Assembly (NCBI GenBank): GCA_947303945.1
Contig: CAMYZS010000006.1
Location: 1-60,592, forward strand
DNA length: 60,592 nt
Direction: 5' to 3'
DNA from: an uncultured Candidatus Saccharibacteria bacterium
GTDB lineage: Bacteria; Patescibacteriota; Saccharimonadia; Saccharimonadales; Saccharimonadaceae
Both the position numbers and the translations under genes were made by a program. This document shows positions 1-60,592 of the stretch, piece after piece; positions within the stretch are counted from its first letter, which is position 1; the number at the start of each line of letters is the position of its first letter. The notes under the pieces were generated by a model. The model saw nothing but the letters and a program-made list of their open reading frames with translations. It searched no databases and had not been told where the DNA came from.

Positions 1-176
1 CTGAGCGCGTTTATGAGCGTTTTCTCCAGGAGTTTCCTGATATGAACAAGCAGGTTGAAAAATATTTTCATCGGCATACGGACACGGCGGACTCGTCCAT
101 TCGAATTGTACTCAAGAACAAGCGAACGCTGATATTTAGCGTAAACAAAGATGGCACTTGGATTCTCAAGCGATAG
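1..176 (+). CDS. Conserved 60-aa phage protein, 5' truncated
   Basis: This is the 3' part of a small gene cut by the window edge; the reading frame starts at base 3 and stops at 174-176. Its 57 visible residues match the complete protein at 59870-60052 almost everywhere (a K replaces an R in the middle). It is basic, with no recognised domain. It stops 9 bases before thyX, and the same gene pair recurs at the right end of the window. Function unknown. Confidence 0.75.
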   Translation, partial: ERVYERFLQEFPDMNKQVEKYFHRHTDTADSSIRIVLKNKRTLIFSVNKDGTWILKR

Positions 177-716
177 GAGATATTTGTGAAGATTATCGAA
201 TATCCGACTTTCGAGATTCTTGCGGAGTCACCAATTGGCGATTACAGGCGAATTGCCGAGGGAGCTCGCACGTGCTATAAGAGTCAGAGTCGCGGAACCG
301 ACTCGGACAAGCGATTGATATCCTATTGTTTTGAAAACGGACACCATTCGGTTCTTGAGCATTCGTCTGTTACTGTTCGGTTTATTTGTGATCGCGGCGT
401 AAGTCACGAGCTTGTTAGGCATAGGCTCGCGTCATTCAGCCAGGAATCCACTAGATATTGCAATTACAGCAAAGACAAGTTTGGTAACGAGATTACTGTA
501 GTCAAGCCTGTTCGTATTCATGAGGGCTCGATGGAGTATTATATTTGGGAGAAGTCCTGCGAGCAGGATGAGAAGGCGTACTTCGATCTTCTCGACCTTG
601 GAGTCACTCCTGAGAATGCTCGCTCAGTTTTGCCGACTTGCCTCAAGACCGAGGTTGTGATGACAGCGAATCTTCGAGAATGGTATCACATTCTTAAGCT
701 CAGGACTGCACGAGAT
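1..716 (+). repeat. Left copy of imperfect terminal repeat
   Basis: Aligns without gaps to 59877-60592; by hand count about 63 of 716 bases differ, mostly at third codon positions. Confidence 0.9.
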
Positions 717-869
717 GCTCAGCCTGATATTCGTTACATGTGTCACGACCTTCTGATTCACATGGCAAAGAATTATCCTGAGATATTTGGAGAATTGCTT
801 CGAGAACGCAATCGCGAATTCATTAATGATTTTGTAAATAAGACAAAGAAAGGTATGAATAATGATTAA
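186..869 (+). CDS. thyX: Flavin-dependent thymidylate synthase ThyX
   Basis: ThyX makes dTMP from dUMP using methylenetetrahydrofolate, FAD and NADPH, feeding phage DNA synthesis in the cytoplasm. The signature RHRx7S is at residues 78-88 (RHR, LASFSQE, S), and the 227-aa length is normal for the family. The start is GTG 186 with AGGAGA upstream; the same GTG and leader occur in the second copy at 60062. The end overlaps the next gene by 8 bases, suggesting translational coupling. A second copy, truncated by the window edge, differs mostly at silent positions. Confidence 0.95.
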   Translation: MKIIEYPTFEILAESPIGDYRRIAEGARTCYKSQSRGTDSDKRLISYCFENGHHSVLEHSSVTVRFICDRGVSHELVRHRLASFSQESTRYCNYSKDKFGNEITVVKPVRIHEGSMEYYIWEKSCEQDEKAYFDLLDLGVTPENARSVLPTCLKTEVVMTANLREWYHILKLRTARDAQPDIRYMCHDLLIHMAKNYPEIFGELLRERNREFINDFVNKTKKGMNND

Positions 870-1857
870 GATTCCAGCTCCTGTTATCCGAGTAGCCGGA
901 AAGTGCGGCAACTGGCTTGTTAAGAATGGTCCGAAGATTGCTGCGGTCAGTGGTGGAGTGATGGCCGTAGGAGGCGCTGTGATGGCCTGTGAGGCCACTC
1001 TGAAGGTTGATGAGGTACTTGAGCGCCATAAGCAGAAGATGGAGCGTATTGAGGCTGCTAAGGCCATTAGCGAGGAAAATGGCGATGGCGAGTTTACCGA
1101 GAAGGATATGAAGCGGGCTAAGTTTGAGACTTATCGCGACACCGCAATCGAACTCGTCAAGCTTTATGGTCCGGCAGTAGCTGTTGGATTTTCTGGCGTG
1201 GGTCTTATGCAGAGCGCTTTCTGGGTAACTGAGCGTCGTCAAGCAACTGCAGTTGCGGCTCTTACGACCATGGATCAGATGTACCAGAATCTTCTTGCAT
1301 CCGGCACGAATGATATTCCAGAGAGCGAGGAGATTGTCGTCGAGAATGACGATTCGGAGTCTGATGATGTTGTAGTTCTGAATACCAACCCTTCGGTCGA
1401 CCCGTTCTTCTTTATATTTGACGTAGATAAGAAGCATTTCGAAAATACGTTCACGAATAAGAAGGCGGAGTTTGTCACAAACGAGCGATTCCTTCTCTCG
1501 GCTATTGAAAATTACAACTATATGCTCAGTGGTCACACAATTGACCACGTTTGGGTGAATGATATTCTCAAGGCTTGGGGTATGGAGGAGACCGCCATTG
1601 GCCAGTTCTATGGCTGGAACGAAGCTACTGGGGACCAGATTGAGTATGATATTATTCCGTTCGTAAAGGAATGGAACGACGAGGACGGAAAGCAGTTCCC
1701 GCTTCTCGTTGAAATTGATCGCGATGAGTTTGACGATCTCGAGGCGCAGGATATTCAGGAGGGCTATTGCATTGGCATCCGTCTGAAGAGTTCTAGCGAT
1801 GGATACGGCCGGGTGACGATGCCTCGCAACATCTACAATGAGGTGTATGGTGATTAA
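862..1857 (+). CDS. DUF6353-like phage membrane protein
   Basis: This 331-aa protein has a hydrophobic stretch near residues 25-45, a second around 100-125, and a charged C-terminal domain rich in D, E, W and G (roughly 190-331). The layout resembles DUF6353 phage proteins, and the protein at 56972-57769 looks like a paralogue with the same plan. DUF6353 has no established function. An AGAAAGG ribosome site precedes ATG 862, and the gene overlaps thyX. An envelope location is inferred from the hydrophobic segments. Family assignment is by eye. Confidence 0.7.
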   Translation: MIKIPAPVIRVAGKCGNWLVKNGPKIAAVSGGVMAVGGAVMACEATLKVDEVLERHKQKMERIEAAKAISEENGDGEFTEKDMKRAKFETYRDTAIELVKLYGPAVAVGFSGVGLMQSAFWVTERRQATAVAALTTMDQMYQNLLASGTNDIPESEEIVVENDDSESDDVVVLNTNPSVDPFFFIFDVDKKHFENTFTNKKAEFVTNERFLLSAIENYNYMLSGHTIDHVWVNDILKAWGMEETAIGQFYGWNEATGDQIEYDIIPFVKEWNDEDGKQFPLLVEIDRDEFDDLEAQDIQEGYCIGIRLKSSSDGYGRVTMPRNIYNEVYGD

Positions 1858-1981
1858 TTACCTTAAGCGTTGGATTGGAGAGCTGCTGATTGATATCGGC
1901 AAGCACCTAGTCCAATCGTCTCGTATTAGTTACGTGCGTTATGCGGCTAGAAATGGTTCCGTAAATCGTTACAATTGGTAG
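1847..1981 (+). CDS. Small 44-aa protein
   Basis: The ORF opens at ATG 1847, inside the last codons of the DUF6353-like gene and behind GAGGTG, and stops at 1979-1981. The peptide is basic and aromatic (MVINYLKRW at the start, NRYNW at the end) and may form an amphipathic helix. The overlap and ribosome site support translation. A terminator follows 30 bases later, so it would be the last gene of the thyX operon. No family recognised. Confidence 0.5.
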   Translation: MVINYLKRWIGELLIDIGKHLVQSSRISYVRYAARNGSVNRYNW

Positions 1982-2011
1982 ACTTTAGGTCTACTTGATA
2001 TTCTAGACATC

Positions 2012-2050
2012 GGACAGGGGGTTGTGATTACACGCCCTCTGTCCTTTTGT
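2012..2050 (+). terminator. Intrinsic terminator after the thyX operon
   Basis: GGACAG pairs with CTGTCC across 2012-2044, with further G-C pairs inside, and a TTTTGTCTT tract follows. It closes the unit running from the left edge through 1981. Confidence 0.75.
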
Positions 2051-2067
2051 CTTGATTGGAGGTGAAA

Positions 2068-2622
2068 ATGGACGAGTTTGATGAGTATTTTATATGGCTA
2101 ATGGATTTAGTCAATGCCAACGTCGATGTTTATAGCGAATTGTTATATTTTCTTCATGACACAGACTTCGTATGGTGTTTGGATAGGGACGACGGACGTG
2201 CGAGCGACGGATTAAAACTTCGCGATGAATATTCAGAGGCCATGGCTGGTATGGGATTTGATGCCTCTTGGGTCGTTCTGATGGACAAACCGTGTAGTGT
2301 TCTTGAAATGTTAATAGGATTATCTAGACGCATGGACGATATGCTTATAGAAGATTATATGGCTCCTCGAGTTCCTATATGGTTCTGGAAAATGATTAAG
2401 AATCTCGGACTCGCAAAGTACACAAACGGCCTTCTTATGAATGCTGACGATGACGACTATTATAATATTCAAGAGATTCTTAATCGATGGATGAATAGAG
2501 ATTTTGATCCTGACGGAACTGGGTCCATATTTCCTCTAGAAAATCCCTACACAGATCAGAGAGAACGTACAATTATATACCAGCTTAATGCGTATGTTCT
2601 TGAGAATTATGTTGAGGAGTGA
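2068..2622 (+). CDS. Acidic hypothetical phage protein
   Basis: This 184-aa, strongly acidic, tryptophan-rich protein has no recognised domain. ATG 2068 is chosen because GGAGGTG lies just upstream; a longer reading from TTG 2056 would place the ribosome site inside the coding region. It is the first gene after a terminator and overlaps the ribosome site of the DUF3310 gene, heading the replication region. Confidence 0.75.
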   Translation: MDEFDEYFIWLMDLVNANVDVYSELLYFLHDTDFVWCLDRDDGRASDGLKLRDEYSEAMAGMGFDASWVVLMDKPCSVLEMLIGLSRRMDDMLIEDYMAPRVPIWFWKMIKNLGLAKYTNGLLMNADDDDYYNIQEILNRWMNRDFDPDGTGSIFPLENPYTDQRERTIIYQLNAYVLENYVEE

Positions 2623-2624
2623 GT

Positions 2625-2840
2625 ATGAATGAAGATGCTGTGAATCATCCTTCACATTACACTCAAGGAGGAATTGAGTGTATCGAAGCAATAAAAGCCA
2701 GCATGTCTCAGGAAGAATTTCTTGGATATTTGAAAGGCAATGCTATCAAGTATGTATGGCGTTATCGCATGAAGGGTAGAGCTAAGGAGGACCTGCAGAA
2801 GGCTCGGTGGTATTTGAATCGACTTCTCGAGGAATTGTAG
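2625..2840 (+). CDS. DUF3310 family protein
   Basis: The 71-aa protein carries the DUF3310 signature: NHPSHYTQGGIECIEAI, then GNAIKYVWRYRMKG and a KARWYLNRLLEEL helix. T7 gp1.7, a nucleotide kinase, contains this domain, so a role in phage nucleotide metabolism is plausible but unproven here. ATG 2625 sits 6 bases after GAGGAG; GTG 2619 would overlap that site. It directly precedes the AT-rich region and the replication polyprotein. Confidence 0.85.
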   Translation: MNEDAVNHPSHYTQGGIECIEAIKASMSQEEFLGYLKGNAIKYVWRYRMKGRAKEDLQKARWYLNRLLEEL

Positions 2841-3068
2841 ACTTATACCATTTTACCATTTTTGAGAAAACGATTACCACTTTTTCGGAAGAGCACAAGA
2901 GGTATTTACCTGCGGTTTTATACCAAATAACCATTTTACCATTTTTTATTTAAATTTAAAAATATTAAAAATAATTAATATATATAGGGTAATAGAAACC
3001 CCCTAAAAAAGAGGTTTTTTCGAAAAAAGTGGTAAAAATGGATATTTTAGCGAGAGAAAGGAGGGTTT
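2841..3068 (+). other. AT-rich repeat region, possible replication origin
   Basis: This gene-free stretch carries a repeated TACCATTTT unit: a doubled copy near 2846-2863, another doubled copy near 2929-2948, and an inverted pair in which 2874-2887 (TTACCACTTTTTCG) matches the complement of 3021-3035 apart from one extra A. Between them lies almost pure A/T (2941-2985). AAACC/GGTTT pairing with a T-run at 2996-3020 could be a terminator. Iterons plus AT-rich DNA beside the helicase-primase-polymerase gene suggest an origin; this is inference. Confidence 0.45.
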
Positions 3069-6000
3069 ATGGACTTCTTTCGAGTCAACTGGCGTTCGAC
3101 AAAAAGAGGCACCATCGAGGTTTATCCGAGCTTCTTGATATCCGAGAGTAAAGACTTCATGGTTCGAGGTCGAGACTTCTATGCGATATTTGATGAATCT
3201 AGTGGTCTGTGGAGTACAAACGAGTTTGATGTTGTTCGACTTGTCGATAAAGAGCTGTATGATTATGCGGAAGAACTTAGGAATACGACAGAAGACCGAG
3301 TTGCGGTTTTGAGTCTTAGTGATTACAGTTCAAAGTCTTGGTCTGATTACAAAGGAATGATATCTCGATATCCAGACCACTACAAGCCACTGGATGGTAA
3401 GCTGATATTTGCCGACGCCGAGACTAAGCGAGAAGACTATGCCAGTAAGAAGCTTCCTTACTCGTTGAGCGATAGTCCATGCGACTCGTGGGAAGAATTG
3501 ATATCTACACTATACGAGCCATCGGAGCGTCGTAAGATTGAATGGGCCATCGGAGCCGTTGTCGCTGGAGAAGCAAAAGATATTCAGAAGTTCCTAGTGT
3601 TCTATGGCGATGCTGGTACAGGCAAGTCAACTGTCTTGAACATCATACAAAAGCTGTTTGATGGATATTATGCAATCTTCGACGCCAAGGCGTTGGCTAC
3701 TGCTAGCAATCAGTTTAGCACAGAAGCGTTCAAGAACAATCCGTTGATTGCAATCCAGCACGACGGCGACCTTAGTAGAATTGACGATAATAGTCGACTC
3801 AACAGTATTGTCTCTCATGAGGAGATGACGATTAACGAGAAGCATAAGTCTTTATATTCTATTAAGATGAACGCATTTCTGTTTATGGCCACTAATAAGC
3901 CTGTTAAGATTACAGATGCTAAGTCGGGACTCATTCGTCGATTGATAGATGTCAATCCTAGCGGCAAGAAGATTCCTTCAAGTAGGTATCAAAAGCTAAT
4001 GCATGATATTTCGTTTGAACTTGGGTCTATAGCCGAACATTGCCGTAATGTTTATGAGACTCTTGGAAAGCATTACTACGATTCGTATAGATCTTCTGAG
4101 ATGCAATATAAGACGGATGTGTTCTTTAACTTTGTTGATAGCAATTACTTTGAATTTGCTAAGGCTGATTATGTTAGTCTTAAGCAAGCCTACGCAATGT
4201 ATAAAGAATATTGTGAAGAAACTTCTTTAAATTTTGTTATGCCTATGTATCAGTTTAGAGAAGAGTTGAAGAACTACTTTTCGTCTTTTACAAAGGATAA
4301 AATGATCGATGGAAAGCATCTTAGAAGTATCTATGAAGGTTTTCTTGTAGACAAACTTGAGTATAATTCTGGAGAGACGTTTGAAGAAATGGCCCCGAAC
4401 GAGTCCTGGCTTGAACTGAGCAGCTCGTCTTCATTGTTTGATATTCTCGCAAAGGACTATCCAGCACAGTATGCGAGTGAGATTGAGACTCCGTTAACGA
4501 AGTGGATTAACGTCACAACAACTCTTGCGGATATTGACACGAGTAAGTTGCATTATGTTAAGGTTCCCCCAGAGCATATAGTCATTGATTTTGATCTGAA
4601 AGGCAAAGACGGTTCCAAGTCTGCTGAGAAAAATATGAAGGCTGCAAATAAGTGGCCAAAGACTTATGCCGAGTTTAGTAAGGGCGGAGCCGGTATTCAC
4701 TTACATTATATTTATGATGGCGATGTCAGTGAGATTAGTCGAGTGTATTCTGAAGGAATAGAAATCAAAGTGTTTAACGGGAATAGTTCGTTGCGTAGAC
4801 GCCTTAGTTTGTGCAATGATATTCCTATTGCACACATTAGTGGGGGGTTGCCAAAGAAGGAGAGAAAGGTGATTAGTCAAAATACGATTAAGAGCGAGAA
4901 GGCGCTCAGAGATTTGATTGTTAAGAATCTCCGAAAAGAAGTCTGGCCTAACACAAAACCTTCGATTGATTTCATTTATAAGATTCTTGAAGATGCATAT
5001 GCTAGCGGGATGGAGTATGACGTTAGTGATATGCATACTCCAATTCTTGCATTTGCTGCTGATAGTACGCATCAGGCTAGATATTGTATGGACTGTGTTG
5101 CAAAGATGCGGTTCATGTCTAAGGAGAAGGAAGAGGTTGAAAAGGCAAATGCAGCAAAGGACATGATTGTCTTTTTTGATATTGAGGTGTTTCCTAATCT
5201 TTTCTTGGTTAATTATAAGGTTGCTGGAGAGGGTAAGCCTGTAATTAGGATGATTAACCCTGATGCTAATGCAATTGAGGAGCTGTTTCAGTATAAGCTG
5301 GTTGGTTTCAACAATCGTCGTTATGACAACCATATCATCTATGCGTGCTATCTTGGATATTCCGTAGAGCAATTGTATGGACTCTCCCAGCGAATCATTA
5401 ATGGAGACCGAGACGCGTTCTTTGGAGAGGCGTATAAGCTTAGCTACACTGATGTTTATGACTTCTCCAGTAAGAAACAGAGCCTTAAGAAGTTTGAGAT
5501 TGAGCTTGGCATTCATCATCAGGAACTTGGTCTTCCTTGGGATCAGCCGGTTGACCCAAAGCGTTGGACAGAAGTTGCTGAGTATTGTGATAATGATGTT
5601 ATTGCGACAGAAGCAGTGTTTAAAGCTAGGCATGCCGATTTTGTCGCTAGGGAGATTCTTGCGGACTTGAGCGGTCTGACTGTGAATGATACCACCAATC
5701 AACATACAACTCGTATTATATTTGGAAACGATCCAAATCCTCAGAAAAAGTTTGTCTATAAAGATTTGTCCGAGATGTTCCCTGGATACAAATTTGAGAA
5801 CGGCAAGAGTTTTTATAGAGGCGAGGACCCAGGAGAAGGTGGCTATGTCTATTCAGAACCCGGTATGTATGGCAATGTTGCTCTTCTTGATATTGCTTCT
5901 ATGCATCCTACTTCTATTGAAAATCTTAATCTATTCGGTCCTTATACTAAAAATTTCAGCGATATCAAGAAAGCTCGAATCTGTGTCAAGCATCATGATT

Positions 6001-6857
6001 ATGAAGCTGCAAAGCTTCTCCTGGATGGGAAACTTGCGAAGCATCTTAACGGAAGCGAGGACGATGCTGATGCACTTGCGTATGCTCTGAAGATTGCTAT
6101 CAACAGCGTGTACGGATTGACGTCGGCCAAGTTTCCAAACAAGTTTAAGGACCCTCGCAATATTGATAACATTGTTGCTAAGCGCGGCGCTTTGTTTATG
6201 ATCGACCTTAAGCATGCTGTGCAGGAAAAGGGTTGGACAGTTGCCCATATTAAGACCGATTCGATCAAGATTCCGGACGCTACTCCTGAGATGATTGATT
6301 TTGTTGTCGACTTCGGTAAGAAGTATGGGTATGATTTTGAGCATGAGGCAACGTATGATAAGATGTGTCTTGTGAACAAGTCTACTTATATTGCCAAGTA
6401 TGCCACAGGAAAGCATGCAGGAGAATGGACAGCAACCGGCGCTCAGTTCCAGCAGCCGTATGTCTTCAAGACATTGTTTAGTCATGAACCATTGATATTC
6501 GACGACATGTGTGAGACGAAGAACTGCAAGACTGCGTTCTATCTTGACTTGAATGAAGGGATGCCCGATGGCGAGCATAACTATAAGTTTGTCGGACGAG
6601 CTGGGCAATTCACGCCAGTTAAAGATGGAGTGGGAGGAGGCCGACTTGTCCGAGAACAGTCTGGTAAGTATTATTCCGCTACTGATGCGGACGGATATCG
6701 ATGGCTCGAGTCTGAGACAGTCCGACGACTTGGACTGGAAGAATATGTTGATACCAATTACTACCAACGAAAAGTCGACGATGCCGTGAGTGACATCTCC
6801 GGTTATGGCGACTTCGAATGGTTCGTAGGTGATGAGCCTTATAAGGAGTATGTTTGA
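3069..6857 (+). CDS. SF3 helicase - PrimPol - family B DNA polymerase fusion
   Basis: One 1262-aa chain appears to hold most of the replisome. Residues about 130-390 form a D5/DUF5906-like SF3 helicase with Walker A GDAGTGKST at 180-188. Residues about 495-600 resemble an archaeo-eukaryotic primase domain (VIDFDLKG, GAGIHLHY, then IEIKVF). The C-terminal half is a family B polymerase: exonuclease FFDIEVFPN (D704, E706), VGFNNRRYDN and YCDNDV; motif A LLDIASMHP (D941); motif B KIAINSVYG (1008-1016); motif C HIKTDS (1060-1065). Motif C has K where family B usually has the first Asp of DTDS. GGAGGG precedes ATG 3069. Confidence 0.93.
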   Translation: MDFFRVNWRSTKRGTIEVYPSFLISESKDFMVRGRDFYAIFDESSGLWSTNEFDVVRLVDKELYDYAEELRNTTEDRVAVLSLSDYSSKSWSDYKGMISRYPDHYKPLDGKLIFADAETKREDYASKKLPYSLSDSPCDSWEELISTLYEPSERRKIEWAIGAVVAGEAKDIQKFLVFYGDAGTGKSTVLNIIQKLFDGYYAIFDAKALATASNQFSTEAFKNNPLIAIQHDGDLSRIDDNSRLNSIVSHEEMTINEKHKSLYSIKMNAFLFMATNKPVKITDAKSGLIRRLIDVNPSGKKIPSSRYQKLMHDISFELGSIAEHCRNVYETLGKHYYDSYRSSEMQYKTDVFFNFVDSNYFEFAKADYVSLKQAYAMYKEYCEETSLNFVMPMYQFREELKNYFSSFTKDKMIDGKHLRSIYEGFLVDKLEYNSGETFEEMAPNESWLELSSSSSLFDILAKDYPAQYASEIETPLTKWINVTTTLADIDTSKLHYVKVPPEHIVIDFDLKGKDGSKSAEKNMKAANKWPKTYAEFSKGGAGIHLHYIYDGDVSEISRVYSEGIEIKVFNGNSSLRRRLSLCNDIPIAHISGGLPKKERKVISQNTIKSEKALRDLIVKNLRKEVWPNTKPSIDFIYKILEDAYASGMEYDVSDMHTPILAFAADSTHQARYCMDCVAKMRFMSKEKEEVEKANAAKDMIVFFDIEVFPNLFLVNYKVAGEGKPVIRMINPDANAIEELFQYKLVGFNNRRYDNHIIYACYLGYSVEQLYGLSQRIINGDRDAFFGEAYKLSYTDVYDFSSKKQSLKKFEIELGIHHQELGLPWDQPVDPKRWTEVAEYCDNDVIATEAVFKARHADFVAREILADLSGLTVNDTTNQHTTRIIFGNDPNPQKKFVYKDLSEMFPGYKFENGKSFYRGEDPGEGGYVYSEPGMYGNVALLDIASMHPTSIENLNLFGPYTKNFSDIKKARICVKHHDYEAAKLLLDGKLAKHLNGSEDDADALAYALKIAINSVYGLTSAKFPNKFKDPRNIDNIVAKRGALFMIDLKHAVQEKGWTVAHIKTDSIKIPDATPEMIDFVVDFGKKYGYDFEHEATYDKMCLVNKSTYIAKYATGKHAGEWTATGAQFQQPYVFKTLFSHEPLIFDDMCETKNCKTAFYLDLNEGMPDGEHNYKFVGRAGQFTPVKDGVGGGRLVREQSGKYYSATDADGYRWLESETVRRLGLEEYVDTNYYQRKVDDAVSDISGYGDFEWFVGDEPYKEYV

Positions 6858-6990
6858 TATTCCTTGGCTAATGCCTTGTCAGAGTGAAACCATAGAGCAT
6901 TGTATGTTTTGTGGGTCGTACTCAGGTTATTGCAGACTTGGGTACGATCTTAGTAATGTTATATTTAGAGAAAGGACTTATCATGTCTAA
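6850..6990 (+). CDS. Small cysteine-rich protein, possible zinc binder
   Basis: This 46-aa ORF overlaps the polymerase gene by 8 bases and the SSB-like gene by 8, in a different frame from both. It contains C-x8-C-x2-C-x6-C (from PCQSETIEHC to SGYC), as in small zinc-binding proteins. AAGGAG lies only one base from the ATG, which is closer than usual, so translation is uncertain. The end-to-end overlaps are what supports it. Confidence 0.4.
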   Translation: MFDIPWLMPCQSETIEHCMFCGSYSGYCRLGYDLSNVIFRERTYHV

Positions 6991-7480
6991 CCGCGTTACT
7001 CGTTCTCTTAGGTTTACCGAGGTTCCTGGAGAGGACCTTTGGTATCGTAACATGCAGGGAGCTCCAACCGACTACACTCCTGCTGGAATTAGGAGCTTCG
7101 CTATTGCTATCAGTGATGAATTTGCAGAAGAGCTTCTTGAAGAGGGATGGACTTGCATTAACCATAAGCCTCGCAATTCGAAGGATCCGGACAGTCCGTT
7201 GATTTACCGTTTTAAGGTTAAGATGAATTTCAACAGCGCCAACCCGCCTGCTGTTTATGTAGCCAGTCGTGATGGAAAGCGTCGTACCCAGGTTGATGTT
7301 AGTTGGCTTGATGACCAGAACATCGACCGTCGTCGTATTGAATGGTGTGATATCGAGGTTAATCCATACAACCGTCCTGTGAACGGTAAGGACTGGTGCA
7401 GTGCGTATCTCAGCGAGATTACTATCAAGCTTCAGGAGGGCGCCTTCGATTACAAGTATGCCGAGGACGTTCCGTTTTAA
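6983..7480 (+). CDS. Putative single-stranded DNA-binding protein
   Basis: The 165-aa protein starts at ATG 6983 behind AGAAAGGA. Its alternating beta-rich pattern (YRFKVKMNFN, PPAVYVASRDG, SYLSEITIKLQEG and an acidic C-terminus DVPF) resembles phage OB-fold ssDNA-binding proteins. Its place right after the polymerase fits a replication role. No decisive motif is visible, so the call rests on general resemblance and context. Confidence 0.55.
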   Translation: MSNRVTRSLRFTEVPGEDLWYRNMQGAPTDYTPAGIRSFAIAISDEFAEELLEEGWTCINHKPRNSKDPDSPLIYRFKVKMNFNSANPPAVYVASRDGKRRTQVDVSWLDDQNIDRRRIEWCDIEVNPYNRPVNGKDWCSAYLSEITIKLQEGAFDYKYAEDVPF

Positions 7481-7491
7481 AAGAAGATACC

Positions 7492-7686
7492 ATGGCTTCT
7501 ATTCATGAGGAAAGGCGAGCGCATTGTCCACGATGTGACGAGGACGTCGACTTTATTATTAAGATGTGCTATGTGGACTATAATGGAATTACTCCGTGCT
7601 ATAAGTGTCCGAAGTGCGGTGTCATAGTTCCGTCATATAGTTTTAACAATTTTTTGGAAGACGGACGCGTTCATATATACGTTTAA
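7492..7686 (+). CDS. Small zinc-ribbon protein
   Basis: The 64-aa protein MASIHEERR... has two cysteine knuckles, CPRC and CPKC, about 27 residues apart, typical of a zinc ribbon binding nucleic acid or protein. ATG 7492 begins just after the SSB-like gene; the upstream extension in this frame is a shadow of that gene. The ribosome site is weak (AAGAAGA). Role unknown. Confidence 0.65.
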   Translation: MASIHEERRAHCPRCDEDVDFIIKMCYVDYNGITPCYKCPKCGVIVPSYSFNNFLEDGRVHIYV

Positions 7687-7706
7687 TTGATATTTGGAGG
7701 ACACCC

Positions 7707-8072
7707 ATGCGCAACTTTAGCAAAAGAATTTATACAGCTCTGGTTGTTTTGCTGATGTGCGTTTTGATTACCGGATGTAGCCCCGCTTCGTGCCAGTCGA
7801 CTGAGCTTTCTAGACAAGCTGACAATTTTGAAAAGACTCGCATAATTACGGTCATCAATACTAGAACCGATGGTATTATCTTCCGAATGACTGGAACCTT
7901 TTCTTGCCAGTATTCTAGTGGTGACTTGGATATCATCAGTGCTGTTGGTCCCAATAAATACGAAAAGCATTTCATTCATATGAATGAAAATCTTACGTAT
8001 ATTGTTGAGGATACGGCTGGTAATGGCGATTTGTATTATCAGAAGGTGGAATATTTTCCTGAGCGTGATTGA
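7707..8072 (+). CDS. Putative phage lipoprotein
   Basis: The 121-aa protein has a classic lipoprotein signal: basic MRNFSKR, hydrophobic residues 9-22, and lipobox LITGC with the lipidated Cys at 24. The mature part has no recognised domain and would sit on the outer face of the cell membrane. Phage lipoproteins with known roles often block superinfection, which is a possibility only. GGAGGAC precedes ATG 7707. The position among replication genes is unusual for a lysis or tail function. Confidence 0.75.
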   Translation: MRNFSKRIYTALVVLLMCVLITGCSPASCQSTELSRQADNFEKTRIITVINTRTDGIIFRMTGTFSCQYSSGDLDIISAVGPNKYEKHFIHMNENLTYIVEDTAGNGDLYYQKVEYFPERD

Positions 8073-8086
8073 TATTTGGAGGGTAG

Positions 8087-9292
8087 ATGTCGCTTAGTCT
8101 GTACGACCATCAGCTAAGCGCACTGGACAAGCTGGAGACCGGCTCCATCCTTTGTGGTGGGGTCGGCTCTGGCAAGTCCAGAACTGCGTTAGCCTATTAT
8201 TATTTGAAAGAGGGAAAAGGAACTCTGTCTATCAATGGGCGTGGCCGTACAAGAGAAATGCGGATTGATATTCCTTTGTATATAATCACCACAGCTCATA
8301 AGAGAGACTTAAGAGAATGGGAGATGGAGTGTAGATTCTTCCCTGGACTGGAGCCCATCGTCGATTCGTGGAATAATATAGCTAAGTATAAAGACGTTAA
8401 GGATGCGTTCTTTATATTTGATGAACAGAGAGTTGTTGGTTATGGCGCTTGGTCGAAAGCTTTTATACGTATTAGTAGGAGCAATCGTTGGATATTGCTT
8501 AGCGCAACTCCTGGTGACACATGGATGGACTATGTTTCCGTATTCATAGCAAACGGATTCTATCCAAATAAGACTGCGTTTGAGAGGAGACACGTTGTCT
8601 ATAGCAGATTCGCAAAATACCCAAAAGTTGAGCGATATGTCGGGATTGATATCCTTGAGCGATTCAGACGTAGAATACTTGTCCAAATGCCTGACTCCAG
8701 GCCAACTATATCTCATCACGAATATGTTCGAGTCCCGTATGATTCAGAACTGTCATCTCGTGTTATCAAAGAACGATGGGATGTATTCCGCAAGGAACCT
8801 CTTAGGGATGCTGGAGCAATGTGTCTTGTACTCAGAAGAATCGCTAATGCAGAACCAAAGAGGCTTAAAGCCGCAATTGATATTGTTCGACGATCTGGAA
8901 AATGCATAGTCTTCTATAATTTCAATTATGAGTTGGAGATGTTGCGAGATGTACTTGAACGCAATTCTATCAGGTATAGCGAATGGAACGGTCATCGCCA
9001 CGAGGAGCTCCCAACCGGTGACCAGTGGTGCTATCTTGTACAGTACACCGCTGGTGCTGAAGGATGGAACTGTACAAGTACCGATACCGTGCTATTCTAC
9101 TCTCAAAATTACTCTTACAAAATCATGCAGCAAGCAGCCGGACGAATAGACAGAATGAATACACCATTTACGGATTTGTATTACTATCATCTTATGTCGA
9201 GTTCGCCAATTGATATCGCTATTAAGCGAGCGATAGATGCTAAGAAGAATTTTAATGAAATGGCGTTTTATGATAACTACAGCAGTAGGTAA
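8087..9292 (+). CDS. SF2 DNA helicase/translocase
   Basis: The 401-aa protein has Walker A GGVGSGKS (24-31), a DEAH-box variant DEQR (112-115), motif III SAT (139-141) and motif VI QQAAGRIDR (about 348-356), with the double-RecA spacing of compact Snf2-like phage helicases. It would use ATP to remodel or unwind DNA in replication or recombination. GGAGGG precedes ATG 8087. It is followed, with overlap, by small metabolism genes. Confidence 0.85.
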   Translation: MSLSLYDHQLSALDKLETGSILCGGVGSGKSRTALAYYYLKEGKGTLSINGRGRTREMRIDIPLYIITTAHKRDLREWEMECRFFPGLEPIVDSWNNIAKYKDVKDAFFIFDEQRVVGYGAWSKAFIRISRSNRWILLSATPGDTWMDYVSVFIANGFYPNKTAFERRHVVYSRFAKYPKVERYVGIDILERFRRRILVQMPDSRPTISHHEYVRVPYDSELSSRVIKERWDVFRKEPLRDAGAMCLVLRRIANAEPKRLKAAIDIVRRSGKCIVFYNFNYELEMLRDVLERNSIRYSEWNGHRHEELPTGDQWCYLVQYTAGAEGWNCTSTDTVLFYSQNYSYKIMQQAAGRIDRMNTPFTDLYYYHLMSSSPIDIAIKRAIDAKKNFNEMAFYDNYSSR

Positions 9293-9503
9293 TGCGCATG
9301 TCTTCTTGGTTCTTCATGATTCTGAAACTAAGCGAGAATATGGCGTTCATATAGAAATTTCAGATCCTCGTTTGTTCGTCGATAACACAAGCACGAGTTT
9401 TCCTTCGGTTACTTTAGAAGGGGTTTTTGTTATGCAAGAACTCACCGATTTGGATTTCTGTAAGTCAGGTTGGAAGGATAGGTTGTTTGATGAATCTGTC
9501 TAA
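9270..9503 (+). CDS. Hypothetical protein overlapping the helicase gene
   Basis: This 77-aa ORF overlaps the helicase end by 23 bases and the MazG-like gene by 14. It reads MITTAVGNAHVFLVLHD... with no recognised family. No strong ribosome site precedes ATG 9270, and an alternative in-frame ATG exists at 9255, so the start is uncertain. The tight overlaps suggest coupled translation. Confidence 0.55.
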   Translation: MITTAVGNAHVFLVLHDSETKREYGVHIEISDPRLFVDNTSTSFPSVTLEGVFVMQELTDLDFCKSGWKDRLFDESV

Positions 9504-9768
9504 TTATACATACATTAGAGACGCTTTGTCTGATGCATCTCTTTATGAGCAGCTTGCTGAGGAGTGTGGAGAGCTTGCTCACGCATGTTTGAAGAAGGCT
9601 CGGAAGATTCGTGGAGAGAATCCAACTCCGTTAACTTCTGAAGATATTGATGATATGATTGAAGAAGAGTATACAGATGTGGTTCTTGTTTGTAATATGT
9701 TAGGTCTCGATATAGACAGCTATACTTATTCCAAAAAGATAGACCGATGGGCAGAACGATTGTCTTAA
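9490..9768 (+). CDS. MazG-like nucleotide pyrophosphohydrolase
   Basis: The 92-aa protein has the all-alpha NTP-PPase metal-binding pattern: EE-x2-E at residues 24-28 (AEECGE) and E-x2-D at 60-63 (EYTD). Enzymes of this family hydrolyse (d)NTPs to monophosphates; in phages they are linked to nucleotide-pool or (p)ppGpp control. ATG 9490 is preferred because the upstream part of the frame is a shadow. It is the last gene before the repeated promoter-like element at 9791. Confidence 0.85.
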   Translation: MNLSNYTYIRDALSDASLYEQLAEECGELAHACLKKARKIRGENPTPLTSEDIDDMIEEEYTDVVLVCNMLGLDIDSYTYSKKIDRWAERLS

Positions 9769-9790
9769 TTGATATTCGCTAATCCGCAGA

Positions 9791-9810
9791 TTTTACACGT
9801 CACTTAATGG
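9791..9810 (+). promoter_or_regulatory. Repeated phage element TTTTACAC..TTAATGG, copy 1
   Basis: This is the only copy in the left half of the genome. It precedes the nuclease-nuclease-RNA polymerase-like operon (9851-13665) and is followed immediately by a terminator-like hairpin, so it may be attenuated. Confidence 0.7.
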
Positions 9811-9841
9811 AGAGGGAATGTATGCCCTCTCTTTTTCTTTT
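9811..9841 (+). terminator. Terminator-like hairpin directly after the element (possible attenuator)
   Basis: AGAGGG pairs with CCCTCT around an 8-base loop (9811-9830), followed by CTTTTTCTTTT. A transcript started at the element would meet it within about 30 bases. It may terminate, be read through under regulation, or stabilise the 5' end. The ATG at 9818 lies inside the loop and is not taken as a start. Confidence 0.65.
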
Positions 9842-9850
9842 GAGGTGTTT

Positions 9851-10141
9851 ATGAAAGAAAATAAGTTTCAGGCTCAATTGATAAAGGACGTGAAGTCTTT
9901 ACTTCCAGGTTGTTATGTTCTCAAGAATGATCCTAACTACATTCAAGGGTTTCCAGACTTATTGATATTGTATAACAATAAGTGGGCGGCTTTAGAATGT
10001 AAACGAAGCGAGACTGCTTCTCATAGACCAAACCAAGAATATTATGTTATAAGTCTGAATGCTATGTCTTATGCTTCGTTTGTTTATCCTGAGAATAGAG
10101 AGGAGGTACTTCATGAACTTCAACGAGCATTGGAATCTTGA
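9851..10141 (+). CDS. VRR-NUC/resolvase-like PD-(D/E)xK nuclease
   Basis: The 96-aa protein has the minimal nuclease core: GFPDLLIL (D36), then ALECKRS (E49-x-K51) and a following Q62, as in VRR-NUC and Holliday-junction resolvase-like phage enzymes. It probably cleaves branched or otherwise structured DNA during replication or packaging. ATG 9851 follows GAGGTG. It is the first gene after the promoter-like element at 9791 and overlaps the next nuclease by 29 bases. Confidence 0.8.
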   Translation: MKENKFQAQLIKDVKSLLPGCYVLKNDPNYIQGFPDLLILYNNKWAALECKRSETASHRPNQEYYVISLNAMSYASFVYPENREEVLHELQRALES

Positions 10142-10667
10142 AGGCAAACACGCGTTCCTTAGCGCTTCCAAGTATCATTGGATTAATTACGATGAAGACC
10201 GATTGATATCTGCTTATCGTAATTGGAAGGCTAAGGAACGTGGTACACGTCTTCATGCTTTTGCTTGTGAGGCCATTCAGTTGGGCATAAAGTTGTCTAA
10301 TAGTAAGCGTACTTTAAATCGTTATGTGAATGACGCTATCGGTTTTGGTATGACTCCTGAATTGATACTGTACTATTCGGACAATTGTTTTGGAACAGCC
10401 GATGCAATTTCTTTTGATGGGCAACTTCTTAGGATACATGATTTGAAGACTGGAACGACGGCGGCTTCATTTCATCAGTTGGAAATCTATACTGCGTTGT
10501 TTTGTTTGGAGTATGGCTTCGATCCTCACGATATTGATATTGTTCTGAGGATCTATCAGTCTGACGAAATCCTTGAGGATAGCCCGGACCCGGATGCTAT
10601 CGTGGATATTATGAACACAATTGTCGACTTTTCTAGAATTGTCGACGGTCTTCGGAAAGAAGTATAG
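10113..10667 (+). CDS. RecB/Cas4-like PD-(D/E)xK exonuclease
   Basis: The 184-aa protein shows the RecB-family nuclease order: GTRLH (H48), GTAD (D97), HDLKTG (D110, K112) and Q122-x3-Y126. Such phage enzymes act in recombination or DNA-end processing. No iron-sulfur cysteine set is seen, so it is not a typical Cas4. ATG 10113 follows GAGGAGGT, which rules out the longer in-frame start at 10059. It stops 2 bases before the RNA polymerase-like gene. Confidence 0.8.
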   Translation: MNFNEHWNLEGKHAFLSASKYHWINYDEDRLISAYRNWKAKERGTRLHAFACEAIQLGIKLSNSKRTLNRYVNDAIGFGMTPELILYYSDNCFGTADAISFDGQLLRIHDLKTGTTAASFHQLEIYTALFCLEYGFDPHDIDIVLRIYQSDEILEDSPDPDAIVDIMNTIVDFSRIVDGLRKEV

Positions 10668-10669
10668 CA

Positions 10670-13411
10670 ATGAAGGTTCTTGCGGAAGATTGGCTTGCTC
10701 ATTATGGAACTCCTCAGGAGTTCGATGGAGATCCACATGGTTCAGGTAGATATCGTCAAGGTTCTGGTGATAATCCTTATCAACATGCTCGAGACTTTAA
10801 AGACCGAGTTGCTGCGATAAAAAGGGAGAATCCTGGAATAAAAGAAAAAGAGCTCGTTAAGTATCTTATTGATGACGGTTATGGCGATGAAGTTGAAGAT
10901 GAGAATGGAAACAAAAAGAGAGAGCTTTCTATTCGTACATATCGTCAAATGATTACTAAAGCGAAAGCTGAAATCGATGCCGAAGATTATCGTAGGGCTA
11001 AGGTACTTCATGATGAACGTCAATGGTCCTATGAGGCAATTGGTAAAGAGCTGGGTCGTTCAGAATCCGGTGTCCGACAACTTTTGCAAAGAGACGCTGA
11101 ATTGAAAGCTAAGCGAATCAACACGACAGCCGATATGCTTAGAGAATCTTTGAATAGTCGCGGTGGATTTATTGATGTCGGTGCATATTCCGAAATGTAC
11201 ATAGGTGTCGGTCGAAGCAATCTTGATGCTGCCGTTAAGCAGTTGCATGATGAAGGATACGCGGTTATTAACGGTTCGGTTCGTCAGGTATTTGGACAGG
11301 GAAATACTACAGTTAAGGTCATCTGCCCTCCAGGAACGACAAAAGGCGAAGTGTTCAATCATTTTGACCAGATTCGTTTGCCGGTTGATATTCATGTCGA
11401 TGAGGACGGAAATCCTAAAAAACTTAGACCTGTCGAAAGTGTTTCGTCAGAACGAGTTCAAATTAAGTATGCGGAGGATGGCGGTGTTGCTAAAGACGGC
11501 GTTATCGAGCTTCGTCGCGGTGTTTCTGATATTGACCTCGGTAATTCGAATTATGCTCAGGTTCGAATTGCCGTTGATGGAACGCACTACCTTAAAGGTA
11601 TGGCCGTTTATGCTGACGACTTACCTGATGGAGTTGATATTCGTTTTAACACTAATAAGCATGTGGGCACTCCATTAAAAGACGTCTTGAAGCCAATGCA
11701 AGATCCGTCAAATGAGACGAATCCATTTGGTGCATCCATCGTTAGTCAGCGAGGAGTTCTCAACATCGTTAATGAAGAAGGCGATTGGAGCAAATGGTCA
11801 AAAACTTTGTCGTCTCAATTCTTGTCTAAACAGTTTGAACAGACGGCGAAGCGTCAGCTTAAGTTGACTGCGGATATTTCTAGAGCAGAGTTTGATGACA
11901 TCAAGTCGTTGACGAATCCGACACTTAAAAGATATTTGCTTCAGCAATTTGCAAATAGTTGCGACGCCGATGCCGTTCATCTTAAAGCCGTTCGTCTTCC
12001 AGGACAGACGCAAAAAGTTCTTTTACCTCTTCCTGATATTGCTGAAAACAAATGCTATTGTCCTAGTCTTCCCAATGGTACAGAAGTGGCCCTGGTCAGA
12101 TATCCGCATGGTGGCGTTTTTGAGATTCCAAAACTTATTGTTGATAACAACAATCAAGAAGGGAAAAAGATATTTGGAAATGCTCAAGATGCCATAGGCA
12201 TTTCGCCAAAAGCTGCTGGTATTCTTTCTGGAGCAGACTTTGATGGCGACACAGCAATGGTTCTTCCGATAACAAAGCCTGATGGTACTCCAATTATTAA
12301 AATTAAGACCGCAAAACCATTAGAAGGGCTTAAAGATTTTGAGCCAAAAGAAATGTATCGAGGAGACCATCTTCCTGAAAAAGATTTGATGAAGAAGACT
12401 CGTGTTCAGACAGAAATGGGAATGATATCTAATCTGATTACGGACATGACGATACAGGGCGCAACTGATGAGGAATTGGCTCGAGCTGTTCGGCATTCTA
12501 TGGTTGTAATCGATGCTCATAAGCATAAGCTGGATTATAAAGCATCTGCGAGAGATAATCGTATTGCAGAATTGAAGAAGAAGTATCAGCCAAACGGTGG
12601 GGCGAGTACAGTTATATCTTCTGCAAAGAGTCGCACTTATTATTATGACCGACGAGAAAAAGCTGTGTCTAAACTTACCCCAGAAGAGCGAGAGCGTTGG
12701 GAACGCGGCGAAATAATATGGGAGCCTACCGGTAAAATGGTTTATAACAAGACTACCGGACAATACGACAAGCCTATGCAACATCGTAGTACAAAGATGT
12801 ATGAAACTTCCGATGCGTATGATCTTTCTTCAGGTATGGCGATTGAGAAATATTATGCAGATTATGCAAATTCTATGAAAGCCCTTGCCAATGAAGCTCG
12901 TGCCGAACTTCGCAGGACTCCTAAAATGGAATATAGTCCGACTGCTAAGAAAACGTATTCTGAAGAAGTTGCTTCTCTTAACAGTAAGTTGAAGACTGCT
13001 CAGATGAATGCCCCACTTGAGCGAAAAGCCCAGACTCTTGCAAACTCTACTCTCAGGGTTGAATTTGCAGACCATCCGGAATACGATGACGGTCAAAAGA
13101 AAAAGGCGAAAAGTAGGCATTTGGAAGCGGCCAGGAATGCTGTCGGTGCTGGTAAAGAAAAGATCGACATAGAAGACCGTGAGTGGGAGGCTATACAGGC
13201 TGGCGCTATATCGGACTCTAAGGCTCTAGAAATTTTCTCAAATTCAGATTCCAAATTAATCAGACAGCGTGCCATGCCTAGAGCCAACTCAATCAGTCAG
13301 GCCAAGCTTTCTAAAGCTAGAGCTCTTCTTAAGAATGATGCATGGACTTGGGCTGAAGTGGCCGAGATGCTCGGCGTCTCCGTATCAGGTCTTCAAAATG
13401 CTCTTGGTTGA
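10670..13411 (+). CDS. Candidate single-chain two-barrel (DFDGD) RNA polymerase
   Basis: The 913-aa protein contains GADFDGDTAMV with D523, D525 and D527, the metal-binding loop of the RNA polymerase beta' subunit and of single-chain two-barrel polymerases such as SPbeta YonO. About 45 residues upstream, VRYPHGGVFEIP (R477, P479, H480) matches the beta' NRxPxxH segment in order and spacing. A conserved-looking lysine-rich block (GDWSKWSKTLSSQ, then LSKQ, from 371) could belong to the first barrel. HTH segments lie near residues 117-142 and 885-910. The N-terminus (HYGTP, then GSGRY, NPYQH) recalls tags on neighbouring structural proteins. Activity is inferred from motifs. Confidence 0.7.
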   Translation: MKVLAEDWLAHYGTPQEFDGDPHGSGRYRQGSGDNPYQHARDFKDRVAAIKRENPGIKEKELVKYLIDDGYGDEVEDENGNKKRELSIRTYRQMITKAKAEIDAEDYRRAKVLHDERQWSYEAIGKELGRSESGVRQLLQRDAELKAKRINTTADMLRESLNSRGGFIDVGAYSEMYIGVGRSNLDAAVKQLHDEGYAVINGSVRQVFGQGNTTVKVICPPGTTKGEVFNHFDQIRLPVDIHVDEDGNPKKLRPVESVSSERVQIKYAEDGGVAKDGVIELRRGVSDIDLGNSNYAQVRIAVDGTHYLKGMAVYADDLPDGVDIRFNTNKHVGTPLKDVLKPMQDPSNETNPFGASIVSQRGVLNIVNEEGDWSKWSKTLSSQFLSKQFEQTAKRQLKLTADISRAEFDDIKSLTNPTLKRYLLQQFANSCDADAVHLKAVRLPGQTQKVLLPLPDIAENKCYCPSLPNGTEVALVRYPHGGVFEIPKLIVDNNNQEGKKIFGNAQDAIGISPKAAGILSGADFDGDTAMVLPITKPDGTPIIKIKTAKPLEGLKDFEPKEMYRGDHLPEKDLMKKTRVQTEMGMISNLITDMTIQGATDEELARAVRHSMVVIDAHKHKLDYKASARDNRIAELKKKYQPNGGASTVISSAKSRTYYYDRREKAVSKLTPEERERWERGEIIWEPTGKMVYNKTTGQYDKPMQHRSTKMYETSDAYDLSSGMAIEKYYADYANSMKALANEARAELRRTPKMEYSPTAKKTYSEEVASLNSKLKTAQMNAPLERKAQTLANSTLRVEFADHPEYDDGQKKKAKSRHLEAARNAVGAGKEKIDIEDREWEAIQAGAISDSKALEIFSNSDSKLIRQRAMPRANSISQAKLSKARALLKNDAWTWAEVAEMLGVSVSGLQNALG

Positions 13412-13428
13412 TGGAGGTGAGAATTTAA

Positions 13429-13665
13429 ATGAAACAGTATCTCCTCACAACCAATGACAATCCGTATCATCCGGCAGACCAATATGAAGAGTGGCGTCGA
13501 TATGACATGGAGCATGGTTATTATACAGAGCAGCGATTGGCTAGGGTTGCTTCGACTTCATATGACCTAACTGATTTGGAGAATCAGCGAAACATAAACG
13601 CTGCTGTGAATGACTTCATTCGTCTCGATAGACTTGGTCTGTACAAGCGAGTAGTCGTTGAATAA
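13429..13665 (+). CDS. Small conserved phage protein
   Basis: The 78-aa protein MKQYLLTTNDNPYHP... has an aromatic N-terminus and a helical C-terminus. It starts at ATG 13429 behind GGAGGTGAG, directly after the RNA polymerase-like gene, and is the last gene before the large non-coding region. Similar short proteins are familiar beside such genes in gut phages, but no function is known to me. Confidence 0.75.
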   Translation: MKQYLLTTNDNPYHPADQYEEWRRYDMEHGYYTEQRLARVASTSYDLTDLENQRNINAAVNDFIRLDRLGLYKRVVVE

Positions 13666-13673
13666 TTGTGGAA

Positions 13674-13697
13674 ATCTTGCAAAGAGAGTTTTGTAAG
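13674..13697 (+). repeat. CTTGCAAAG-N4-CTTTGTC hairpin repeat, copy 1
   Basis: ATCTTGCAAAGAGAGTTTTG: the CAAAG stem pairs with TTTTG through one G-U around AGAG. Confidence 0.6.
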
Positions 13698-13926
13698 GGT
13701 ATCTAAACATCAGCATAGAACTCGCGCTATTTAAGAGTGTATATACGCCTCTCTAATAAGGCTCGTATATAGGCTTTATTAGCGCGAGTTCTATGCTATT
13801 TAAACGACTGATACTATGCTGGGTATGTATAGAGTCCTATACACAATACTATGTATATGCGTGTTGGTATCTACATAGTGGGCAGTCTATGTACCTATAT
13901 GTTTATTAAAAGGATTATACCCAGTA

Positions 13927-13950
13927 ATCTTGCAAAGAACTCTTTGTCAT
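13927..13950 (+). repeat. CTTGCAAAG-N4-CTTTGTC hairpin repeat, copy 2
   Basis: CAAAG-AACT-CTTTG is fully paired, and can extend to CAAAGA/TCTTTG. Same strand as the other copies. Confidence 0.6.
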
Positions 13951-14166
13951 ATGTTAATCAGCCCCATCTATGGTAAGCACAGAGCATACATAGGCGATTA
14001 ATTGGTAGTATGTATGTTATTAATAGCATACAGTATGTGCTTGTCCATTCATTAAGGCCCTTAATCGGCTCTAATGATCTCAATTGAATGAAAATACCCA
14101 GGCCCCTAGCATTCGTTTATCGAAATTTAGTCATGGTTTACAAAATTTCGTGTAAGGAGGACTAAA

Positions 14167-14190
14167 ATCTTGCAAAGAAAACTTTGTCAG
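14167..14190 (+). repeat. CTTGCAAAG-N4-CTTTGTC hairpin repeat, copy 3
   Basis: CAAAG-AAAA-CTTTG, fully paired, followed by TCAG. Confidence 0.6.
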
Positions 14191-14239
14191 GACCTGAAAG
14201 AGACCGAAAATTTTGTAAAAATCGATGGGAGGGGGTACA

Positions 14240-14263
14240 TTCTTGCAAAGAAAACGTTGTCGT
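14240..14263 (+). repeat. CTTGCAAAG-N4-CTTTGTC hairpin repeat, copy 4
   Basis: CAAAG-AAAA-CGTTG carries one mismatch in the stem; the flanking TCTTG and GTC are kept. Confidence 0.55.
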
Positions 14264-14314
14264 CATCGCCGCCCTCCTTAAAATTTCCCCGGGGGTAGAT
14301 TTGAAAATTGATAT

Positions 14315-14441
14315 TTAGTAGATTTTATGGGGGATGTAAGAGCCTTTCCGCTTTCAATCTCGAGGTCTTATCCTTTCTCTCCTCCATTGATGAGTACCAT
14401 ACTCCATGACTCCGCCTTACATCTCCCATAAAGTCTACTAA
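14315..14441 (+). repeat. 26-bp inverted repeat upstream of the small terminase gene
   Basis: Arms 14315-14340 and 14416-14441 pair over 26 positions; the only two non-Watson-Crick positions are both G-U wobbles in RNA. The 75-base loop holds GAGT/ACTC (14391-14404). The right arm ends 43 bases before the terminase gene. Confidence 0.75.
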
Positions 14442-14484
14442 TTTTTATTAATTCTGTATAATTCGCAAGCGAAAGGAGGTAAAA

Positions 14485-14802
14485 GTGCCTAGAAAAAGAC
14501 CGCCGGCTCAGAGTCCAGAGGCTCGCGAGAACCAATTGATTAACGCAGCTGTCGATTTGGCCGAACAACAGCTTCGCGATGGTACTGCATCTCCTTCTGT
14601 TATTACTCATTTTCTAAAATTAGCGTCTACTAAGCAACAACTTGAGATTGAAAAGCTAAAAAGCGAAACTGAATTTCTTCGAGCAAAAGCTGACGCAGTT
14701 CAATCTAATCAGAGAAGCGAAGAACTTTATGCCGAAGCCATTGCTGCGATGAAACGATACAGCGGAGTGGAGGAAGATTATTATGCGGAAGAGGTCTTAT
14801 AG
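14485..14802 (+). CDS. Terminase small subunit (putative)
   Basis: The 105-aa, mostly helical, charged protein (MPRKRPPAQSPEAREN..., LKLASTKQQLEIEKLKSE coiled coil) fits the size and make-up of small terminase subunits, which recognise phage DNA for packaging. It starts at GTG 14485 behind AAAGGAGGT, first after the large non-coding region, and overlaps the HNH gene. The call rests on position and composition. Confidence 0.65.
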   Translation: MPRKRPPAQSPEARENQLINAAVDLAEQQLRDGTASPSVITHFLKLASTKQQLEIEKLKSETEFLRAKADAVQSNQRSEELYAEAIAAMKRYSGVEEDYYAEEVL

Positions 14803-15196
14803 CGAATTACTTCAACTAGATTCGTTTGAAGACCGCTACCGATATTTAAAACTTTCTGGAGAAGTCGGAAATCCTACGTTTGGATATGATCGATATTTTA
14901 ACCAGTTATTTTACCATTCATCCGAGTGGCGAAGAGCCCGAAACGGTATAATACTTCGAGATAATGGATGCGATTTGGGAATTAAAGATTGCGAGATACA
15001 TGGCCGAATCTATATTCATCATATCAATCCTATTACGAAGGCTGACGTTGAGAATTTCAGTGATAATCTATTTGATCCTGATAATCTTATATGCGTAACT
15101 TTCAATACGCACAATGCAATTCACTATGGAGATGAGCGTTCTTTACCTCAGACTCCAATAGCTAGGGCTCCTGGAGACACATGCCCTTGGAGGTAA
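14783..15196 (+). CDS. HNH endonuclease
   Basis: The 137-aa protein ends in an HNH fold: YIHHINPI (histidine pair), DPDNLICV, then FNTHNAIHYG. HNH nucleases beside terminase genes are often needed for cos cleavage and packaging in HK97-like phages. The zinc-binding CxxC pairs seen in some HNH proteins are absent; single cysteines flank the domain. It overlaps the small terminase by 20 bases. Confidence 0.85.
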   Translation: MRKRSYSELLQLDSFEDRYRYLKLSGEVGNPTFGYDRYFNQLFYHSSEWRRARNGIILRDNGCDLGIKDCEIHGRIYIHHINPITKADVENFSDNLFDPDNLICVTFNTHNAIHYGDERSLPQTPIARAPGDTCPWR

Positions 15197-15197
15197 T

Positions 15198-15554
15198 ATG
15201 GATAGTATTTTAAATAGTGTTAAAGCTTATCTTGGAATTATGGAAGAAGACGAATCTTTCGACTCCGATCTTATAATCGCAATTAATGCTGTAATGTTTG
15301 TTCTTAATCAGTTTGGAGTAGGACCATCAAGTCCTTTTATTGTTGAGGATTCTACTCAGACGTGGGTGGACCTTCTAGGAGAAGATCCAATAGGTTTGAT
15401 TAGACAATATGTAGGGATGAGGGTTAAACTTATTTTTGATCCGCCAACAAGCACATATGTTTCTCAGGCCCTTAATGAACAAATTGATGAATTGGAATGG
15501 CGAATCATCGCCGAAGTTGACAAGAAAGCTTATGAGGCGATGAATAATGAGTGA
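15198..15554 (+). CDS. Head-tail connector (HK97 gp6-like)
   Basis: The 118-aa protein starts MDSILNSVKAYLGI and continues EDESFDSDLIIAINAVMFVL, matching the helix pattern of the HK97 gp6/phi-adaptor family that forms a ring under the portal. GGAGGT precedes ATG 15198. Its place between the HNH and large terminase genes is unusual for lambda-like order but seen in related gut phages. Confidence 0.65.
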   Translation: MDSILNSVKAYLGIMEEDESFDSDLIIAINAVMFVLNQFGVGPSSPFIVEDSTQTWVDLLGEDPIGLIRQYVGMRVKLIFDPPTSTYVSQALNEQIDELEWRIIAEVDKKAYEAMNNE

Positions 15555-16623
15555 ATTATATCATTGGGGAATAACTGGCATGAAATGGGGCTTTCGACGC
15601 TTTCAAAACGAAGATGGCTCTTTAACGTCAGCAGGACGTGAGCGTTACGGTGTCGGTGCGGAACGAGCTAGTAAGAAACATTCAAAAGCAGGGATGGTAG
15701 GGCTCGAAGCTAAATACCAAGCCAAGCGAGCTGTGAAATCCGTCAAAAAGACCGCGTCTGAACTCGACGAAGCTCGTATTAATAATGCTCGTCGTCGTGT
15801 TTCGGCCTTAGTTGATAAGCGTGATCGCATTCAAGAAAAGGCTTTTCTTAAGGAGCAAGAAAAAGCTCTTAAGAAAGATATGAAGAAAGTAAAGAAGGAC
15901 GCTGAGAAAGAAGCTAAGGGCAAATTTTCAATCAAAAAGATAAAAGATTTAAGTGATGAAGAAATTTCAGCTCGAATAAATCGTCTTAAGCGAGAGGGAG
16001 AACTTCTAAACCTCGAAGCTTCTCGAAACATGTCCCCCGGCATGAAAGCGTTTGCAGATGCCATTTCAGGAGCAGCCACAGAAGCAACAAAAGGTCTTGC
16101 TAAGGATGCTGTTACTGCTCTTGGTAGCAAGTTTTTAAAGGATATCGGATTAGATTTAAATGACAAATCCATTAAGGAAGCAAGCGACGCTGCGAGTTTG
16201 ATTCGAAAACAGCTCGATCAAATGAAAGCACAAGACGAGTATAACGATTATGTTCTTACTCGTAAAGCTACGACTGATGCTGAGAGGCTTCGCGGCGCAA
16301 GGCTTTCGGAGAAGGCTAAGCGATATCAAAATATGCAGAACATCGCCAATGCTCGAAAAGCCATCGAAGGTGATCCCGACGATGAACTTGCCAGGGAAGC
16401 AAAGCGTTGGCAAAACGCCCAGACTATAGCGAACGCTAAGAGGTCGCTGGAGCCTAAAGAATCTGCTGAGGATGCTGGAAAACGACAAACTCAGCGAATA
16501 AATGAACGTAAAGAGATGGAGCGTCGTGTTAAGGCGTATCGAAAGAACGACGTTCCTTTTGAGGAAATAGCTCGAAGGCTCGGGATAACAATAGACCAGG
16601 CGAAAGACCTTAATTACGAGTAA
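15547..16623 (+). CDS. Structural-region protein with YHWGITGMKWG tag and C-terminal HTH
   Basis: The 358-aa protein opens with LYHWGITGMKWGFRR and SLTSAGRERYG, a motif shared with the protein at 18381. The middle is highly charged and helical (about 50-300), with a repeated unit AKRYQNMQNIANARKAI / AKRWQNAQTIANAKRSL. The end looks like an HTH (FEEIARRLGITIDQA). It overlaps the connector gene by 8 bases. A role in head assembly or delivery with the DNA is inference; function unknown. Confidence 0.65.
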   Translation: MSELYHWGITGMKWGFRRFQNEDGSLTSAGRERYGVGAERASKKHSKAGMVGLEAKYQAKRAVKSVKKTASELDEARINNARRRVSALVDKRDRIQEKAFLKEQEKALKKDMKKVKKDAEKEAKGKFSIKKIKDLSDEEISARINRLKREGELLNLEASRNMSPGMKAFADAISGAATEATKGLAKDAVTALGSKFLKDIGLDLNDKSIKEASDAASLIRKQLDQMKAQDEYNDYVLTRKATTDAERLRGARLSEKAKRYQNMQNIANARKAIEGDPDDELAREAKRWQNAQTIANAKRSLEPKESAEDAGKRQTQRINERKEMERRVKAYRKNDVPFEEIARRLGITIDQAKDLNYE

Positions 16624-16638
16624 CTAGGTAGGTGACAA

Positions 16639-18381
16639 ATGCCCCTTTCAAACACAGCAACGCCAAAATACTATGGAATGTTTCGCGATGCAGTGTTACG
16701 AGGGGACATTCCGGTATGTGAAGAAATCTCTATGGAGATGAATCGCATTGACGCACTTATTGAGAATCCAGGAGTCTATTACGACGAACTCGCAATGGAC
16801 GGCTATGTTAGATTTTGCGAAGATGAGTGCACGCTTACTGACGGTTCGGATTTGAATCTTCTCGACACATTTAAGCTTTGGGCGGAACAGGTTTTCTGCT
16901 GGTGTTACTTTGTTGAGCGATCGGTTTATGAGCCGAATGACGACGGACATGGCGGCCATTGGGTTAAGAAGATTCGTAAGAAGCGATTGACAAACAAGCA
17001 ATATTTGATTGTTGCCCGAGGTGCCGCTAAGTCTATGTATGGTTCAACGATTCAGAACTTTTTCTTGAATGTTGACACCGACACTACACATCAGATTACT
17101 ACTGCACCAACAATGAAGCAGGCGGAAGAGGTTCTATCTCCCATTCGAACCGCAATCGCAAGATCTCGTGGTCCTTTGTTCAAATTCCTAACCGAAGGAT
17201 CAATTCAGAATACGACGGGAAGTAAGGCAAATCGTCAAAAACTTGCGTCAACTAAGAAGGGAATAGAAAACTTTTTGACTGGTTCCCTTCTTGAGGCGCG
17301 TCCTATGTCGATTGATAAGCTTCAGGGTCTTCGTCCTAAGATTTCAACCGTAGACGAGTGGCTTTCTGGCGATGTTCGAGAAGACGTAATTGGCGCAATC
17401 GAGCAGGGTGCGTCTAAGATGGATGACTACTTGATTGTCGCTATGTCTTCCGAAGGAACTGTGCGAAACGGCTCTGGAGACTCCATCAAGATGGAGCTCA
17501 TGAAAATTCTCAAGGGTGAATACGTTAATCCACATGTGTCTATTTGGTATTATCGAATTGATAAAATAGAGGAAGTTGCTAATCCAGACATGTGGGTAAA
17601 AGCTCAGCCTAATATTGGTCTGACCGTTAGTTATGAGACATACCAGCTTGATGTTGATAGAGCTGAGAAGGCTCCTGCTGCGCGAAACGATATTTTGGCA
17701 AAGCGTTTTGGTATTCCAATGGAGGGTTATACCTACTTTTTCCGTTACGAGGAGACTCTTCCGCATCCAAGACAAGATTACTGGGGTCTTCCATGTGCTT
17801 TGGGTGCTGACCTATCGCAAGGAGATGACTTCTGTGCTTTTACTTTCATGTTTCCTCTTCCTGGTGGGTTTGGAGTTAAGACTCGTTGTTATATTACTTC
17901 TCGTACGCTTGATCGTCTTCCTGGTGCAATGCGTCTCAAGTATGACGAGTTTCTTCAAGAAGGTTCCTTGGTGGTTTTGGATGGTACTATTCTTGATATG
18001 ATGGACGTATACGAAGACGTTGATCGCTACATCATTCAATCTGACTATGACGTTCGTTCGTTTGGATTCGATCCGTATAACGCAAAGCAGTTTGTCGACC
18101 GATGGGAATCTGAGAATGGTCCATATGGTATAACCAAAGTCATTCAGGGTGCCAAAACCGAGTCGGTTCCTCTGGGTGAGTTGAAGAAACTTGCTGAGGA
18201 TCGAGTTCTTATGTTTGATGAACAGCTTATGATGTTCTGTATGGGAAACGCGATTGTTATTGAGGACACGAATGGCAATCGAAAGCTTCTGAAAACCCGT
18301 TATGATCAAAAGATTGACGCTGTGTCTGCTTTGATGGATGCATATGTCAGTTGGTCTGTGAATAGAGAGTTGTTTGAATAA
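16639..18381 (+). CDS. Terminase large subunit
   Basis: The 580-aa packaging motor and nuclease has Walker A ARGAAKS (126-132), a Walker B-like segment ending VDEW (238-241) and an RNase H-like nuclease core: GADLSQGDD near 390, FDPYNAKQ near 476, and QKIDAVSALMDA near the end. These match HK97-type TerL proteins. AGGTAGGTG precedes ATG 16639, and the stop overlaps the next start by one base. Confidence 0.95.
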   Translation: MPLSNTATPKYYGMFRDAVLRGDIPVCEEISMEMNRIDALIENPGVYYDELAMDGYVRFCEDECTLTDGSDLNLLDTFKLWAEQVFCWCYFVERSVYEPNDDGHGGHWVKKIRKKRLTNKQYLIVARGAAKSMYGSTIQNFFLNVDTDTTHQITTAPTMKQAEEVLSPIRTAIARSRGPLFKFLTEGSIQNTTGSKANRQKLASTKKGIENFLTGSLLEARPMSIDKLQGLRPKISTVDEWLSGDVREDVIGAIEQGASKMDDYLIVAMSSEGTVRNGSGDSIKMELMKILKGEYVNPHVSIWYYRIDKIEEVANPDMWVKAQPNIGLTVSYETYQLDVDRAEKAPAARNDILAKRFGIPMEGYTYFFRYEETLPHPRQDYWGLPCALGADLSQGDDFCAFTFMFPLPGGFGVKTRCYITSRTLDRLPGAMRLKYDEFLQEGSLVVLDGTILDMMDVYEDVDRYIIQSDYDVRSFGFDPYNAKQFVDRWESENGPYGITKVIQGAKTESVPLGELKKLAEDRVLMFDEQLMMFCMGNAIVIEDTNGNRKLLKTRYDQKIDAVSALMDAYVSWSVNRELFE

Positions 18382-18968
18382 TGAGTGAATTGTATCACTG
18401 GGGTATTAAAGGAATGCGATGGGGTGTTAGAAACTATCAGAATCTCGATGGTTCCTTAACTACTGCCGGACGAATTAGGTATGGTGTTGAAAAACCAAAC
18501 GGCGGCGTGTTTGATAGTTCTAATAGTCTATCAAAGCGTGCGAAACGACTCAGTAAGTTTGGAACTGAGCTTGCTAAGGCAAAAACCTATCAGTATACAA
18601 ATGCCGGTCGCTATAAAGTTCGCAAAGCTAGGTCTGAAGTTGCTCGTATGATTAGAGGAAAAGAAGCAAATCGACAAATAGCCAAGGCTAATAGACGCCA
18701 TCAATTGGATTATAAAATCTCTAGAGCTCAGGCAAAAGGTTTTATCGATCATTTGGCTGGTAGTACATATCAGAGCGTATTTAATGCCAGTAATGCACGA
18801 TTTAAAAGCCGAATCTCTGTTGGACAAAGATACGTCGAGTTATCGAAACGTTACGTTCCTCGTGGAGCGATTAATAAAATTAAATGGGATAATATTGAAA
18901 ATACTCTTCCTGAGATACGCATTGGGCGCGAAAGCTTGGCTGGTCTTACGAGAGTTAGGCTTCGATAA
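18381..18968 (+). CDS. Second YHWGIKGMRWG-tagged protein
   Basis: The 195-aa basic protein begins MSELYHWGIKGMRWGVRN and SLTTAGRIRYG, nearly the same tag as 15547-16623, but the rest is unrelated: a basic, helical region without a known domain. It sits between large terminase and portal. Tagged proteins of this kind recur in head modules of gut phages; a minor capsid or scaffold-linked role is likely but unproven. Confidence 0.65.
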   Translation: MSELYHWGIKGMRWGVRNYQNLDGSLTTAGRIRYGVEKPNGGVFDSSNSLSKRAKRLSKFGTELAKAKTYQYTNAGRYKVRKARSEVARMIRGKEANRQIAKANRRHQLDYKISRAQAKGFIDHLAGSTYQSVFNASNARFKSRISVGQRYVELSKRYVPRGAINKIKWDNIENTLPEIRIGRESLAGLTRVRLR

Positions 18969-19027
18969 TGGAATATGTAACAAGCGTAAAGGATTATCTC
19001 TACGAGGGCTATGATAGTTTGGATTAG
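18968..19027 (+). CDS. Possible 19-aa peptide
   Basis: ATG 18968 overlaps the preceding stop and opens MEYVTSVKDYLYEGYDSLD. No good ribosome site is seen. It may be only spacer before the portal gene. Confidence 0.2.
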   Translation: MEYVTSVKDYLYEGYDSLD

Positions 19028-19044
19028 TTATAAGGAGGTGACAT

Positions 19045-20421
19045 ATGCCAAATCCTACAATTCGAGAACGATTTAGCAATGCGTGGAACGCATTTATTGC
19101 TAAAGAACGACAACAAGATGCGGAGTATGAAGCCTTCAAGAACAATTCTCTTGGTTATCTAAATACTCAACGTGAAGATAAGACACGTCTTCGAATTGGT
19201 TCTGAGCGAAGCATCATCGCTTCAATCTATAATCGAATTGCCGTCGATGTCGCAGCAATCAATCTGCAGCATTCTCGAGTCGATCAAAATGGTAAGTATC
19301 TTGAGCCAATTAATTCGGAACTTAATCAATGTCTGCGTCTATCTGCAAATATCGACCAGACAGCTCGAGAGTTTATGATAGATGCTGTTTTATCTCTTCT
19401 GGACGAAGGTTTGGTAACCGTGGTTCCAGTCGATACAACTGTTAATATTCTCGATAACAATTCATACGATGTTCTTTCAATAAGAACCGGTAGTGTGGTT
19501 CAGTGGTATCCAGAGCATGTTCGAGTCGATTGTTATAACGACAGGACTGGAAGGCATGAGGAAATAACGCTTCCTAAATCGGTTGTTGCTATTGTGGAAA
19601 ACCCTTTTTATGAAGTGATGAATAAACCAAATTCAACGCTTCAACGACTTAAGAACAAGCTTGCACTTCTCGATGCGACTGATGCTAAGCAGAATTCAAA
19701 TAAGCTCAACATTATTGTTCAGATGCCTTACGGCCTTAAGGGTAAAAATCGAGAAGAGCGAGCTAAAGATCGTATCAAAGATATCGAGATGCAGCTGGTT
19801 GATTCCAAGTATGGCATTGCGTATATGGATGCTACTGAGAAAATCGTTCAGCTTGGTCATCCAATAGAGAATAAACTTCTCGAGGAGATTCAGTATCTCA
19901 CCGATCAATTATATGCTCAGCTCGGCCTTACTCCTGCCGTATTTGATGGCACGGCCAATGAGCAGGAGATGCTGAACTATTACAATCGTACGCTCGAGCC
20001 GATTCTTGCTGCGTTCATCGACGAGTTTAATCGTAAATTCTTGACTCGAACCGCTCGTACTCAAGGTCAGGCAATCAACTACTTCCGTGATCCCTTCCGT
20101 CTTGCTCCGGTTGAGAAACTCGCTGCTATTGCCGATAGCTTTACCGCCAACGAGATTGTTAGTGCTAATGAATTCCGAGCAGTTCTCGGTTTTCAGCCTG
20201 TTGATGATGCTCGTGCAGATGCTCTTCTGAACAAAAATATTAATCCGCTTAAAGATGACCCGAGCGCATCTGTTCCGATGGCCACAAACGAAGATGCTGG
20301 ATCGTTTGATCTTTCTTCCGGAGTGGACATAGATTCGTTAAGTATCGAGGAAGCGGAAGAGTATATGCGACAACTCGACGAGCTTGAAAAACAACTCAAC
20401 GAGGTGAGCTCAGATGAGTGA
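19045..20421 (+). CDS. Portal protein
   Basis: The 458-aa protein has HK97/SPP1-type portal features: an N-terminal wing (SIIASIYNRIAVDVAAI), a central NPFYEVMNKPNSTLQRL segment, a clip/stem region with IEMQLVDSKYGIAY, and QLYAQLGLTPAVFDGTANE, then YYNRTLEPIL. It forms the dodecameric DNA gate at the head vertex. AAGGAGGTG precedes ATG 19069-region coding at 19045. The acidic tail overlaps the next gene by 8 bases. Confidence 0.92.
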   Translation: MPNPTIRERFSNAWNAFIAKERQQDAEYEAFKNNSLGYLNTQREDKTRLRIGSERSIIASIYNRIAVDVAAINLQHSRVDQNGKYLEPINSELNQCLRLSANIDQTAREFMIDAVLSLLDEGLVTVVPVDTTVNILDNNSYDVLSIRTGSVVQWYPEHVRVDCYNDRTGRHEEITLPKSVVAIVENPFYEVMNKPNSTLQRLKNKLALLDATDAKQNSNKLNIIVQMPYGLKGKNREERAKDRIKDIEMQLVDSKYGIAYMDATEKIVQLGHPIENKLLEEIQYLTDQLYAQLGLTPAVFDGTANEQEMLNYYNRTLEPILAAFIDEFNRKFLTRTARTQGQAINYFRDPFRLAPVEKLAAIADSFTANEIVSANEFRAVLGFQPVDDARADALLNKNINPLKDDPSASVPMATNEDAGSFDLSSGVDIDSLSIEEAEEYMRQLDELEKQLNEVSSDE

Positions 20422-21121
20422 CTTAATTTATCGTATGCGTAATGACGAACTTTCGCATGCGTATAAATCAAAGTATATTAGCGTAGGATCGTATACTAAT
20501 TATAATCCGGTCAGTCGTCACGAACGATATGAAAAAACAAAAAATATAATCGGACGAAAAGCACGAACAAAAAATCCCTATGGCAATTACGCGTCTCCGT
20601 ATTATGATCCGGTAAAACGAAAACAGTATTACGAAGAGCATAAGGACCATAAGACTCGACCTTATGGTGTTGGCGCGTCTAAATCCGGTGGAAGCGGGCG
20701 CAAAGGTGGTTCTGGAAAAGGTTCCAAAGGTGGTTCTGGGGGTCGTAAAGGTTCTAAAGGTTCTAAAGGGTCTAAGTCAGACCTTTCAAAAATTATAAAA
20801 GCACTCAGGGAAGAATCTGCGCAAAGCACTCAAGCTCAAAGAGAACGAGCCCAAGCGGAAATCGAGCGTATACGTAGAGAACTTTCCGAGAATATTGAGA
20901 AACTTAAGATTGACAACTATTACAACATCCATGATAGTAAGAATCTTACAGAAATTCGAGGATTTACTCAAGGACTTCAGTCTCAAATAGAAAACCTTCA
21001 AGGAAAGAGTGATGAAGAAGTGGCGAGGGTTTCTAAGAGGCTTCGGAGTTGGATAAAAAACGAAAAGCAGTCCTTAGCCCGTCGAATTGAAGCTGTTCAG
21101 AAACAGCACGGGAAAAAGTGA
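20414..21121 (+). CDS. Basic head-module protein with Gly-Ser-Lys linker
   Basis: The 235-aa protein has a tyrosine-rich N-terminus with YDPVKRKQYYEEHKDHK, a low-complexity Gly/Ser/Lys/Arg segment (about 90-118), and a C-terminal coiled coil (about 125-235). The YYEEHK segment recurs in portal-linked proteins of gut phages. A scaffolding or internal head role is suggested by the coiled coil and its place between portal and protease-capsid. It is strongly basic, unlike classic acidic scaffolds. Confidence 0.6.
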   Translation: MSDLIYRMRNDELSHAYKSKYISVGSYTNYNPVSRHERYEKTKNIIGRKARTKNPYGNYASPYYDPVKRKQYYEEHKDHKTRPYGVGASKSGGSGRKGGSGKGSKGGSGGRKGSKGSKGSKSDLSKIIKALREESAQSTQAQRERAQAEIERIRRELSENIEKLKIDNYYNIHDSKNLTEIRGFTQGLQSQIENLQGKSDEEVARVSKRLRSWIKNEKQSLARRIEAVQKQHGKK

Positions 21122-21225
21122 TTACTTGGTTGTATAAAACGAACTTTATAGGAAGAGAGACACAGACGTGAATTCCGAAAATGTTCGATTTATATGTGTT
21201 ATTGGTTTTGTCTATAGGAGAAATT

Positions 21226-23112
21226 ATGGGTTATGATTTCGGTGGCTATGCCACGAAGAATGACCTAACTTGCGGTGATGGTCGAATCATTCGCAAGGAC
21301 GCGTTTAAGGATTGTGACGGCAAGACTGTCCCTCTGGTGTGGCACCACATCCATAACGATCCTATGAACGTTTTAGGTCATGCCGATCTCGAGAATCGAG
21401 AAGACGGCGTTTATGCGTATTGTTCATTTAACGATACTCCCGCTGGTCAAAATGCTAAGGAACTTGTTAAGCATGGAGACATTACTTCGATGTCCATATA
21501 TGCAAACAAGCTTCAGCAGCAGGGTAGCAGTGTTATTCACGGAATCATTCGTGAAGTTAGTCTTGTTATGGCTGGGGCAAATCCGGGAGCTTTGATCGAT
21601 CCTCTTAGCATTAAGCACGGCGATGGGGATGTCACAGAGCTTGATGACGAGGCGATTATTTACACAGGCGAGTTATTCCATGCAGGAGAAGACGCTAAAG
21701 AGCTTGTCGATCAGGCAAAAAAGAAGGATGGTGAAGAGGAGAAGGACGTGGCGGATAGCAAGTCCGAGAAGACTGTTCAGGATGTCATCGATTCGATGAC
21801 TGATGAGCAGAAAAATGTTATGTATTATATGGTTGGTCAGGCTCTTGAGGGCGAGGGCTCCGACGACGAAACCGACGACAATGACAATGATGACGTAGAG
21901 CATTCTTATATGGAGGACGATATGCACCGTAATGTATTTGACCAGACCGACGATGGCACCGAGACTCTGTCCCACGACGCTATGAATGAGATTCTTGCGG
22001 AGGCGCCTCGTTCTCATAACGGCAGTCTTAAGGATGCGTTCCTTGAGCACGGTATTGAGAATCTTGAGATTCTCTTCCCGGAGGCTCGTGCGATTGACAA
22101 TACTCCCACGTTTATTAAACGAGAGACCGGTTGGGTTTCTGCTTGGTGGGGTGCTCTGAAGAAGACTCCGTTTAGTCGTATTAAGTCGCGCACCGCCAAC
22201 ATTACTGAGTACGAGGCTCGTGCTCGTGGTTACATCAAGGGTAACCAGAAGATCGAGGAGTTCTTCTCGCTGGCATCTCGTACGACCACTCCGACGACTG
22301 TTTATAAGCTGCAGAAGCTTGATCGTGACGACATTGTCGACATTGTCGACATGGACGTCGTTGCTTGGATGAAGGCCGAGATGCGCGGCATGCTTGAGGA
22401 AGAGCTTGCTGTTGCCACTCTCATCGGTGATGGCCGTCCTGCAAATGATGTTTCTAAGATTAACGAGCAGAACATTCGCCCGATTTATCATGACGATGAC
22501 CTTTACTGCATTCACAAGGTCGTTACCATTCCCGCCAACGCTACTTATGTCCAGATTGCAGACGCTCTTATCGATGCTGCTCTGCTTTCTCGCAAGGATT
22601 ACAAGGGTACTGGCAAGCCTTGGTTCGTTACCACCAACGATATTCTGACTCGTATGCTTCTTGCTAAGGATGAGATTGGTCATCGTCTGTACAAGACCGA
22701 GGCTGAGCTTGCGACCGCGCTTCGCGTTGCTCGCATTCTTGAGGTTCCTGTTCTTGAGGGTGCCACTCGTGTTGCTCAGGTTCCTGGTGAGACTGAGGGC
22801 TCCACGGTTAACCAGACTCGTACCCTCCTTGGTCTGATTGTCAATCCCGCCGATTATGTTGTCGGTGCCGACAAGGGTGGCGCAGTCACCATGTTTGATG
22901 ACTTCGACCTTAACTTCAACAAGTATGAGTACCTGATTGAGACTCGTTGCTCCGGTGCTCTGCAGGATCCGTTTACGGCAATCGCTCTCGAGACCACCTC
23001 TACTCTGCCGTTCACCTTTGGTCCGCGTTCCGGTGACTACAGCACCGCAACCAAGACCAAGGACGCCAATGGCTGGCCCGAGGGTTACCAGAAGTACGAC
23101 TCAAATTTTTAA
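21226..23112 (+). CDS. Prohead protease fused to HK97-fold major capsid protein
   Basis: The 628-aa protein starts at ATG 21226 behind TAGGAG. Residues 1 to about 160 are a prohead protease: VPLVWHHIHND with the catalytic His region, NVLGHA and GDITSMSIYANKL with the likely nucleophile Ser. An acidic linker (about 165-230) follows, then an HK97 capsid protein with its long N-arm, FIKRETGWVSAWWGALKKTP, and a C-terminal TTSTLPFTFGPRSGDY. The protease would cut itself free and trim the capsid arm. No internal restart with a strong ribosome site was noticed. Confidence 0.9.
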   Translation: MGYDFGGYATKNDLTCGDGRIIRKDAFKDCDGKTVPLVWHHIHNDPMNVLGHADLENREDGVYAYCSFNDTPAGQNAKELVKHGDITSMSIYANKLQQQGSSVIHGIIREVSLVMAGANPGALIDPLSIKHGDGDVTELDDEAIIYTGELFHAGEDAKELVDQAKKKDGEEEKDVADSKSEKTVQDVIDSMTDEQKNVMYYMVGQALEGEGSDDETDDNDNDDVEHSYMEDDMHRNVFDQTDDGTETLSHDAMNEILAEAPRSHNGSLKDAFLEHGIENLEILFPEARAIDNTPTFIKRETGWVSAWWGALKKTPFSRIKSRTANITEYEARARGYIKGNQKIEEFFSLASRTTTPTTVYKLQKLDRDDIVDIVDMDVVAWMKAEMRGMLEEELAVATLIGDGRPANDVSKINEQNIRPIYHDDDLYCIHKVVTIPANATYVQIADALIDAALLSRKDYKGTGKPWFVTTNDILTRMLLAKDEIGHRLYKTEAELATALRVARILEVPVLEGATRVAQVPGETEGSTVNQTRTLLGLIVNPADYVVGADKGGAVTMFDDFDLNFNKYEYLIETRCSGALQDPFTAIALETTSTLPFTFGPRSGDYSTATKTKDANGWPEGYQKYDSNF

Positions 23113-23132
23113 GCGCGCTTTCGCTTGAGCCC

Positions 23133-23507
23133 ATGAGCGGGAGCGACACTGTCTTTGGGCATACGGTTTCCGACCTTCAGACTAATGTTGATGTTACCGG
23201 TCAGTATATAACCGGCACTCTCAAATATGTTAGCACCGGCAGTCTTCCTACCACTTGGGGTGCTGGCAACTTCTTAGCATTCGATCTGTCTGATAATGAT
23301 TTCGATGGCTTCACCAGTGTTAAGGTCGGTCTCAATCCGAGTCAGAGTAGTGGGCTTGTCGAGATTATTAATGACCCCGATAAGAACGGTGCCTGCAAGA
23401 TTACCGATAAGAACACTCAGAAGTTCGTCATTGAGGCGACCACGGACGGTGGCTTCACGCATCGTCGTGAGTACGACCTCTCCGGTCTCGTCGTTGAGTC
23501 TGAGTAG
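23133..23507 (+). CDS. Putative head decoration protein
   Basis: The 124-aa protein is beta-rich (VTGQYITGTLKYVSTGS..., EYDLSGLVVESE) and follows the capsid gene directly, where decoration or cement proteins usually lie. The ribosome site before ATG 23133 is weak, and an AGCG/CGCT hairpin (23113-23129) lies in the gap, so translation may be coupled to the capsid gene. Family not recognised with certainty. Confidence 0.6.
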   Translation: MSGSDTVFGHTVSDLQTNVDVTGQYITGTLKYVSTGSLPTTWGAGNFLAFDLSDNDFDGFTSVKVGLNPSQSSGLVEIINDPDKNGACKITDKNTQKFVIEATTDGGFTHRREYDLSGLVVESE

Positions 23508-23530
23508 TCAAAACCATAAGGAGATAGCTC

Positions 23531-23893
23531 ATGGCTAGGTATTATGGGAATATAGGATTCGCTATTCAAACCGAGACTAAGCCTGGCATATGGGAAGATT
23601 CTATAGAAGAGCGTCCTTATAAAGGCGAAGTTATTCGTAATGGACGTAGATACGAAAACGGAGAAAGTGTAAACGATAATTTCACTATAACAAATTCGTT
23701 TAGTATCATATCCGATGCGTTCTTATATTCTCATATACCTGCCATGCGTTATCTCGAATACCTAGGTTCTAAGTTTAAGATTACTTCGGTTGATATTGAT
23801 AGGCCTCGTGTTGTTTTAAGCGTTGGGGGTGTGTATGTCTCGGGAGACTCGACGTCTGCAGATTCAGACGATTCTGGAGGAGGTGCTGGGTAG
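23531..23893 (+). CDS. Head closure/head-tail adaptor protein
   Basis: The 120-aa protein (MARYYGNIGFAIQTETKPGIWED..., ERPYKGEV, then NSFSIISDAF, RYLEYLGSKFKITSVD and PRVVLSVGGVY) matches the conserved head-closure family of Bacillota siphoviruses, which plugs the portal after packaging. AAGGAG precedes ATG 23531. The C-terminus ends in a Ser/Asp/Gly tail overlapping the next gene by 59 bases. Confidence 0.75.
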   Translation: MARYYGNIGFAIQTETKPGIWEDSIEERPYKGEVIRNGRRYENGESVNDNFTITNSFSIISDAFLYSHIPAMRYLEYLGSKFKITSVDIDRPRVVLSVGGVYVSGDSTSADSDDSGGGAG

Positions 23894-24173
23894 TAAGAAC
23901 GTTTACTTTCAGCCCCCAGCGTCTATTTCAATGAAGTATCCGTGTATCGTCTATGGTTATGATAACGATTCTTCTGTGCACGCAGACAGCGTCCGATACC
24001 TTGTGCGAGATCGATACTCCGTTACACTTATAACTAAAGACGCTTATCCAAGCGCTATATTGGAAGAACTCGAGTCGCTTCCTTATTGCGCATTTAGTCG
24101 AAAGTATTCATCGGATAATTTAAATCATTTTTCTTTTAATCTGGTTTTTAGTGAAAGGACATTCAATGTCTAA
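23835..24173 (+). CDS. Tail completion/minor capsid-like protein
   Basis: The 112-aa protein (MSRETRRLQIQTILEEVL..., PPASISMKYPCIVYG, RYLVRDRYSVTLITKDAYP, then ILEELESLPYC) matches a family next to head-closure genes that terminates or joins the tail. ATG 23835 lies inside the preceding gene in another frame; GGGGGTG is upstream. It overlaps the tail tube gene by 8 bases. Confidence 0.75.
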   Translation: MSRETRRLQIQTILEEVLGSKNVYFQPPASISMKYPCIVYGYDNDSSVHADSVRYLVRDRYSVTLITKDAYPSAILEELESLPYCAFSRKYSSDNLNHFSFNLVFSERTFNV

Positions 24174-24882
24174 GATTGTCTGGGACGCTATTGGCGAGCA
24201 TCGTTATGAGACTGGCGTCGATCATGGCGTTCTGTATCAGGTAACCAACGCTGGTAAGTACAGCGATGGTGTTGCTTGGAATGGTCTTACTTCTGTTTCC
24301 GAGTCGCCGTCTGGTGCTGAGGCTCAGAAGCAGTATGCTGATAACATGAATTATCTTACTCTGTATTCCGCAGAGGAGTTCGGCGCTACCGTTGAGGCGT
24401 TTACTTATCCTGATGAGTTTGAGCAGAACGACGGTTTTGCGACGCCCGTTAAGGGTATGCGAATTGGTCAGCAGCCTCGTAAGGCGTTTGGTCTTGCGTA
24501 TCGTACTAAGATGGGCGACGATGTTTCTGGTGATGAGGCCGGGTATAAGCTTCATCTGATTTATGGTTGTCGTGCTTCTCCGTCTGAGCGTGGTTATTCT
24601 ACCATCAATGACTCTCCAGAGGCAATTACTTTCTCTTGGGAGATCAGTACCACTCCTGTTCAGGTTCCTGGTTATGAGCCGACTTCTCAGATTACCATTC
24701 CGTCGACCGACTTTGAGTCGACTGAGGAGAAGGCGAAGCTCACTCTTCTTGAGAATGTTCTGTTTGGTACCGATGGTGAGGGTCAGGCTGCTGGCACTAC
24801 GCCTACTCTGCCTCTTCCCGAGGTCGTCGAGAAGATTCTTGATGGCACCATCACCACTGTTGAGGCTGCTCTCGCTGCTTAA
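24166..24882 (+). CDS. Major tail tube protein
   Basis: The 238-aa protein shows the conserved tail tube pattern: GVAWNGLTSVSESPSGAE, YADNMNYL, EEFGATVEAFTYPDEFE, GQQPRKAFGLAYRT, then GYKLHLIYG and SERGYSTINDSPEAITFSWE. It polymerises around the tape measure. ATG 24166 follows GAAAGGA. Codon use is richer in G/C at third positions than its neighbours, as for the capsid gene, fitting high expression. Confidence 0.92.
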   Translation: MSKIVWDAIGEHRYETGVDHGVLYQVTNAGKYSDGVAWNGLTSVSESPSGAEAQKQYADNMNYLTLYSAEEFGATVEAFTYPDEFEQNDGFATPVKGMRIGQQPRKAFGLAYRTKMGDDVSGDEAGYKLHLIYGCRASPSERGYSTINDSPEAITFSWEISTTPVQVPGYEPTSQITIPSTDFESTEEKAKLTLLENVLFGTDGEGQAAGTTPTLPLPEVVEKILDGTITTVEAALAA

Positions 24883-24900
24883 TCAAAATGGTAAGTAATT

Positions 24901-25062
24901 GGCTCGGGTTGGCCGCCGAGGGGAATGACCGCATATTAGGACGAGCGGTCTAGTAGGGATGCGCGGGGAAGGCCCTACAAAGTTTCGAGTGTGTGGGAGG
25001 CTTTTAGAGCGCTCGGGACGAGTCATAGGAAAAGCCAAGACTAAATTCGGTGGGGAATTTGG
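24901..25062 (+). ncRNA. Run of five perfect hairpins before the tRNA genes
   Basis: Five stems line up without a gene: CTCGG/CCGAG (24903-24920), GACCGC/GCGGTC (24927-24950), GTAGGG/CCCTAC (24953-24978), GGCTTTT/AAAAGCC (24999-25036, with inner CTCG/CGAG) and AAATTC/GAATTT (25043-25060). The first tRNA starts 10 bases later. A structured RNA or tRNA-precursor leader is possible. The ORF crossing this stretch has no ribosome site and runs into the tRNAs. Confidence 0.5.
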
Positions 25063-25070
25063 TCGTATAC

Positions 25071-25154
25071 GGGGATGTGGCGGAATGGCAGACGCAGGAG
25101 ACTTAAAATCTCTCGACTTTGGTCATGAGGGTTCGAATCCCTCCATCCCCACCA
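25071..25154 (+). tRNA. tRNA-Leu(UAA)
   Basis: Acceptor GGGGATG/CATCCCC; anticodon loop CTTAAAA gives UAA; there is a long class II variable arm; the T-loop is GGTTCGAATCC. CCA is encoded (25152-25154). Confidence 0.95.
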
Positions 25155-25155
25155 A

Positions 25156-25230
25156 GCCCTTGTAGCATAAAGGTAAGTGCAGCCGGCTCATAACCGGTGG
25201 ATCAAGGTTCGAGTCCTTGCTGGGGCACCA
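25156..25230 (+). tRNA. tRNA-Met(CAU)
   Basis: Anticodon loop CTCATAA gives CAU on a GCCGG/CCGGT stem; acceptor GCCC/GGGC with a wobble and one T-T mismatch inside; CCA encoded. Elongator Met is most likely; an Ile(CAU) tRNA needing lysidine cannot be excluded. Confidence 0.9.
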
Positions 25231-25233
25231 TAT

Positions 25234-25310
25234 GGGCCCGTAGCTCAGTAGGTTAGAGCAGGGGACTTTTAATCCCAAGGTCATGGGTTCGATTCCCATC
25301 GGGCCCACCA
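25234..25310 (+). tRNA. tRNA-Lys(UUU)
   Basis: Acceptor GGGCCCG/CGGGCCC, anticodon loop CTTTTAA gives UUU, T-loop GGTTCGATTCC, CCA encoded. Confidence 0.95.
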
Positions 25311-25338
25311 TAACATTTCTAAAGAGAAAGGAATGCTC

Positions 25339-25605
25339 ATGGGTGGTTTTCATCCTACTCCGGAAGGTTTTCTGTGGTTCTTTGTTGACTGGTTTAATAA
25401 AAACGTTGCAGATAAAGACGTATCTCCTATTCTAAAAAGCGATACATACGTAGTTTGGTATAATTATACTCTTGGCTATTCAAAGTGTATGATTTCCACA
25501 GTTCTTCCGGATCATATGTACTATGAGCTTACGTATAACAGGGAAGACAAATGCGTTTACGTAGATTCTTACGTAAAGGTTCGTAATATGGAAGTAGAAC
25601 TTTAG
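25339..25605 (+). CDS. Hypothetical tail-region protein
   Basis: The 88-aa aromatic protein MGGFHPTPEGFLWFF... has no recognised domain. ATG 25339 is preferred over ATG 25333 because AGAAAGGA ends just before 25333. It lies between the tRNAs and the tail assembly chaperone, so a tail assembly role is possible. Confidence 0.65.
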   Translation: MGGFHPTPEGFLWFFVDWFNKNVADKDVSPILKSDTYVVWYNYTLGYSKCMISTVLPDHMYYELTYNREDKCVYVDSYVKVRNMEVEL

Positions 25606-25620
25606 AGAAAGGGTTTTAGA

Positions 25621-26025
25621 ATGATTAAGTGGCCGATTACTTATACCGATTATAACGACGAGACCGTTACAGAAGATTTCTATTTCAATCTAAATCGTGC
25701 CGAAGTTCTTGATATGGACATCTCCGCAAATGGTGCATATGTCGCATATCTTCAGGGAATTGTTGACAAGCGAGACGGTAAGCAGCTGGCTGAAGTATTT
25801 AAGCATCTCATTTTAGCTTCTTATGGCGAAAAGTCTGCTGACGGTCGTAGGTTTGTGAAGTCTAAAGAGCTTTCTGATGCTTTTTCTCAGACCGAAGCAT
25901 ATGTTGAACTTTATATGCAACTGGCAACTGATCCGGAATCTTGCCGCAAGTTTGTTCAAGGAATCATGCCGAAAGTTGATTCGGATAATAATCCAAAAAT
26001 TGAGAATCATATGACGGTTGTTTAG
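25621..26025 (+). CDS. Tail assembly chaperone, first protein
   Basis: The 134-aa protein (MIKWPITYTDYNDETVTEDFYFNL..., YGEKSADGRRFVKS, FSQTEAYVELYMQLA) matches the tail chaperone family that coats the tape measure during tail assembly (functional analogue of lambda gpG). AGAAAGGG precedes ATG 25621. The next gene starts 14 bases later with its own ribosome site, so no programmed frameshift is needed. Confidence 0.8.
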   Translation: MIKWPITYTDYNDETVTEDFYFNLNRAEVLDMDISANGAYVAYLQGIVDKRDGKQLAEVFKHLILASYGEKSADGRRFVKSKELSDAFSQTEAYVELYMQLATDPESCRKFVQGIMPKVDSDNNPKIENHMTVV

Positions 26026-26039
26026 AAAGGAAATCAGGA

Positions 26040-26585
26040 GTGCTTCATATAACAGTGCCTGCTCAAGAGCTTTTTGATAACGAAACTCAAGAGTTTATCT
26101 TGATTAAGGAGCAAAATCTAGTAATGGAGCACTCCTTGATTTCAATTTCAAAATGGGAAGCTAAATGGAAAAAGCCGTATTTTTCGAAAGATAAAACTGA
26201 CGATGAAGTTCTTGATTATTTTCGATGCATGACAGTTACTCCTCAGAAAGTTGATCCTCTAATTTATAGGTATCTTTCTGTTGAAAATATTAATCAAATA
26301 AAAGATTACATAGACGATTCCATGACGGCAACAACGATTAAGGATCGTCCAGGATCTCGTAGAAATTCCGAAATTGTAACTAGCGAGATTATATATTATT
26401 GGATGATTGCTCAGCAAATACCAATAGAGTTTGAGAAGTGGCATATAAATCGTTTGTTGACTTTGATAAAAGTTTGTGCTATTAAGAACGACCCCAATGC
26501 TCCAAAAATGAGTCGAAGCGCCATTGCCAAACAGAATCGAGCTATAAATAATGCTCGTAGGGCAAAGTATAAAACAAGAGGTTAA
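26040..26585 (+). CDS. Tail assembly chaperone, second protein (gpGT-like)
   Basis: The 181-aa protein shows a conserved phage pattern: LVMEHSLISISKWEAKWKKP, a DYFRCMTV segment, MTATTI, and EIIYYWMIAQQIPIEFEKWH then NRLLTLIKVC. It lies between the first chaperone and the tape measure, and probably acts in tail length control. GTG 26040 follows AAAGGAAATCAGGA. Confidence 0.75.
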   Translation: MLHITVPAQELFDNETQEFILIKEQNLVMEHSLISISKWEAKWKKPYFSKDKTDDEVLDYFRCMTVTPQKVDPLIYRYLSVENINQIKDYIDDSMTATTIKDRPGSRRNSEIVTSEIIYYWMIAQQIPIEFEKWHINRLLTLIKVCAIKNDPNAPKMSRSAIAKQNRAINNARRAKYKTRG

Positions 26586-26586
26586 T

Positions 26587-26703
26587 ATGGAAATCGACAA
26601 CAATACCGAGGTTCCTTCCTATACGGAATTTTCTAAAATGGATAAGTCCGAAAATGATCCCGAAGATGTTGCTGAAATTTTAGAGATTTGCGAGGATAAG
26701 TGA
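26587..26703 (+). CDS. Small acidic 38-aa protein
   Basis: ATG 26587 follows AAGAGGTT, and the ORF ends on the TGA that overlaps the lysin start (TGATG). The peptide MEIDNNTEVPSYTEF... is very acidic. Placement between two coupled genes supports it. No family known. Confidence 0.55.
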   Translation: MEIDNNTEVPSYTEFSKMDKSENDPEDVAEILEICEDK

Positions 26704-27551
26704 TGGGTTCTGCTAGTGATGTTCTTAGGATTGCTAGGAATGAACTTGGAAACACTTCTGGTAAAAAGTATTGGGATGCTTATTTTAACGGATCCATGAG
26801 TTATGTGAATGGATCTCAGACACCATATTGCGCTTGCTTTGTTTCTTGGGTGTTATCCAAAGCTTCTGTTAAGGCTGCTGGCATTCCGGCCGCTTATTGT
26901 CCATACATTTGTCGAGATGGGCGAAATGCTGGTAAAACAGTAAGTAAATATTCAGCTCAGCCTGGCGATATTGTTCTCTTCGATTGGGACGGAGACGGGC
27001 TTAGTGATCATGTTGGATTAGTTGAGACGAATCAGGGTTCTTACCTTCAGACCATAGAAGGTAACACGAATGGCGGAATAGTTTCCAGAAGGACTAGGTA
27101 TTTCTCTGGAATTTGTCACATTATTCGACCAGATTATTCTAAGAATTCTAAAACGTCCGACAAGTCGAACACTTCTAAAAACGACAGTAAACTCGAGGTT
27201 GATGGATGGGCGGGTCCTTTAACCATCACTGCTTTGCAGAAAGCCGTCGGCCTTGATGAATATTATATAGATGGAATTCTTTCTGGTCAGTATATTGAAA
27301 ATCGTGAATATTTAGGAAACATATGGTCTTGTGGATGGAATGGCTATGGTTCCTACACGGTTAAGAAGCTGCAAATGTTGCTTGGCATTCATGCTGATGG
27401 TATTTGGGGCAAAGTAACGTCCATGGCTCTTCAAAAGCATCTGATTGGTCTCGGATATTCGTGCGGACCCGACGGGGTTGACGGGTATTTCGGATACAAT
27501 TCCTGCTGCGCTCTTCAAAAGGCTCTTAACGATGGGAAATTGTTTAAGTGA
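26703..27551 (+). CDS. CHAP-domain peptidoglycan hydrolase (endolysin or tail lysin)
   Basis: The 282-aa protein has an N-terminal CHAP amidase/endopeptidase domain: PYCACFVSW (C43), DHVGLVE (H103), EGNTNG (N121). After a Ser/Lys linker (about 142-160) come two peptidoglycan-binding-like segments with W-x-G-x-x-T patterns (DGWAGPLTITALQ, DGIWGKVTSMALQ) and a third, similar stretch near the end. No signal peptide is seen. Lying inside the tail cassette rather than beside the holin, it could be a virion-associated lysin or the sole endolysin. Confidence 0.88.
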   Translation: MGSASDVLRIARNELGNTSGKKYWDAYFNGSMSYVNGSQTPYCACFVSWVLSKASVKAAGIPAAYCPYICRDGRNAGKTVSKYSAQPGDIVLFDWDGDGLSDHVGLVETNQGSYLQTIEGNTNGGIVSRRTRYFSGICHIIRPDYSKNSKTSDKSNTSKNDSKLEVDGWAGPLTITALQKAVGLDEYYIDGILSGQYIENREYLGNIWSCGWNGYGSYTVKKLQMLLGIHADGIWGKVTSMALQKHLIGLGYSCGPDGVDGYFGYNSCCALQKALNDGKLFK

Positions 27552-27931
27552 GTAACATAATTCAATATTCCTGTTCTGGAAGTTTTGATAAAACAAAAAA
27601 TTTTTTAAAAGATTTTTTTGAACTCGCTAAAATACGTTTTTTATTAAACGAATACGGTTCCAAAATCGTAGATGAGTTATCGGCAGCCACACCGGTAAGA
27701 ACTGGTGAAACAGCCGGTAGTTGGTCATATGAGATTGTTCAAAATGACAAGTCGATAACCCTTAATATTAAAAACAGTAAAATGGGCGACGATGGAAAAA
27801 CTCCAGTAGCCATCTTAATTCAGATGGGGCATGGTACCAGAACAGGAGGTTATGTTCCTCCGATAGACTATATTAATCCAGTCGTCGAACCGCTTTTTTC
27901 TGAACTTGAAGAGAAATTACTCGGGCGGTGA
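27548..27931 (+). CDS. HK97 gp10-like tail completion protein
   Basis: The 127-aa protein has the gp10 core ATPVRTGETAGSWSYEI, then VAILIQMGHGTRTGGYVPP and DYINPVVEP. This family sits at the head-tail junction. GTG 27548 overlaps the lysin stop. It lies farther downstream than usual, after the chaperones. Confidence 0.8.
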   Translation: MSNIIQYSCSGSFDKTKNFLKDFFELAKIRFLLNEYGSKIVDELSAATPVRTGETAGSWSYEIVQNDKSITLNIKNSKMGDDGKTPVAILIQMGHGTRTGGYVPPIDYINPVVEPLFSELEEKLLGR

Positions 27932-27938
27932 ATAATTT

Positions 27939-30900
27939 ATGAGCAATGTTGATGATCGAGTGGTTCGATTAGATTTTGATGGTTCCGGTTTCGAGTCTGG
28001 GGCAGCAAAAGCAATAGACACGCTTGATAAGTTAAATGATAAACTAAATTTAGATGGCGCTGCGGCAGGCATAGATAGTATAAAAAAGAGCGTATCTAAA
28101 TTCAATCTTGACTCCATGTCCGATTCTGTCGAGTCTGTTGCCGTTCATTTTTCAAAGTTAGATTCGTTTGTCCATGGGTTCATGGAACGGGCTGGCGGGG
28201 AAGTTTTCAATTTTGTTAAAAACATCCCTGGTAAAGTTATAGATGCGTCTACGAAATCGGTTCGAGATGGCTTTGCCGAATACGAACAACAGATGAAATC
28301 CGTTCAGACTATTGCGGCAAACTCTGGCGAGGGATTAGAAGTTATTCAGCAAAACCTTGATGAACTTAACGAATATGCGGATAAAACCAGTTATGTTTTT
28401 TCCGACATGACTTCGGCAATTGGTCGATTTACGTCAGCAGGAATAGGTGTTGAACAATCGACAAAAGCGGTTCAGGGTTTCTTTAATGCTGCGGCTCTTA
28501 GCGGAGCTGGGGCAAGCGCAGCATCAAGGGGTGTATATCAGCTCAGTCAGGCAATGTCCGCTGGTGTTGTTAAACTTCAAGACTGGAAATCAATCGAACA
28601 AGCTTCGATTGACACTGAGAAGTTTCGTAGAATTATTATGCTTACCGCGGAGCATCTCGGTGTTACCGATGAAAAGTTTGAGGCTGCGAAAAAGGGAGAA
28701 ACATCATTTAGAGACAGCCTTTCTAGCGGATGGCTTACTGTAGATGTTATGCAGGCAGCCCTTGAAAATTTAACCATGAGTACGTTGGATTTCGAGGATG
28801 CCGAAAAAGGCGCTAGCGAACTGATTAAACAACTTACCAAAGATGGTTATACTGAGGAACAAGCAAAGCAAATAGTATCAATCGCTAGCGCAGCTGACCA
28901 GTCAGCAAGAGAAATTCGCACATTTGGTCAGATGATGGAGACCATGAAAGAATCGTTAGGTTCCGGATGGGCCAAAACTTGGCAACTCATAATAGGTGAT
29001 TATGAGCAGTCCGCCGAATTTTTTACATGGATTTCCGGAAAGTTTTCTAGTATAATAGAAGCTTCTTCTAATGCTAGGAATGCTCTTCTGGCACAATGGC
29101 AAGAAAACGGTGGTAGGGACGCTTTAATTGGAATAGTTGCGAATACGTTTGAGGCTATTACAAGGATTGTTAAACCAGTTTCCGACGCTTTTAAAGACGT
29201 GTTTTCCATAGGCGGAGAACAATTAGCAATAATTACTGAGAATTTTGCTAGATTCACAGAGAAACTTGTCATAAGCGAAGAGTCAATGACTTCGCTGTTT
29301 GACACGTTTCAGTCGGCTTTTATGATAATTCATAGTATCATAGGAATTATTGGAAATGGTGTGCGAATTGTTGGGGCATTCGTTTCTACGTTTATGCATG
29401 GTTTTTTAGGCGTTAAGAGTGTGGTTGGTTCTGTAAATTCTGTTTTAGAACCTATCGCCAAATTCTTCAATCATTTGCATGCGCTATCGGATATAGTATC
29501 CGAAAGCTTTGACGATATGGCCGATAAGGCAATAAACTTTATCGAATACTTTAACCGAAGCAATATAGATTCGTATAAAGAGTCTCTGTTGCACAACCCA
29601 TTTCTGGTTTTAGTTAGAACGGCAGACACTCTTCATAATGCTATATGGAACGTCGTCGACATCTTAAAATCAGCTTGGCGCATATCGACTTCTTTTTTAA
29701 AGGTTGTCTGGTCTGCTTCAAGACCAGTGCGAGAGTTTGCTGGTTTGGTTTTGAAGCTATCTGGAACCGCTATATTAAAAGGTTTTGTTCTTTTAGTTGA
29801 TTTATTTGAGGAGATTACTTATCGCATTTCCGATGCATATTCGAAATATGCGGATGTCTTCGTTAGTAGTGCTCGATACGTTTCTAGGATTTTTGAGGAT
29901 GTTTACTACGTTGTAAAAAACTTTGCCACTGCTCTTTGGGACGTATTCGGATCGCCGCTGCTGTCTGCAATACGAGGGTGGTTTGGAAGTATTCATGATT
30001 TTATTTCGGGCATACTTCCTGATTTTGGCAATTTTGGAGATGGTATAGGAGAGACGATTGTCTCCGCATTCGCCAAACTATCGAAGTTAGTTCATACTTT
30101 TAGAACTGAGCATGGTTATCAGTATTTTCATGATTGGTTCCAATCGATAGCCGATACTGTTGGTGGTCCGTTCGAATTAGCATTCAATGGTCTTTCGTGG
30201 GTGTTTAATAAAATCAGCGGTATTGTTTCTGGACCTCTTCATAGTGCGTTTGAGTGGCTAGGTAACTGGATTAGTGGAATAAACTTTTCAAATCCGTTTA
30301 ATTGGCTCTTTGATGCATTTGGTAAGCTTAAAGAATGGTTGGGTAATAAAGAGTTCTCAAATCCGTTTGCCGGTCTGTCGAGTTTGTTCGAATCTGTGAA
30401 AGGGAAGATTGGTGGGTTGAATCTTTCCAATCCATTTGCAGGAATTTTCGATTATCTCAAAAACATAAAAATCCCCAATCCGTTTGAGAATTTTCAAATT
30501 CCCAAAAAGCTTCTTGACAAATTGGGTGAAATCAGAGATAAATTTAAAGAACTCGGCTCTTCTAGTAATGATGCTCGATGGAGTCTTATACGATTTATGA
30601 AGCAAGCCGGACAGAAGATTAAAACTTCCGGTAAGAATCGTTTGGATTCGTTTATAACTACGTTCAAGAAAAGTTGGAATTCTCTAAAAGACTACTTCAA
30701 AGGTCTTAGCACAAACGGTAACTCATTTGTTCAAAATGTTAAGAAGATTTTTGAAGATATCTACAAAGGGATTAGTGAATGGGTTCATAAAATAGCAGAA
30801 TCGACCGATGGTTTTGGTGGAACAATAGCAAAAGGTTTTGATTTTGTTATTCAGGGTCTTGGAAAAGTTCCAGGAGCTATCTCTAGTTTGTTTGGTGAGA

Positions 30901-33900
30901 CTAAGAAGTCTGTTGAAAACGGAGCAAAAACCGTTTCAGAAGGAGCAAATGACTTTAAAGAGAAACAGAAAGATTTTTGGAAAAATCTATTTGGTTCTAT
31001 GCCTTCGATTGGAGATGTAACATCCGGAATCGGCGAATTTATGAGTCGAATCAAGAGCGAGGTTATGGAGGGAGCTAAAACCATATTCACCGGAACTGGT
31101 GATTTTGATACGAGTTCTCTTCAATCGTCTCTTAGAGGATTATTCGATTTTTCCAATATAAAGATATCGCTTCCGGATTTTGGAAGCCCTATTAAAACAC
31201 TTATTTCTAGTTTTTCTGAAAGTTTAGACTTGCTTCCCATGGACAAACTTGACGAAAAATTTACAATGGTTGAGACCTGGCTTACAAGAGCTGGAAAACT
31301 CGGGTTCGCTTTTTCTGGATGGAGCTTTTTAAGATCTCTTACAAAATTCAACAAAGGTTTAGCTACTCAAGCCGATGGAACCGGAACTTTATTTTCACAA
31401 CTTCCGAAAATGCTTGGTGAAGGAATGAAAGGTCTAGGAAAAGCTTTTGGCCAAGATGCGGCAAAAGAAATAAAGACCGGAATGACCGACATATCTACAG
31501 CAATTAAAGAATTTGGTAAGTCGTTTAGTCCGTTTTCCAAAAAACAGGCAACTTCTAAATCTTTCTTACAAATAGCAGAAGGAATTTTGGTTCTTGCTGG
31601 TGCGTTATTTGTTATGTCTAGAATTCCTGCAGACGATTTGGAACGTTCTGGAGAGGCTTTACTGAAACTAGCGGCAGTTTCTGGCGGTTTAATATTCTTC
31701 GCAGCGTGGCTTGCGTCTATGACGAAGCTGGATTTAAACGGTGTTGGTGTTGCTATGGCCGGCCTTGGCATTGGCATGATTGCTATGGCTGGTGCGATAT
31801 ACTTGTTTACCAAGATTTCCGAAAATAAGAATATCGTTGTTGGTATGCAGAACTTTAAAGTGGCATTAGAGATGCTCGCTGGATCTATGGCTATTATATT
31901 ATTGGCTTCTTATGGAGCTTCTGATATGATTGGCGTTGCGGCTACAATTATAGCTATGACCACAGCCATTGGTTTAAGCATAGGAGCTATAACTCTTCTT
32001 GGAATAATTCCTCAAAAGATTATTACTCAAGGCGGAACTAATGCTGGCTTAATAGGAGCTGCTCTTACAGCCTTTATATCTGCAATAGCGTTGGTGACAA
32101 AATATGGAGGGAATGTCTTAGCTGCTACTCTTGCTATGATCCCTCTTGTTGCTGCTATAACAATGGCGATCATCCCGATAATGTTATTGGCTCCAATAGA
32201 TTACGATTTCTTCAAAAGTGGAGGAAAGAAAGCCGGTTTAATCGGAGCATTTTTGGTTGCATGTGGGATAGCCTTATCCAAGTTTACCAGATTCGGCGGA
32301 AATATCTTAGGTGCTACCCTTGCCATGATTCCTTTGGTTGCGGCCATTACTCTTGCAACAATTCCGATTGGTCTTCTTTCGCTTATTTCTGAAGAAAGTC
32401 TTAAGAAGGGAGGAGCGGCGGTTGCACACGTTGGGATTTTCTTAACGGCTCTTGTTGGAGTTTTGAGTTTTGTTGGTGCTAGTATAGGCGCCCTTGTCGC
32501 AGCTGCTGTTGGAATGACTTTGCTTGTTGTACCAATGACATTGTTAACCGTGGTTATTGGTTTATTATCTTGGATTGCTCAGCAAAACTTAGAAGGAATG
32601 AAGACCGCGGTAGACTCATTAACATGGATTGTTGCGGATATAGGGGCGATGGCTCTTACAGGCTTGTATGGCGGAGGAGGTTTACTTCTTCTTGCTGTTG
32701 GCTTGGTTGCTGTCACCGGAGCGTTAATTCTTTTAGCGAACGCCATAGATGCTATAGATTTCGAAAAATTCCATTCTGGGATGATTACATTTGGTCAATC
32801 AATCGGAGAGGCTGGAGCAAATGTCATAACGGGTTTCCTTGGAGGAATCGCTAGTGGCATTGGACAAATAGTTCAGTCTGGTATCGAGATGGCGCAGTCT
32901 TTCTTAGAAGGATTGACTGGACCAAATGGACTTATTTCGCATTCTCCTTCTGAGGCTACCGAGGAAATCGGCGAGTTCTCAATTGAGGGCTTTATCAATG
33001 GAGTCGCTAATAAACTTGGTGAGATGCTCGGAATGGGCGAAAATAGTGGGCAGGAATTTCTTTCTGGTTTGTCCGATCTTCCTGATAAACTTGCCAAGAA
33101 AGCTTCCGAAGCGATTGACACATTCGTCAACAACATCGATACAGACAAGATTGTTGAAAAAGGAAATAATATTACTCAGGGTCTTATCGACGGCATAAAG
33201 GGTCAAGCCTGGGCTTCTCTATGCGCAATTCCTGGCGACATATTTAATGCTATTGTTGGAGGCGTTAAGAGTTTATTCGGAATCCAATCTCCTTCGACAT
33301 ATATGCGCGATGAAATCGGTCTTAATATTATCCAGGGTCTTATTGAAGGAATAACTGGAGACAATCTTGGTTTGTTAACTTCTGCAGCAGAATTGATATT
33401 CCCAGCTGTAAAATCCGGATTAGGAGATTGGGCTACTGGAGCTGTTGAGAAAGCTGCTCAGTTTGGAACGGGAATAGTTCATACCATTCAGTCTTATGCT
33501 GGAAAAGTTGGTACGGCATCAGCTGGCGTTTCTTCGTCTGTTTCTGAAGGAATTAAAGGAATGCCTAGCAACGCTTCTTCTATTACGGTTTCTGCTGTTT
33601 CCGGAATTATATCTGCGATGACAGCAAAGGTCTCCGCTGTTAAAAACTCCGCAGCATCAATTCTTGGGGCAGTAAAGAACGGATTGAAGGGCCTAGACTC
33701 TGCGATGAAAAAGGTCGCATCAGACGGTTCATCGGCGTTTGTTGGGGGAATCTCTTCTGCAGTATCAAAGGCTCGTTCTGCAGCTGCTTCTTTAACAGAC
33801 TCTGCGAAAAGAGGTCTTGGTTCTTTATACAACGCTTTTTACTCAATAGGCGTAAATGGTGGATCAGGTCTCGTTCAAGGTATCTTATCTAAGGTTCAAT

Positions 33901-34481
33901 CCGTTGTAGGAGCTTGCGCTAAGATGGCCGCCGATGGTTTGAATGCTGCTAAAGCTAAGCTTAAGATAAACTCTCCTTCTAAGGAATTTAGGAATCTTGG
34001 TATTGGAGTCGGCGAAGGTTTTGTGCAGGGTATAAATCGATCGGAAGGTCCGGTTGTTAAAAGTTCCTCCAATTTGGCCAACAGTGTTATAACCTCTTTC
34101 TCGGATGGGTTAACATCAGTCGATATAGAAGATATTCTTGATACTGATTTCGATCCTGTTATAACTCCTGTGATAGACAGAACAAAGTTCGATTCTTCAT
34201 TATCCGGTATTTCTTCGATGCTTAATACAGGTCTAAATGACAATCTAAACATTGGTAATGTTAATTACAGTGGCGAAATTGTTGGAAAACTTAGCGAATT
34301 TGGGGACTATAATAAGCAAGCTCTTCAGGCCTTTTCTGAGAACGCCATTGATTATGGTTTGCTCGGGAATGCCGTTGCTAGTGCTCTTATATCAGCAGGA
34401 GTTCGTGTTGAAATGGATGGTGGTCAGCTAATGGGTTACCTTGCTGGTGAAATTGCTGACGCGCGTCGTATGTATCGTTAG
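27939..34481 (+). CDS. Tape measure protein
   Basis: The 2180-aa protein is the longest in the window and sets tail length. The N-terminal region (about 85-400) carries the conserved tape-measure pattern (EQQMKSVQTIAA, SAIGRFTSAGIG, GLGSGWAKTW-type segment). A middle region has four S/P-N-P-F repeats (about 785-855), followed by long hydrophobic stretches (about 1210-1600) able to cross the cell membrane during DNA entry. The C-terminus is Ala/Ser/Gly-rich and helical. A tail of ordinary siphovirus length, over 300 nm at 1.5 angstrom per residue, is inferred. Confidence 0.92.
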   Translation: MSNVDDRVVRLDFDGSGFESGAAKAIDTLDKLNDKLNLDGAAAGIDSIKKSVSKFNLDSMSDSVESVAVHFSKLDSFVHGFMERAGGEVFNFVKNIPGKVIDASTKSVRDGFAEYEQQMKSVQTIAANSGEGLEVIQQNLDELNEYADKTSYVFSDMTSAIGRFTSAGIGVEQSTKAVQGFFNAAALSGAGASAASRGVYQLSQAMSAGVVKLQDWKSIEQASIDTEKFRRIIMLTAEHLGVTDEKFEAAKKGETSFRDSLSSGWLTVDVMQAALENLTMSTLDFEDAEKGASELIKQLTKDGYTEEQAKQIVSIASAADQSAREIRTFGQMMETMKESLGSGWAKTWQLIIGDYEQSAEFFTWISGKFSSIIEASSNARNALLAQWQENGGRDALIGIVANTFEAITRIVKPVSDAFKDVFSIGGEQLAIITENFARFTEKLVISEESMTSLFDTFQSAFMIIHSIIGIIGNGVRIVGAFVSTFMHGFLGVKSVVGSVNSVLEPIAKFFNHLHALSDIVSESFDDMADKAINFIEYFNRSNIDSYKESLLHNPFLVLVRTADTLHNAIWNVVDILKSAWRISTSFLKVVWSASRPVREFAGLVLKLSGTAILKGFVLLVDLFEEITYRISDAYSKYADVFVSSARYVSRIFEDVYYVVKNFATALWDVFGSPLLSAIRGWFGSIHDFISGILPDFGNFGDGIGETIVSAFAKLSKLVHTFRTEHGYQYFHDWFQSIADTVGGPFELAFNGLSWVFNKISGIVSGPLHSAFEWLGNWISGINFSNPFNWLFDAFGKLKEWLGNKEFSNPFAGLSSLFESVKGKIGGLNLSNPFAGIFDYLKNIKIPNPFENFQIPKKLLDKLGEIRDKFKELGSSSNDARWSLIRFMKQAGQKIKTSGKNRLDSFITTFKKSWNSLKDYFKGLSTNGNSFVQNVKKIFEDIYKGISEWVHKIAESTDGFGGTIAKGFDFVIQGLGKVPGAISSLFGETKKSVENGAKTVSEGANDFKEKQKDFWKNLFGSMPSIGDVTSGIGEFMSRIKSEVMEGAKTIFTGTGDFDTSSLQSSLRGLFDFSNIKISLPDFGSPIKTLISSFSESLDLLPMDKLDEKFTMVETWLTRAGKLGFAFSGWSFLRSLTKFNKGLATQADGTGTLFSQLPKMLGEGMKGLGKAFGQDAAKEIKTGMTDISTAIKEFGKSFSPFSKKQATSKSFLQIAEGILVLAGALFVMSRIPADDLERSGEALLKLAAVSGGLIFFAAWLASMTKLDLNGVGVAMAGLGIGMIAMAGAIYLFTKISENKNIVVGMQNFKVALEMLAGSMAIILLASYGASDMIGVAATIIAMTTAIGLSIGAITLLGIIPQKIITQGGTNAGLIGAALTAFISAIALVTKYGGNVLAATLAMIPLVAAITMAIIPIMLLAPIDYDFFKSGGKKAGLIGAFLVACGIALSKFTRFGGNILGATLAMIPLVAAITLATIPIGLLSLISEESLKKGGAAVAHVGIFLTALVGVLSFVGASIGALVAAAVGMTLLVVPMTLLTVVIGLLSWIAQQNLEGMKTAVDSLTWIVADIGAMALTGLYGGGGLLLLAVGLVAVTGALILLANAIDAIDFEKFHSGMITFGQSIGEAGANVITGFLGGIASGIGQIVQSGIEMAQSFLEGLTGPNGLISHSPSEATEEIGEFSIEGFINGVANKLGEMLGMGENSGQEFLSGLSDLPDKLAKKASEAIDTFVNNIDTDKIVEKGNNITQGLIDGIKGQAWASLCAIPGDIFNAIVGGVKSLFGIQSPSTYMRDEIGLNIIQGLIEGITGDNLGLLTSAAELIFPAVKSGLGDWATGAVEKAAQFGTGIVHTIQSYAGKVGTASAGVSSSVSEGIKGMPSNASSITVSAVSGIISAMTAKVSAVKNSAASILGAVKNGLKGLDSAMKKVASDGSSAFVGGISSAVSKARSAAASLTDSAKRGLGSLYNAFYSIGVNGGSGLVQGILSKVQSVVGACAKMAADGLNAAKAKLKINSPSKEFRNLGIGVGEGFVQGINRSEGPVVKSSSNLANSVITSFSDGLTSVDIEDILDTDFDPVITPVIDRTKFDSSLSGISSMLNTGLNDNLNIGNVNYSGEIVGKLSEFGDYNKQALQAFSENAIDYGLLGNAVASALISAGVRVEMDGGQLMGYLAGEIADARRMYR

Positions 34482-34496
34482 AAACGGAGGCCGTCG

Positions 34497-36935
34497 GTGG
34501 CGTTAGCTAAAGGTGTTTATAAGATAAAAAACGTCAGCAGCGGAAAAGTGCTAGACGTTAAGGGCGACTCTGATAAGAGTAAAGCCAATGTTTTTCAGTA
34601 TAAAGATGACTCCTCCGACGGCCAACGTTGGACTCTTTCTAATACAAAATCTGGCATTCAGCTGATTTGTACTCTTAGCGGTAAGAGTCTTGATATTCAG
34701 GGTAAGAAAGCTGCTAAGGATAAAAACGTATACCAATACAGTGATAAAAACACTAAAACTCAGCGTTGGAATATTGTTGCTTATAAAAATAAGAAACACG
34801 ACGGTCGTCAGATTTACTTCATAAAACCAAAAGCTAATTCTAAATTAGCCATAGGTGTTTCCGACAATAGTAACAGCTCAAACGTTAAAGTTCGTACGTA
34901 CAATAAGTCCGATACAAAGCAGCAATGGGTGTTCATTCCAATAGAACGATTCAAGGCCGAGGACGAGTATCGCATCATTATTGGCGGAATTAAAAAGCTT
35001 CCGCATAATTGCATAGGCGTAAAAGGGAACGGTGTAAAGAACGGAACTCTTCTTTCTGCTGAACCAATTAATAATGATAACAATTTTCAAGTTTGGAAAA
35101 GCGATTACGATCCTCAAACTGGATTGATTCGCTTTACAAACGCCGCAACTGGTCTTTATTTGGGAGTTAAAGGCGCCGCTAAAAATAATGGCGACGTTGC
35201 GTTAAACAATCAAAAAAGCGCAGCGACGAATTGGCTTGTATACAATGGCGGAAAGAACAAAGACGTAAATAAAAACAAACTCCAAACCTATAAGTTTAGA
35301 ACAGAGCTTGGCAGTAGCGAGTTATTTCTTGATTTGGACAAATCTTATATAAAGATTGGTTCTTCTGAAGGAAAAGACTGGAGCCAGCATTTCGCCTTTC
35401 TTCCTGCCGAAATTTATGGCGGAAAAATAACTCAGCCTGGCGGAATAACCGCGTCGCAGCCACTTATCACCAACGGAATCGGGTTTGTTCCGATACCGGA
35501 GTTGAGTTTTGCGTCCTCTTATAAGATGTTTCAAGCTCGTTGTAAAATAAGGACTTATAAAGACGGCAATTGTTCTACTTATGAAGAAACCGGATTTATG
35601 AATATTCGGGATCGGTCAACTTCAAATAACGCTTGGGGAGAACCTAGAACCGTAGCGATAAACAATTCGAAGTCTACCGATAATATTCATAATATTCCGC
35701 AGGCATTCTTTACCAAGGGTAGTAAAAGTAACTTATATTTGTTAGAGCCTAAGAATTATGCAAGAAGTCATACATCCGATTTAAACAAGGGTATATATTC
35801 TGGCGTTGGAATCGATTTAATAATCGAAGTTAGGGCTTATGTAACAAATTACAAGATTTACGGTCAAAGTGGTTGGAATGCCCATGGTAATGTTAGGCAG
35901 TCAACGATAAAGATTCGTCAAAAGCCGGTTGTTAGTCTTTCTCGTATGGAGTTTGTTATTGCGAACAACTCGATAGGTATAAAGACGACCATTTCCAACA
36001 ATCTTAACATTCTTCCGATTCAGTTTAGGGGTAGGCTGATTGGCGGAGATGGTATGGCAATCAGCGGATGGGCATCGTCGTCTGGGTCTAACACAATTAC
36101 TCACATGTTTGGCAGTACGTTAACTCGAATGCCTGATAACAACGAAACCATAACATTGGATCTCGTTGCGATGTTTAAAGATGACGTATTGGTTCAGAAA
36201 CGAGTCTCCTATAGTAACTTCTCCAAATCTTCACTGTCAAATACTATAGTTCCGACTGTAACAAATTCTACGGATTATTCTGGAGTTGTTACTGTTTCTG
36301 CTCCTGCTCGCAAATCGATTTGTTTGCTTATGGATATCGAGGACGTTGACGGAGTTCATTCTGTCTTATATAAGCCGAGGGTTGAAAACAACGTTGCGAC
36401 ATGGCGAATTGTTCCTCCGTTTAATAAAGACGTTAAGATTGAGATTTACGGAAAGAATGACATTTCCAATGGAGAATATGGATCGTCGACGGTTCGTATG
36501 GATTCTCACTTCTCTGTTTGGGCTTGGACAGATGAAGGAATTCCGTTCTCTAAATTTGCGATATTGCTTGCAAACAACGATGCTCCTCCCGATCAGACTC
36601 GAACATTTAGCAGTAGTTTAAGCGTTCATTCGCCTGCTGGTAGGAAGTGGCCGGTTGCTTTCGCTGGGTTAACTCTTACTGGAGATGTTAGTGTTAAGGG
36701 TATTGCTCTTGATGGAAGCGGAGGCGTCGGTTATGTTGCTTCTGGCCCAATTCCGGAATACGCTAGTATGAAGCACTTATCTGCTTTAGCTCGCTTGTCT
36801 GGACTTGGGATACATCCGATTTATAGGACTCCTTATGGTGACTGGTATCAGGTTGCTATATCTTCTATAAATCTTTCTAAATCGGATCTTGGTTATAGTG
36901 AGGTAAGCGTTTCCCAGCAGATAGTTGAGGATTAA
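34497..36935 (+). CDS. Distal tail protein with N-terminal ricin-B lectin repeats
   Basis: The 812-aa protein follows the tape measure, the usual place of Dit. Residues 1 to about 270 are ricin-type beta-trefoil repeats with Q-x-W marks (Q43-W45, Q89-W91, Q142-W144, then FQVW near 199), a fold that binds sugars. The rest is beta-rich and carries the Dit-like C-terminal half. GTG 34497 follows GGAGG. The lectin probably touches host wall glycan. The Dit label rests on position. Confidence 0.75.
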   Translation: MALAKGVYKIKNVSSGKVLDVKGDSDKSKANVFQYKDDSSDGQRWTLSNTKSGIQLICTLSGKSLDIQGKKAAKDKNVYQYSDKNTKTQRWNIVAYKNKKHDGRQIYFIKPKANSKLAIGVSDNSNSSNVKVRTYNKSDTKQQWVFIPIERFKAEDEYRIIIGGIKKLPHNCIGVKGNGVKNGTLLSAEPINNDNNFQVWKSDYDPQTGLIRFTNAATGLYLGVKGAAKNNGDVALNNQKSAATNWLVYNGGKNKDVNKNKLQTYKFRTELGSSELFLDLDKSYIKIGSSEGKDWSQHFAFLPAEIYGGKITQPGGITASQPLITNGIGFVPIPELSFASSYKMFQARCKIRTYKDGNCSTYEETGFMNIRDRSTSNNAWGEPRTVAINNSKSTDNIHNIPQAFFTKGSKSNLYLLEPKNYARSHTSDLNKGIYSGVGIDLIIEVRAYVTNYKIYGQSGWNAHGNVRQSTIKIRQKPVVSLSRMEFVIANNSIGIKTTISNNLNILPIQFRGRLIGGDGMAISGWASSSGSNTITHMFGSTLTRMPDNNETITLDLVAMFKDDVLVQKRVSYSNFSKSSLSNTIVPTVTNSTDYSGVVTVSAPARKSICLLMDIEDVDGVHSVLYKPRVENNVATWRIVPPFNKDVKIEIYGKNDISNGEYGSSTVRMDSHFSVWAWTDEGIPFSKFAILLANNDAPPDQTRTFSSSLSVHSPAGRKWPVAFAGLTLTGDVSVKGIALDGSGGVGYVASGPIPEYASMKHLSALARLSGLGIHPIYRTPYGDWYQVAISSINLSKSDLGYSEVSVSQQIVED

Positions 36936-36938
36936 AAT

Positions 36939-38036
36939 ATGGATTGGACAAATACCGGATATTCTTATCACATTGATGTACATGTTGTAAGTCCCGTCAA
37001 TGTAGATGACACACAGGGTTCCTTATCCGGTGTTGTCCTAAGCGGAACTTCTATAACCGAGACTTACAATTCGGATAGTCGAATACAGGGTAAAGTCACT
37101 ACTGTTGTGAAGGAAGGGACGTCCGACGGATACAAAGAAAACGGTCGTCTTAGAATAGTTGCCACTATTCTGGAACATGGCTGGACTGAAGAGCTTATGA
37201 CTGGTTATGTTTCGGATGTGGATGAAACTACGCAAAACGGTTATACAAAACGAGTGTACACAATAGAGGGTACTTTATGGGGACTTATCGACCATAAAAT
37301 AGACTCTCCAATTGTTATAGGCCATGGTGCTAGATTGGTTTATACATGGCGACAGATACTTGGTCGTTTAACTCGTATGCAGTTTGATACCACAAACGCA
37401 TTGGATTATCGTTTTACAACAACTACCGTATACGAAGTCGGAACGTCCCTTCATACCCTTTTAAGCGAACTCGCTTCTGGCTATAACAGAATGAATAATA
37501 ACGGTCACGGTCGTATAGTTTTATCGAAGTATGTTGACCCTAGTAAACAGAAAACTTCTAGAGCCCTTGACTGGAGGGATAGTCGAGGGCTCATACTTTA
37601 TCCTATCAATCGAAAGTCTTCAAAATGGGAAGTTCCTGGGCGTGCTATAATCACAACCACAAAAAGCGTCACAACGAATGGAAAAACCGTTCAAAAGACA
37701 TTGGTTGGATCTTTTGATGCGCCTAGTTCTAACAAGTATTCATTGGGTGCTAGAGGGTGGCTTAAGACCATCGTCAACTCATATTCTGGCGCCAGTTCCG
37801 ATCCCGATTCCGCAGAGTTAAATGCGGTTGCTAAAAGGAATTGGAAAGCTGCTCAAAACGAAGGTAACGAGTGGGGATATGAATCGGTTTTTGCTAATTA
37901 CCACGCAGGCGAGGTTGTGGATTTTGTTCATCCGGAAGTAAACGCAAATGGTATGACAATAGCAAAAGCGCTTATAACCACAGTATCTACAAATCTAGAA
38001 CATTGGACACAATCGCTTACATTGCTGGAGGTGTAA
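36939..38036 (+). CDS. Tail hub/tail-associated protein (Tal-like)
   Basis: The 365-aa protein is beta-rich with a gp27-like order of tail hub modules (GRLRIVATI..., GYVSDVDETTQNGYTKRVYTIEGTLWGL...). It follows the lectin-fused protein and overlaps nothing; the next gene starts at the base after its stop codon. It likely forms the trimeric baseplate hub. No lysin domain is attached. Confidence 0.65.
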   Translation: MDWTNTGYSYHIDVHVVSPVNVDDTQGSLSGVVLSGTSITETYNSDSRIQGKVTTVVKEGTSDGYKENGRLRIVATILEHGWTEELMTGYVSDVDETTQNGYTKRVYTIEGTLWGLIDHKIDSPIVIGHGARLVYTWRQILGRLTRMQFDTTNALDYRFTTTTVYEVGTSLHTLLSELASGYNRMNNNGHGRIVLSKYVDPSKQKTSRALDWRDSRGLILYPINRKSSKWEVPGRAIITTTKSVTTNGKTVQKTLVGSFDAPSSNKYSLGARGWLKTIVNSYSGASSDPDSAELNAVAKRNWKAAQNEGNEWGYESVFANYHAGEVVDFVHPEVNANGMTIAKALITTVSTNLEHWTQSLTLLEV

Positions 38037-40085
38037 ATGCAAAAGCACGAAGCGGCTGCTTACATAGCGGGATTAACCCCCAGTGAAAATGCAAGTGAAA
38101 GCCAAACGACAAATGTTCACATAATTACCGCTACTGTTGAACAAGATTCCGACGAAGGCACTGCCCTTGTATCAGTCGAAGGTATGGTTTTTGGCGAAAG
38201 CGATGATCAATATTTCGAAGTGGATACAATAGGCGGACTGTTGGAAGGCGATACAACTAGTCTACTTCTAACTGGAGAACCTGGTCACGCCATGACTCCG
38301 TTAAGTCTTGGTGGAGTTGGTACAGTTGACCGAGTGGTTAAAAGGGTTTCGGAGATAGAAGCGGATTATGTGCAGGCCGGTTATCTCGAAGCTAACTACG
38401 CTCATATTCATGAAGGCGTAATTGATAACGCTCAGATTAATGATGCGAATATCGTTGATGGTTCTATTACAGGAACGAAGATTCGAGACGCCACCATAAC
38501 AGGTGCTCAGATAGCTTCGACAACTATTACCGGTTCTAACATTGCTAACGGAACCATCACTGCTACTCAAATACAAGACAGTAGCATCACAGGTTCTAAA
38601 ATTGATGCGTCGACTTTTACGAACGGTCAAATTAGTGGTTCTAAAATCGATGCGTCGACTTTTACAAATGGCCAAATTAGTGGTTCTAAAATCGATGCGT
38701 CGACTTTTACAAATGGCCAAATTAGCGGTACTAAAATCGACGGTTCTACGCTAACGAACATTCCTTCGGCAAGCATTGTTGATTTGTCTGCTAATTATGC
38801 TCGTATAGATGCGTCAAATATTACAGAGTTAACCGCTCGCGATGCGTGGATAAATAATCTTCTCGTACAAAGCGGGCTTCTTGCTCACGAGGGTACGATA
38901 TTTACGTTAGATGCTATTCAGGTTGATGCTGTAAATATTACTGCTGGTACCATTGATGTTGAGCGTCTAATAGTTAGCAACAATGGCGAAAAATACTTGG
39001 TTCATGTCGACGAGGTTACAGGGCAGCCAACTTACGAAAAGCTGGATGGCAATATAGTCCAACCCAGGACCATTGCTGCTGATAAAATTGTCGCCGGATC
39101 AATAACCACTCAAGAGATTACTACAGAAAACCTTGTTGGAACCGGTGGATGGATTAATTTACGTAATGGAACTTTTGCGTATGTTAACGCTACTACCGGT
39201 CAGGGTATTTCTTGGGACGGACAGCATCTTTCGATTTCAGGAAGCGTTACGATTTCTCCTGGTTCATCTCGGACACTTGCTGATATTGCAAATGCAGTTG
39301 ATTCAACTCTGATTTACGATCATACGTATGAGTTCAATCAAGCAAAAACGCAGGCTACGTTTACGGCACATCTTTTCCAAGGCGGCGTTGATATTGCTCC
39401 GACGTATGCCGAAGCCGATCCAAGTCCGTTTACATGGTATCGAAAGAGCGAAACTCCAGATGAGCAAGGTAACACTACGATATATTTGGGAAGCGGTTTG
39501 ACATGCGTCGTAAATATGTCGGACATGGGCTATGGATCTCATATTATAGGCAAGTTTACTACTCCAAACGAGTCTGAACTGCTTGACTCGAATGATAACA
39601 ATCTAACAACTTCTGAAGATGACAACCTTATTGCTAGGACGCCATCTGGTGACTCGGTTCGAGTGAGCGACCTGTCTGTTGCAACTGTTCTTTATTCAAC
39701 AGACAAACTTATGGTTGTGGGTCCAGAGGACGAGCACCTTGTTACCATTTCTACAATACAAGCGTACCTTGAAGCTAATCTAACTAAGCAGGTTCGATTT
39801 GGAACAACAGCTCAGTGGAACGCTCAGTCAACTTTGGAATCCGAGGCAAACACTCTTTATATTTACACAGATCGTGCAGTTGATTCTCTAGGAAATGCTA
39901 TAGCGGGTATCAAAGTCGGTGATGGTAATGCCTATCTTGTAGACTTGCCTTTTACCGACAACATACTGATGGATCATATAGCAGATACAACGAGACATAT
40001 TACCTCCGAGGAGAGGGAGTTCTGGAATAACAAGGTTCGTTGTTATGCTACCGGTCAAGAGACACTTGTATTTACAACTAGCTAA
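38037..40085 (+). CDS. Tail fibre/tip protein with TI-type repeats
   Basis: The 682-aa protein has an OB-like N-terminus, then many short repeats of the type DGSITGTKI, NGTITATQI and ASTFTNGQISGSKI (about 125-240), typical of beta-helical or triple-spiral shafts. Three exact-length 45-base repeats encode 15-residue units here. A C-terminal half follows with LIYDHTYEF... shared in style with the 889-aa fibre. It probably links hub and receptor-binding proteins. Confidence 0.7.
   Translation: MQKHEAAAYIAGLTPSENASESQTTNVHIITATVEQDSDEGTALVSVEGMVFGESDDQYFEVDTIGGLLEGDTTSLLLTGEPGHAMTPLSLGGVGTVDRVVKRVSEIEADYVQAGYLEANYAHIHEGVIDNAQINDANIVDGSITGTKIRDATITGAQIASTTITGSNIANGTITATQIQDSSITGSKIDASTFTNGQISGSKIDASTFTNGQISGSKIDASTFTNGQISGTKIDGSTLTNIPSASIVDLSANYARIDASNITELTARDAWINNLLVQSGLLAHEGTIFTLDAIQVDAVNITAGTIDVERLIVSNNGEKYLVHVDEVTGQPTYEKLDGNIVQPRTIAADKIVAGSITTQEITTENLVGTGGWINLRNGTFAYVNATTGQGISWDGQHLSISGSVTISPGSSRTLADIANAVDSTLIYDHTYEFNQAKTQATFTAHLFQGGVDIAPTYAEADPSPFTWYRKSETPDEQGNTTIYLGSGLTCVVNMSDMGYGSHIIGKFTTPNESELLDSNDNNLTTSEDDNLIARTPSGDSVRVSDLSVATVLYSTDKLMVVGPEDEHLVTISTIQAYLEANLTKQVRFGTTAQWNAQSTLESEANTLYIYTDRAVDSLGNAIAGIKVGDGNAYLVDLPFTDNILMDHIADTTRHITSEEREFWNNKVRCYATGQETLVFTTS
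38592..38746 (+). repeat. 45-bp tandem repeat in tail fibre gene
   Basis: Copies at 38592-38636, 38637-38681 and 38682-38726 are nearly identical, followed by a partial fourth. Each encodes GSKIDASTFTNGQIS, so copy number can change without breaking the frame. Confidence 0.9.
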
Positions 40086-40094
40086 GGAGATGCC

Positions 40095-41450
40095 GTGGCT
40101 GACCTTTCTCAAGTTACGCTTCCGTCTGGTAGTACGTATAATTTTAAAGATACTACGGCGCGAAATGCCATTCGTGTATGGTACGGAACTTGTAGCACCG
40201 CAGAAAATACTCAAACAAAAGAAGTAACGGTGGTTGCACCAACTACTCCGCAATTTAATTTCACATCAGGAAACATTATAGTTGTGAAATTTGATAATGC
40301 GATGGGTAGCATAGACCTAAGTCAATATAGTTGGTCGTTAAAAGTTGGTGCTAATACCGGAACAATTCTAACGTATCAATATGATGGAAATCCTGGCGCT
40401 ACAGGAAAGAATAATAATTTGTGGGGCGCAGGTAGTGTTGTAACCTTTGTATATATTGGATCGAATAACTTTGTCGTTGTTTCTGTTGGAGGAAATTATG
40501 CATCAACAGAAACGTACGGAATAACAAAGCTTTCTAATTCTACAACTTCTACATCTACTGTACTCGCTGCTACGCCTAAAGCAGTTAAAGATGCCTTAGA
40601 TGCTGCAAAATCATATGCTGATTCAGCAATTATAGGAAATGCCTCTTTTCAGGGTATCGTAACAGCTCCGCATCAAATACCAACCGGTTCTGCTTATAAG
40701 AAAGGTTGGTATTGGGTCGTTGGGGCGTCCGGTACGTATGTAGGAAATGCTTGCGAAATCGGAGATTTCATTTTCTGCGTATCCGATCGTGGAGATTCGT
40801 ATGCTGCATCGGACTTCAGCGTCGTTCAGGCTAATATTGACATGTCGATATTCGGAGCGCTTGCATACAAGGATACTGCAACCGGCAGCACCACCGTCGC
40901 GGTCCCCAAAACGTACACGACGACTGTCACACCAGTCGCGAAGAACGTGTCTGTCAGCGGTACTACCACGGGCTCCATCACCCCGACCAAGTCGACTGTT
41001 ACGGTGAGTAATGCGTCAAGCGGAACAGCCACCTACACCCCCGCCGGTACCGTTAGCACCCCGACCATCACCGTGACCCCAAACACGACCACAGTCAACT
41101 CGATCACAGCGGTTGGGACGCTCCCGAGCTGTACGCTGCCAGTGTTCTCGACTAGCGTGTCCGGCGAGACCCTTACCCTTGGGTGGTCCGCAGGCTCCTT
41201 CAGCGCGGGTACACTCCCTACGAAGGGTTCCAACACGACCGTCGCCACGGGCATCAAGTCAGCCACCTCGACGCAGCCCTCCTTCACGGGGACGGGTGCG
41301 CGGCTGGTCACGGACTCCGAGGTCATGACGGGAGCGTCGTTTGTCGGCGCTTCGATGACCTCTTCCGGCTCCTACACCCCGGCTGCGCCCACGGCCACCA
41401 CCACGACTGCCACCACAGAGAACAAGACGGTCAGCATCACCGTGAGCTAG
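40095..41450 (+). CDS. Receptor-binding/tail fibre protein, mosaic
   Basis: The 451-aa protein begins MADLSQVTLPSGSTYNFKDTTAR, close to the N-terminus of the next gene, and ends in a long Thr/Ser/Val beta-repeat region. Base composition changes sharply at about residue 258 (near 40870): A/T-rich before, G/C-rich after, with no break in the frame. This suggests recombination joined a new tip to an old attachment domain. GTG 40095 follows GGAGATGCC. Confidence 0.75.
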   Translation: MADLSQVTLPSGSTYNFKDTTARNAIRVWYGTCSTAENTQTKEVTVVAPTTPQFNFTSGNIIVVKFDNAMGSIDLSQYSWSLKVGANTGTILTYQYDGNPGATGKNNNLWGAGSVVTFVYIGSNNFVVVSVGGNYASTETYGITKLSNSTTSTSTVLAATPKAVKDALDAAKSYADSAIIGNASFQGIVTAPHQIPTGSAYKKGWYWVVGASGTYVGNACEIGDFIFCVSDRGDSYAASDFSVVQANIDMSIFGALAYKDTATGSTTVAVPKTYTTTVTPVAKNVSVSGTTTGSITPTKSTVTVSNASSGTATYTPAGTVSTPTITVTPNTTTVNSITAVGTLPSCTLPVFSTSVSGETLTLGWSAGSFSAGTLPTKGSNTTVATGIKSATSTQPSFTGTGARLVTDSEVMTGASFVGASMTSSGSYTPAAPTATTTTATTENKTVSITVS

Positions 41451-41460
41451 GAGGTGGCTT

Positions 41461-44130
41461 ATGGCTGACATCAGCAAGATAAAGACGCTTGATGGCACCA
41501 CATACGACATCAAGGACACGACTGCCCGTGCAAACTCTGGCGTCACTGGCGTGAAGGGCAACGCCGAGTCGAGCTACCGCACGGGGCAGGTGAACATCAC
41601 GGCGGCGAACGTGGGGGCGGTTTCGCTTAGCGGAAACGAGACCATTAGTGGCAATAAGACATTCAGCGGCACTACTACGCTGTCAAAGTCCGCCGTTGTC
41701 AACACTCCTGAAAACACGTTTATCAATGCTCAGCCACAAGGTCTTTATCAGTCGCCAATACCGAAGTATCTCTGGCACGACCTGTTCTCGTTCTGCCGTT
41801 ATTCGGTCCCGACATACGAGACGACAACCGATGGGGCTACGTGGACAGCAGGAACCGTCAACAAAAACCACTTTGCCCAGTTGGAAAACCTCTCGATACC
41901 GTGGCTCACGTCGACGATTTGCGGCGTGAGGCTGACGTGGCAATCAAACAGCTTCGCCTACTGCGGCGCGAAATGGATAGTTTTCGGAGTGTCCTACTCA
42001 TATCCACTTGCTCTTTACACCGTTAAAGTCGAGTTCTCGGCTGACGGGACCACATGGACTACGCAACACGAGTCTCAGCCAAATGTTAACCAAGCTCCAA
42101 CGTGGCTATACCTGAAAACATCCATGGGAGGAACAGATAAGTGCATACGGCTCACTGTCACCAAGGCAACGACAGACACCGGCGTGCTTAATGTTGGTGC
42201 AGTCAAATTGCTGACTACTAGATGGGGTGGTCAGGGTGCGGGCTCGGAGTTTGAATTCCCATACGACTGGGACTCAATCCCAAACATCATCCCAATCTCC
42301 AACAATGGCAGCGACCTAGGCTCCTCGTCGAAGAAGTGGGCACATGTTTATGCAACGTCCTTCACTGGTGCCCTTACTGGTAATGTGACAGGCAATGTCT
42401 CAGGGACAGCGGCCAACGTAACCGGAGTTGTTGCTGTCGCAAACGGAGGGACTGGGGCCACGACTGTTGCCGGAGCCATCCAGAACCTCGGTGCCGCAAC
42501 GGCTGCGGACGTGAAGGAGGTCTACTCCCGTGGTGAGCAGCTTGTCATCAACGGCAACGGCTTCATGGGAGACAACACCAACTTTAGCGAGCTGACGTTT
42601 GACGGCAGCAAGGCAAACGGTTCGCCCGGTTCGTTCACAATGACCGCATCTTCCAAGACTGTTGATTCAGACACAATGTTTCCTGTCGACCCCTCGAAGC
42701 GATACAAGGCCGAGTTTGACGTAATGGCCGAAGACCCCGGCGCCGAAATGTACGCGATGCTGATGTTCTACGACGTTGACAAGAAGTTGATGTCCGTACA
42801 GCACGTATCCTACTTCGACGGAAGTACGACAACACTTGCGCAGGACTTGAAGAATGGCGATACGAAGGTCTACTTGACTAGTGCCGCCGGTTTTCACAAC
42901 ACGACTGCCTCGCATGAGAGGTCGCTGATTTTCTGGAATTACACGAACAGCTTTGGGTATACCTACCCTCCAGAGACGTATAGCAGGAACTTCTATTCGG
43001 GCCTGTGGGCAAGCGACTCTTCCGTTGACAAGACGAACAACACCATCACCCTGTCTACCGCTTGGAGCAAGGGAACCATTCCTGCTGGGACTCCCGTATC
43101 TCAGAATATGTCGGGTTCTAAGTACAGCTACTTCTGGTATGTCACAAACAAGGCAACCTTCCCACGCGAGTGGACGCACATCTCTGGTGAGTACAACGGA
43201 GTAAGGACCTCTGGTACTGCAAACGGAACCGGCAAATTCTGGCCCGGAACAGCTTATTGCAAGATTGGCTGGCTGTGGAACTATCAGGCGTCCTCGACAA
43301 ACCAGCAGGGTCAGATTTGGGTTACCAACGTTTCTGTCAAGATGGCTGATGCCGACAACGTCACCGGTATCGTTCAGCCAGCGCACGGCGGAACCGGGCA
43401 GACAAGCCTGATGAACTCAGCCAACGCCCTGATTAACGCCTTGAGCACGGGTTCTAGCGAGCCTTCCGACAACGATTACTACGTCTCTCAGTATGCTGCT
43501 GGCGGAACGACAACCACCACATATCATCGCAGGCCCGTCTCCGCTCTATGGACTTACATCAAGGGCAAGATAAGCTCTTGGATGAAGAACCTCACGGCCA
43601 AGGGGACTCTCAACTGGACTTCCTCGACGAACGACACGATGCCCATCACGAGCAACACGCTGGCGTACTGGAACGGCAGGTACAACGCATCTTCGTCCAA
43701 CCTTGAATACTGCGTCAAGGGCGCGTTCGGCACGGCTGCTGTGGCAGACCTCTCGACGTCCACGTCCAGCACAAGCACCACCACCGCCGCCACCTCAAGC
43801 GCAGTCAAGACGGCCTATGACTTGGCGAACACGGCGAACGGAACGGCCAACACGGCGCTGTCTGGCGTCAACGGCACGTTGATATACGACCACACCTACA
43901 CAATCGCGAATGGCGTAGCGACATTCACTGCTCACGTCTACTGCAAGGGCGAGGAAGTCACGAGCCAGTACGACGACTCCGACTTCTCGTGGTCATACCG
44001 GCTCTCGGACGCCATCTCAGAGACGGGGACGCCATCGGTCGTGTCGCTAGGGACAGGCAAGACCAAGACTATCAACATCACGACGCTTGGTCTGGGAGGC
44101 CACGTCATAGGAACCTTCACTACGGATTAG
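41461..44130 (+). CDS. Tail fibre/adhesin protein
   Basis: The 889-aa protein begins MADISKIKTLDGTTYDIKDTTAR, the same attachment motif as its upstream neighbour. It carries fibre repeats (GNVTGNVSGTAANVTG, VANGGTGATT and AHGGTGQTS), a jelly-roll-like middle (about 300-620), and a C-terminal LIYDHTYTI module also seen in the 682-aa protein. It is G/C-rich compared with the rest of the genome. GGAGGTG precedes ATG 41461. Likely host-range determinant. Confidence 0.75.
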   Translation: MADISKIKTLDGTTYDIKDTTARANSGVTGVKGNAESSYRTGQVNITAANVGAVSLSGNETISGNKTFSGTTTLSKSAVVNTPENTFINAQPQGLYQSPIPKYLWHDLFSFCRYSVPTYETTTDGATWTAGTVNKNHFAQLENLSIPWLTSTICGVRLTWQSNSFAYCGAKWIVFGVSYSYPLALYTVKVEFSADGTTWTTQHESQPNVNQAPTWLYLKTSMGGTDKCIRLTVTKATTDTGVLNVGAVKLLTTRWGGQGAGSEFEFPYDWDSIPNIIPISNNGSDLGSSSKKWAHVYATSFTGALTGNVTGNVSGTAANVTGVVAVANGGTGATTVAGAIQNLGAATAADVKEVYSRGEQLVINGNGFMGDNTNFSELTFDGSKANGSPGSFTMTASSKTVDSDTMFPVDPSKRYKAEFDVMAEDPGAEMYAMLMFYDVDKKLMSVQHVSYFDGSTTTLAQDLKNGDTKVYLTSAAGFHNTTASHERSLIFWNYTNSFGYTYPPETYSRNFYSGLWASDSSVDKTNNTITLSTAWSKGTIPAGTPVSQNMSGSKYSYFWYVTNKATFPREWTHISGEYNGVRTSGTANGTGKFWPGTAYCKIGWLWNYQASSTNQQGQIWVTNVSVKMADADNVTGIVQPAHGGTGQTSLMNSANALINALSTGSSEPSDNDYYVSQYAAGGTTTTTYHRRPVSALWTYIKGKISSWMKNLTAKGTLNWTSSTNDTMPITSNTLAYWNGRYNASSSNLEYCVKGAFGTAAVADLSTSTSSTSTTTAATSSAVKTAYDLANTANGTANTALSGVNGTLIYDHTYTIANGVATFTAHVYCKGEEVTSQYDDSDFSWSYRLSDAISETGTPSVVSLGTGKTKTINITTLGLGGHVIGTFTTD

Positions 44131-44139
44131 GAGTATGAC

Positions 44140-45483
44140 ATGCCTACCTACAGCAAAGAGACGGCGCTATACGACACCGGGGCGATTGCCGTTGGCATAG
44201 ACGCCGCTGGCGACACCGCCGACACGTACATCACTGCGGTCGACCAGAATGGAATCAAGGTCCATGCGGCTAACAACGTGAACTCGAACTACGCGGCAAT
44301 CGACGCGACTGGCATGGACGTGGTGCGTGGCGGTACGTCCATGGCGAAGTTTGGCGAGACCACGCGCATCGGTGAGGTTGACGCAAATCGCATTGAGCTT
44401 GACAAGGACGGTTTGGTGCAATACACCGAAGACGGTGTCATCGGAATCAGGGCCGGGCTGTCGGCGACGAACCACACGGTTGACGTGACGCACTATTTGG
44501 GACTGAACAAGGTCTATCTGGGTGACGTCTATTGGTACGACACGCAGGATGGTGAGAGAAAAAGTTCCATCAACGTCGAGTACCCTTTCTCGTCAGACTC
44601 TCCGAACAACATAGACAAATTCATTCTTCATATGTATCTTTGGCGCTGGCCGGGGGGTGGGTCGTATGACGTTGTCGTGCCATTCGGCAGCGACTTCTCG
44701 ACGATTATCAATTGGAGTGACTTTCGCATCGACTGGGACGCGACGGGCAAGGAACTGACAATCACCAAGGAGTCGAAAGAGCCTAACGAGTTCGATTATG
44801 AGGTGCTTGACGTCGAGTATACCGGCTATGTGACCACCGCCAGCAAGCGGTCGCCAGTCCTTCTTTTCGGCGAGCACTCTGGAATGAGAAGCCCCGGCCT
44901 TTACGCCGTCGCGCTCGGGCAGAACAGCACGTCAGACGGTGACAACGCATCCACGCTCGGCATCGGCACCAACGCCGGGCATGACGCCCAGACGGCAATC
45001 GGAAAGTACAACGCGAACAGCTCCGCCAACGCCTTCGAGGTCGGCAACGGCACCGCCGACGATGCTCGCTCCAACGCGTTCGCCGTGGGCTGGGACGGCA
45101 CTGTGAATACGGCAACGCCGATACCCAAGGCAAGCGGAGGCACGGGGCAGACTGGCATCACGGCCTCAAGCGTCACGCTCAGCGGCTGCACGGTGAGCGG
45201 ACAGCGCTGCTGGCACAACGGCGTGACTTGCTCGGTGACCATGATTGGTGTGAAGCTGTCCTCGGCGCTCGCGAACGGATCGTCGAAAGCGTTCGGCACG
45301 CTGCCGTCGGGTTACCGACCGTCGGAAGTCATATACGATGTGGCCAGTAGCAGCAACGCGACGTTCTGCGGACGACTGGTCTTCCGCGTCGGCACTGACG
45401 GGGCGATCTCCGTCGTCAACCGCAGCGGCAGCAGCATGGCTGCCAACACGGAATTTTCGCTCTTCGTCACATTCGCAATCTAA
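44140..45483 (+). CDS. Tail adhesin with YadA-like head repeats
   Basis: The 447-aa protein has head-like repeats of trimeric adhesins in residues about 255-330 (SPGLYAVALGQNS, ASTLGIGTNA, SANAFEVGNG, SNAFAVGWDG). A GGTGQTG spacer and a compact beta domain with two cysteines (CTVSGQRC) close it. TAGGAG precedes ATG 44140. It ends the G/C-rich adhesin block. Trimer formation and receptor binding are inferred from the family. Confidence 0.7.
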   Translation: MPTYSKETALYDTGAIAVGIDAAGDTADTYITAVDQNGIKVHAANNVNSNYAAIDATGMDVVRGGTSMAKFGETTRIGEVDANRIELDKDGLVQYTEDGVIGIRAGLSATNHTVDVTHYLGLNKVYLGDVYWYDTQDGERKSSINVEYPFSSDSPNNIDKFILHMYLWRWPGGGSYDVVVPFGSDFSTIINWSDFRIDWDATGKELTITKESKEPNEFDYEVLDVEYTGYVTTASKRSPVLLFGEHSGMRSPGLYAVALGQNSTSDGDNASTLGIGTNAGHDAQTAIGKYNANSSANAFEVGNGTADDARSNAFAVGWDGTVNTATPIPKASGGTGQTGITASSVTLSGCTVSGQRCWHNGVTCSVTMIGVKLSSALANGSSKAFGTLPSGYRPSEVIYDVASSSNATFCGRLVFRVGTDGAISVVNRSGSSMAANTEFSLFVTFAI

Positions 45484-45511
45484 GTTTTCGAAGGCTGTGG
45501 TGTAACAACAA

Positions 45512-45802
45512 ATGCGACGTAAAGATTCATCTTATCCGGAACATTTGCATCCGCTCGGAATTCTGTATGTAATCGTATGCGCTAGTTTTGTCATCGCAGC
45601 GTTTATTATTACTTATATTCAGGGGCACAGAAGCGTTCAAAAGTCGATTAATACCGTTAGTCCGTTGGGCATAGTGCGTATGTCAGATGAAGAGCGAATC
45701 GATGTATATGTATTTATAGATCCGGATACAAACAAGCAGTACCTAGTCACGCAGTCGGGAGGCATCTGCGAGCGTGACATGGATTCCAATTACTACGACT
45801 GA
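45512..45802 (+). CDS. Single-span membrane protein, DUF6440-like end
   Basis: The 96-aa protein has a membrane segment at about 17-36 (ILYVIVCASFVIAAFIITYI) and a C-terminal domain with YVFIDPDTNKQYLVTQSGGI, close to the DUF6440 pattern. Function unknown. Base composition is back to that of the rest of the genome. The ribosome site is weak. Confidence 0.6.
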   Translation: MRRKDSSYPEHLHPLGILYVIVCASFVIAAFIITYIQGHRSVQKSINTVSPLGIVRMSDEERIDVYVFIDPDTNKQYLVTQSGGICERDMDSNYYD

Positions 45803-45896
45803 TTGTGAGAATTATGTCACGCCCTCCGCCTGCGAAAAATCGACGTGTGTGTCCGCTCGCGTGCTACAAACTAGAGATTAGAGAGAAAGGAATCTT
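45803..45896 (+). other. Gene-free spacer
   Basis: No ORF, repeat element or convincing terminator is seen; it ends with GAGAGAAAGGA, the ribosome site of the next gene. Confidence 0.5.
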
Positions 45897-46364
45897 ATGC
45901 AATACTCAAACGGCACGAATCCGATGATGCAGCCTCCAGCGAATAATAACTGGTGGTTCGGAAACAATTATTCCAGCGGATATTCTCAGGCTAGTCGAAG
46001 CAATATGCAGACGCCTCAAGTCTATCCACAGCCGTATCAGCCTATGATTCAACAGCAGGAACCACAGACAATGAATAACCTCATTCAAGCCATGGGTCCT
46101 GAGAGTGCGGAGGAATTTAGGGTTGGGCCGAATTCGCATGTGATAATCATGGATTCGAATCGTCCAGTATTCTATATGAAGGATAGCGACGATACTGGGC
46201 ATGCGAAAACTAGAGCGTTTGCGTTTAATGAGATTCCTTTATATCCTCCTAAGGAAACGGCGACTGTTCAGCAGCTTACCAAAGAAGATGTTGTCGAGAT
46301 TGTTAAGTCGGTTATTAAACCTTGGCAAAAGTCCATTGAGGAACTGGTGACTAATGATGCCTAA
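45897..46364 (+). CDS. Conserved Gln/Asn-rich phage protein
   Basis: The 155-aa protein has a low-complexity N, Q, P, M N-terminus (about 1-60), then a small beta domain FRVGPNSHVIIMDSNRPVFYMKDSD, and a helical end. The beta domain is widespread in gut phage structural-accessory clusters, without known function. GAGAGAAAGGA precedes ATG 45897. Confidence 0.65.
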   Translation: MQYSNGTNPMMQPPANNNWWFGNNYSSGYSQASRSNMQTPQVYPQPYQPMIQQQEPQTMNNLIQAMGPESAEEFRVGPNSHVIIMDSNRPVFYMKDSDDTGHAKTRAFAFNEIPLYPPKETATVQQLTKEDVVEIVKSVIKPWQKSIEELVTNDA

Positions 46365-46608
46365 TCCTATATTTTCTGGTTTTGCTCAACAGAATCAGCA
46401 ACCTCAGAGCAACAATCTAATCGCTGTATTCAACCAGATTCGCAGGTCTCCAAATCCGAATGCGGCAGCGGCGGGTATGCTTAGTCCGGAGATGCGTACT
46501 TATATTTCTCAAAACGGTGGAGATGCCAAAACAGCATTCTATAACATGGCCATGCAGAAAGGCATCGATCCGAATCAAATTTTGAATACATTACGAGGTT
46601 TTATGTAA
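46354..46608 (+). CDS. Small Asn/Gln-rich protein
   Basis: The 84-aa protein (MMPNPIFSGFAQQNQQPQSNN...) is helical at its end (SQNGGDAKTAFYNMAMQKGID). It overlaps the preceding gene by 11 bases; the start may be the second ATG at 46357. It belongs to the three-gene cluster with its neighbours. Function unknown. Confidence 0.65.
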   Translation: MMPNPIFSGFAQQNQQPQSNNLIAVFNQIRRSPNPNAAAAGMLSPEMRTYISQNGGDAKTAFYNMAMQKGIDPNQILNTLRGFM

Positions 46609-46620
46609 AGGAGGCCGAAC

Positions 46621-47298
46621 ATGGCCGAAGGAATGATGTCTCCTAGCGATGTCGCTGTTATGATGGATGGTCGCGGTAATGATGGCTGGGGTAACGGCAT
46701 GGGGTTCATGTGGATTTTTGCCCTCTTAATCTTAGCCAACGGTGGTTGGGGCGGCTTTGGCGGTAACAACGCTGCGGCCCTTGGCTATGAGAATCTTGCC
46801 ACGTCTAATGAGGTCCAGCGCGGCTTCGATAATCAGAATTCTATGGCCAACCAGCGTGATATTCTTGCTGCTGTGTCTAACAACGCTCTGCAGGAGATGC
46901 AGAATAACAACCAGAATACGCAGTATCTCACTGGTCAGGTGAACGATAAGTATAACGAGCTTCAGCGTGATATCGCAGGCATTGCTATGACTCAGCAGGC
47001 CGCCATGGGTCAGCAGTCTCAGTGCTGCTGTGAGACTAAGATGCTCATCTCCGAGGTGGCTGCGAACCAGCGTTACGAGTCCGCGATGCAGAACAACGCA
47101 GTCCTTCAGGCAATCGCTGGTCTTGGCTCTAAGATGGATCAGAACGAGATTAACGCCCTTCGTGACAGGGTTAACGGCCTCGAGCTTCAGAACGCCATGA
47201 ATGGTGTTGTGCGCTACCCGATGAGCACTGCTTATAACGCTGGCTACAATCCGTTCTGTAACTGTGGTCAGAACTGGAACGGATGCTGCGCTGCGTAG
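46621..47298 (+). CDS. Conserved phage membrane/coiled-coil protein with CCC motif
   Basis: The 225-aa protein has a Gly/Trp-rich segment with one membrane span (MGFMWIFALLILANGGWGG, about 27-46), a long coiled coil (about 65-200), and cysteine clusters QCCCE, FCNCG and GCCA. This protein type is common in gut siphoviruses after tail genes; function unknown. AAAGGAGG precedes ATG 46621. Confidence 0.75.
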   Translation: MAEGMMSPSDVAVMMDGRGNDGWGNGMGFMWIFALLILANGGWGGFGGNNAAALGYENLATSNEVQRGFDNQNSMANQRDILAAVSNNALQEMQNNNQNTQYLTGQVNDKYNELQRDIAGIAMTQQAAMGQQSQCCCETKMLISEVAANQRYESAMQNNAVLQAIAGLGSKMDQNEINALRDRVNGLELQNAMNGVVRYPMSTAYNAGYNPFCNCGQNWNGCCAA

Positions 47299-47303
47299 TT
47301 ATA

Positions 47304-47323
47304 TTTTACACCTCCTTTAATGG
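47304..47323 (+). promoter_or_regulatory. Repeated phage element, copy 2
   Basis: TTTTACAC-CTCC-TTTAATGG; GAAC/GTTC pairs just downstream (47324-47336). Precedes the gene at 47353. Confidence 0.7.
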
Positions 47324-47352
47324 GAACTGTAGGTTCTAGTTAAGGAGGAAGT

Positions 47353-47559
47353 ATGGGTGAGGGAACCATTCACGAGAACGCGAATAAACTGTTGAAGTCG
47401 ACGAAGGGAGAAATCGAAGAGCTCCAGATCGAGTACGATCGTGTTAACGAACAGTACAAGAATCTTGGTGCTCAGAGAGATAGTCTTGGGTCGGCCATCA
47501 GGCATCTCAAGTATCTGGCGAATGACTTGGAATCTTATCTTAATAACTACGACAATTGA
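47353..47559 (+). CDS. Small coiled-coil protein
   Basis: The 68-aa protein is almost entirely one amphipathic helix (ENANKLLKSTKGEIEELQIEY...). It forms a self-contained unit: promoter-like element, hairpin, AAGGAGG, gene, terminator. Function unknown. Confidence 0.75.
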   Translation: MGEGTIHENANKLLKSTKGEIEELQIEYDRVNEQYKNLGAQRDSLGSAIRHLKYLANDLESYLNNYDN

Positions 47560-47581
47560 GCTTGCGGTTCCATCTAAGACT

Positions 47582-47622
47582 GAGGTCGTGTGAGAGAAAT
47601 CTTGCACGGCCTCTTTCTTTTT
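47582..47622 (+). terminator. Terminator
   Basis: GAGGTCGTG pairs with CACGGCCTC (47582-47613) with one G-U, then TTTCTTTTT. Element copy 3 begins two bases later. Confidence 0.8.
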
Positions 47623-47623
47623 A

Positions 47624-47643
47624 TTTTACACTCCTTTTAATGA
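47624..47643 (+). promoter_or_regulatory. Repeated phage element, copy 3
   Basis: TTTTACAC-TCCT-TTTAATGA, directly after a terminator T-tract; drives the gene at 47665. Confidence 0.7.
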
Positions 47644-47664
47644 AGGCTATTGAAAGGAGTCAAT

Positions 47665-47967
47665 ATGGAAAGTATGAAAGATTTGTTGAGAAACCAAATT
47701 TATGTGTTGGCGTTTGTTCATACCGAATATTTAAACGACGAAAAGGTTTACGAAAGAAGAGACAATCGATGCGCATTTCGAGATCCGATAGAAGCATATA
47801 ATGCTGCTGAACATGAAGCAGAACGTATGCTCTACGCTTACGAAAATCGTAACTTCGATGTCATGGATTCGGATCCGGTAATCGGATTGGTTCGTTATGA
47901 GAACAATAACATTAGAGGTGTTTGGAATTTCTATATAGACGAACTTCCCATAGTTGTAGAAAATTAG
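47665..47967 (+). CDS. Hypothetical protein
   Basis: The 100-aa protein MESMKDLLRNQIYVLAFVHTEY... has no known domain. ATG 47665 follows GAAAGGAG; the in-frame ATG in the preceding leader overlaps that site and is rejected. Single-gene unit with own element and terminator. Confidence 0.7.
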   Translation: MESMKDLLRNQIYVLAFVHTEYLNDEKVYERRDNRCAFRDPIEAYNAAEHEAERMLYAYENRNFDVMDSDPVIGLVRYENNNIRGVWNFYIDELPIVVEN

Positions 47968-47985
47968 CCTCATCAACAGATATTC

Positions 47986-48018
47986 TGAAATGGTTTTCAG
48001 GGTATCTGTTTTTCTTTT
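47986..48018 (+). terminator. Terminator
   Basis: ACAGATA/TATCTGT with inner CTGAAA/TTTCAG, then TTTTTCTTTT. Confidence 0.8.
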
Positions 48019-48053
48019 CAAAATCCAAAATTTCCCCAGGTGGTGATTTTGAA

Positions 48054-48233
48054 ATGCGAGTTGAGATTGACGAAGTTCGAGCGACGAAGGCTCGGGATGT
48101 ACACAAAGTACGCTTTGAGAATAAGGCTGATTATCTCAAAGCAAAATGGATGTTAAGTGAAATACCCATCACTTGGGCCGCCAACGATTTCACCCATACT
48201 TTATATTTCCTTGGAAAGAAGTTCTTTGATTAG
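48054..48233 (+). CDS. Small hypothetical protein
   Basis: The 59-aa protein MRVEIDEVRATKARDVHKVRF... starts at ATG 48054 with AGGTGGTG upstream. The longer frame reads through the preceding terminator and is not credible. It lacks its own repeated element, so its transcription start is unclear. No domain known. Confidence 0.6.
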   Translation: MRVEIDEVRATKARDVHKVRFENKADYLKAKWMLSEIPITWAANDFTHTLYFLGKKFFD

Positions 48234-48241
48234 GAGGCCAT

Positions 48242-48469
48242 ATGTCTCGCAGTCGAAAGAAACATCCTCTTGTCAAGTGTGCTGGTGACAAAGGTTTCAA
48301 GAAGCTCTTCAATCGTCGCTTTCGACGTAAGAAAGACCTAGACTTCCCGTCCGGAAATGCATACCGAAAAACAAACGAATCCTGGGAAATCTGCGACATC
48401 CTGTTTGGATATTTTCGTCATGAAGACATACCAGACGAAGAGCGCAAATATTGGTACGCCATGAAATGA
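48242..48469 (+). CDS. Small basic conserved phage protein
   Basis: The 75-aa protein opens MSRSRKKHPLVKCAGDKGFKK and contains FPSGNAYRKTNESWEICDILF, a pattern known from small basic proteins in many phages; function unknown. TAGGAGG precedes ATG 48242. It probably shares a transcript with its neighbours. Confidence 0.75.
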   Translation: MSRSRKKHPLVKCAGDKGFKKLFNRRFRRKKDLDFPSGNAYRKTNESWEICDILFGYFRHEDIPDEERKYWYAMK

Positions 48470-48482
48470 GAAAGGCACTACA

Positions 48483-48698
48483 ATGAATTTTTCATCCGCG
48501 CTGTTTGCTATGGAGCGAGGTCATAGGGTTAAGCGTTCGCATTGGACTGGATATTGGCGCATTAAAAACGGCGAACTTTTAATCCATTGCTGTGACGGAC
48601 GAGAGCTCAATCTTCGCGAGTCCGAAGACATGGTCTACACTCTTCGAAATATTTCCTGCGACGACTGGGAAATTGTCGAAGAAAAAGATAGGTATTAG
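48483..48698 (+). CDS. DUF2829/Tad2-like protein (candidate anti-Thoeris)
   Basis: The 71-aa protein opens MNFSSALFAMERGHRVKRSHWTG and ends DDWEIVE, the N- and C-terminal marks of DUF2829. Tad2, a member of this family, blocks Thoeris defence by binding its cyclic ADP-ribose-type signal. This copy is short, and the middle is poorly matched, so signal binding is inference. AGAAAGG precedes ATG 48483. Confidence 0.65.
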   Translation: MNFSSALFAMERGHRVKRSHWTGYWRIKNGELLIHCCDGRELNLRESEDMVYTLRNISCDDWEIVEEKDRY

Positions 48699-48702
48699 TA
48701 TG

Positions 48703-48722
48703 TTTTACACTCCTTTTAATGA
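48703..48722 (+). promoter_or_regulatory. Repeated phage element, copy 4
   Basis: TTTTACAC-TCCT-TTTAATGA, identical to copy 3; drives the gene at 48746. No clear terminator precedes it. Confidence 0.7.
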
Positions 48723-48745
48723 AGGGTTACGTTGAAAGGAGCGTT

Positions 48746-48949
48746 ATGGTATTTCATAGGGTATATCTCAACGTCGACGATAATCAATATTATGTCGAGG
48801 ATATCGGAACGACTTTTGATGACTTTTGGACTTCATTGAATACAAAGGGCATCGTTGGGAAAATTCTATATCGGATGATGTTCTATACTATCGTAGGCGT
48901 ATCGAAAATCACAGGAAATTGCAAGAAGGCTACTATTAAGTTTGATTAA
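48746..48949 (+). CDS. Hypothetical protein
   Basis: The 67-aa protein MVFHRVYLNVDDNQYYVED... has no known domain. ATG 48746 follows GAAAGGAG. An in-frame ATG at 48719 belongs to the element and would not be in a transcript starting there. A strong terminator follows. Confidence 0.7.
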   Translation: MVFHRVYLNVDDNQYYVEDIGTTFDDFWTSLNTKGIVGKILYRMMFYTIVGVSKITGNCKKATIKFD

Positions 48950-48958
48950 CCCACCGGC

Positions 48959-48987
48959 CCAGAGGACACACGTCCTTTGGGTTTTAT
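48959..48987 (+). terminator. Terminator
   Basis: CCCAGAGGAC pairs with GTCCTTTGGG around ACAC, then TTTTATAAACTTTTATATTTT. Confidence 0.8.
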
Positions 48988-49016
48988 AAACTTTTATATT
49001 TTAGGAGTTGACAAAA

Positions 49017-49421
49017 GTGATTATTCTTACCAACAACGCTAGCCAGGAACTCGCTCCCGGTCAGTCGCTTACGTTCAACACTGAGATTCTGCACACCGGC
49101 TGCGCCGAGTGTCATCGTACTGGTTCTGGTGCGGTGACACTTCGTATGCAGCAGGCGATTTATGAAATTTTCTTTAAGGCGAATATTGGCTCGACGACGG
49201 CAGCTACTCCGGCACAGTTTACCATTTTCCTCAATGGTTCGCCAATGGGCGAGACGACTATGGTGTCGACCACTGTTGCTGTCGGCGATTTAAATAATGT
49301 GGCGTGCGATACCGGAGTTCGCACGTGCTGCTGTGGTCCCGAGATAATTACTCTTGCGAATAACGGCGAAACGACAATTGTGGTGGAGAATCCGCTGTTA
49401 AAGATTAAGAGGGTTGCTTAA
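49017..49421 (+). CDS. Jelly-roll-like virion protein (BclA C-terminal-like)
   Basis: The 134-aa beta-rich protein (AIYEIFFKANIGS..., AQFTIFLNGSPMGET..., ITLANNGETTIVVENPLLKIKRV) resembles the TNF-like jelly roll at the C-termini of collagen-like spore and phage proteins. GTG 49017 is chosen because TTG 49008 touches the AGGAG site. It may decorate the virion. The family call is by pattern. Confidence 0.55.
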   Translation: MIILTNNASQELAPGQSLTFNTEILHTGCAECHRTGSGAVTLRMQQAIYEIFFKANIGSTTAATPAQFTIFLNGSPMGETTMVSTTVAVGDLNNVACDTGVRTCCCGPEIITLANNGETTIVVENPLLKIKRVA

Positions 49422-49423
49422 GT

Positions 49424-49774
49424 ATGGTTGTTAATGTTCCGCTTGGATTGATAGTTCAAAGCTTCTTAACTGGTATGGTTGGTTGGTTTGTGAAAACGCT
49501 ATTGGATTCTTTGGCTGCCTACAGAAAAGAAAGCAAAGAATGGCGAAATAGTTTGGATGAGAGGATAGACGGCATTGGAGATGCCACTCAAGCAACCATG
49601 CGAACTACCATTCTACATTATTGCGAAAAGTATATTACAAGGGGATGGGTTACTTCCGAAGAATTATCCTCTTTATTAGACATGCATTCTAAGTATAAGG
49701 TTATTAAAAAGGATAATGGATTTATAGACGGATATATTGAACGAGTTAACGCGCTCGAAACAAGGGAGCTTTGA
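49424..49774 (+). CDS. Membrane-anchored small protein, lysis-cassette type
   Basis: The 116-aa protein has an N-terminal hydrophobic segment (VPLGLIVQSFLTGMVGWFV), a charged helix, and MHSKYKVIKKDNGFIDGYIERV. The last motif recurs in small membrane proteins placed near holins in gut phages. It may assist lysis. The holin proper is more likely at 50634. Confidence 0.6.
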   Translation: MVVNVPLGLIVQSFLTGMVGWFVKTLLDSLAAYRKESKEWRNSLDERIDGIGDATQATMRTTILHYCEKYITRGWVTSEELSSLLDMHSKYKVIKKDNGFIDGYIERVNALETREL

Positions 49775-49779
49775 CACAA

Positions 49780-50364
49780 ATGCCTGATATTCAGCAACTA
49801 ATTGACGATCTAGAGACCAAAATCGATAATATAGATTCGGAATTAGAACCATTAAATTCTAACCAAAGTGAAATTCAGCAGAATATTTCTGGAATAGAAT
49901 ATGAAATGTCTATTTTATCTAATTCCATAGCCGAAGCAAATTCTTCTGTTGCAAACTATACTCTGCTTGGCGACTTAGATATAGCGGCCCAATTCCAAGA
50001 CCAAGCGGATGACTTTCAGCAGCAATACGAAGCTTTATATTCTCAGAGGCAATCTTTAATTTCTCAAAAGGAAGCTCTGGATTCTCAAATTGCTGATAAA
50101 AACGCTCTTATGTCTATGTATCAAGCGTCTCTTCAAGAACAGGAGGCCTATCTTCAGAAAACAACGGTTGATCCCGATCTAGTTATTGAAGACGAGGCTA
50201 TGGATCCAACAGACGGTATTCCTGACGATGGAGTTATAGATGATGAAGCGGAGGATCCGGAAGTTGATCCCGATGAAGAAGAGGAAGTTATTCCTTGGGA
50301 TCCAGATGATGATTCTCCAGAAGATCCGTCGCTTGATTATGAAGATGACGAAGACGTGATTTAA
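49780..50364 (+). CDS. Coiled-coil protein with acidic tail
   Basis: The 194-aa protein is a long coiled coil (about 1-130, many Q, E, S) followed by a very acidic, proline-bearing tail (about 131-194). ATG 49780 follows AGGGAG; TTG 49771 is less likely. No family recognised. It lies between two membrane proteins. Confidence 0.65.
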   Translation: MPDIQQLIDDLETKIDNIDSELEPLNSNQSEIQQNISGIEYEMSILSNSIAEANSSVANYTLLGDLDIAAQFQDQADDFQQQYEALYSQRQSLISQKEALDSQIADKNALMSMYQASLQEQEAYLQKTTVDPDLVIEDEAMDPTDGIPDDGVIDDEAEDPEVDPDEEEEVIPWDPDDDSPEDPSLDYEDDEDVI

Positions 50365-50365
50365 T

Positions 50366-50385
50366 TTTTACACACCGTTTAATGA
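50366..50385 (+). promoter_or_regulatory. Repeated phage element, copy 5
   Basis: TTTTACAC-ACCG-TTTAATGA; begins one base after the preceding stop codon and precedes the 49-aa gene at 50420. Confidence 0.7.
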
Positions 50386-50419
50386 GAAAGGAAGGTTAAC
50401 TAGCCAAAAGGAGGCTACG

Positions 50420-50569
50420 ATGCTTGAGAAGATTGAACAAGAGATTCGAGTCATCACTAACAAGATTCGTCAGGTCGAAATGTACGACCTGTGGGATGTT
50501 GTTGACGTGAATGATTTGGAGGCGCGTCTTCGTAAGCTCCGTAGCCAGTTGGAGGCAATGAAAATCTAA
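50420..50569 (+). CDS. Small coiled-coil protein (49 aa)
   Basis: ATG 50420 follows AAAGGAGG. The peptide MLEKIEQEIRVITNKIRQVEM... is helical with heptad spacing. It is a complete unit with its own element and terminator, which supports it despite its length. Confidence 0.7.
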   Translation: MLEKIEQEIRVITNKIRQVEMYDLWDVVDVNDLEARLRKLRSQLEAMKI

Positions 50570-50585
50570 CTGGCAAGGCCATTGG

Positions 50586-50617
50586 CCCGGCGCGTTTTGC
50601 CGGGTCTTTGGTTTTTG
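50586..50617 (+). terminator. Terminator
   Basis: CCCGGC/GCCGGG (50586-50604), then TCTTTGGTTTTT. Confidence 0.75.
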
Positions 50618-50633
50618 CCAAAGGAGGAACACA

Positions 50634-50972
50634 ATGTTTATATTTTCTAACGAGACTTATGACTTTTTGAAGTGGGTGGCTCAAATTGTTTTGCCTGCTC
50701 TTGGCACTTTTGTTGCTAGTATTTTTACTATATGCCATCTTCCTTATGGCGAGCAAATTGTTGGCATTATCGCTGCTATTGATGTTTTTCTTGGTGCTAT
50801 TTTAAAGATTAGTTCCGACAATTATACTGGTGATGGCGATCTTATTGTGGATACTAGTGATCCATTTAAAGACGTATACAGCATTGCTATCAGCGATTAT
50901 CCTAGTGTTCTTGCTAGTAAGGAACGCGTTACTCTTAACGTTAAGCATCCTCAACATATGAAGGAGGACTAA
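50634..50972 (+). CDS. Holin
   Basis: The 112-aa protein (SNETYDFLKWVAQIVLPALG..., then LPYGEQIVGIIAAIDVFLGAIL) matches a holin family of Bacillota phages: an N-terminal membrane span (about 14-34), a second (about 44-62), and a beta-rich C-terminus with GDLIVDTSDP. Holins open the cell membrane to time lysis. AAAGGAGG precedes ATG 50634. Confidence 0.8.
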   Translation: MFIFSNETYDFLKWVAQIVLPALGTFVASIFTICHLPYGEQIVGIIAAIDVFLGAILKISSDNYTGDGDLIVDTSDPFKDVYSIAISDYPSVLASKERVTLNVKHPQHMKED

Positions 50973-51277
50973 TGTCATATTTGGAATCCCTAGATACGGA
51001 TAATCTAGTCCTTGTCGCAAATCGAATTCAAGCGGAGTATAACAGGACTCGAAAGATGTTTTGTGATAAGGCAGGCTATTACAACCGTCAGGCTATTACG
51101 AACTTCTATTATAAAGAGGACGACCTTTCAGAGCTTATTATGAAGTGCAAAGAACTTAAAGGTCAGTACAAGGCGATTTCCGACATTATGTTTAGAAGGG
51201 GATACAGGCCGGATATTGACGGCTGGCGGGATTCCAATAACTTTTTGTTTAACGGAGATATTTTACACTCCGCTTAA
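50972..51277 (+). CDS. Hypothetical helical protein
   Basis: The 101-aa protein starts on the last base of the holin stop (AAGGAGG upstream) and has no known domain. Its last codons (DILHSA and stop) are encoded by the next repeated element, so that element evolved inside a coding end. Confidence 0.7.
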   Translation: MSYLESLDTDNLVLVANRIQAEYNRTRKMFCDKAGYYNRQAITNFYYKEDDLSELIMKCKELKGQYKAISDIMFRRGYRPDIDGWRDSNNFLFNGDILHSA

Positions 51278-51280
51278 TGG
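51261..51280 (+). promoter_or_regulatory. Repeated phage element, copy 6
   Basis: TTTTACAC-TCCG-CTTAATGG, overlapping the end of the preceding gene; drives the gene at 51309. Confidence 0.7.
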
Positions 51281-51308
51281 CAGTATAACCAAAAAGAAAG
51301 GGGTTACT

Positions 51309-51608
51309 ATGAAGCTGCCTTGGAAGAAGGAGAAGGACCCGATCGAGCTGGAGAAGGAAGAACTTGCTCGAGCTTGGGCGGTCGAGGACCTCAATTCCGA
51401 GAAGCGACAGGCATTGATTGAGCGTTATATGGCGTTGGATAGCCAGCAGCTTGAGCACGAGAAGATTCGTGCTGAGCATGGCATCGACGGCAAGACGATT
51501 CTATCAAATGGAGTGACTATCGGATTGGCGTTGCTCACGCTCAACTATGAAAAGTTCGACATTGTTCGCTCGAAAGTGGCGAACTTCTGGTTGAGGCGTC
51601 GACAGTAA
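51309..51608 (+). CDS. Small charged helical protein
   Basis: The 99-aa protein begins MKLPWKKEKDPIELEKEEL, is charged and helical to about 65, then has a weakly hydrophobic stretch (ILSNGVTIGLALLTL) that may touch a membrane. ATG 51309 follows AGAAAGGGG. Single-gene unit. Function unknown. Confidence 0.75.
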   Translation: MKLPWKKEKDPIELEKEELARAWAVEDLNSEKRQALIERYMALDSQQLEHEKIRAEHGIDGKTILSNGVTIGLALLTLNYEKFDIVRSKVANFWLRRRQ

Positions 51609-51631
51609 CATTTCAAAAGGTTAGTGCCTGA

Positions 51632-51672
51632 GAGGATGTGTGGAAGAAATTCTACACGTCCTCTTTTTTTTT
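51632..51672 (+). terminator. Terminator fused to the next element
   Basis: A 12-bp helix (51632-51643/51652-51663) with two G-U pairs, then a T-run that overlaps the first bases of element copy 7. Confidence 0.85.
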
Positions 51673-51688
51673 ACACCTCCCTTAATGG
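51669..51688 (+). promoter_or_regulatory. Repeated phage element, copy 7
   Basis: TTTTACAC-CTCC-CTTAATGG, sharing T bases with the terminator; AGGC/GCCT hairpin downstream (51689-51702). Confidence 0.75.
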
Positions 51689-51721
51689 AGGCAATACGGC
51701 CTATCGTTATAAGGAGTAAAA

Positions 51722-51958
51722 ATGGTAGTTGTTACTTGTATTGCGATGATTCTGTTCACCATTGCGGCACTCGTTACATCTATCGGCATTGGACTTGCCG
51801 GTCTCGGCGTGTTCATATGGACGTTTAGCGCGGTATATGACATGGACGAAATCGGGTTCCATCCGCCGATTGTATGGAACGACGGGTCGATTTGGGTGAA
51901 GCATTCGTCGAAGCACGTGACTCTCAAGAAGAATTCTGAAGACGAGAACGACCAATAG
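51722..51958 (+). CDS. Small membrane protein
   Basis: The 78-aa protein has a long hydrophobic N-terminal stretch (about 3-38, one or two membrane spans) and a charged cytoplasmic or external tail. AAGGAG precedes ATG 51722. Function unknown; small early membrane proteins often act on the host envelope. Confidence 0.75.
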   Translation: MVVVTCIAMILFTIAALVTSIGIGLAGLGVFIWTFSAVYDMDEIGFHPPIVWNDGSIWVKHSSKHVTLKKNSEDENDQ

Positions 51959-51964
51959 CTTTCT

Positions 51965-51995
51965 AGGGGATTGGGCGCACGCCCTTTCCCTTTTA
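51965..51995 (+). terminator. Terminator
   Basis: AGGG..CCCT encloses GGGCG/CGCCC (51965-51990), then TTTTATTTTT. A close relative lies at 55309. Confidence 0.8.
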
Positions 51996-51996
51996 T

Positions 51997-52016
51997 TTTT
52001 ACACACCCCTTAATGG
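51997..52016 (+). promoter_or_regulatory. Repeated phage element, copy 8
   Basis: TTTTACAC-ACCC-CTTAATGG; its last GG is the first GG of the tRNA-like fold. No ORF lies before the next element. Confidence 0.75.
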
Positions 52017-52079
52017 AAAGATTGGTGTAATTGGTAACACACGCATTGGCGAGTTGCAGGTTCGAATCCTGTTCTTTCT
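52015..52079 (+). ncRNA. tRNA-like RNA with shortened anticodon arm
   Basis: Acceptor GGAAAGA (52015-52021) pairs with TCTTTCT (52073-52079) over 7 bp. D-arm GTGT/ACAC (52025-52040) has GG in its loop. T-arm GCAGG-TTCGAAT-CCTGT (52056-52072) joins the acceptor in exact tRNA geometry. Where 17 bases of anticodon arm should be, only CGC-ATTG-GCG (52042-52051) fits, and no CCA is encoded. It cannot be a normal decoding tRNA as it stands. Confidence 0.65.
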
Positions 52080-52084
52080 TTTAT

Positions 52085-52104
52085 TTTTACACATTATTTA
52101 ATGA
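52085..52104 (+). promoter_or_regulatory. Repeated phage element, copy 9
   Basis: TTTTACAC-ATTA-TTTAATGA; GAAGAC/GTCTTC hairpin (52103-52120) follows; drives the gene at 52142. Confidence 0.75.
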
Positions 52105-52141
52105 AGACAATAGGGTCTTCGTAAAAACGAAAGGAACTACA

Positions 52142-52438
52142 ATGAAGAAGTTTATGGTTTGCGTTGCTATCGTGGCCGCTTTCGTCGCGGGTTTTGCCGC
52201 CAAGGGCTTCAGCCCTGAGTGGGACTACCAGCGCGGAATCGGTGCAACGGAAGTTCGCGCCGACTACGACCTCTCCATCGGTGGGGACTCGTGCTATTAC
52301 GAAATCATATTGTGGGACGAGGGGTATATGAATTACGAGATCGTCGAGCGTGGTATCTGCCACAGGTCCGAGCTTGAAGAGCTCAGCGAGACTGCTGGGC
52401 TTTACGAGACGGTCTTTGAGGCTGGTTACCGTCGCTAG
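52142..52438 (+). CDS. Small exported or membrane-anchored protein
   Basis: The 98-aa protein has an N-terminal signal-like segment (MKKFMVCVAIVAAFVAGFAAKG) followed by an acidic domain with SCYYEIILWDEGYMNYEIVERG. No lipobox is present. Either signal cleavage near AAKG or anchoring is possible. GAAAGGA precedes ATG 52142. Confidence 0.75.
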   Translation: MKKFMVCVAIVAAFVAGFAAKGFSPEWDYQRGIGATEVRADYDLSIGGDSCYYEIILWDEGYMNYEIVERGICHRSELEELSETAGLYETVFEAGYRR

Positions 52439-52444
52439 ACGGTT

Positions 52445-52472
52445 GAGGAGTCATGTACTCCTCTTTTCTTTT
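52445..52472 (+). terminator. Terminator
   Basis: GAGGAGT/ACTCCTC around CATGT, then TTTTCTTTTC. Confidence 0.8.
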
Positions 52473-52483
52473 CATACTTGATA

Positions 52484-52503
52484 TTTTACACTTCTCTTAA
52501 TGG
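52484..52503 (+). promoter_or_regulatory. Repeated phage element, copy 10
   Basis: TTTTACAC-TTCT-CTTAATGG; CGTA/TACG (52505-52516) follows; drives the gene at 52531. Confidence 0.75.
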
Positions 52504-52530
52504 ACGTATAAGTACGGCAAAGGAGGCTTT

Positions 52531-52734
52531 ATGGAGTGGTTCAGTAAGGCGATGTCATACACTATCGCAATAGGCTTTGCTCTAATGGGAGTCTACGTTG
52601 GACTCCTGGTGCTTCGACTAGCAATCGGAGTAGCGGGATTCATGCTAGGCTCTGCTTTGGGCACTGTTATATTGGCAATGGTTATGTGGCATTGGTACAA
52701 GAAACACAAGGAGAAAGGTGATTTTCCGTTTTAA
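52531..52734 (+). CDS. Two-span small membrane protein
   Basis: The 67-aa protein is hydrophobic over residues 9-52 (two likely spans) with a basic C-terminus (HWYKKHKEKGDFPF). AAAGGAGG precedes ATG 52531. Function unknown. Confidence 0.75.
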   Translation: MEWFSKAMSYTIAIGFALMGVYVGLLVLRLAIGVAGFMLGSALGTVILAMVMWHWYKKHKEKGDFPF

Positions 52735-52745
52735 CGTTCGAGACT

Positions 52746-52775
52746 GGGGCTGCACACGCGGCCCCTTTCTTTTTC
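52746..52775 (+). terminator. Terminator
   Basis: GGGGCTGC/GCGGCCCC around ACAC, then TTTCTTTTT. Confidence 0.8.
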
Positions 52776-52787
52776 GAAAGGATATTC

Positions 52788-53081
52788 ATGAATATTTCGC
52801 AAATTATTTTCATTATCACTTCGTTTTACTGTGGTAGGCTTTCTTATATGCTAGTTAAGAATAAGTATCTGGAGTCAAAGCGTGATGAACTGAATTCTTA
52901 TCGAAACGAACTTCTTAAGATCGAGTCGGATCTGGAAGCGAAGGATTCCCAAATTCGTAAGAAGTGGCAGTCCATGGTCGATGATATTTCTAAGTATCAA
53001 GCATCTATCAATGGCGATACAGGAAAGTGGAGCGATTGGGACGATGTTTATCTGAGGAGCTGGAATTCTGCTGAGAAGTGA
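52788..53081 (+). CDS. Membrane-anchored coiled-coil protein
   Basis: The 97-aa protein has an N-terminal span (ISQIIFIITSFYCGRLSYML) followed by a charged coiled coil (about 28-75). GAAAGGA precedes ATG 52788. It is the second gene after a terminator and has no own element, so it may depend on read-through. Function unknown. Confidence 0.7.
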   Translation: MNISQIIFIITSFYCGRLSYMLVKNKYLESKRDELNSYRNELLKIESDLEAKDSQIRKKWQSMVDDISKYQASINGDTGKWSDWDDVYLRSWNSAEK

Positions 53082-53082
53082 G

Positions 53083-53102
53083 ATTTACACCCCTTTTAAT
53101 GG
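53083..53102 (+). promoter_or_regulatory. Repeated phage element, copy 11
   Basis: ATTTACAC-CCCT-TTTAATGG (first base A instead of T); AGCG/CGCT around ATAA (53103-53114) follows; drives the 32-aa gene at 53137. Confidence 0.7.
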
Positions 53103-53136
53103 AGCGATAACGCTTCAAGATATCGAAGGGGGTTTT

Positions 53137-53235
53137 ATGAAAGAAAATAGATGGTTTAAGCTGATTGGAATTTTGGCAATTATAGCAATACCGTTATACT
53201 TCTTGAGGGATACGATTCATGATATTTTGAGTTAG
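53137..53235 (+). CDS. 32-aa single-span membrane peptide
   Basis: ATG 53137 follows GAAGGGGG. The peptide MKENRWFKLIGILAIIAIPLYF... is one membrane span with a short polar end. Element, hairpin, ribosome site and terminator frame it exactly, so it is likely real. Confidence 0.65.
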   Translation: MKENRWFKLIGILAIIAIPLYFLRDTIHDILS

Positions 53236-53247
53236 AGTTCCAAGATT

Positions 53248-53281
53248 GAGGCTACGTGAAAACGCGGCCTCTTTCTTTTTA
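53248..53281 (+). terminator. Terminator
   Basis: GAGGCTACG pairs imperfectly with CGCGGCCTC (53248-53271), then TTTCTTTTT. Confidence 0.75.
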
Positions 53282-53295
53282 GAAAGGATGATATT

Positions 53296-53661
53296 TTGGA
53301 CCATCTTATTTCAGACCGAGAATTGGAGATTATTCTCAAAAGAAGATCGGGAATGACATTCAATAAAATTGGAGAGGAGATGGGATTGTGTTACCAACGT
53401 GCTCAACAACTATATTTGTCTGGGTTGGAAAGTTTACGAATAGAGAAGGATATTCGTGAACGAAATAAGTTTTTCTTTAAAACAGCCAATGAATTCAGCT
53501 GGACACCAAAGCAACTTAAAAAACTATATAGACTTTTAAAAGATAGAGATATTCTATACACATGGCATACTCTTAACGACGAAGAGCTTCTAAGTATATA
53601 TGGTTTTGGTGCCACATATCTGGATTTTCTTTCTTATACTAAAGAAAAGTATCTCTTGTAA
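53296..53661 (+). CDS. Sigma region 4-like HTH protein with alpha-CTD-like end
   Basis: The 121-aa protein has an HTH of sigma region 4 type at about 17-48 (SGMTFNKIGEEMGLCYQRAQQL). Its C-terminus (about 93-113, LNDEELLSIYGFGATYLDFL) resembles the helix-hairpin-helix of the RNA polymerase alpha C-terminal domain. Both point to transcription control: a DNA-binding activator or sigma-like adaptor. TTG 53296 is used as start behind GAAAGGA. It follows a terminator without a repeated element. Confidence 0.7.
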   Translation: MDHLISDRELEIILKRRSGMTFNKIGEEMGLCYQRAQQLYLSGLESLRIEKDIRERNKFFFKTANEFSWTPKQLKKLYRLLKDRDILYTWHTLNDEELLSIYGFGATYLDFLSYTKEKYLL

Positions 53662-53682
53662 AACCGCAGGTAAATGAAGCGC

Positions 53683-53708
53683 TGAGAGCGCGTTTAAGGC
53701 GCTGTTTT
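53683..53708 (+). terminator. Possible terminator
   Basis: AGCGC/GCGCT around GTTTAAG, then GTTTTAA; weaker than the others. A second small hairpin GGTA/TACC lies at 53717-53730. Confidence 0.45.
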
Positions 53709-53750
53709 AACTAAAAGGTACAATTATACCTATATAGAAAGGATTTGTTG

Positions 53751-53951
53751 ATGACTTTCGAGGATTTTGTGGATCATTGCTCTTTCGACCACATCAACGA
53801 AGGCGATAAAACTAAGATTCTCGTTATATTTTCAGAAGGAATGACTCGAGAGTTCGGAACCGAGTTTGTCAAAGCACAAACGGAGCTTGCCGAAGATCTC
53901 GTGGCCAGTGATTTGTATGATTATATTAAGGAGCAGATGAAAAATGAATGA
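53751..53951 (+). CDS. Hypothetical acidic protein
   Basis: The 66-aa protein MTFEDFVDHCSFDHINEGDK... starts at ATG 53751 behind AGAAAGGA. No domain known. First of four overlapping small genes (53751-54557). Confidence 0.7.
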   Translation: MTFEDFVDHCSFDHINEGDKTKILVIFSEGMTREFGTEFVKAQTELAEDLVASDLYDYIKEQMKNE

Positions 53952-54132
53952 TGTGATTAGGTATTGTAACGGAGATATTAATTGGAACGAGAACGGATGG
54001 CCCGAACCGAATGCTGGTTCTGAGACAGACGATGGACAGTTTAACACGGACGATATGCCAGATGATATTTTCGAAATTTGGCAATCCGAATGCGACGACA
54101 TGTACGACGAGAATTGGAGTGTGGATGGATAA
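53944..54132 (+). CDS. Very acidic small protein
   Basis: The 62-aa protein carries many Asp and Glu residues (SETDDGQFNTDDMPDDIFEIW) and overlaps both neighbours by 8 bases. Strong negative charge is typical of DNA-mimic anti-defence proteins, but no specific relation is visible. Confidence 0.65.
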   Translation: MNDVIRYCNGDINWNENGWPEPNAGSETDDGQFNTDDMPDDIFEIWQSECDDMYDENWSVDG

Positions 54133-54337
54133 GCAATGCTTTCGATGTGGAAATCCAATAGAAGGTTTCCAAGAAGGTGGACAAATCACTATTTCTGGAT
54201 TTTATGACAGCAACCGTTTTCCATATTATAAGAATTTCACACTTTGTCCAACATGTCACGACAAACTAATTTTCACAATAAATCAGTGCTTGTATGGTTA
54301 TGAGGAGGATGCAAATGGCTCGCGCGATGACGCTTGA
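54125..54337 (+). CDS. Zinc-ribbon protein
   Basis: The 70-aa protein has two cysteine pairs, CFRCG and CPTCH, about 35 residues apart, typical of a zinc ribbon. ATG 54125 overlaps the preceding stop. The longer upstream frame is a shadow. Function unknown. Confidence 0.7.
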   Translation: MDKQCFRCGNPIEGFQEGGQITISGFYDSNRFPYYKNFTLCPTCHDKLIFTINQCLYGYEEDANGSRDDA

Positions 54338-54557
54338 TGAATTTTTTGATATGGCTCAACTTGGAGGACAGATTAAGGCATGCCATGATATTTTCGAAAT
54401 TCTTCAGAACGACAGTATGACTCCGGAACAGCAATCTCTAGCTCTAGGAAAGTATCAAGCAGAAGTTTTTGAGAACTTCAAGAAGTCGCAACTCAAGTTT
54501 AAAATGAGCGAAGGCCGAGTTCGAATGGACGAGGATAGCATTGATAGCCTTGGTTGA
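54315..54557 (+). CDS. Small helical protein
   Basis: The 80-aa protein (MARAMTLDEFFDMAQLGGQIKACH...) is mostly helical. ATG 54315 follows GAGGAGG, inside the preceding gene. It ends 2 bases before element copy 12. No domain known. Confidence 0.7.
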   Translation: MARAMTLDEFFDMAQLGGQIKACHDIFEILQNDSMTPEQQSLALGKYQAEVFENFKKSQLKFKMSEGRVRMDEDSIDSLG

Positions 54558-54559
54558 TA

Positions 54560-54579
54560 TTTTACACTCCTCTTAATGG
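54560..54579 (+). promoter_or_regulatory. Repeated phage element, copy 12
   Basis: TTTTACAC-TCCT-CTTAATGG, just after a stop codon; drives the gene at 54608. Confidence 0.75.
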
Positions 54580-54607
54580 AGGTGTTGGTACGTTAGAAAG
54601 GAATGAA

Positions 54608-54829
54608 ATGAAGGGTTTCAGCGGTCACACGTCGTATTATGTCAATGTGGGACAAACAATCGGAATCGTTGGCGGTCTGATTCTGGGCTTTAAAGCTCTT
54701 CGTGTAGAAGAAGCCAAGGCCGGAATTCAGCGCCGACCTCTGAAAGATGTCGTAGTTGATGATATTCGAAGGGTTAGAGCTTGGTACTCTGATAATTTCG
54801 GAGCAACAAAGATGTATCGGCATCACTAA
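54608..54829 (+). CDS. Small protein with one membrane segment
   Basis: The 73-aa protein has a hydrophobic glycine-rich stretch (QTIGIVGGLILGFKAL) and a basic C-terminal half. ATG 54608 follows GAAAGGA; the ATG five bases earlier runs into an immediate stop. Function unknown. Confidence 0.7.
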   Translation: MKGFSGHTSYYVNVGQTIGIVGGLILGFKALRVEEAKAGIQRRPLKDVVVDDIRRVRAWYSDNFGATKMYRHH

Positions 54830-54836
54830 TGAAACT

Positions 54837-54868
54837 GGGCTGGGAGAAATCCTGGCCCTTTTATTTTT
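54837..54868 (+). terminator. Terminator
   Basis: GGGCTGGGA/TCCTGGCCC with two G-U pairs around GAAA, then TTTTATTTTT. Confidence 0.8.
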
Positions 54869-54881
54869 AAGGAGATCACAT

Positions 54882-55079
54882 ATGTCCACAATTCAAATTC
54901 GAGTTTGTGATTTCTGCAAAGAAGCTCTTAAGACAGACTATTACTACCAAGTTATCATAGACGAACGCACTCCGAGCACTGTATATACGCCATGGCTTCA
55001 CGATGCCACATCGTTCGATGTCTGTAAGAAATGCTATCTAAAGATCATGGACGTCAAGAAAAATGCGTTAATTAGTTAG
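54882..55079 (+). CDS. Zinc-ribbon protein
   Basis: The 65-aa protein has CDFC near its start and CKKC near its end, a two-knuckle zinc ribbon. AAGGAG precedes ATG 54882. It follows a terminator and has no own element. Confidence 0.7.
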   Translation: MSTIQIRVCDFCKEALKTDYYYQVIIDERTPSTVYTPWLHDATSFDVCKKCYLKIMDVKKNALIS

Positions 55080-55083
55080 GATA

Positions 55084-55103
55084 TTTTACACACCGCTTAA
55101 TGG
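55084..55103 (+). promoter_or_regulatory. Repeated phage element, copy 13
   Basis: TTTTACAC-ACCG-CTTAATGG; AACGGA/TCCGTT hairpin (55104-55123) follows; drives the gene at 55142. Confidence 0.75.
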
Positions 55104-55141
55104 AACGGATACAAGATTCCGTTGAGAAGAAAGGAAATAAG

Positions 55142-55306
55142 ATGGACTTCGAGATTTCTGAGGACGTCAAGTTCTGGTTGCTTATGCTTGGTTACACTGG
55201 AGGCACGCTTGTGTTGTGCTACTGGATGTACAAGTGGTTTGCCGGAATGATTGGCTCCGCGGTTGTCAAGGAGCTCGTCAAGGCCGGAGTCATCGCGGTC
55301 TTGTAG
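55142..55306 (+). CDS. 54-aa membrane protein
   Basis: The protein MDFEISEDVKFWLLMLGYTGG... has one clear span (about 11-31) and a second hydrophobic end. GAAAGGA precedes ATG 55142. Single-gene unit with its own element and terminator. Function unknown. Confidence 0.7.
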   Translation: MDFEISEDVKFWLLMLGYTGGTLVLCYWMYKWFAGMIGSAVVKELVKAGVIAVL

Positions 55307-55308
55307 GT

Positions 55309-55344
55309 TCCAATAGGGATCGGGCACACGCCCTTTCCCTTTTT
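55309..55344 (+). terminator. Terminator
   Basis: AGGG..CCCT encloses GGGC/GCCC, then TTTTTATTT; nearly the same sequence as the terminator at 51965. Confidence 0.8.
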
Positions 55345-55373
55345 ATTTCGGCTAGAGGAGAGAAAGGACCGAC

Positions 55374-56003
55374 ATGCCGACAGGATACCCAATCACAGAC
55401 GACGATAAGCTTCGAGTTATTGAGATGTTTGACAACGGTCTTTCTAGACGAGAAGTTATCAAGAAAAGCGACCTTAGTCCCGCTAGCGTTGACCGAATCA
55501 AAAAGGAATTCTACGGAAAGGATATTCGGAGCATGGATGTGACTATTGCTGGCGATAAGAAGCACGGAACTCTCAGATCTGTTGGACCATCTCATTATAT
55601 CGGTACTTGTTTTCTGGAGAACGGTAAGTCCATATCGAAGCGCTTTAACGTGTCTACCGGTTCAAAGGACGCTATCAAACTGTGGAGCGAGTGGCAGCAG
55701 TCTTGCTGGAAGAAGGCTGAGCAGCGAGAGGAATCGCAAAGAAAGGATATTCCTGTGAATCAAGTTAAGGTCACGACGTCCGCACCTGTTTCGAACGCTT
55801 CGATAATATCGAACACGATGACGGAGAAGCCCAAGACTGTTCTAAACTCGCTTTATATTCTCGTTGTTGGAGACCCTAAGGTGGCCGGATGGTTTGTTGA
55901 CATGGAGCAAGCCATCAAGGCTGAGGATATAGCAAACAAAGCTCTTGAATGCGCAGGGGTTGACGCTCGCTATCAGGTTCTAGAAGTTAAGCGGTGGAAG
56001 TGA
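55374..56003 (+). CDS. HTH and AP2-like DNA-binding protein
   Basis: The 209-aa protein has an N-terminal HTH (about 8-45, LRVIEMFDNGLSRREVIKKSDLSPASVDRI), then a small beta-rich block HGTLRSVGPSHYIGTCF to KDAIKLWSEWQQ (about 63-110) like AP2/phage DNA-binding domains, and a C-terminal alpha-beta domain with LYILVVGDPKVAGWF. It may regulate phage or host genes. GAAAGGA precedes ATG 55374. Confidence 0.65.
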   Translation: MPTGYPITDDDKLRVIEMFDNGLSRREVIKKSDLSPASVDRIKKEFYGKDIRSMDVTIAGDKKHGTLRSVGPSHYIGTCFLENGKSISKRFNVSTGSKDAIKLWSEWQQSCWKKAEQREESQRKDIPVNQVKVTTSAPVSNASIISNTMTEKPKTVLNSLYILVVGDPKVAGWFVDMEQAIKAEDIANKALECAGVDARYQVLEVKRWK

Positions 56004-56005
56004 TA

Positions 56006-56025
56006 TTTTATACGACGTTTAATGG
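56006..56025 (+). promoter_or_regulatory. Repeated phage element, copy 14 (variant)
   Basis: TTTTATAC-GACG-TTTAATGG, the only copy with T in place of C at column 6; GCAG/CTGC (56025-56040) follows. A terminator closes the unit before any gene. Confidence 0.65.
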
Positions 56026-56115
56026 CAGTAATGGAGCTGCTGACCATCAGGCGTTAGATTAGCACCATAGAGCAATTTGAGGGGCTGCGTGAAAACACGT
56101 GGCTCCTCTTTTTCT
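56024..56115 (+). ncRNA. Possible short RNA between element copy 14 and a terminator
   Basis: A transcript from the element would be about 90 bases and hold only an 8-codon ORF (56031). It begins with a GCAG/CTGC hairpin and ends in the terminator at 56079. It may be a small RNA or a leader that controls the next gene by read-through. Confidence 0.4.
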
Positions 56116-56116
56116 T
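56079..56116 (+). terminator. Terminator
   Basis: GAGGGGCTGCGTG/CACGTGGCTCCTC around AAAA (56079-56108), with wobbles and minor bulging, then TTTTTCTTT. Confidence 0.8.
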
Positions 56117-56139
56117 TCAGGAGAGAAAGGATATTTGTC

Positions 56140-56388
56140 ATGACAGAACACAGAGCATTTAAGGCATTAACCGGACGCGACATTGTTAAGGCACTTACGG
56201 AATCTGGTTGCCTTGATAAAGAACTTGAGAGCTTTGAATACAATTTTTCATATGATTTGAAAGCGATTGTCGTGTATGAAAAATCGCACGAACGTCTAGA
56301 AAATGACGAAGTAAAATATACAGACATTCACCTAATCATTTCCGAAGGCGGGAAATGGAAGCTCGAGACCAAGGTTTGGGTTGGCTGA
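56140..56388 (+). CDS. Hypothetical protein
   Basis: The 82-aa protein MTEHRAFKALTGRDIVKAL... has alternating helix and strand, no known domain. ATG 56140 follows GAGAAAGGA. It lies after a terminator without its own element and ends just before copy 15. Confidence 0.7.
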   Translation: MTEHRAFKALTGRDIVKALTESGCLDKELESFEYNFSYDLKAIVVYEKSHERLENDEVKYTDIHLIISEGGKWKLETKVWVG

Positions 56389-56390
56389 TA

Positions 56391-56410
56391 TTTTACACGC
56401 TGTTTAATGG
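56391..56410 (+). promoter_or_regulatory. Repeated phage element, copy 15
   Basis: TTTTACAC-GCTG-TTTAATGG; GAGG/CCTC (56411-56424) follows; drives the gene at 56445. Confidence 0.75.
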
Positions 56411-56444
56411 GAGGAATAGGCCTCTTAGAGAGAAAGGAACTATC

Positions 56445-56651
56445 ATGATTAACAAGATCATTAAGTATGCGGCTATTGGTTGCGCAGCTTACGGAGTTGT
56501 TAAGGCAGCCGAGTTCGTAGGCATATGCAAAGGCATGATCTACGGATGCAGGCTTGCCGAGAACGCACCCGAAGACGCACATAACGTTGCCCGTGAATGG
56601 GATGAGTTTGATAAGCAATGGAAGGAGTTCAAGAAGTCTGTTAAGGCCTAA
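56445..56651 (+). CDS. Small protein with hydrophobic N-terminus
   Basis: The 68-aa protein MINKIIKYAAIGCAAYGVV... has a short hydrophobic N-terminal helix and a charged C-terminus ending WKEFKKSVKA. GAGAAAGGA precedes ATG 56445. Function unknown. Confidence 0.7.
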   Translation: MINKIIKYAAIGCAAYGVVKAAEFVGICKGMIYGCRLAENAPEDAHNVAREWDEFDKQWKEFKKSVKA

Positions 56652-56661
56652 CCGAACAGCT

Positions 56662-56704
56662 GAGGAGCCTGTGCATAACGCATGGGTTCCTCTTTTTATA
56701 TTTT
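56662..56704 (+). terminator. Terminator
   Basis: GAGGAGCCTGTGC pairs with GCATGGGTTCCTC (56662-56692) using wobbles, then TTTTTATATTTTT. Confidence 0.8.
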
Positions 56705-56724
56705 TTAATCAAGAAAGGAAAATT

Positions 56725-56937
56725 GTGTCGGCAGAAAATCATGATGTTTGGGTTTCATTGGGATTAGAAGACTACGAAGAATCTTACGACAAAATAGTTG
56801 CAGCTCGTAACGAAACAAATAACCGATACGATTTGGATAAATTCTCGATTCTTTTAACAGAAAACGCCGTGCTTAGAGGAGAACGGGATTTTTGGAAGGC
56901 AGCGGCATTGGAACTTTTGAAACATATAATGTCCTAA
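56725..56937 (+). CDS. Small helical protein
   Basis: The 70-aa protein starts at GTG 56725 behind AGAAAGGA (VSAENHDVWVSLGLED...) and is helical with a likely coiled coil at the end. The longer frame is a shadow. Function unknown. Confidence 0.6.
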   Translation: MSAENHDVWVSLGLEDYEESYDKIVAARNETNNRYDLDKFSILLTENAVLRGERDFWKAAALELLKHIMS

Positions 56938-56971
56938 ACGTACTAGCTAACGAATAGAGAAAGGACGAATC

Positions 56972-57769
56972 ATGAAGAAGATTCCATTTGGTAAGATTTA
57001 CAAACACGGTAAGTCATTTCTAGTTAAGCATTCTGCAGATATTCTTACCGCGTTCACGGCAGCTGGCGTGGTTCTCACAGGCATTGAGACGCATAAAGCC
57101 ACTAAGAAGGCTGATGAGTATCTTCGAATCAATGGTTATGACCAGGCAAATCCTGATACACAAAAGGTTCTGAAGTGGGAATCTCGTAAAAATTATATTC
57201 TCCCGGCTGTTATTGGCGCCAGCACCATTGGCGCTGCCGTTGGTGCAAATTATATTAATCACAAGCAGATTGCAGGACTTGCTGCCGCATGCACAGTCGC
57301 AGAGACGGCTCTGAGCGAGCATCGTGATAAGATTGAAGAGCTTATGGGTACGAAGGCTCTTCAAAAGATTGACGACGAAATTAACCTCGATCATGCGGTT
57401 GATATTCTGGATAACGACGAGCCAGTTCTTGACACAGGCAAGGGAAACGTTATGTGTTGCGAAGGATATTTGACTGGTCGAAAGTTCATGGCGAGTCCTG
57501 ACTGGGTTCGGAAATGCGTAAATGAGTTTAACGAACGGGTTAATTATGATACGTATTGTGCATATTCCGAATTTCTAGAACTTCTATGGCGCGACCATCT
57601 TGCAAGCACGCCAATTCCACGTTCTGCAGACGCAATTGGGTACAATATTCACCAAAACGGTCTACTTCGCGTTGAGATTACGAGCGATATCGATTCTAAG
57701 ACGGGTCTGCCATACTTGATATTCTGCCCGAGTAATCCGCCAATCGCCAATTTTATGGAGATTCTGTAA
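56972..57769 (+). CDS. DUF6353 family membrane protein
   Basis: The 265-aa protein has a hydrophobic pair typical of DUF6353: residues about 25-42 (DILTAFTAAGVVLTGIET) and about 73-95 (ILPAVIGASTIGAAVGANYI). The C-terminal domain contains CVNEFNERVNYDTYCAYSEFLELL and LLRVEITSDIDSKTGLPYLIF. It looks like a shorter paralogue of 862-1857. GAGAAAGGA precedes ATG 56972. Function unknown. Confidence 0.75.
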   Translation: MKKIPFGKIYKHGKSFLVKHSADILTAFTAAGVVLTGIETHKATKKADEYLRINGYDQANPDTQKVLKWESRKNYILPAVIGASTIGAAVGANYINHKQIAGLAAACTVAETALSEHRDKIEELMGTKALQKIDDEINLDHAVDILDNDEPVLDTGKGNVMCCEGYLTGRKFMASPDWVRKCVNEFNERVNYDTYCAYSEFLELLWRDHLASTPIPRSADAIGYNIHQNGLLRVEITSDIDSKTGLPYLIFCPSNPPIANFMEIL

Positions 57770-58089
57770 TGAGCTATGATATTCGGCGTAATAATGAGGG
57801 TGCCACTATCGTAATGCCAATCGAGCTTCCTCTATATGAAGGAAACCCGTCCACTCTTGGAGAACAGGCCATTCGAGACCTCACGTCGTTTCTTCGTCAT
57901 CACGCTGCGTGTGAGGTTATAGAAAACAACTTTGACACGCAAGACGATGCGATATTTGACTTGTATCAAGCAGAGAGGGCTCAGATGACCGCAAAGCTTA
58001 TCGCGGTATTTATGGCTTTGGCTGGCTGTTCTGAAGAGCTTGATATCGACTTGATGCAAGAAATTTGGGAAATGCCGTGGGAAGTCTAG
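57769..58089 (+). CDS. Hypothetical acidic protein
   Basis: The 106-aa protein overlaps the DUF6353 stop by one base (TAATG). Its C-terminal half is helical with a moderately hydrophobic stretch (AKLIAVFMALAGC). No family recognised. It probably works with the preceding protein, given the coupling. Confidence 0.7.
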   Translation: MSYDIRRNNEGATIVMPIELPLYEGNPSTLGEQAIRDLTSFLRHHAACEVIENNFDTQDDAIFDLYQAERAQMTAKLIAVFMALAGCSEELDIDLMQEIWEMPWEV

Positions 58090-58094
58090 GTAAG

Positions 58095-58114
58095 TTTTAC
58101 ACATCTTTTAATGG
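58095..58114 (+). promoter_or_regulatory. Repeated phage element, copy 16
   Basis: TTTTACAC-ATCT-TTTAATGG; AGACC/GGTCT around ATAA (58115-58128) follows; drives the gene at 58155. Confidence 0.75.
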
Positions 58115-58154
58115 AGACCATAAGGTCTTCAGTTATCGAAGAAAGGATTTTTAG

Positions 58155-58436
58155 ATGGACGAGACTATGGAGAACATCAACGAGACGACTGAGACGACCA
58201 TCGATGACTTCTATTCTGAGACCGAAGACAGCCAAATTCTTGGCAAGGTTGTTGCTGGCGTAATTACCGTCGCGGTTGGCACTGCGGCGGGCTTCGCCAT
58301 CAAGAACAAGGACAAGATTAAGGCTAAGATCGCTGAGAAGAAAGAGGCGCGTCGAGTTAAGAAGGTCGAGAAGCTGATGAAGAAGCTCAACGAGCTCTCA
58401 CCAGAGAAGACTGAAGAGAAAACTGAAGAGAATTAG
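58155..58436 (+). CDS. Small membrane protein with Lys-rich tail
   Basis: The 93-aa protein has an acidic N-terminus, one hydrophobic segment (VVAGVITVAVGTAAGFAI, about 32-49), and a Lys/Glu-rich helix. GAAAGGA precedes ATG 58155. Function unknown. Confidence 0.75.
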   Translation: MDETMENINETTETTIDDFYSETEDSQILGKVVAGVITVAVGTAAGFAIKNKDKIKAKIAEKKEARRVKKVEKLMKKLNELSPEKTEEKTEEN

Positions 58437-58446
58437 GTCTGTAGTG

Positions 58447-58483
58447 GAGGCTGCGTGGAAACACGTGGCCTCTTTTTCTTTTT
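58447..58483 (+). terminator. Terminator
   Basis: GAGGCTGCGTG/CACGTGGCCTC around GAAA (58447-58472), then TTTTTCTTTTT; close relative of the one at 56079. Confidence 0.85.
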
Positions 58484-58506
58484 GATATTATAGAGAGAGG
58501 TTTATA

Positions 58507-59196
58507 ATGAAGATTAATACTGAGTCGAAGAATTATTCCCGTTTCCGTAATTGCCTTAATTTTTCTTCATATTTTGGCGGTTGTCTCGCGTTCGATTCAG
58601 TCGTGATTCCATTCACCAAGGCTGTTCTTAATGGAAAGTTTCGAATTCTTCGACCGTTTGCGTATCTTGGCACATACGGTCTTAGCATATGCGTTGGTGC
58701 TATTGCTGCAGGCGGAGTTGATTGGGCAGCGGACGTAATTGTGAATGGCATCAACAACGAGCCCGAGAATGATATTCCAGAAGAGCGCGTGAGTTGGTAT
58801 AATAAGGAAACGAAGGAAACGAAGATCGATCCTAAGAACGCCACTCCAAACGAGGAAATGAAGCTCGTAAACGACTTCGTCGCTGAGGCAAAGATATTTG
58901 AGTTCGATTCTGAGGAAGACGCGAAGCATGCTGGAGAGTACCTCTACGCTCGTGTTATGGGCTTCGGATTTTGGGACATTGCAAGTTACTGTCAGGATAT
59001 CGTAGGAATTTCAACTCCTAATAAAACTTGGCTTGATATTTTTGTAAAATATGGTTGGGATAGGGACTCGTTCAAGCGCCCTGCAATTGAAAAGATTCCT
59101 GACGAATCCGGTAATAAGGACAAGTGGATTCTTGATGTATTTAACTATACTGATATTTCCGAACATTATGAAATTTTTAAGAATAGGGAGGGCTAA
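58507..59196 (+). CDS. Conserved phage membrane protein
   Basis: The 229-aa protein has hydrophobic segments at about 20-35 and 55-75, then a charged domain with DSEEDAKHAGEYLYARV and YGWDRDSF. The order D-S-E-E-D-A, a helix, then (Y)GW is shared with the C-terminus of the next protein. GAGAGAGG precedes ATG 58507; the stop overlaps the next start by one base. Function unknown. Confidence 0.7.
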   Translation: MKINTESKNYSRFRNCLNFSSYFGGCLAFDSVVIPFTKAVLNGKFRILRPFAYLGTYGLSICVGAIAAGGVDWAADVIVNGINNEPENDIPEERVSWYNKETKETKIDPKNATPNEEMKLVNDFVAEAKIFEFDSEEDAKHAGEYLYARVMGFGFWDIASYCQDIVGISTPNKTWLDIFVKYGWDRDSFKRPAIEKIPDESGNKDKWILDVFNYTDISEHYEIFKNREG

Positions 59197-59867
59197 TGGC
59201 GGAAGTAATCAAGGTTCCTAAAGTTAAGGAGTCTAGTCTAACCCGAGAGACATCGACGCTCAATGGCGGAGCTGATGCGAAACCTGCAATTGAGAAGGTT
59301 GAACTGAAGGGAACAGTTGTATCTAAGAAGCCTTCTTTTCTAACAAAGCTGAAGGATACATTTATTGCAGATGACGCTCGAGATGTAGGCGATTACATTG
59401 TGTGGGATATTCTCGTTCCCACGATTAAGCGCACTATTCGAGACGTGATTGTCGGAAGCACAGACCGAGTTTTTCTCGGGACGAGTTCTCCAAATTCGAG
59501 TTCCAGTCTCTATCGAGAACGCGGCGTTACGTATGTCAAACATACTGACTACAGCTCTGCAAGCAAGACTCGAACAAGGAATGATATTCGTCCTCAGTCG
59601 GTCCGGCCTTCAACTAGGACAAACTTCCACCTGAACGAGATTGTGTTTGATAATTACGATGACGCCTCTGCGGTTCTCGAGAGGCTCGTAGATTATCTCG
59701 AGACTTATGGTAAGGTTAGTGTAGACGATTATTTCGATCTCGTCGGTCAGTCGAGCGACTATACTGCTCAAAACTGGGGATGGACGTCTCTCGCTTCTGC
59801 CACAATCGTGAATACATTCGGTGGATATTTCATCAAGCTTCCTAATCCAATCGTCATTAAGGAGTAA
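59196..59867 (+). CDS. Conserved phage protein with C-terminal DLVG domain
   Basis: The 223-aa protein has a basic N-terminal half with KRTIRDVIVGSTDRVFLG, then a domain FDNYDDASAVLERLVDYL, GKVSVDDYFDLVGQ and NWGWTSLASA. This pair of features is typical of a conserved protein beside DUF6353 genes in gut phages. Function unknown. It precedes the 60-aa gene by 2 bases. Confidence 0.75.
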   Translation: MAEVIKVPKVKESSLTRETSTLNGGADAKPAIEKVELKGTVVSKKPSFLTKLKDTFIADDARDVGDYIVWDILVPTIKRTIRDVIVGSTDRVFLGTSSPNSSSSLYRERGVTYVKHTDYSSASKTRTRNDIRPQSVRPSTRTNFHLNEIVFDNYDDASAVLERLVDYLETYGKVSVDDYFDLVGQSSDYTAQNWGWTSLASATIVNTFGGYFIKLPNPIVIKE

Positions 59868-59869
59868 AC

Positions 59870-60052
59870 ATGACACCTGAGCGCGTTTATGAGCGTTTTC
59901 TCCAGGAGTTTCCTGATATGAACAAGCAGGTGGAAAAGTATTTTCATCGGCATACTGATACGGCGGATTCCTCGATTCGAATTGTTCTTCGAAACAAGCG
60001 AACGCTGATATTTAGCGTAAATAAGGACGGTACTTGGATTCTCAAGCGATAG
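59870..60052 (+). CDS. Conserved 60-aa phage protein
   Basis: Complete version of the gene cut at the left edge: MTPERVYERFLQEFPDMNK... with a basic, beta-rich end. AAGGAG precedes ATG 59870. It lies 9 bases before the second thyX start, exactly as at the left end. Function unknown. Confidence 0.75.
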   Translation: MTPERVYERFLQEFPDMNKQVEKYFHRHTDTADSSIRIVLRNKRTLIFSVNKDGTWILKR

Positions 60053-60592
60053 GAGATACTTGTGAAGATTGTTGAGTATCCGAGCTTTGAGATTCTTGCA
60101 GAGTCGCCTATTAGTGATTACAGGCGAATCGCTGATGGCGCTCGTACGTGCTATAAGAGCCAGAGTCGCGGAACTGACTCGGACAAGCGATTGATATCCT
60201 CTTGCTTTGAAAACGGACATCATTCGGTTCTTGAGCATTCGTCTGTTACTGTTCGGTTTATTTGCGATCGCGGAGTAAGTCACGAGATTGTCAGGCATAG
60301 GCTCGCGTCATTCAGCCAGGAGTCGACTAGATATTGCAACTACAGCAAAGACAAGTTCGGTAACGAGATTACCGTCGTGAAGCCCGTTCGCATTCACGAG
60401 GGCTCGATGGAGTATTATATTTGGGAGAAGTCCTGTGAGCAGGACGAGAAGGCGTACTTCGATCTTCTCGACCTTGGAGTCACTCCTGAGAATGCTCGTT
60501 CGGTTCTACCTACTTGCCTCAAGACCGAGGTTGTTCTTACTGCGAATCTTCGAGAATGGTATCACATTCTTAAGCTCAGGACTGCACGAGAT
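59877..60592 (+). repeat. Right copy of imperfect terminal repeat
   Basis: Partner of 1-716, same orientation, about 91% identical. Confidence 0.9.
60062..60592 (+). CDS. thyX: ThyX, second copy, 3' truncated by window end
   Basis: GTG 60062 opens a frame that matches the left-end ThyX through the RHRx7S motif and beyond, for about 177 codons. Amino-acid changes are few and conservative (for example S for G in PISDY, I for L in HEIV). It is either the same gene seen again across the junction of a circular genome, in another strain variant, or a true second copy. Confidence 0.9.
   Translation, partial: MKIVEYPSFEILAESPISDYRRIADGARTCYKSQSRGTDSDKRLISSCFENGHHSVLEHSSVTVRFICDRGVSHEIVRHRLASFSQESTRYCNYSKDKFGNEITVVKPVRIHEGSMEYYIWEKSCEQDEKAYFDLLDLGVTPENARSVLPTCLKTEVVLTANLREWYHILKLRTARD

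Follow-up and report, generated by a model that had tools for sequence, protein, structure and literature searches.

The repeated element

The window analysed here, a stretch of 60,592 nucleotides, makes up the entire contig C6 of an assembly of 1.29 Mb. A 20-base element recurs along it that the initial annotation regarded as a candidate phage-specific promoter. The question raised by the locus is what reads this element. The best explanation, to which we give a probability of about 0.86, is that it serves as promoter for a two-barrel RNA polymerase that the phage itself encodes, a member of PHROG 4291; binding, RNA starts and the activity of the enzyme are inferred from sequence comparison and a predicted model.

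A motif search of the window returns all 16 coordinates of the initial annotation (Table 1). The pattern TTTTACAC-N4-Y-TTAATGR occurs as 14 exact copies and two with a single mismatch, its spacing is invariant and every copy lies on the + strand, as had been claimed. No exact element is expected by chance (0 in 100 dinucleotide shuffles), and the next-best matches in the window carry three mismatches, a level at which 2.5 are expected by chance. The exact motif is absent from the rest of the assembly, and megablast with positions 46000–58500 of the window found no close phage. The aligned copies consist of TTTTACAC, a pyrimidine at column 13, TTAATG and a purine at column 20, with C at column 11 in 14 of 16. 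The AT-rich stretch immediately 5' of the element is also conserved, and conservation is weak past column 20.

Most copies start 2–65 bases after a stop codon, many of them just 2–6, and usually 23–65 bases separate column 19 from the next plausible start codon downstream. The copy at 51261 overlaps a stop codon. The structural region (14–47 kb) contains no copy, in line with the claim that the element never precedes structural genes.

Table 1. Copies of the element and associated features of the window
Feature	Position	Strand	Remarks
Motif copy 1	9791..9810	+	TTTTACACGTCACTTAATGG; ahead of VRR-Nuc/Cas4-like/RNA polymerase operon; CCGCA kept at -25 to -21 (9784–9788); strong hairpin and T-run 3'
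Small endonuclease, phrog_93	9818..10141	+	In the VRR-Nuc position of relatives; first operon gene; true start perhaps further in
Cas4-like exonuclease, phrog_3953	10059..10667	+	Second gene of the polymerase operon
Predicted single-chain two-barrel RNA polymerase, 913 aa	10670..13411	+	PHROG 4291; DFDGD; predicted fold
78-aa protein, phrog_4303	13429..13665	+	DNPYxP motif; adjoins the polymerase gene in 16/16 genomes
Motif copy 2	47304..47323	+	Motif search
Motif copy 3	47624..47643	+	Motif search
Motif copy 4	48703..48722	+	Motif search
Motif copy 5	50366..50385	+	Motif search
Motif copy 6	51261..51280	+	Overlaps stop codon of ORF 50972–51277
Motif copy 7	51669..51688	+	Motif search
Motif copy 8	51997..52016	+	Continues directly into tRNA-family gene
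tRNA-family RNA, 64 nt	52016..52079	+	Shortened anticodon arm; Rfam RF00005, 36.7 bits; 5' end is column 20 of copy 8
Motif copy 9	52085..52104	+	Motif search
Motif copy 10	52484..52503	+	Motif search
Motif copy 11	53083..53102	+	ATTTACAC...; one mismatch, column 1
Motif copy 12	54560..54579	+	Motif search
Motif copy 13	55084..55103	+	Motif search
Motif copy 14	56006..56025	+	TTTTATAC...; one mismatch, column 6
Motif copy 15	56391..56410	+	Motif search
Motif copy 16	58095..58114	+	Motif search

The phage-encoded polymerase

The suspicion that a dedicated polymerase or factor is involved gains support, on comparative evidence only, from the PHROG 4291 polymerase that the phage encodes. Residues 4–912 of the protein align to positions 7–905 of the 909 in the phrog_4291 profile (1017 bits), a full-length match to a family that PHROG annotates as 'RNA-dependent RNA polymerase'. 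The metal-binding DxDGD motif of two-barrel polymerases is present as DFDGD (in GADFDGD) at residues 523–527, and is invariant in 20 aligned homologues. Pfam recognizes only a helix–turn–helix (HTH) in the chain (HTH_23 and sigma-70 region 4). This sigma-4-like HTH (aa 104–141) is followed by a predicted winged helix (about aa 155–220), the double-psi core (aa 255–747) and HTH-like helices at the C-terminus. Sigma-like NCBIfam models match the HTH with low scores. Predicted in isolation, the N-terminal region folds with good confidence and gives only middling matches to winged-helix proteins (Z up to 7.3).

The AlphaFold model of the whole chain, built from 20 sequences, has a pLDDT of 77.5. 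Its best structural matches are P74 gp62 (Z 14.9) and gp64 from a phage related to P74 (Z 14.7), followed by plant RDR2 and fungal QDE-1 (Z about 13–14.5). These alignments (Z 13–15 over 340–450 residues) cover residues 255–747 and beyond, and stand well above the remaining matches. Foldseek alone gives maize RDR2 as the single significant match, and a sequence search against PDB chains finds none at E up to 10. Since the model aligns best to gp62, gp64, RDR2 and QDE-1, all of them single-chain two-barrel RNA polymerases, it is very probable that the phage has an RNA polymerase of its own that belongs to the same superfamily as the cellular enzyme and not to the T7 type, as far as a predicted structure can tell. 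Membership of the two-barrel superfamily is met by the sequence motif and the predicted fold, in the absence of a solved structure, and DNA-dependent RNA synthesis is inferred. A T7-type polymerase was rejected, there being no Pfam RNA_pol match at E 0.001. The YonO family (phrog_8308) was also rejected: YonO matches phrog_8308 and not phrog_4291, and the profile of the PHROG 4291 family misses YonO. The PHROG 4291 polymerases are found in 250 sequenced phage records, where they are annotated as 'HTH protein', 'hypothetical' or 'RNA-dependent RNA polymerase'.

The motif in related phages

The motif search over related phages that the initial annotation had proposed shows that all 20 examined sequences of at least 26 kb from phages with a PHROG 4291 polymerase carry a motif in the same register, at 7–18 copies each, with 229 copies in total on the polymerase strand and none on the opposite strand. 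Position weight matrices (PWMs) account for 216 and 0 of these in 19 phages, and C10, a second phage contig of the same assembly as the window, adds 13 and 0. Each matrix was seeded from the pattern of its own phage or of the family, and some of the 20 phages are close kin. Their hosts include Gordonia, Streptomyces, Arthrobacter, Rhodococcus, Lactococcus and Faecalibacterium.

Close relatives, taken from IMG/VR and confirmed by tblastn (63–81% polymerase identity), have the identical pattern on the polymerase strand only, with the N positions varying; three long contigs contain 7, 15 and 18 copies. For distant relatives (38–48% identity) spaced 5-mer pairs were counted de novo and refined with PWMs. 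The counting at first returned coding repeats (G010) or low-complexity pairs (G023), and the motif emerged with the family register as seed. The long distant relatives share register and architecture and use other letters. ReqiPoco6 (G005) has TCGCA-N6-ACAC-N4-TATAATGAGACC, and the Gordonia phage Vardy has eight copies of TCGCA/G-N6-ACAY-N4-TATAATGA. The upstream box is TCGCG in G012 and G013 and TTCGCAA in G014, G019, G021 and G023, and G025 shows ACAAC...TAATGA. Among cultured phages, 11 copies are found in DrGrey (Streptomyces), 9 in Tatanka (Arthrobacter), 15 in Oengus (Faecalibacterium) and 10 in CHPC971 (Lactococcus). The short contigs G006, G015 and G024, which are fragments, gave no clear motif.

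Numbered from column 19 as +1, the general motif comprises an upstream box at -25 (TCGCA/G in most phages), ACAY at -14 and a TATAAT-like box at -6. The last is TATAAT in most relatives, TTAAT in the window clade, TTTAT in Oengus and TATAGT in CHPC971. The upstream box was missed by the initial annotation; most relatives keep it, whereas the copy ahead of the polymerase operon is the only one in the window where it is still clear. C10 has a polymerase and a motif of its own, the latter with TTACG as its box, so that within one bin the box differs as the polymerases differ; membership of the bin does not prove a common host. Overall, the motif classes follow the polymerase clades and not the hosts (Actinobacteria, Firmicutes).

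The association was also approached from the motif, without using the polymerase for selection, by scanning TTCGCR-N6-ACAY-N4-TATAATGR through 2.9 million viral contigs. With the correct spacers at least 120 stretches match. Lengthening the second spacer by one base leaves 1 stretch, and lengthening the first by two bases leaves 4. Among the matches listed, 31 of the 37 contigs of at least 30 kb with a single general-motif match encode PHROG 4291. In a control with the shorter window motif, whose matches are expected to be mostly chance, 3 of 26 such contigs do so (Fisher p = 1e-8). Motif and polymerase are thus linked in both search directions, which supports the claim of a phage-specific promoter, again on comparative evidence alone.

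The polymerase operon and possible recognition of the upstream box by the polymerase

In 14 of 16 genomes a simple score scan places a motif copy ahead of the VRR-Nuc/Cas4-like pair, 870–950 bp 5' of the polymerase gene; the corresponding distance in C10 is 914 bp. The scan missed a copy at 6902 in G025 that is detected with that phage's own matrix, and found none recognizable near the polymerase gene of CHPC971. Nearly all the genomes thus have a copy in front of the polymerase operon, which suggests that the operon is self-activated via its own upstream copy. Three of the four phages of the window clade keep CCGCA or TCGCA at -25 to -21 in the operon copy, the fourth (G004) having no retained box, and most other copies have lost it. 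Its retention in the operon copies ties the 20-base motif of the window to the longer family motif. Downstream of several operon copies there is a hairpin with a T-run, which may act as an attenuator or stabilizing leader.

The recognition segment of the polymerase HTH varies with the upstream box. The segment ES(S/T)VR pairs with the TCGCR box, C10 combines VSTVV with TTACG, and in the window clade a degenerate box is accompanied by xSGVR. CHPC971, however, keeps ESSVR and yet has a CACA-type box. This correlation, which spans only three or four classes and is not backed by binding data, points to the HTH as the putative reader of the upstream box.

The probable start site

The final GR of the element had been proposed as a possible transcription start. 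Comparative support for this comes from tRNA-family genes. The RNA at 52016 (Table 1), for which ARAGORN makes no call, begins at column 20 of its copy, as do two tRNA-family genes in G002. The 5' ends fall at column 21 in Oengus and column 22 in G004, and in G007 the gene lies some 6 bases further on. Similarly, a stem begins at column 18 or 19 in 17 of 51 window-clade copies, compared with about 2 after shuffling, and the mean folding z is -1.66 at column 19 as against -0.05 to -0.56 further downstream. The excess of 5' hairpins at the start site in the window clade is real; as no more than roughly one copy in three has such a hairpin, they are excluded from the definition of the element. 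Since the tRNA-family 5' ends and the stem and folding excess sit there, G19 is the probable +1, with column 20 as a possible alternative; this assignment is indirect, with no RNA 5'-end data behind it.

Alternative readers of the element

Co-inheritance alone fails to single out the polymerase. The non-structural window genes present in all 15 other genomes are those for the prim-pol, a helicase, two nucleases, the polymerase and the 78-aa protein, and an association by descent with another reader is not excluded when such core genes are common to these phages. The element could then be the site of a different phage factor, the 78-aa protein or an unrecognized one, that recruits the host or the phage polymerase. 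The invariable position of phrog_4303 beside the polymerase gene fits such a role, and the protein is a possible accessory factor or partner of the polymerase. It matches no DNA-binding family in Pfam, PHROG-function or NCBIfam, however, and no sigma factor common to the 16 genomes was found. The polymerase is the sole gene with recognizable transcription domains among those the 16 genomes share, and has HTH domains of its own with a recognition helix that varies with the box. We consider this explanation improbable.

Ordinary sigma-70/sigma-A promoters, with TATAAT as the -10 hexamer and a non-canonical upstream part, have been proposed for Vardy (PMC9671010), and the conservation of TATAAT in most relatives speaks for them. 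Some copies could be used by host sigma, given that TATAAT is identical to the -10 consensus of bacteria. As an account of the motif as a whole this is nevertheless very improbable. The motif lacks -35 and -10 hexamers 16–18 bp apart: the upstream box lies a fixed 14 bases before TATAAT, without tolerance, and there is no -35 at 17 bp. The variant third boxes of the window clade, Oengus and CHPC971 depart from the consensus, and the motif spans hosts of different phyla, mainly where the polymerase gene occurs. A host-type start some 7 bases past the A/T box would truncate the five tRNA-family genes that begin at columns 20–22. The least credible reading, to which we attach almost no weight, is an RNA-processing or terminator element within longer transcripts. 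Copies do lie directly after stop codons, and short hairpins then follow many of them. Against this, strong conservation stops at column 20, the stems further downstream vary in sequence and are missing from many copies, and the information resides mostly in the A/T-rich, non-palindromic part 5' of the hairpin, in promoter-like boxes at fixed spacing. A sigma-54 promoter was rejected separately: the spacing of TTTACAC-N5-TTAAT is similar to that of -24/-12 elements, but it lacks the GG and GC that define them, and relatives have TATAAT.

A model for initiation

Under the preferred reading, promotion by the phage's PHROG 4291 polymerase, the full promoter would consist of the box at -25 to -21, TCGCA/G in most relatives and degenerate in the window clade; ACAY at -14 to -11, usually inside an A/T run (TTTTACAC in the window); and a TATAAT-like melting box (TTAAT in the window) at -6 to -1. 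The first RNA base would be G(+1) in column 19 or else the purine that follows it. The polymerase is inferred to bind the element directly, its N-terminal sigma-4-like HTH reading the upstream box and the A/T box being melted. Transcripts from column 19 or 20 would serve the small-gene region at 47–58 kb and the polymerase operon, the latter giving positive feedback. The structural genes lack a copy and so would need read-through from 9791 or the host polymerase. In its strongest form the model has one polypeptide with a built-in sigma-like reader: the HTH recognizes -25 to -21, the A/T box is melted and transcription starts at a 25-base promoter without sigma, the box and the recognition helix co-evolving across a widespread family. 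We see about an even chance that this holds.

Comparison with known systems

T7-type polymerases are one-protein enzymes with 23-bp same-strand promoters, an A/T melting region, a purine start and 5' hairpins on some transcripts. The window system would be alike in its working; the fold is unrelated, the window enzyme being a predicted two-barrel protein with DFDGD.

The closest functional precedent is the pair gp96/gp64 of the Thermus phage P23-45. Cappable-seq and ChIP-seq assigned two motifs to its non-virion (gp64) and virion (gp96) RNA polymerases; repeated motifs before early genes were taken as proposed phage promoters, and relatives without the gp96 enzyme also lack its motif (PMC10770324). 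The window enzyme resembles both as a single-chain two-barrel phage polymerase, its predicted fold being nearest to gp62/gp64. It differs in belonging to a separate sequence family (phrog_4291) and in its N- and C-terminal HTH regions. Its motif has an A/T-rich, TATAAT-like box and a further box 25 bases from the start, whereas gp64 sites are described as GC-rich (PMC10770324). The tape-measure ORF of the window has no DxDGD motif, so there is no sign of a virion polymerase like that of P23-45.

YonO of the Bacillus phage SPbeta (PMC5467207) likewise belongs to the two-barrel superfamily and is a single-chain phage polymerase with DxDGD, but is a phrog_8308 protein without significant sequence match to the window enzyme and without a Pfam HTH. 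The sequence of its promoter is stated to be open (PMC5467207). YonO transcribes late genes, whereas the window sites avoid structural genes, a point against the preferred reading. SPbeta has TTTTACACAGTTCTTAAATGA upstream of yonK. Neither phi3T nor BUCT083 conserves this occurrence, which is treated as chance, and a link to YonO on this basis was rejected.

For Vardy (cluster DJ), a 50-bp MEME motif with five occurrences was reported in 2022; it contains TATAAT and was read as a sigma-70 -10 (PMC9671010). From its description and location, this is the same element. The polymerase of Vardy, gene 89, was annotated as a hypothetical protein, and no link between polymerase and motif was drawn (PMC9671010). 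We found no connection of the motif with PHROG 4291 in the searchable literature, most subscription journals lying outside that scope.

The promoters of single-chain two-barrel phage polymerases are little known, motifs having so far been proposed for the P23-45 enzymes. A large polymerase family, with members in cultured phages that grow on laboratory strains of Gordonia, Streptomyces, Arthrobacter, Rhodococcus, Lactococcus and Faecalibacterium, gains a predicted promoter and a predicted start base, both of them testable. The system suggests that a relative of the cellular RNA polymerase may initiate without sigma, and orthogonal polymerase/promoter pairs for expression work could follow.

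Genes and leaders associated with the probable promoter element

The gene for phrog_4303 lies directly downstream of the polymerase gene in all genomes compared. The leader of the polymerase operon carries a strong hairpin followed by a T-run, and equivalent leaders of altered sequence are found in the related phage contigs G001, G002 and G004, in Faecalibacterium phage Oengus and in C10. It is possible that this structure serves attenuation or self-regulation of the polymerase.

Short genes of the tRNA family accompany promoter copies in the window and in G002. Both are 64–65 nt long with a shortened anticodon arm, and their 5′ ends fall one base past column 19 of the element, the proposed start. 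ARAGORN did not call the window gene. The two may encode RNAs that resemble tRNAs but take no part in decoding.

Coordinates of features in the window and in G002
Feature	Contig	Position	Strand	Remarks
Hairpin and T-run	window	9809-9832		3′ of promoter copy ahead of polymerase operon; GGAGAGGG...CCCTCTC-TTTTT
phrog_4303, 78 aa	window	13429-13665		DNPYNPF-type motif; immediately 3′ of polymerase gene
phrog_2152 copy 1	window	862-1857		near one contig end
phrog_2152 copy 2	window	56972-57769		also DUF6353; near other contig end
Short tRNA-family gene	window	52016-52079	+	Rfam, above gathering threshold
Short tRNA-family gene	G002	35967-36031		Rfam, above gathering threshold

Contig ends and origin of the phages

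The two phrog_2152 copies are paralogous, and the family is widespread among these phages. The first gene of the window (region 1-200) is thymidylate synthase-like and the final bases (60393-60592) were judged by eye to be ThyX-like, which suggests a circular or permuted genome cut at this gene; no direct overlap of 10–200 bases was found between the ends. C10 (52,420 bases), from the same assembly, is a second phage with this polymerase family. As none of 60 related genomes from the host's genus and order contains such a phage, the contigs may owe their place in the assembly to co-binning and not to residence in the host.

In public phage records the labels given to the PHROG 4291 polymerase vary (e.g. 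NC_042016 gp81, ON970622 gp89), between RNA-dependent RNA polymerase, HTH DNA-binding protein and hypothetical protein, and this annotation is open to correction.

Follow-up and report, generated by a model that had tools for sequence, protein, structure and literature searches.

Single-chain two-barrel polymerases are present in many phages, and the eukaryotic RNA-dependent RNA polymerases lie near one phage group (2020 review, PMC7281927). YonO of Bacillus phage SPbeta is a single-chain phage RNA polymerase with an aspartate triad. It is a proven DNA-dependent enzyme and transcribes late genes; its promoter sequence was left undetermined (PMC5467207). Thermus siphovirus P23-45 encodes two single-chain two-barrel polymerases, gp64 (non-virion) and gp96 (virion), which transcribe pre-early, early and some middle genes. 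Two promoter motifs are described for this phage, each enzyme being thought to use its own repeated motif (PMC10770324). A further two-barrel single-chain polymerase is gp66 of crAss-like phage phi14:2 (PDB 6vr4, titled virion-packaged). QDE-1 and plant RDR2 are eukaryotic silencing enzymes; neither is known to carry a sigma-like helix-turn-helix (HTH) domain or to use a phage promoter.

The protein described here resembles YonO in its single chain and aspartate triad, and the P23-45 enzymes in its single-chain two-barrel organization. It differs from the P23-45 enzymes in the HTH domains at its ends, in its inferred promoter and in a far wider spread. With QDE-1 and RDR2 it has in common the two-barrel core of residues 254–752. 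Phage phi14:2 gp66 is much larger (2166 residues) and is matched by Foldseek with an E value of only 0.55.

Polymerase family and predicted fold

The window is the whole stretch of DNA analysed, 60,592 nucleotides from an uncultured Candidatus Saccharibacteria bacterium. Besides the polymerase it encodes terminase, portal, capsid-protease and replication genes. Features of the polymerase are as follows.

10670..13411, + strand, predicted single-chain two-barrel RNA polymerase (PHROG 4291 family), 913 aa
10694..10789, + strand, N-terminal conserved tag, residues 9–40, LxHYGTxRxSGRYPWGSGDNPYQ across the family
10979..11092, + strand, sigma-region-4-like HTH, residues 104–141 (Pfam)
11429..11779, + strand, predicted first double-psi barrel (beta-like), residues 254–370, with invariant R299 and K309 (structure comparison)
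11990..12316, + strand, predicted second double-psi barrel (beta-prime-like), residues 441–549 (structure comparison)
12236..12250, + strand, catalytic DFDGD, residues 523–527 (sequence and alignment)
13322..13405, + strand, C-terminal HTH-like segment, residues 885–912, weak in the window protein alone

The reading frame begins with ATG and is intact. An upstream RYPH segment is located at residues 477–480. R477, P479, H480 and D523–D527 are invariant in 25 aligned sequences (the window protein and 24 homologues from viral contigs); the Y of RYPH is not. The original prediction of DFDGD with an upstream RYPH is confirmed. Its emphasis requires correction: the protein is a member of a named family, usually annotated as RNA-dependent RNA polymerase or HTH protein, and is not unique to the window. 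The PHROG 4291 profile, labelled 'RNA-dependent RNA polymerase', is matched over the full length (1017 bits, residues 4–912 of 913) and by all 25 members of the alignment. The polymerase is encoded in 250 phage records, 249 of which cover at least 80% of its length; the listed rows are annotated mostly as HTH protein, hypothetical protein or RNA-dependent RNA polymerase. Cluster AU Arthrobacter phages have a shared 'HTH' gene listed among AM, BI, DJ and CC relatives (PMC5679793). A genome scan found 137 relatives (80 of them returned), mostly in records of Lachnospiraceae, Oscillospiraceae and other Firmicutes; some are clearly chromosomal, e.g. in Hungatella hathewayi.

Sequence comparison with characterized polymerases is weak. 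No match to solved structures is obtained with the single protein up to E 10, and a profile search of solved structures returns rows for HTH, designed-repeat and chance matches only. PHROG 8308, to which YonO belongs, is matched by 7 of 25 family members (best 2.7e-7), not by the window protein, and hhalign against YonO itself is not significant (probability 2.5%). For the P23-45 enzymes the profile search gives no sequence match beyond chance, the only row being 8h2n, a chain labelled as tape measure protein, which aligns in the region of the catalytic motif at E 0.53.

The AlphaFold model, built from 25 sequences, has a pLDDT of 77.7 and a pTM of 0.60. Its top Foldseek ranks are QDE-1 and RDR2: 8.5e-8 (QDE-1), 2.4e-7, 4.5e-5 (RDR2). 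In VIA-align, residues 254–752 match RDR2 with Z 14.7 (367 residues, 4.1 Å) and QDE-1 with Z 13.4 (380 residues, 5.0 Å), aligning onto QDE-1 681–1186. Residues 441–549 match isolated double-psi barrels at Z about 11. When folded by itself, the first barrel reaches a pLDDT of 87.3 and again ranks two-barrel polymerases first, weakly: the best rows include RDR2, QDE-1 and the P23-45-type chains 8h2m, 8f5m and 8f72 (best E 0.017; best Z 5.3, RDR2). The barrels follow one another within one chain, beta-like before beta-prime-like, as in QDE-1. The two-barrel fold, in a predicted model, and the catalytic residues are established computationally and support the single-chain DFDGD polymerase originally proposed; RNA synthesis remains an inference.

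HTH segments had been proposed at both ends of the protein. The N-terminal one is significant (residues 104–141: Pfam HTH_23 1.4e-7, Sigma70_r4_2 2.3e-7); two sigma-like NCBIfam rows on the same stretch (4.7e-4 and 0.0061) are under their own cut-offs. The C-terminal one is merely suggestive in the single protein (Rv2175c_wHTH 0.097, HTH_3 0.19). Residues 9–40 are mostly predicted to be disordered, yet are conserved, with the tag motif present in 76 of 80 polymerase loci. The tag resembles LxHHGxKGMKWG, the motif with which small proteins begin whose genes lie close to terminase and portal; hhalign against KGMKWG-type N-termini gives 79% over 13 columns only, which is suggestive and not proof. 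GMKWG is not mentioned in the literature searched. The polymerase homologue of phage 1706, orf75, was deposited as 'structural protein', with the deposited label as sole basis. Packaging of the polymerase in the virion is a possible lead, taken from the conserved tag and the orf75 label.

Repeated element in the window and in related phages

The element TTTTACAC-N5-TTAATGG is present in 16 copies, all on the + strand. The original count of 16 is exact, with 15 perfect copies of TTTACACN5TTAATG and one with a single change.

9792..9809, + strand, element copy of the polymerase operon
47305..47322, + strand, element copy
47625..47642, + strand, element copy
48704..48721, + strand, element copy
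50367..50384, + strand, element copy
51262..51279, + strand, element copy
51670..51687, + strand, element copy
51998..52015, + strand, element copy abutting a tRNA gene
52016..52079, + strand, tRNA with reduced anticodon arm, first base directly after the element (RF00005, 36.7 bits)
52086..52103, + strand, element copy
52485..52502, + strand, element copy
53084..53101, + strand, element copy
54561..54578, + strand, element copy
55085..55102, + strand, element copy
56007..56024, + strand, element copy with one change, C to T
56392..56409, + strand, element copy
58096..58113, + strand, element copy

The − strand of the window contains no perfect copy and one stretch with one mismatch (821–838); 200 dinucleotide shuffles of the window contain no exact match. 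None of the 16 copies is inside the structural-gene block. Most are located at, or just past, the stop codon of the preceding gene, in many cases behind a terminator hairpin, and for most a plausible start codon lies about 22–41 nt downstream. Small early genes follow most copies, a tRNA follows one, and the polymerase operon follows that at 9792; the gene downstream of copy 56007 is less certain. A conserved −35 box was not found across the copies. The second position of the −10-like hexamer is T in 16/16 copies; host sigma needs A at this position. TTAATG is followed without a gap by the first base of a tRNA in three cases, one in the window (52016) and two in a relative, and in Rhodococcus phage ReqiPoco6 a tRNA starts eight or nine bases past TATAAT. 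Because the element adjoins untranslated tRNA genes, it is read as a promoter and not as a translation signal.

A gapped-word (k-mer) scan, made without a prior motif on 14 enzyme-carrying phages, places variants of one element at or near the top in most; the exceptions are FP_oengus and MT835495. With two phages added, the gapless frame TCGCR-NNN-WTTACAY-NNN-CTATAATGRG, with lineage variants, is common to 14 phages (phages of Gordonia, Streptomyces, Arthrobacter, Curtobacterium, Rhodococcus and Lactococcus, and uncultured contigs). Phages of two phyla, Actinobacteria and Firmicutes, show the same spacing. The frames were cut with patterns from the k-mer scan, so the consensus is partly by construction; PherryCruz contributes one instance only. 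Least dependent on this consensus are the leave-one-lineage-out matrices, the 80 held-out loci and phage P078.

Leave-one-lineage-out matrices find 118 coding-strand sites above 12 bits in the 14 phages, versus 4 on the other strand. With the same matrices Faecalibacterium phage FP_oengus has 1 versus 0 sites and MT835495 has 2 versus 1. The full 14-phage matrix was applied to the upstream DNA (at most 3 kb) of 80 polymerase genes unused in training: a site above 12 bits is present on the coding strand in 77/80 loci and on the other strand in 0/80 (median maxima 20.3 and 5.5 bits), three loci being without one. A site above 15 bits lies 880–1300 nt upstream of the polymerase in 71 of the 80. 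The loci include near-duplicates (71 operon leaders become 62 after reduction) and were found with patterns including SGADFDGD, so the DFDGD count of 78/80 is partly circular. Lactococcus phage P078, also unused in training, has 10 sites on the + strand and none on the − strand. Control regions downstream of the polymerase, taken from 25 of the 80 loci, give 2/25 on the coding strand and 0/25 on the other; in-gene controls (25 of 80 loci) give 0/25. Unrelated phages (24 of 30 single-match loci) exceed 12 bits in 5/134 segment-strands, and the host-matched control, sk1 only, has one weak site of 12.6 bits.

Viral contigs of at least 30 kb that were picked solely by the element pattern encode the enzyme in 31 of 39 cases, versus 2 of 30 controls. 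The 39 contigs are a sample of those that bear the element; the count leaves out contig G030 (HTH-only match, 26 bits), with which it becomes 32/39. The eight contigs without the enzyme are all under 39 kb. At 39 kb or more, each of the 29 records has a polymerase match, which in G052 is merely a 45-residue end at the contig edge; this cut was chosen after the result was seen, the planned cut being 30 kb. The controls are 30 contigs, each 30 kb or longer, with a single match to the pattern TTTTACACN5TTAATGG; over viral contigs this pattern gives 88 stretches, mostly single and about chance level (authors' rough estimate). Five of six multi-match contigs (28 kb or shorter) have no polymerase match; in the sixth, G094 (33,220 bases), the only match is one of 32 bits to the HTH region, and it contains two stops.

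Co-occurrence alone was rejected as proof of the pairing, since a primase-polymerase travels with the enzyme: it reaches a coverage of 80% or more in 252 records, and its genus counts are nearly those of the enzyme. Another phage protein could read the element, because replication genes are inherited with the polymerase. A second contig in the assembly of the window encodes a polymerase of 46% identity; its polymerase strand bears 14 sites of a different variant, TTACGAAAAAAACACNCCTTATAATGAAG. Phages of L. lactis also differ: 1706 and CHPC971 use CTATAGTAG, P078 uses CTATAATGA. As the variant pairs differ within one assembly and within one host species, the variant follows the phage and not the host, assuming that both contigs of the assembly share a cell. 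The pairing of enzyme and element, an inference in the original proposal, is now backed by comparisons on held-out data; recognition itself is inferred and a different reader protein is not excluded.

Polymerase operon and its hairpin

Neighbouring features of the polymerase are as follows.

9810..9841, + strand, terminator-like hairpin GAGAGGG/CCCTCTC with T tract, directly abutting the element
9851..10141, + strand, VRR-Nuc-like endonuclease, first operon gene, named from annotated relatives
10059..10667, + strand, Cas4/RecB-like exonuclease of the polymerase operon, named from annotated relatives
13429..13665, + strand, small conserved protein phrog_4303, beside the polymerase across the lineage

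The listed start of the VRR-Nuc-like gene, 9818, falls inside the hairpin; 9851 is in frame and carries a ribosome site. The protein phrog_4303 adjoins the polymerase in eight aligned phages and could possibly be its partner or cofactor. Sigma-factor families are not found among 45 window proteins scanned, one of which has a weak HTH_23 match (4.8e-4).

A plain energy test of operon leaders is weak: 49/62 fall below −9 kcal, versus 20/62 when shuffled. A second test, devised after the weak result, fixes the stem at the presumed start of the RNA; the hairpin is then present in 48/61 non-redundant leaders (shuffled mean 8.9, maximum 14). At other sites 25/148 pass (shuffled mean 7.0, maximum 11). 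About 13 of these 25 are, in the authors' reading, polymerase-operon copies, and some are tRNA acceptor stems. The role of the hairpin is unexplained; damping of autocatalysis, production of a short RNA and insulation from host read-through are all possible.

Promoter reading, alternatives and significance

The protein is likely (probability roughly 0.8) a DNA-dependent single-chain two-barrel RNA polymerase with the repeated element as its promoter. Conservation, strand and position of the element and its co-occurrence with the enzyme are computed; catalysis, the DNA template, direct recognition and the start site are inferred. In this reading the N-terminal sigma-4-like HTH, the C-terminal HTH or both would bind the upstream TCGC and TTACA boxes. 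The polymerase would then open the AT-rich TATAATG box (YTTAATG in the clade of the window), and RNA synthesis would begin in the purine run that follows immediately. Some 14 early genes and one tRNA would each be transcribed from a promoter of their own, and the polymerase's own operon from the copy at 9792. Several observations stand against this reading. A terminator-like hairpin adjoins the operon promoter directly, an unexpected arrangement if that promoter is productive; TATAAT resembles the host −10 box in most lineages; the first barrel alone reaches only Z 5.3; and FP_oengus has one strong site, MT835495 two.

The element may instead serve the host RNA polymerase as a promoter. Another conserved phage protein, for example phrog_4303 or an HTH protein, would then bind the TCGC and TTACA boxes and redirect the host enzyme, and the DFDGD protein would have some other function. 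This is supported by TATAAT, the host −10 consensus in most lineages, and by the position of phrog_4303 beside the polymerase and its presence in 229 phage records. It is nevertheless unlikely: no −35 box is conserved at the usual distance, the invariant T of the window copies is the wrong base for host sigma, and the spacing does not change between phages of two phyla. In Lactococcus, phrog_4303 is present in only 2 records versus 13 for the polymerase, although a short diverged protein may be missed.

Very unlikely is an RNA-dependent RNA polymerase acting on RNA and not on promoter DNA, as the database label says. The nearest solved folds are indeed the RNA-interference polymerases QDE-1 and RDR2, and a weak Pfam RdRP match is present (PF05183; 15.1 bits, 0.0093, under the curated cut-off of 23.8). 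Against this, the characterized phage two-barrel enzymes act on DNA (YonO, PMC5467207; P23-45, PMC10770324), and the protein carries HTH domains and is accompanied by a DNA promoter element. Another very unlikely alternative makes the element a repressor operator or a translation signal tied to the start codon, repeated intergenic motifs of unclear role being present near start codons in other actinophage clusters (PMC7302621). The element is, however, asymmetric, always in gene direction, and adjoins tRNA genes, which are not translated.

The preferred reading, a single-chain polymerase with its own promoter family, can be extended to a bolder one, which taken jointly is less likely than not. 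Here the polymerase would be packed into the virion by means of its conserved N-terminal tag and then injected, and would fire the promoter set at once, independently of host polymerase and host phylum. The operon promoter, running into the hairpin, would damp autocatalytic synthesis and yield a short hairpin RNA. The scope of the bolder reading is a very common tailed-phage family in Firmicutes and Actinobacteria.

No report of the element or of the function of the enzyme was found in the open-licence literature searched; PMC7302621, PMC13313380 and PMC5513430 describe other repeats in other phages, and the element is absent from their relevant passages. The enzyme family itself is already named, and the new part is the link between enzyme and element. 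The way in which single-chain two-barrel enzymes of phages locate their promoters is largely unresolved, and here a defined promoter family is tied to one enzyme family. Enzyme and element are present in phages of cultured Lactococcus, Streptomyces, Gordonia, Arthrobacter and Rhodococcus. The gene would receive a corrected label across hundreds of phage records and in many prophages. The pair would also offer a compact orthogonal transcription system, with an enzyme of about 900 residues and an element of about 27 base pairs.

Hairpin behind the operon's presumed promoter copy

The element copy that heads the operon of the predicted polymerase is adjoined by a terminator-like hairpin (window 9810–9841), the stem of which begins at the presumed RNA 5′ end. 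The hairpin at this presumed promoter is conserved in Firmicutes, Lactococcus and other lineages (operon leaders of polymerase loci L269–L348, and L350/L351).

tRNA genes behind element copies

tRNA genes lie directly behind copies of the element in the window, in the relative L039 and in L058, another phage locus, apparently Rhodococcus phage ReqiPoco6.

tRNA genes located directly behind an element copy
Window 52016–52079, tRNA gene
L039 15967–16031, tRNA gene
L039 16070–16143, tRNA gene
L058 14637–14709, tRNA gene

The anticodon arm of the window tRNA is reduced, and its role in decoding is therefore doubtful.

Repeats and other features of the window

Two genes near those for terminase and portal (15547–16623 and 18381–18968) have a 113-nt repeat in common. 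Both encoded proteins start with the motif HWGIxGMxWG, to which the N-terminal tag of the polymerase is possibly related. Four AATCTTGCAAAGAAAACTTTGTC-like repeat copies occupy a non-coding stretch (13670–14261) between the genome's polymerase end and the terminase region; they may represent a cos or packaging site. One large late ORF, which is probably a tail gene, contains 45-bp tandem repeats (38592–38758). Positions 1–300 and 59877–60176 form a direct repeat, 88% identical, that includes the start of the thymidylate synthase gene and stems either from partial duplication or from overlap in the assembly. Among the 45 window proteins scanned, one gave a weak match (1.4e-4) to a Thoeris anti-defense Tad2-like domain; its ORF was not pinned down.

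Second phage-like contig

The assembly containing the window holds a second phage-like contig, C10. It possesses its own polymerase, 46% identical to that of the window (754–3363, minus strand), and 14 copies of the element, in a variant different from the window's.

What the first reader, a model, noticed from the sequence alone, without database searches (positions are those of the whole stretch)
13674..14441. About 770 gene-free bases with multi-branch RNA-like folding before the terminase genes
Nested and side-by-side inverted repeats (18-bp arm, 8-bp junction-closing stem abutting a hairpin, two more junctions, and a 26-bp helix) fill the region. Size and style recall large phage RNAs such as GOLLD and ROOL, but position before the small terminase also fits a packaging site. 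No match to a named class can be claimed from reading.
Basis: partly seen in the sequence, partly recalled or inferred. Interest (0 to 1): 0.85.

Follow-up and report, generated by a model that had tools for sequence, protein, structure and literature searches.

The report
Phage cos ends with leader RNA hairpin
The gene-free stretch is where this phage's linear genome is cut and rejoined (its cos site); most of its hairpins are ordinary repetitive DNA, but the last one belongs to a widespread RNA hairpin absent from the Rfam catalogue that starts the late genes of many related phages, including culturable Lactococcus and Arthrobacter phages.

Summary
In detail: 13666-14484 is gene-free and folds far better than shuffles (z -8), and the 18-bp arm and 26-bp helix exist. 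It is not one large ornate RNA.

It is the two joined ends of a cos phage genome. Relatives' contigs begin and end exactly here, and isolate records (DrGrey, Tanis, P078) confirm a 3' overhang of 9-10 nt: CGCCGCCCT, 14267-14275. 13666-14266 is the right end. Its inverted repeats show no strand preference (G-U 37, A-C 36) and are not conserved, so they look like DNA, not RNA.

14276-14484, the left end, is different: a 26-bp helix with a 75-nt loop that is a true plus-strand RNA element. In 73/93 phage leaders and 43/52 prophage leaders, G-U beats A-C 225:68 and 185:27; in 12 prophages 26/35 pairs have compensatory changes (0/500 shuffles). A covariance model built from Clostridia prophages alone finds the window element (47 bits, E 6e-10). 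Loops carry CUCCUUUC, the 16S anti-Shine-Dalgarno sequence. Rfam has no match.

Likely function (inferred): 5' leader of the late operon, controlling translation or processing. No expression data were available.

The parts
10670..13411 (+). YonO-like phage RNA polymerase gene (PHROG 'RNA-dependent RNA polymerase'), last large gene of the virion genome
   Evidence: phrog_4291, 1017 bits; same place at the right end of DrGrey, Tanis, P078, CHPC971 records
13429..13665 (+). conserved 78-aa ORF (phrog_4303), last gene before cos
   Evidence: same gene order in nearly all relatives that carry both
13666..14266 (.). right end of the virion genome: non-coding, repeat-rich; expanded to about 600-840 nt in this clade, 20-525 nt in other relatives
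   Evidence: strand-neutral inverted repeats, G-U 37 vs A-C 36
13712..13797 (.). largest right-end inverted repeat (18-bp perfect outer arm)
   Evidence: no homologous repeat in relatives
13676..14261 (+). four direct repeats CTTGCAAAGA-N3-CTTTGTC at 13676, 13929, 14169, 14242; relatives carry TTTGCGAAAT at the same place; candidate terminase-binding sites
   Evidence: function inferred
14227..14266 (.). cos core, right side: G-rich block GGGAGGGGG, repeat copy 4, then TCAT
   Evidence: block structure conserved in dozens of phages
14267..14275 (+). cosN: 9-nt 3' overhang CGCCGCCCT (10 nt if the following C is included, as in P078)
   Evidence: contig ends and isolate record ends; published 3' overhang of P078
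14276..14295 (.). left end of the virion genome, CCTTAAAATTTCCCCGGGGG
   Evidence: 26 of 49 contigs with short upstream sequence start 8-13 nt before this core
14315..14441 (+). leader RNA hairpin: 26-bp helix 14315-14340/14416-14441, 75-nt loop 14341-14415
   Evidence: covariation, G-U bias, covariance-model hit 14278-14474, 47.2 bits
14372..14385 (+). CCTTTCTCTCCTCC in the apical loop, the anti-Shine-Dalgarno-like motif (consensus CTCCTTTC)
   Evidence: CTCCTTTC in 48/73 loops vs 0.6 expected; more often unpaired than the rest of the loop
14471..14479 (+). Shine-Dalgarno sequence GAAAGGAGG of ORF1
   Evidence: sequence; conserved in A1
14485..14802 (+). ORF1, phrog_4259, 105 aa, two helices; candidate small terminase by position only
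   Evidence: no PDB match
14783..15196 (+). HNH endonuclease beside cos
   Evidence: phrog_4321, E 4e-61
16639..18381 (+). large terminase
   Evidence: phrog_9 and TerL_nuclease PF20441

Best explanation
The stretch is the cos junction of a siphophage with a YonO-like RNA polymerase. Shown by comparison: (1) the genome is cut at 14267-14275 leaving a 3' overhang; (2) 13666-14266 is the DNA right end, with direct repeats beside cos and fast-changing, strand-neutral inverted repeats; (3) 14276-14484 is a leader whose 26-bp hairpin is a conserved plus-strand RNA structure with an exposed anti-Shine-Dalgarno-like loop, homologous to elements in many related phages and prophages. Inferred: once the genome has circularised or formed concatemers, the late (terminase and structural) operon is transcribed across cos, as in lambda, and its mRNA carries this hairpin at the 5' end. 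The loop CUCCUUUC can pair with the downstream GAAAGGAGG and hold the first late gene in a poorly translated state until the rod-like helix is opened or cut (for example by RNase III). The direct repeats are probably small-terminase binding sites.
For: cos: contigs of relatives start at the homologous base and one nearly whole genome ends in TCAT, lacking exactly CGCCGCCCT; DrGrey, Tanis and P078 record ends agree; P078 3' overhang CGCCCCAGTC is published in PMC4110766; HNH and TerL adjacent. RNA: helix scores above the 99th percentile of shuffles in 73/93 leaders, G-U 225 vs A-C 68, 63 leaders against 3; second set 43/52 leaders, 185 vs 27, 39 against 1; right-end control 37 vs 36, contrast p 2e-5. 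Covariation 9/30 pairs in the close clade and 26/35 in 12 prophages, 0/500 shuffles, slides far lower. Model from prophages hits the window at 47.2 bits, sequence-only model 18.2. Loop motif 48/73 vs 0.6. Background windows pass the score in 10 of 598. Hairpin stays at the genome left end in Lactococcus phages where the ORF1 homologue lies over 1 kb downstream.
Against: No transcript data; promoter and start site unknown (the sigma-70 scan is at chance level). Loop pairs with its own downstream Shine-Dalgarno no better than with those of other phages (permutation p 0.93), so cognate masking is unproven. The hairpin was not found in the Streptomyces (DrGrey, Madamato), Gordonia (Tanis) and Curtobacterium (JoyLin) phages examined, so it is not essential to packaging across the family. 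The cos overhang of this particular phage is read by alignment, not measured.
Confidence: 0.6

Rival explanations
1. The leader hairpin is an RNase III processing site: the long, sequence-variable double helix is cut to free the late mRNA from transcripts that read through cos from the RNA polymerase gene. The loop motif would be secondary.
For: Helices of 25-45 bp with variable sequence and fixed architecture are what a length-dependent dsRNA nuclease needs; early and late blocks meet here.
Against: Does not explain the invariant, exposed CUCCUUUC loop.
Confidence: 0.25
2. The hairpin is a DNA element (cosB- or cosQ-like site, or cruciform) for terminase at the left end and is never used as RNA.
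For: Immediately beside cosN; lambda keeps terminase-binding sites in the same position (general knowledge).
Against: Strong excess of G-U over A-C pairs on the + strand in two independent sets, absent in the neighbouring right-end repeats; stem sequence not conserved as a protein site would be; absent from several relatives with the same cos core.
Confidence: 0.1
3. The whole 770-nt stretch is one large ornate non-coding RNA of the GOLLD/ROOL style.
For: Low folding energy over the whole stretch.
Against: No Rfam match; upstream helices have no strand bias and no homologues; length varies from about 20 to 840 nt between relatives; cos cuts through it.
Confidence: 0.03
4. The repeat-rich right end (13666-14266) is a replication origin with iterons rather than a set of terminase sites.
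For: AT-rich, direct repeats in one orientation, confined to this place.
Against: Most relatives have only 20-200 nt between the last gene and cos; the repeat core resembles the CGCAAAA motif inside the cos core of distant phages.
Confidence: 0.25

Closest known systems
HK97-type cos site (3' overhang, HNH gp74 and TerL)
   Same: 3' cohesive ends; HNH endonuclease and TerL next to cos; HK97 has 10-12-nt 3' overhangs and its HNH protein gp74 promotes cutting (PMC9410871)
   Different: Different core (G-rich block, CATCGC, CYCCGGGGG), repeat-rich right end, leader hairpin
cos ends of Lactococcus phages 1706/P078 and Streptomyces Rimavirus
   Same: Same core layout; YonO-like polymerase gene and small ORF at the right end, HNH and ORF1 family at the left; P078 published overhang CGCCCCAGTC
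   Different: Window overhang CGCCGCCCT; right end 600 nt instead of about 120-180; Rimavirus lacks the hairpin
GOLLD and ROOL phage RNAs
   Same: Phage-encoded, structured, non-coding
   Different: No model match; GOLLD/ROOL are multi-branch cage RNAs often near tRNAs (PMC12286853); here a single long rod at the genome end
YonO-transcribed late operon of SPbeta
   Same: A YonO-family polymerase; the SPbeta late operon begins upstream of yonK and of an unannotated non-coding RNA (PMC5467207)
   Different: Homology of that RNA was not tested here; SPbeta gene order differs
Translation-controlling mRNA leaders with an anti-Shine-Dalgarno strand
   Same: A leader sequence complementary to the downstream ribosome site
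   Different: Here the strand sits in the apical loop of a 25-45-bp helix and does not co-vary with the site

Membership tests
cos-type packaging site | unique genome ends at a fixed sequence | tested here: met
   26 of 49 contigs with short upstream sequence start at the homologous base; isolate genome records end there
cos-type packaging site | complementary single-stranded overhang | tested here: met
   by comparison: contig 3300031867_000066 lacks 9 nt between its ends, as expected if 3' overhangs are trimmed; P078 overhang published
cos-type packaging site | TerL and HNH adjacent | tested here: met
cos-type packaging site | cleavage by the phage's own terminase | not testable with these tools
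   needs biochemistry
GOLLD RNA (Rfam) | covariance-model match | tested here: not met
   none at gathering score nor at E<=5
GOLLD RNA (Rfam) | usual location by tRNA genes | tested here: not met
   nearest tRNA is 25071, over 10 kb away
ROOL RNA (Rfam) | covariance-model match | tested here: not met
any Rfam 15 family (leader hairpin) | gathering-score match in the window stretch or relatives | tested here: not met
   no match in the stretch nor in 36 relative sources
leader-hairpin RNA defined here (model R1) | covariance-model hit at the cos-proximal leader | tested here: met
   window 14278-14474, E 6.4e-10, best hit in the window; most of 42 other sources also hit there
leader-hairpin RNA defined here (model R1) | compensatory changes in the helix | tested here: met
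leader-hairpin RNA defined here (model R1) | transcribed during infection | not testable with these tools
   no RNA-seq available
lambda cosB (repeated terminase sites) | repeated motif near cosN bound by the small terminase | tested here: inconclusive
   repeats present; binding not testable
phi29 packaging RNA | match to that RNA's family model, if Rfam holds one | tested here: not met
   no Rfam family of any name reached its threshold in the stretch

The most novel reading that the evidence does not exclude
The leader hairpin is a distinct RNA class of cos phages that mimics the 3' end of 16S rRNA: a rod-like helix displaying an anti-Shine-Dalgarno loop that acts on ribosome sites in trans, on other phage or host mRNAs, or links translation of late genes to genome circularisation.
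Probability: 0.2. Interest if true: 0.85.

Novelty: new variant of a known kind. Interest (0 to 1): 0.62.

Why it matters
A structured RNA with exceptional covariation support starts the late operon of a large phage group spanning Lactococcus, Faecalibacterium, Arthrobacter and many gut Clostridia, and no Rfam model matches it. Culturable phages (P078, 1706, SEA-PHAGES Arthrobacter isolates) and prophages in type strains ([Ruminococcus] torques ATCC 27756, Hungatella hathewayi DSM 13479) make it testable at once. The G-U versus A-C count also gives a simple way to tell RNA hairpins from DNA inverted repeats at phage genome ends.

Tried and rejected
Rfam at gathering and at permissive thresholds: nothing credible; the miRNA hits are chance hairpins. 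Whole-stretch RNA: rejected on strand balance and lack of homologues. Phage-polymerase promoters: the repeats are confined to this region, not spread over operons. Minus-strand ORF behind the GAAAGGAG complement: only 15 of 67 sites have a start codon 3-13 nt downstream, no more than chance would give. Cognate loop to Shine-Dalgarno pairing: not better than non-cognate. ORF1 as small terminase by fold: no PDB match by sequence or structure. Pairwise-alignment covariation over distant leaders was uninformative because of poor alignments. Only the first 14 kb of the SPbeta record was fetched, without reaching yonK; not pursued. Sigma-70 promoter and terminator scan at chance level.

Full report
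What was checked. The stretch 13666-14484 lies between a 78-aa ORF (13429-13665) and a 105-aa ORF (14485-14802). It has no plus-strand ORF of 60 aa or more and folds with z -8 against shuffles. The 18-bp arm (13712-13729/13780-13797) and the 26-bp helix (14315-14340/14416-14441) are real. A 26-nt direct repeat with core CTTGCAAAGA occurs four times in one orientation, only here. Rfam gives nothing at gathering scores and only chance hairpins at E<=5.

Surroundings. Upstream is a 913-aa polymerase of the YonO kind (phrog_4291, labelled RNA-dependent RNA polymerase); downstream are ORF1 (phrog_4259), an HNH endonuclease (phrog_4321), a connector and the large terminase. The order polymerase, 78-aa ORF, cos recurs in nearly all relatives that carry these parts.

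The cos site. Of 49 IMG/VR contigs with short sequence upstream of the HNH gene, 26 begin 8-13 nt before a CYCCGG core homologous to window 14285-14295. Contig 3300031867_000066 (57.6 kb) begins CTTTAAATTTTCCCCGGGGG and ends TCAT; the relative L003, assembled across the junction, reads TCAT-CGCCGCCCT-CTTTGAATTTTCC. The missing 9 nt are what end repair removes from 3' overhangs (inference from standard library preparation). Genome records of isolates end and start at the same place: DrGrey ...GCATCGCCCGCCT / CCATATTTTTCC, Tanis ...GCATCGCCGCTCT / CCTGAAAAATG, P078 ...GCATCGCCCCAGTC / ATCCAAAA. For P078 the 3' overhang CGCCCCAGTC is published (PMC4110766). HK97, with an HNH protein that promotes cos cleavage, is the closest studied system (PMC9410871). 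The window cut is therefore placed at 14267-14275, 9 or 10 nt.

The right end, 13666-14266. In the window's clade (L003, L007, L008, L164, L089) the last gene and cos are about 600-840 nt apart; in other relatives about 20-525 nt. Sequences do not align between clade members, but each is rich in inverted repeats and in one short direct repeat: TTTGCGAAAT in L003, L007 and L008, CTTGCAAAGA in the window, TAATTGCTTAAA in L164. In two relatives' whole contigs the motif is almost confined to this place. To ask whether the inverted repeats act as RNA, stems were found with a score that penalises G-U and A-C mismatches alike; RNA selection leaves G-U, DNA does not care. The count is 37 G-U to 36 A-C: no sign of RNA. 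Distant phages carry a related CGCAAAA motif between G-rich and C-rich arms directly before the cut, and window copy 4 sits in that place, so terminase binding is the likeliest role (inference).

The left end, 14276-14484. Here the same test gives the opposite answer. Of 93 distinct leaders between cos and ORF1, 73 hold a helix above the 99th percentile of shuffles, with G-U 225 to A-C 68, and 63 leaders against 3 favour G-U (p 1e-15 before allowing for shared ancestry). Left against right end differs at p 2e-5. Windows elsewhere in the same genomes pass the score in 10 of 598 cases, a few of which overlap leaders or right ends themselves. In the close clade (7 sequences) 9 of 30 pairs show compensatory double changes, 93.8% of cells pair, 0 of 500 shuffles match, and slid partners fall to 35-52%.

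Independent set. A scan of GTDB genomes gave 54 loci with the HNH gene, mostly prophages of Clostridia, among them [Ruminococcus] torques ATCC 27756 and Hungatella hathewayi DSM 13479. Of 52 usable leaders 43 have the hairpin, G-U 185 to A-C 27, 39 leaders against 1, loop motif in 40. In a 12-sequence alignment 26 of 35 pairs have double changes (78 cells), 0 of 500 shuffles. A covariance model from these prophages finds the window leader at 14278-14474 with 47.2 bits, E 6.4e-10, the best hit in the window, and most phage leaders tested. The same alignment without structure scores 18.2 bits, so most of the signal is base pairing. Named isolates carry the hairpin too: Lactococcus 1706, CHPC971, P078, P118, P162; Arthrobacter Circum, Teacup, Lewando, Phaby, Salk; Faecalibacterium FP_oengus. 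It was not seen in Streptomyces DrGrey and Madamato, Gordonia Tanis or Curtobacterium JoyLin. In the Lactococcus phages the ORF1 homologue lies about 1.1-1.2 kb further downstream while the hairpin stays at the genome end, so it belongs to the end or to the operon start, not to ORF1.

The loop. CTCCTTTC is in 48 of 73 loops against 0.6 expected, while GGAGG and AAGGAG are absent. In the Clostridia alignment TTCTCCTTTC is invariant. It is predicted unpaired more than the rest of the loop (0.75 vs 0.52, 46 of 54), often at the tip of a small hairpin. It equals the anti-Shine-Dalgarno end of 16S rRNA (general knowledge) and is complementary to the GAAAGGAGG before ORF1. Cognate pairs are not better matched than shuffled ones, so it may serve any ribosome site, and masking of ORF1 remains a hypothesis. 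A loop-to-downstream pairing would be a pseudoknot, which the folding programs used cannot show.

Mechanism. Shown by comparison: cos position, right-end repeats, conserved plus-strand leader helix, conserved exposed loop. Inferred: transcription of the late operon across cos after the ends have joined, as in lambda; control of translation by the loop; opening or cutting of the helix as the switch. I put the anatomy (cos junction plus leader RNA) at about 0.93 and the translation-control mechanism at about 0.4. The YonO paper reports that the SPbeta late operon begins upstream of an unannotated non-coding RNA (PMC5467207), a suggestive parallel not tested here.

Limits. No transcript data; related sequences are not independent; the overhang of this phage is read by homology; the host is unknown: the window is binned with a 1.29-Mb assembly whose sampled genus and family relatives lack the polymerase gene and the hairpin.

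Noticed in passing
G000 contig C10 (52,420 bp), L229 and L301: A second phage of the same family lies in the same assembly: YonO-like polymerase 46% identical at C10:754-3363 (minus) and a leader-hairpin hit at C10:51760-51964 (minus, E 1.3e-9). The assembly is larger than its relatives, so both contigs may be binned phages rather than prophages.
   Followed up: partly
window 10670-13411: The polymerase is labelled 'RNA-dependent RNA polymerase' or 'helix-turn-helix protein' in public records; it belongs to the family PHROG calls RdRP, and I read it as YonO-like (single-chain DNA-dependent) from knowledge of that family.
   Followed up: partly
window 15547-16623 and 18381-18968: Two proteins of one PHROG family (phrog_32444) flank the large terminase gene, apparently a duplication.
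   Followed up: no
Arthrobacter phage leaders, e.g. L235 and L241, positions 1-700: Leaders hold two to four large hairpins in tandem, partly under annotated CDS (Circum gp1-2, Teacup gp1) that may be spurious.
   Followed up: partly
L164 6073-6298: Right end of a close relative carries about a dozen tandem copies of TAAATAATTGCT, a minisatellite-like form of the right-end repeat.
   Followed up: no
window 25071-25310: Three adjacent tRNA genes (Leu, Met, Lys); a fourth weaker tRNA-like match at 52016-52079 found by Rfam but not by ARAGORN.
   Followed up: no

Follow-up and report, generated by a model that had tools for sequence, protein, structure and literature searches.

A tRNA-like RNA with a shortened anticodon arm in phages with a YonO-like RNA polymerase, probably a working tRNA mimic

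It has long been asked why phages carry tRNA genes, the unusual ones in particular. The tRNA-like domain of tmRNA presents a tRNA elbow without a decoding anticodon. Phage tRNAs have been proposed to evade tRNA-targeting defences through changes in the anticodon loop (PMC10264068), and among the enzymes that grip tRNA at its elbow are RNase P, RNase Z, the CCA-adding enzyme, TruB and Dus (PMC4810234). The tRNA-like module of the bacterial Y RNA YrlA binds PNPase and is modified by TruB and DusA (PMC8394870). The pneumococcal small RNA F41 was verified by northern blot and its deletion attenuated disease in mice (PMC3395615). Two further papers describe it as accessory, being present in fewer than 12 strains (PMC12323649), and report that RNase Z and Cbf1 were recovered from pneumococcal lysate with SpF41 as bait, that the baits of the same experiment enriched degradosome enzymes including PNPase, and that RNase Z was also pulled down by csRNAs, which are not tRNA-like (PMC7196914). 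The SPbeta polymerase transcribes the late genes of that phage from a start mapped upstream of yonK, its promoter sequence being undetermined at that time (PMC5467207). In open-licence full texts, our literature search surfaced no description of a phage tRNA-like family lacking the anticodon arm.

The stretch of DNA analysed here, referred to as the window, is a 60.6-kb phage contig (60,592 nucleotides, with terminase, portal, capsid maturation protease and primase-polymerase) that belongs to a 1.29-Mb bacterial assembly; the phage is of the gut type. As judged from sequence comparison, positions 52015–52079 very probably encode a member of a conserved family of stand-alone, functional, non-decoding RNAs in phages with a YonO-like polymerase.

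The RNA and its transcription unit

The features of the locus and the polymerase of the same genome are as follows.

10670–13411, + strand: YonO-like single-chain RNA polymerase (phrog_4291, 1017 bits)
51309–51608, + strand: 99-aa ORF upstream of the RNA, a conserved neighbour (tblastn finds homologues close to the RNA in relatives G002, G004, G007 and G010)
51966–51997, + strand: terminator-like hairpin (GGGCGCACGCCC) and T-rich tract, closing the preceding gene and insulating the RNA unit (from the sequence)
51998–52016, + strand: promoter-like element TTTACACACCCCTTAATGG ahead of the tRNA-like RNA (exact match to the repeated box)
52015–52079, + strand: tRNA-like RNA of 65 nt with a shortened anticodon arm (RF00005, 36.7 bits; family model R1, 45.6 bits, E = 1.7e-13)
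52015–52021, + strand: acceptor 5' strand, GGAAAGA (read from the sequence)
52022–52024, + strand: linker TTG, acceptor to D arm (read from the sequence)
52025–52040, + strand: D arm, GTGT-AATTGGTA-ACAC (sequence; compensatory GTTT/AAAC and GCTC/GAGC in relatives)
52041, + strand: single A between D arm and mini-arm (read from the sequence)
52042–52051, + strand: mini-hairpin of 10 bases, CGC-ATTG-GCG, at the site of the 17-base anticodon arm (sequence; 8–16 bases in relatives)
52052–52055, + strand: variable region AGTT (read from the sequence)
52056–52072, + strand: T arm, GCAGG-TTCGAAT-CCTGT (sequence and Rfam alignment; covariation in relatives)
52073–52079, + strand: acceptor 3' strand TCTTTCT, then T TTTATTTTT (read from the sequence)
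52080–52090, + strand: U-rich tract 3' of the acceptor helix, where the transcript probably ends (sequence; same layout in relatives)
52086–52104, + strand: next promoter-like element, ahead of the ORF at 52142 (box search)
52142–52438, + strand: 98-aa ORF downstream of the RNA, a conserved neighbour that by eye resembles a secreted protein (60% identical homologue downstream of the RNA in G004)

Reading the sequence together with the match to RF00005 bears out the initial annotation in its description of a stand-alone 65-base fold that has 10 bases in place of the 17-base anticodon arm and no CCA, in a stretch without an ORF. The acceptor (7 bp), D (4 bp) and T (5 bp) helices are all present; they had been called perfect, which holds for their presence, while two of the pairs are G.U (G1.U72 and the outer pair of the T stem) and the linker from acceptor to D arm has 3 nt rather than 2. 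The window copy thus has the elbow residues and cloverleaf helices of a tRNA and lacks the decodable anticodon arm (17 bases with a 7-nt loop) of a decoding one. No CCA end is encoded, no convincing ORF was found from the stop at 51958 to the ATG at 52142, and the 98-aa ORF that begins there gave no Pfam match.

The Rfam tRNA model scores the window copy above its cut-off of 29 bits (E = 2.2e-6 across the whole 1.29-Mb assembly), and the remaining 49 tRNA matches in that assembly are all longer. Under the same model the phage's own three tRNAs score 61–76 bits versus 36.7 for the short-arm RNA. Those three, Leu-TAA, Met-CAT and Lys-TTT, are ordinary phage tRNAs clustered at 25071–25310, directly after the major tail protein gene. 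ARAGORN run on the window reported only these three tRNAs at 25 kb and missed the RNA at 52015–52079; its tmRNA search of the window reported none. The minimum-energy fold of the window copy is the cloverleaf, its folding energy is unremarkable (z = -0.95), and the mini-hairpin taken alone is not significant (P = 0.38, shuffle test). It is therefore comparison with relatives, not thermodynamics, that singles out the window copy.

The promoter-like element belongs to a repeated box, TTTACAC-N5-TTAATGR, which has 23 matches in the window with up to three mismatches versus 6.1 expected. Sixteen copies are near consensus, mostly ahead of small ORFs, and many small genes between about 47 and 58 kb have the box upstream. 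The copy at 51998–52016 precedes the cloverleaf instead of an ORF, its end overlaps the first bases of the RNA, and the U-rich tract of the unit runs into the next box. The 33-bp terminator-like stretch at 51967–51999 is repeated at 55316–55348 with 91% identity. The YonO-like polymerase contains a sigma-70 region-4-like helix-turn-helix (HTH; PF08281, aa 105–141, 30.8 bits) that may allow unaided reading of the TTTACAC-N5-TTAATG element, which makes the polymerase a candidate reader of the box. From co-occurrence we infer a tie between box and polymerase: among pattern-scan contigs, those with the box ahead of a short-arm RNA carry phrog_4291 where they are long enough, and the others, except G029, lack it.

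Relatives and their conservation

Relatives were gathered by running the tRNA model on records holding a related polymerase and by two pattern scans. In the related-polymerase records, short tRNA-like RNAs sit just 3' of a similar promoter box, and the window has the same pairing of box upstream of the RNA and phrog_4291 polymerase in the genome. Fifteen relatives, without the window, served to build a covariance model (A2, R1), which gave 45.6 bits (E = 1.7e-13) for the window copy. Besides the window, R1 finds copies in about 21 other phages or contigs, namely FP_oengus, ReqiPepy6, ReqiPoco6, CHPC971, P092 (two copies), OhMyWard and some 15 IMG/VR contigs. No copy was found by R1 in the Streptomyces, Arthrobacter and Curtobacterium records tested, in Gordonia Perkunas or in SPbeta. 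Among 23 records longer than 50 kb that were selected on the polymerase only, 9 have the RNA and 14 do not, so that it is dispensable in this phage group.

The locus itself had no match in a direct DNA search against 50,697 phage records. The DNA search for the unit returned 34 Gordonia, 6 Lactococcus and 4 Rhodococcus records, GenBank and RefSeq copies being counted apart, with 60–100% identity among the Gordonia records. Carriers of the unit include Lactococcus P078 and P162, Faecalibacterium FP_oengus, and rumen and gut phages. In the records inspected the RNA is unannotated, except for a 'tRNA-OTHER' label in Rhodococcus ReqiPoco6 and ReqiPepy6.

With the predicted start taken as the first purine after TATAAT, TATTAT or TTAAT, it lies 0–10 nt from the 7-bp acceptor in most copies; starts of the window copy, G002, G025 and G029 were read by eye, and G029 has no clear box. 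The proposal that the 5' end of the RNA coincides with the start site is thus supported across the family. Where extra 5' bases are present (for example in ReqiPepy6, OhMyWard and CHPC971), they pair with the bases just before the U-run, giving a closing helix of 7 to more than 15 bp. In this model, the RNA would be a closed fold from predicted first base to predicted terminator.

In the 15-member alignment, 92.1% of pair cells hold standard pairs versus 67.8% in shuffles, and 68 cells are changed on both sides versus 22.5; part of the structural conservation in these figures comes from having found members by the tRNA model or tRNA-like patterns. The pattern scans did not demand acceptor pairing, and tRNA-biased recruitment does not account for the double changes. 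Slid versions of the alignment pair at 35–53%. Covariation is present in all three helices; the random loss of pairing that would mark decay is not seen. The columns with little or no variation are those of the elbow (U8, A14, G18, G19, A21, G53, T54, C56, G57, A58 and C61 in tRNA numbering), and the acceptor sequence and the hairpin at the anticodon position are variable. This hairpin has 8–16 bases in 23 copies, the G002 duplicate aside, with a mean stem of 3.8 bp versus 1.95 in shuffles (maximum 2.91; 0 of 2000 reached the observed value). No related copy has a normal 17-base arm, the longer duplicate in G002 being non-canonical. Gordonia phages keep a mini-arm CCGC-NCNA-GCGG while the T stem changes in concert (ATCGG/CCGAT, ACCGG/CCGGT, CCAGG/CCTGG), and the D stem is GTGT/ACAC in the window copy versus GTTT/AAAC in the syntenic G002 copy. 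Homologues of the 99-aa ORF flank the RNA in G002, G004, G007 and G010, and in G004 a homologue of the 98-aa ORF follows it. Judged by sequence, the simplest view of the window copy, whose arm has 10 bases, is that it is an orthologue of copies with arms of 8–14 bases, and such syntenic orthologues argue against a recent deletion in one phage.

Two genomes carry an additional copy. In G002 the tRNA-like unit and its promoter occur as a tandem duplicate (L168, G002:C1:35967-36143), the second copy having a full-length yet non-canonical anticodon arm (CCGGAGCAACAAATGCATCGG). In the second copy in phage G010 (L164, G010:C1:46492-46558) the mini-arm is 5 bp long and capped by a UUCG tetraloop, and about 20 additional bases separate the closing helix from the D arm.

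Beyond these phages, the short-arm pattern was found at 50 places in 84,980 species genomes, 16 of them with good helices; several of the 16 adjoin other tRNA genes and look like tRNA remnants. In 394 genomes of the host's family, the matches were the window copy and one other. Among the 121 short-arm matches listed from the second pattern scan, at least 82 combine a good T stem with six or more of seven acceptor pairs, the most frequent arm is 5 bp with a 4-nt loop, and 5 of 45 contigs tested carry a YonO-like polymerase; the remaining contigs may hold several unrelated things, tRNA remnants included. Many phages without this polymerase bear short-hairpin tRNA-likes, often of 5 bp with a tetraloop (viral contigs L267–L386); these are likely to be missed or mislabelled by tRNA finders that expect a 7-nt loop. 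In L316, L372 and L386 (also L377 and L383) the short-arm tRNA-like lies inside a longer closed fold of about 110–130 nt common to several contigs, which has a long outer helix (GATTGGTG...CACCAATC in L316) and an additional hairpin 3' of the acceptor. No TROVE gene was found in 40 contigs with such other short-arm tRNA-likes, including the L316-type folds.

Proposed function and alternatives

The conserved elbow and variable arm suggest that the RNA is probably a working tRNA mimic, not a broken tRNA. The best overall explanation is a trans-acting elbow mimic with host tRNA-binding proteins as partners, in which the RNA is a ligand or competitor at the elbow-binding sites of those proteins; we put its probability at about 0.5. 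The unit is compact, its parts being in order the phage promoter box, the predicted RNA start, the closing helix with the D arm, short hairpin and T arm inside it, and the U-rich end. The RNA would be made along with the small promoter-linked genes, would owe its stability to the closing helix, in which both ends lie hidden, and would offer the tRNA elbow in trans to host proteins that grip tRNA there. With no anticodon, it can neither decode nor be cut by anticodon nucleases. The partners of YrlA and SpF41 lead us to propose 3'-end and decay enzymes as the likeliest targets, such that host RNase Z, PNPase or YhaM/Cbf1-class enzymes might be occupied or redirected during infection. That the targets are this specific class, for 3'-end processing and turnover, is a tentative and rather unlikely refinement; the RNase Z lead is weak and its target uncertain, since csRNAs share RNase Z in the pull-down.

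The main rival, which we consider unlikely, is an anti-defence decoy that occupies a host effector sensing the tRNA elbow or acceptor and so spares the real tRNAs; the other alternatives rank below it. A kept elbow without a cleavable anticodon loop suits a competitive inhibitor rather than a substrate, and the patchy distribution fits an arms-race gene. However, known anticodon nucleases require the very loop that is absent here, the members encode no CCA, and the acceptor helix is lengthened in most. The earlier idea of a decoy therefore survives in part: the RNA is no cleavable substitute for tRNA before anticodon nucleases, and could compete for elbow-gripping proteins. A primer-like role, also suggested for it, found no support, and no sign of a reverse transcriptase or primer-binding site was noticed in the features analysed here. 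Decay of a phage tRNA gene whose anticodon arm was deleted and which now drifts would agree with a score far below that of the phage's own tRNAs, and short-arm fragments adjoining intact tRNAs do exist in bacterial genomes. Against it, same-locus orthologues and far relatives retain short arms of differing length and three paired helices, double compensatory changes and an invariant elbow extend across phages of Actinobacteria and Firmicutes, and the D stems of the window and G002 differ with pairing kept. These short arms, elbows and compensated helices largely refute decay, which we rate as very improbable.

A partner RNA that binds the YonO-like polymerase or regulates it, in the way 6S RNA acts on the host polymerase, would explain why the judgeable pattern-scan contigs pairing a short-arm RNA with the phage promoter carry phrog_4291, a polymerase with its own sigma-like HTH. 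The 14 of 23 polymerase-selected records without the RNA, including the Streptomyces and Arthrobacter phages tested, the many phages with short-arm tRNA-likes and no such polymerase, and the missing copy in SPbeta, the source of YonO, make this improbable. Of similarly low probability is a cloverleaf serving only as a terminator or RNA-end protection without a partner in trans: the closing helix with its U-run is terminator-shaped and the unit is flanked by a terminator-like hairpin and the next promoter, but an invariant D–T elbow is needless for a terminator, the preceding unit in the window closes with a simple hairpin, and the RNA has its own promoter box and no convincing ORF. A Y RNA of the YrlA type, whose tRNA-like module adjoins a stem that holds the Ro60/Rsr ring protein, is scarcely credible. 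YrlA's paired-end stem and D/T/acceptor-like module do resemble the extended family members (PMC8394870), yet none of the 23 genomes or records in which a member occurs (the window assembly and 22 phage records) has a TROVE/Ro60 gene (PF05731), and the closing helix of the window copy has just 7 bp. Competition with tmRNA for SmpB was also considered, as both RNAs lack a decoding anticodon.

Returning to the elbow mimic, codon-supply explanations are inapplicable to these RNAs because they cannot decode. They are conserved in cultured Gordonia, Lactococcus and Rhodococcus phages, unannotated or labelled 'tRNA-OTHER', and form a class of structured phage RNA overlooked by a standard tRNA finder. 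A wider generalisation, which we hold to be somewhat doubtful, is that phages of many kinds encode anticodon-less tRNA mimics, SpF41 being one example, that bind elbow-recognising machinery or defence effectors. If this is true, phages control tRNA processing or immunity by RNA, not protein.

Comparison with known RNAs

Canonical tRNA (RF00005) shares the acceptor, D and T helices and the elbow residues with the window RNA and differs in that the family has no decodable anticodon arm and no CCA, and in most relatives a closing helix longer than 7 bp. The 'tRNA-OTHER' genes of ReqiPoco6 and ReqiPepy6, annotated without explanation, are family members, with an arm of 16 bases (6 bp and a 4-nt loop) that is the longest in the phage family except for the G002 duplicate. 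Unlike tmRNA, the window RNA has no mRNA domain, tag or pseudoknots, and has a D stem. YrlA resembles the family in that its ends pair and that it has a module like the D, T and acceptor arms of tRNA (PMC8394870), but is 90–150 nt long versus 65 nt for the window RNA.

Along with YrlA, the nearest known RNA is SpF41 (RF02435; Streptococcus pneumoniae TIGR4 F41/srn277), which has a closing helix, a hairpin with a 4-nt loop at the anticodon position, a UUCGAAU T loop and a U-run; of these helices and arms, the mini-arm, the T arm and the closing helix are all that the Rfam model shows. The G027 copy aligns to RF02435 over the full length (1–105; 45.3 bits, E = 1.6e-6), and its hairpin, T arm and closing helix all fall in register. 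Pneumococcal F41 appears to be a short-arm tRNA-like RNA, which ties this sRNA to the RNA family of the phages; in the source excerpts F41 is described as a chromosomal sRNA, unlike the phage family, and without a tRNA-like label. The gathering threshold of 52 bits is not reached by the window copy (22 bits), the G010 copy (34.4 bits) or the G027 copy (45.3 bits). The window RNA therefore falls outside the definitions of a functional tRNA, a Y RNA and tmRNA, and outside RF02435 by score, while sharing its layout.
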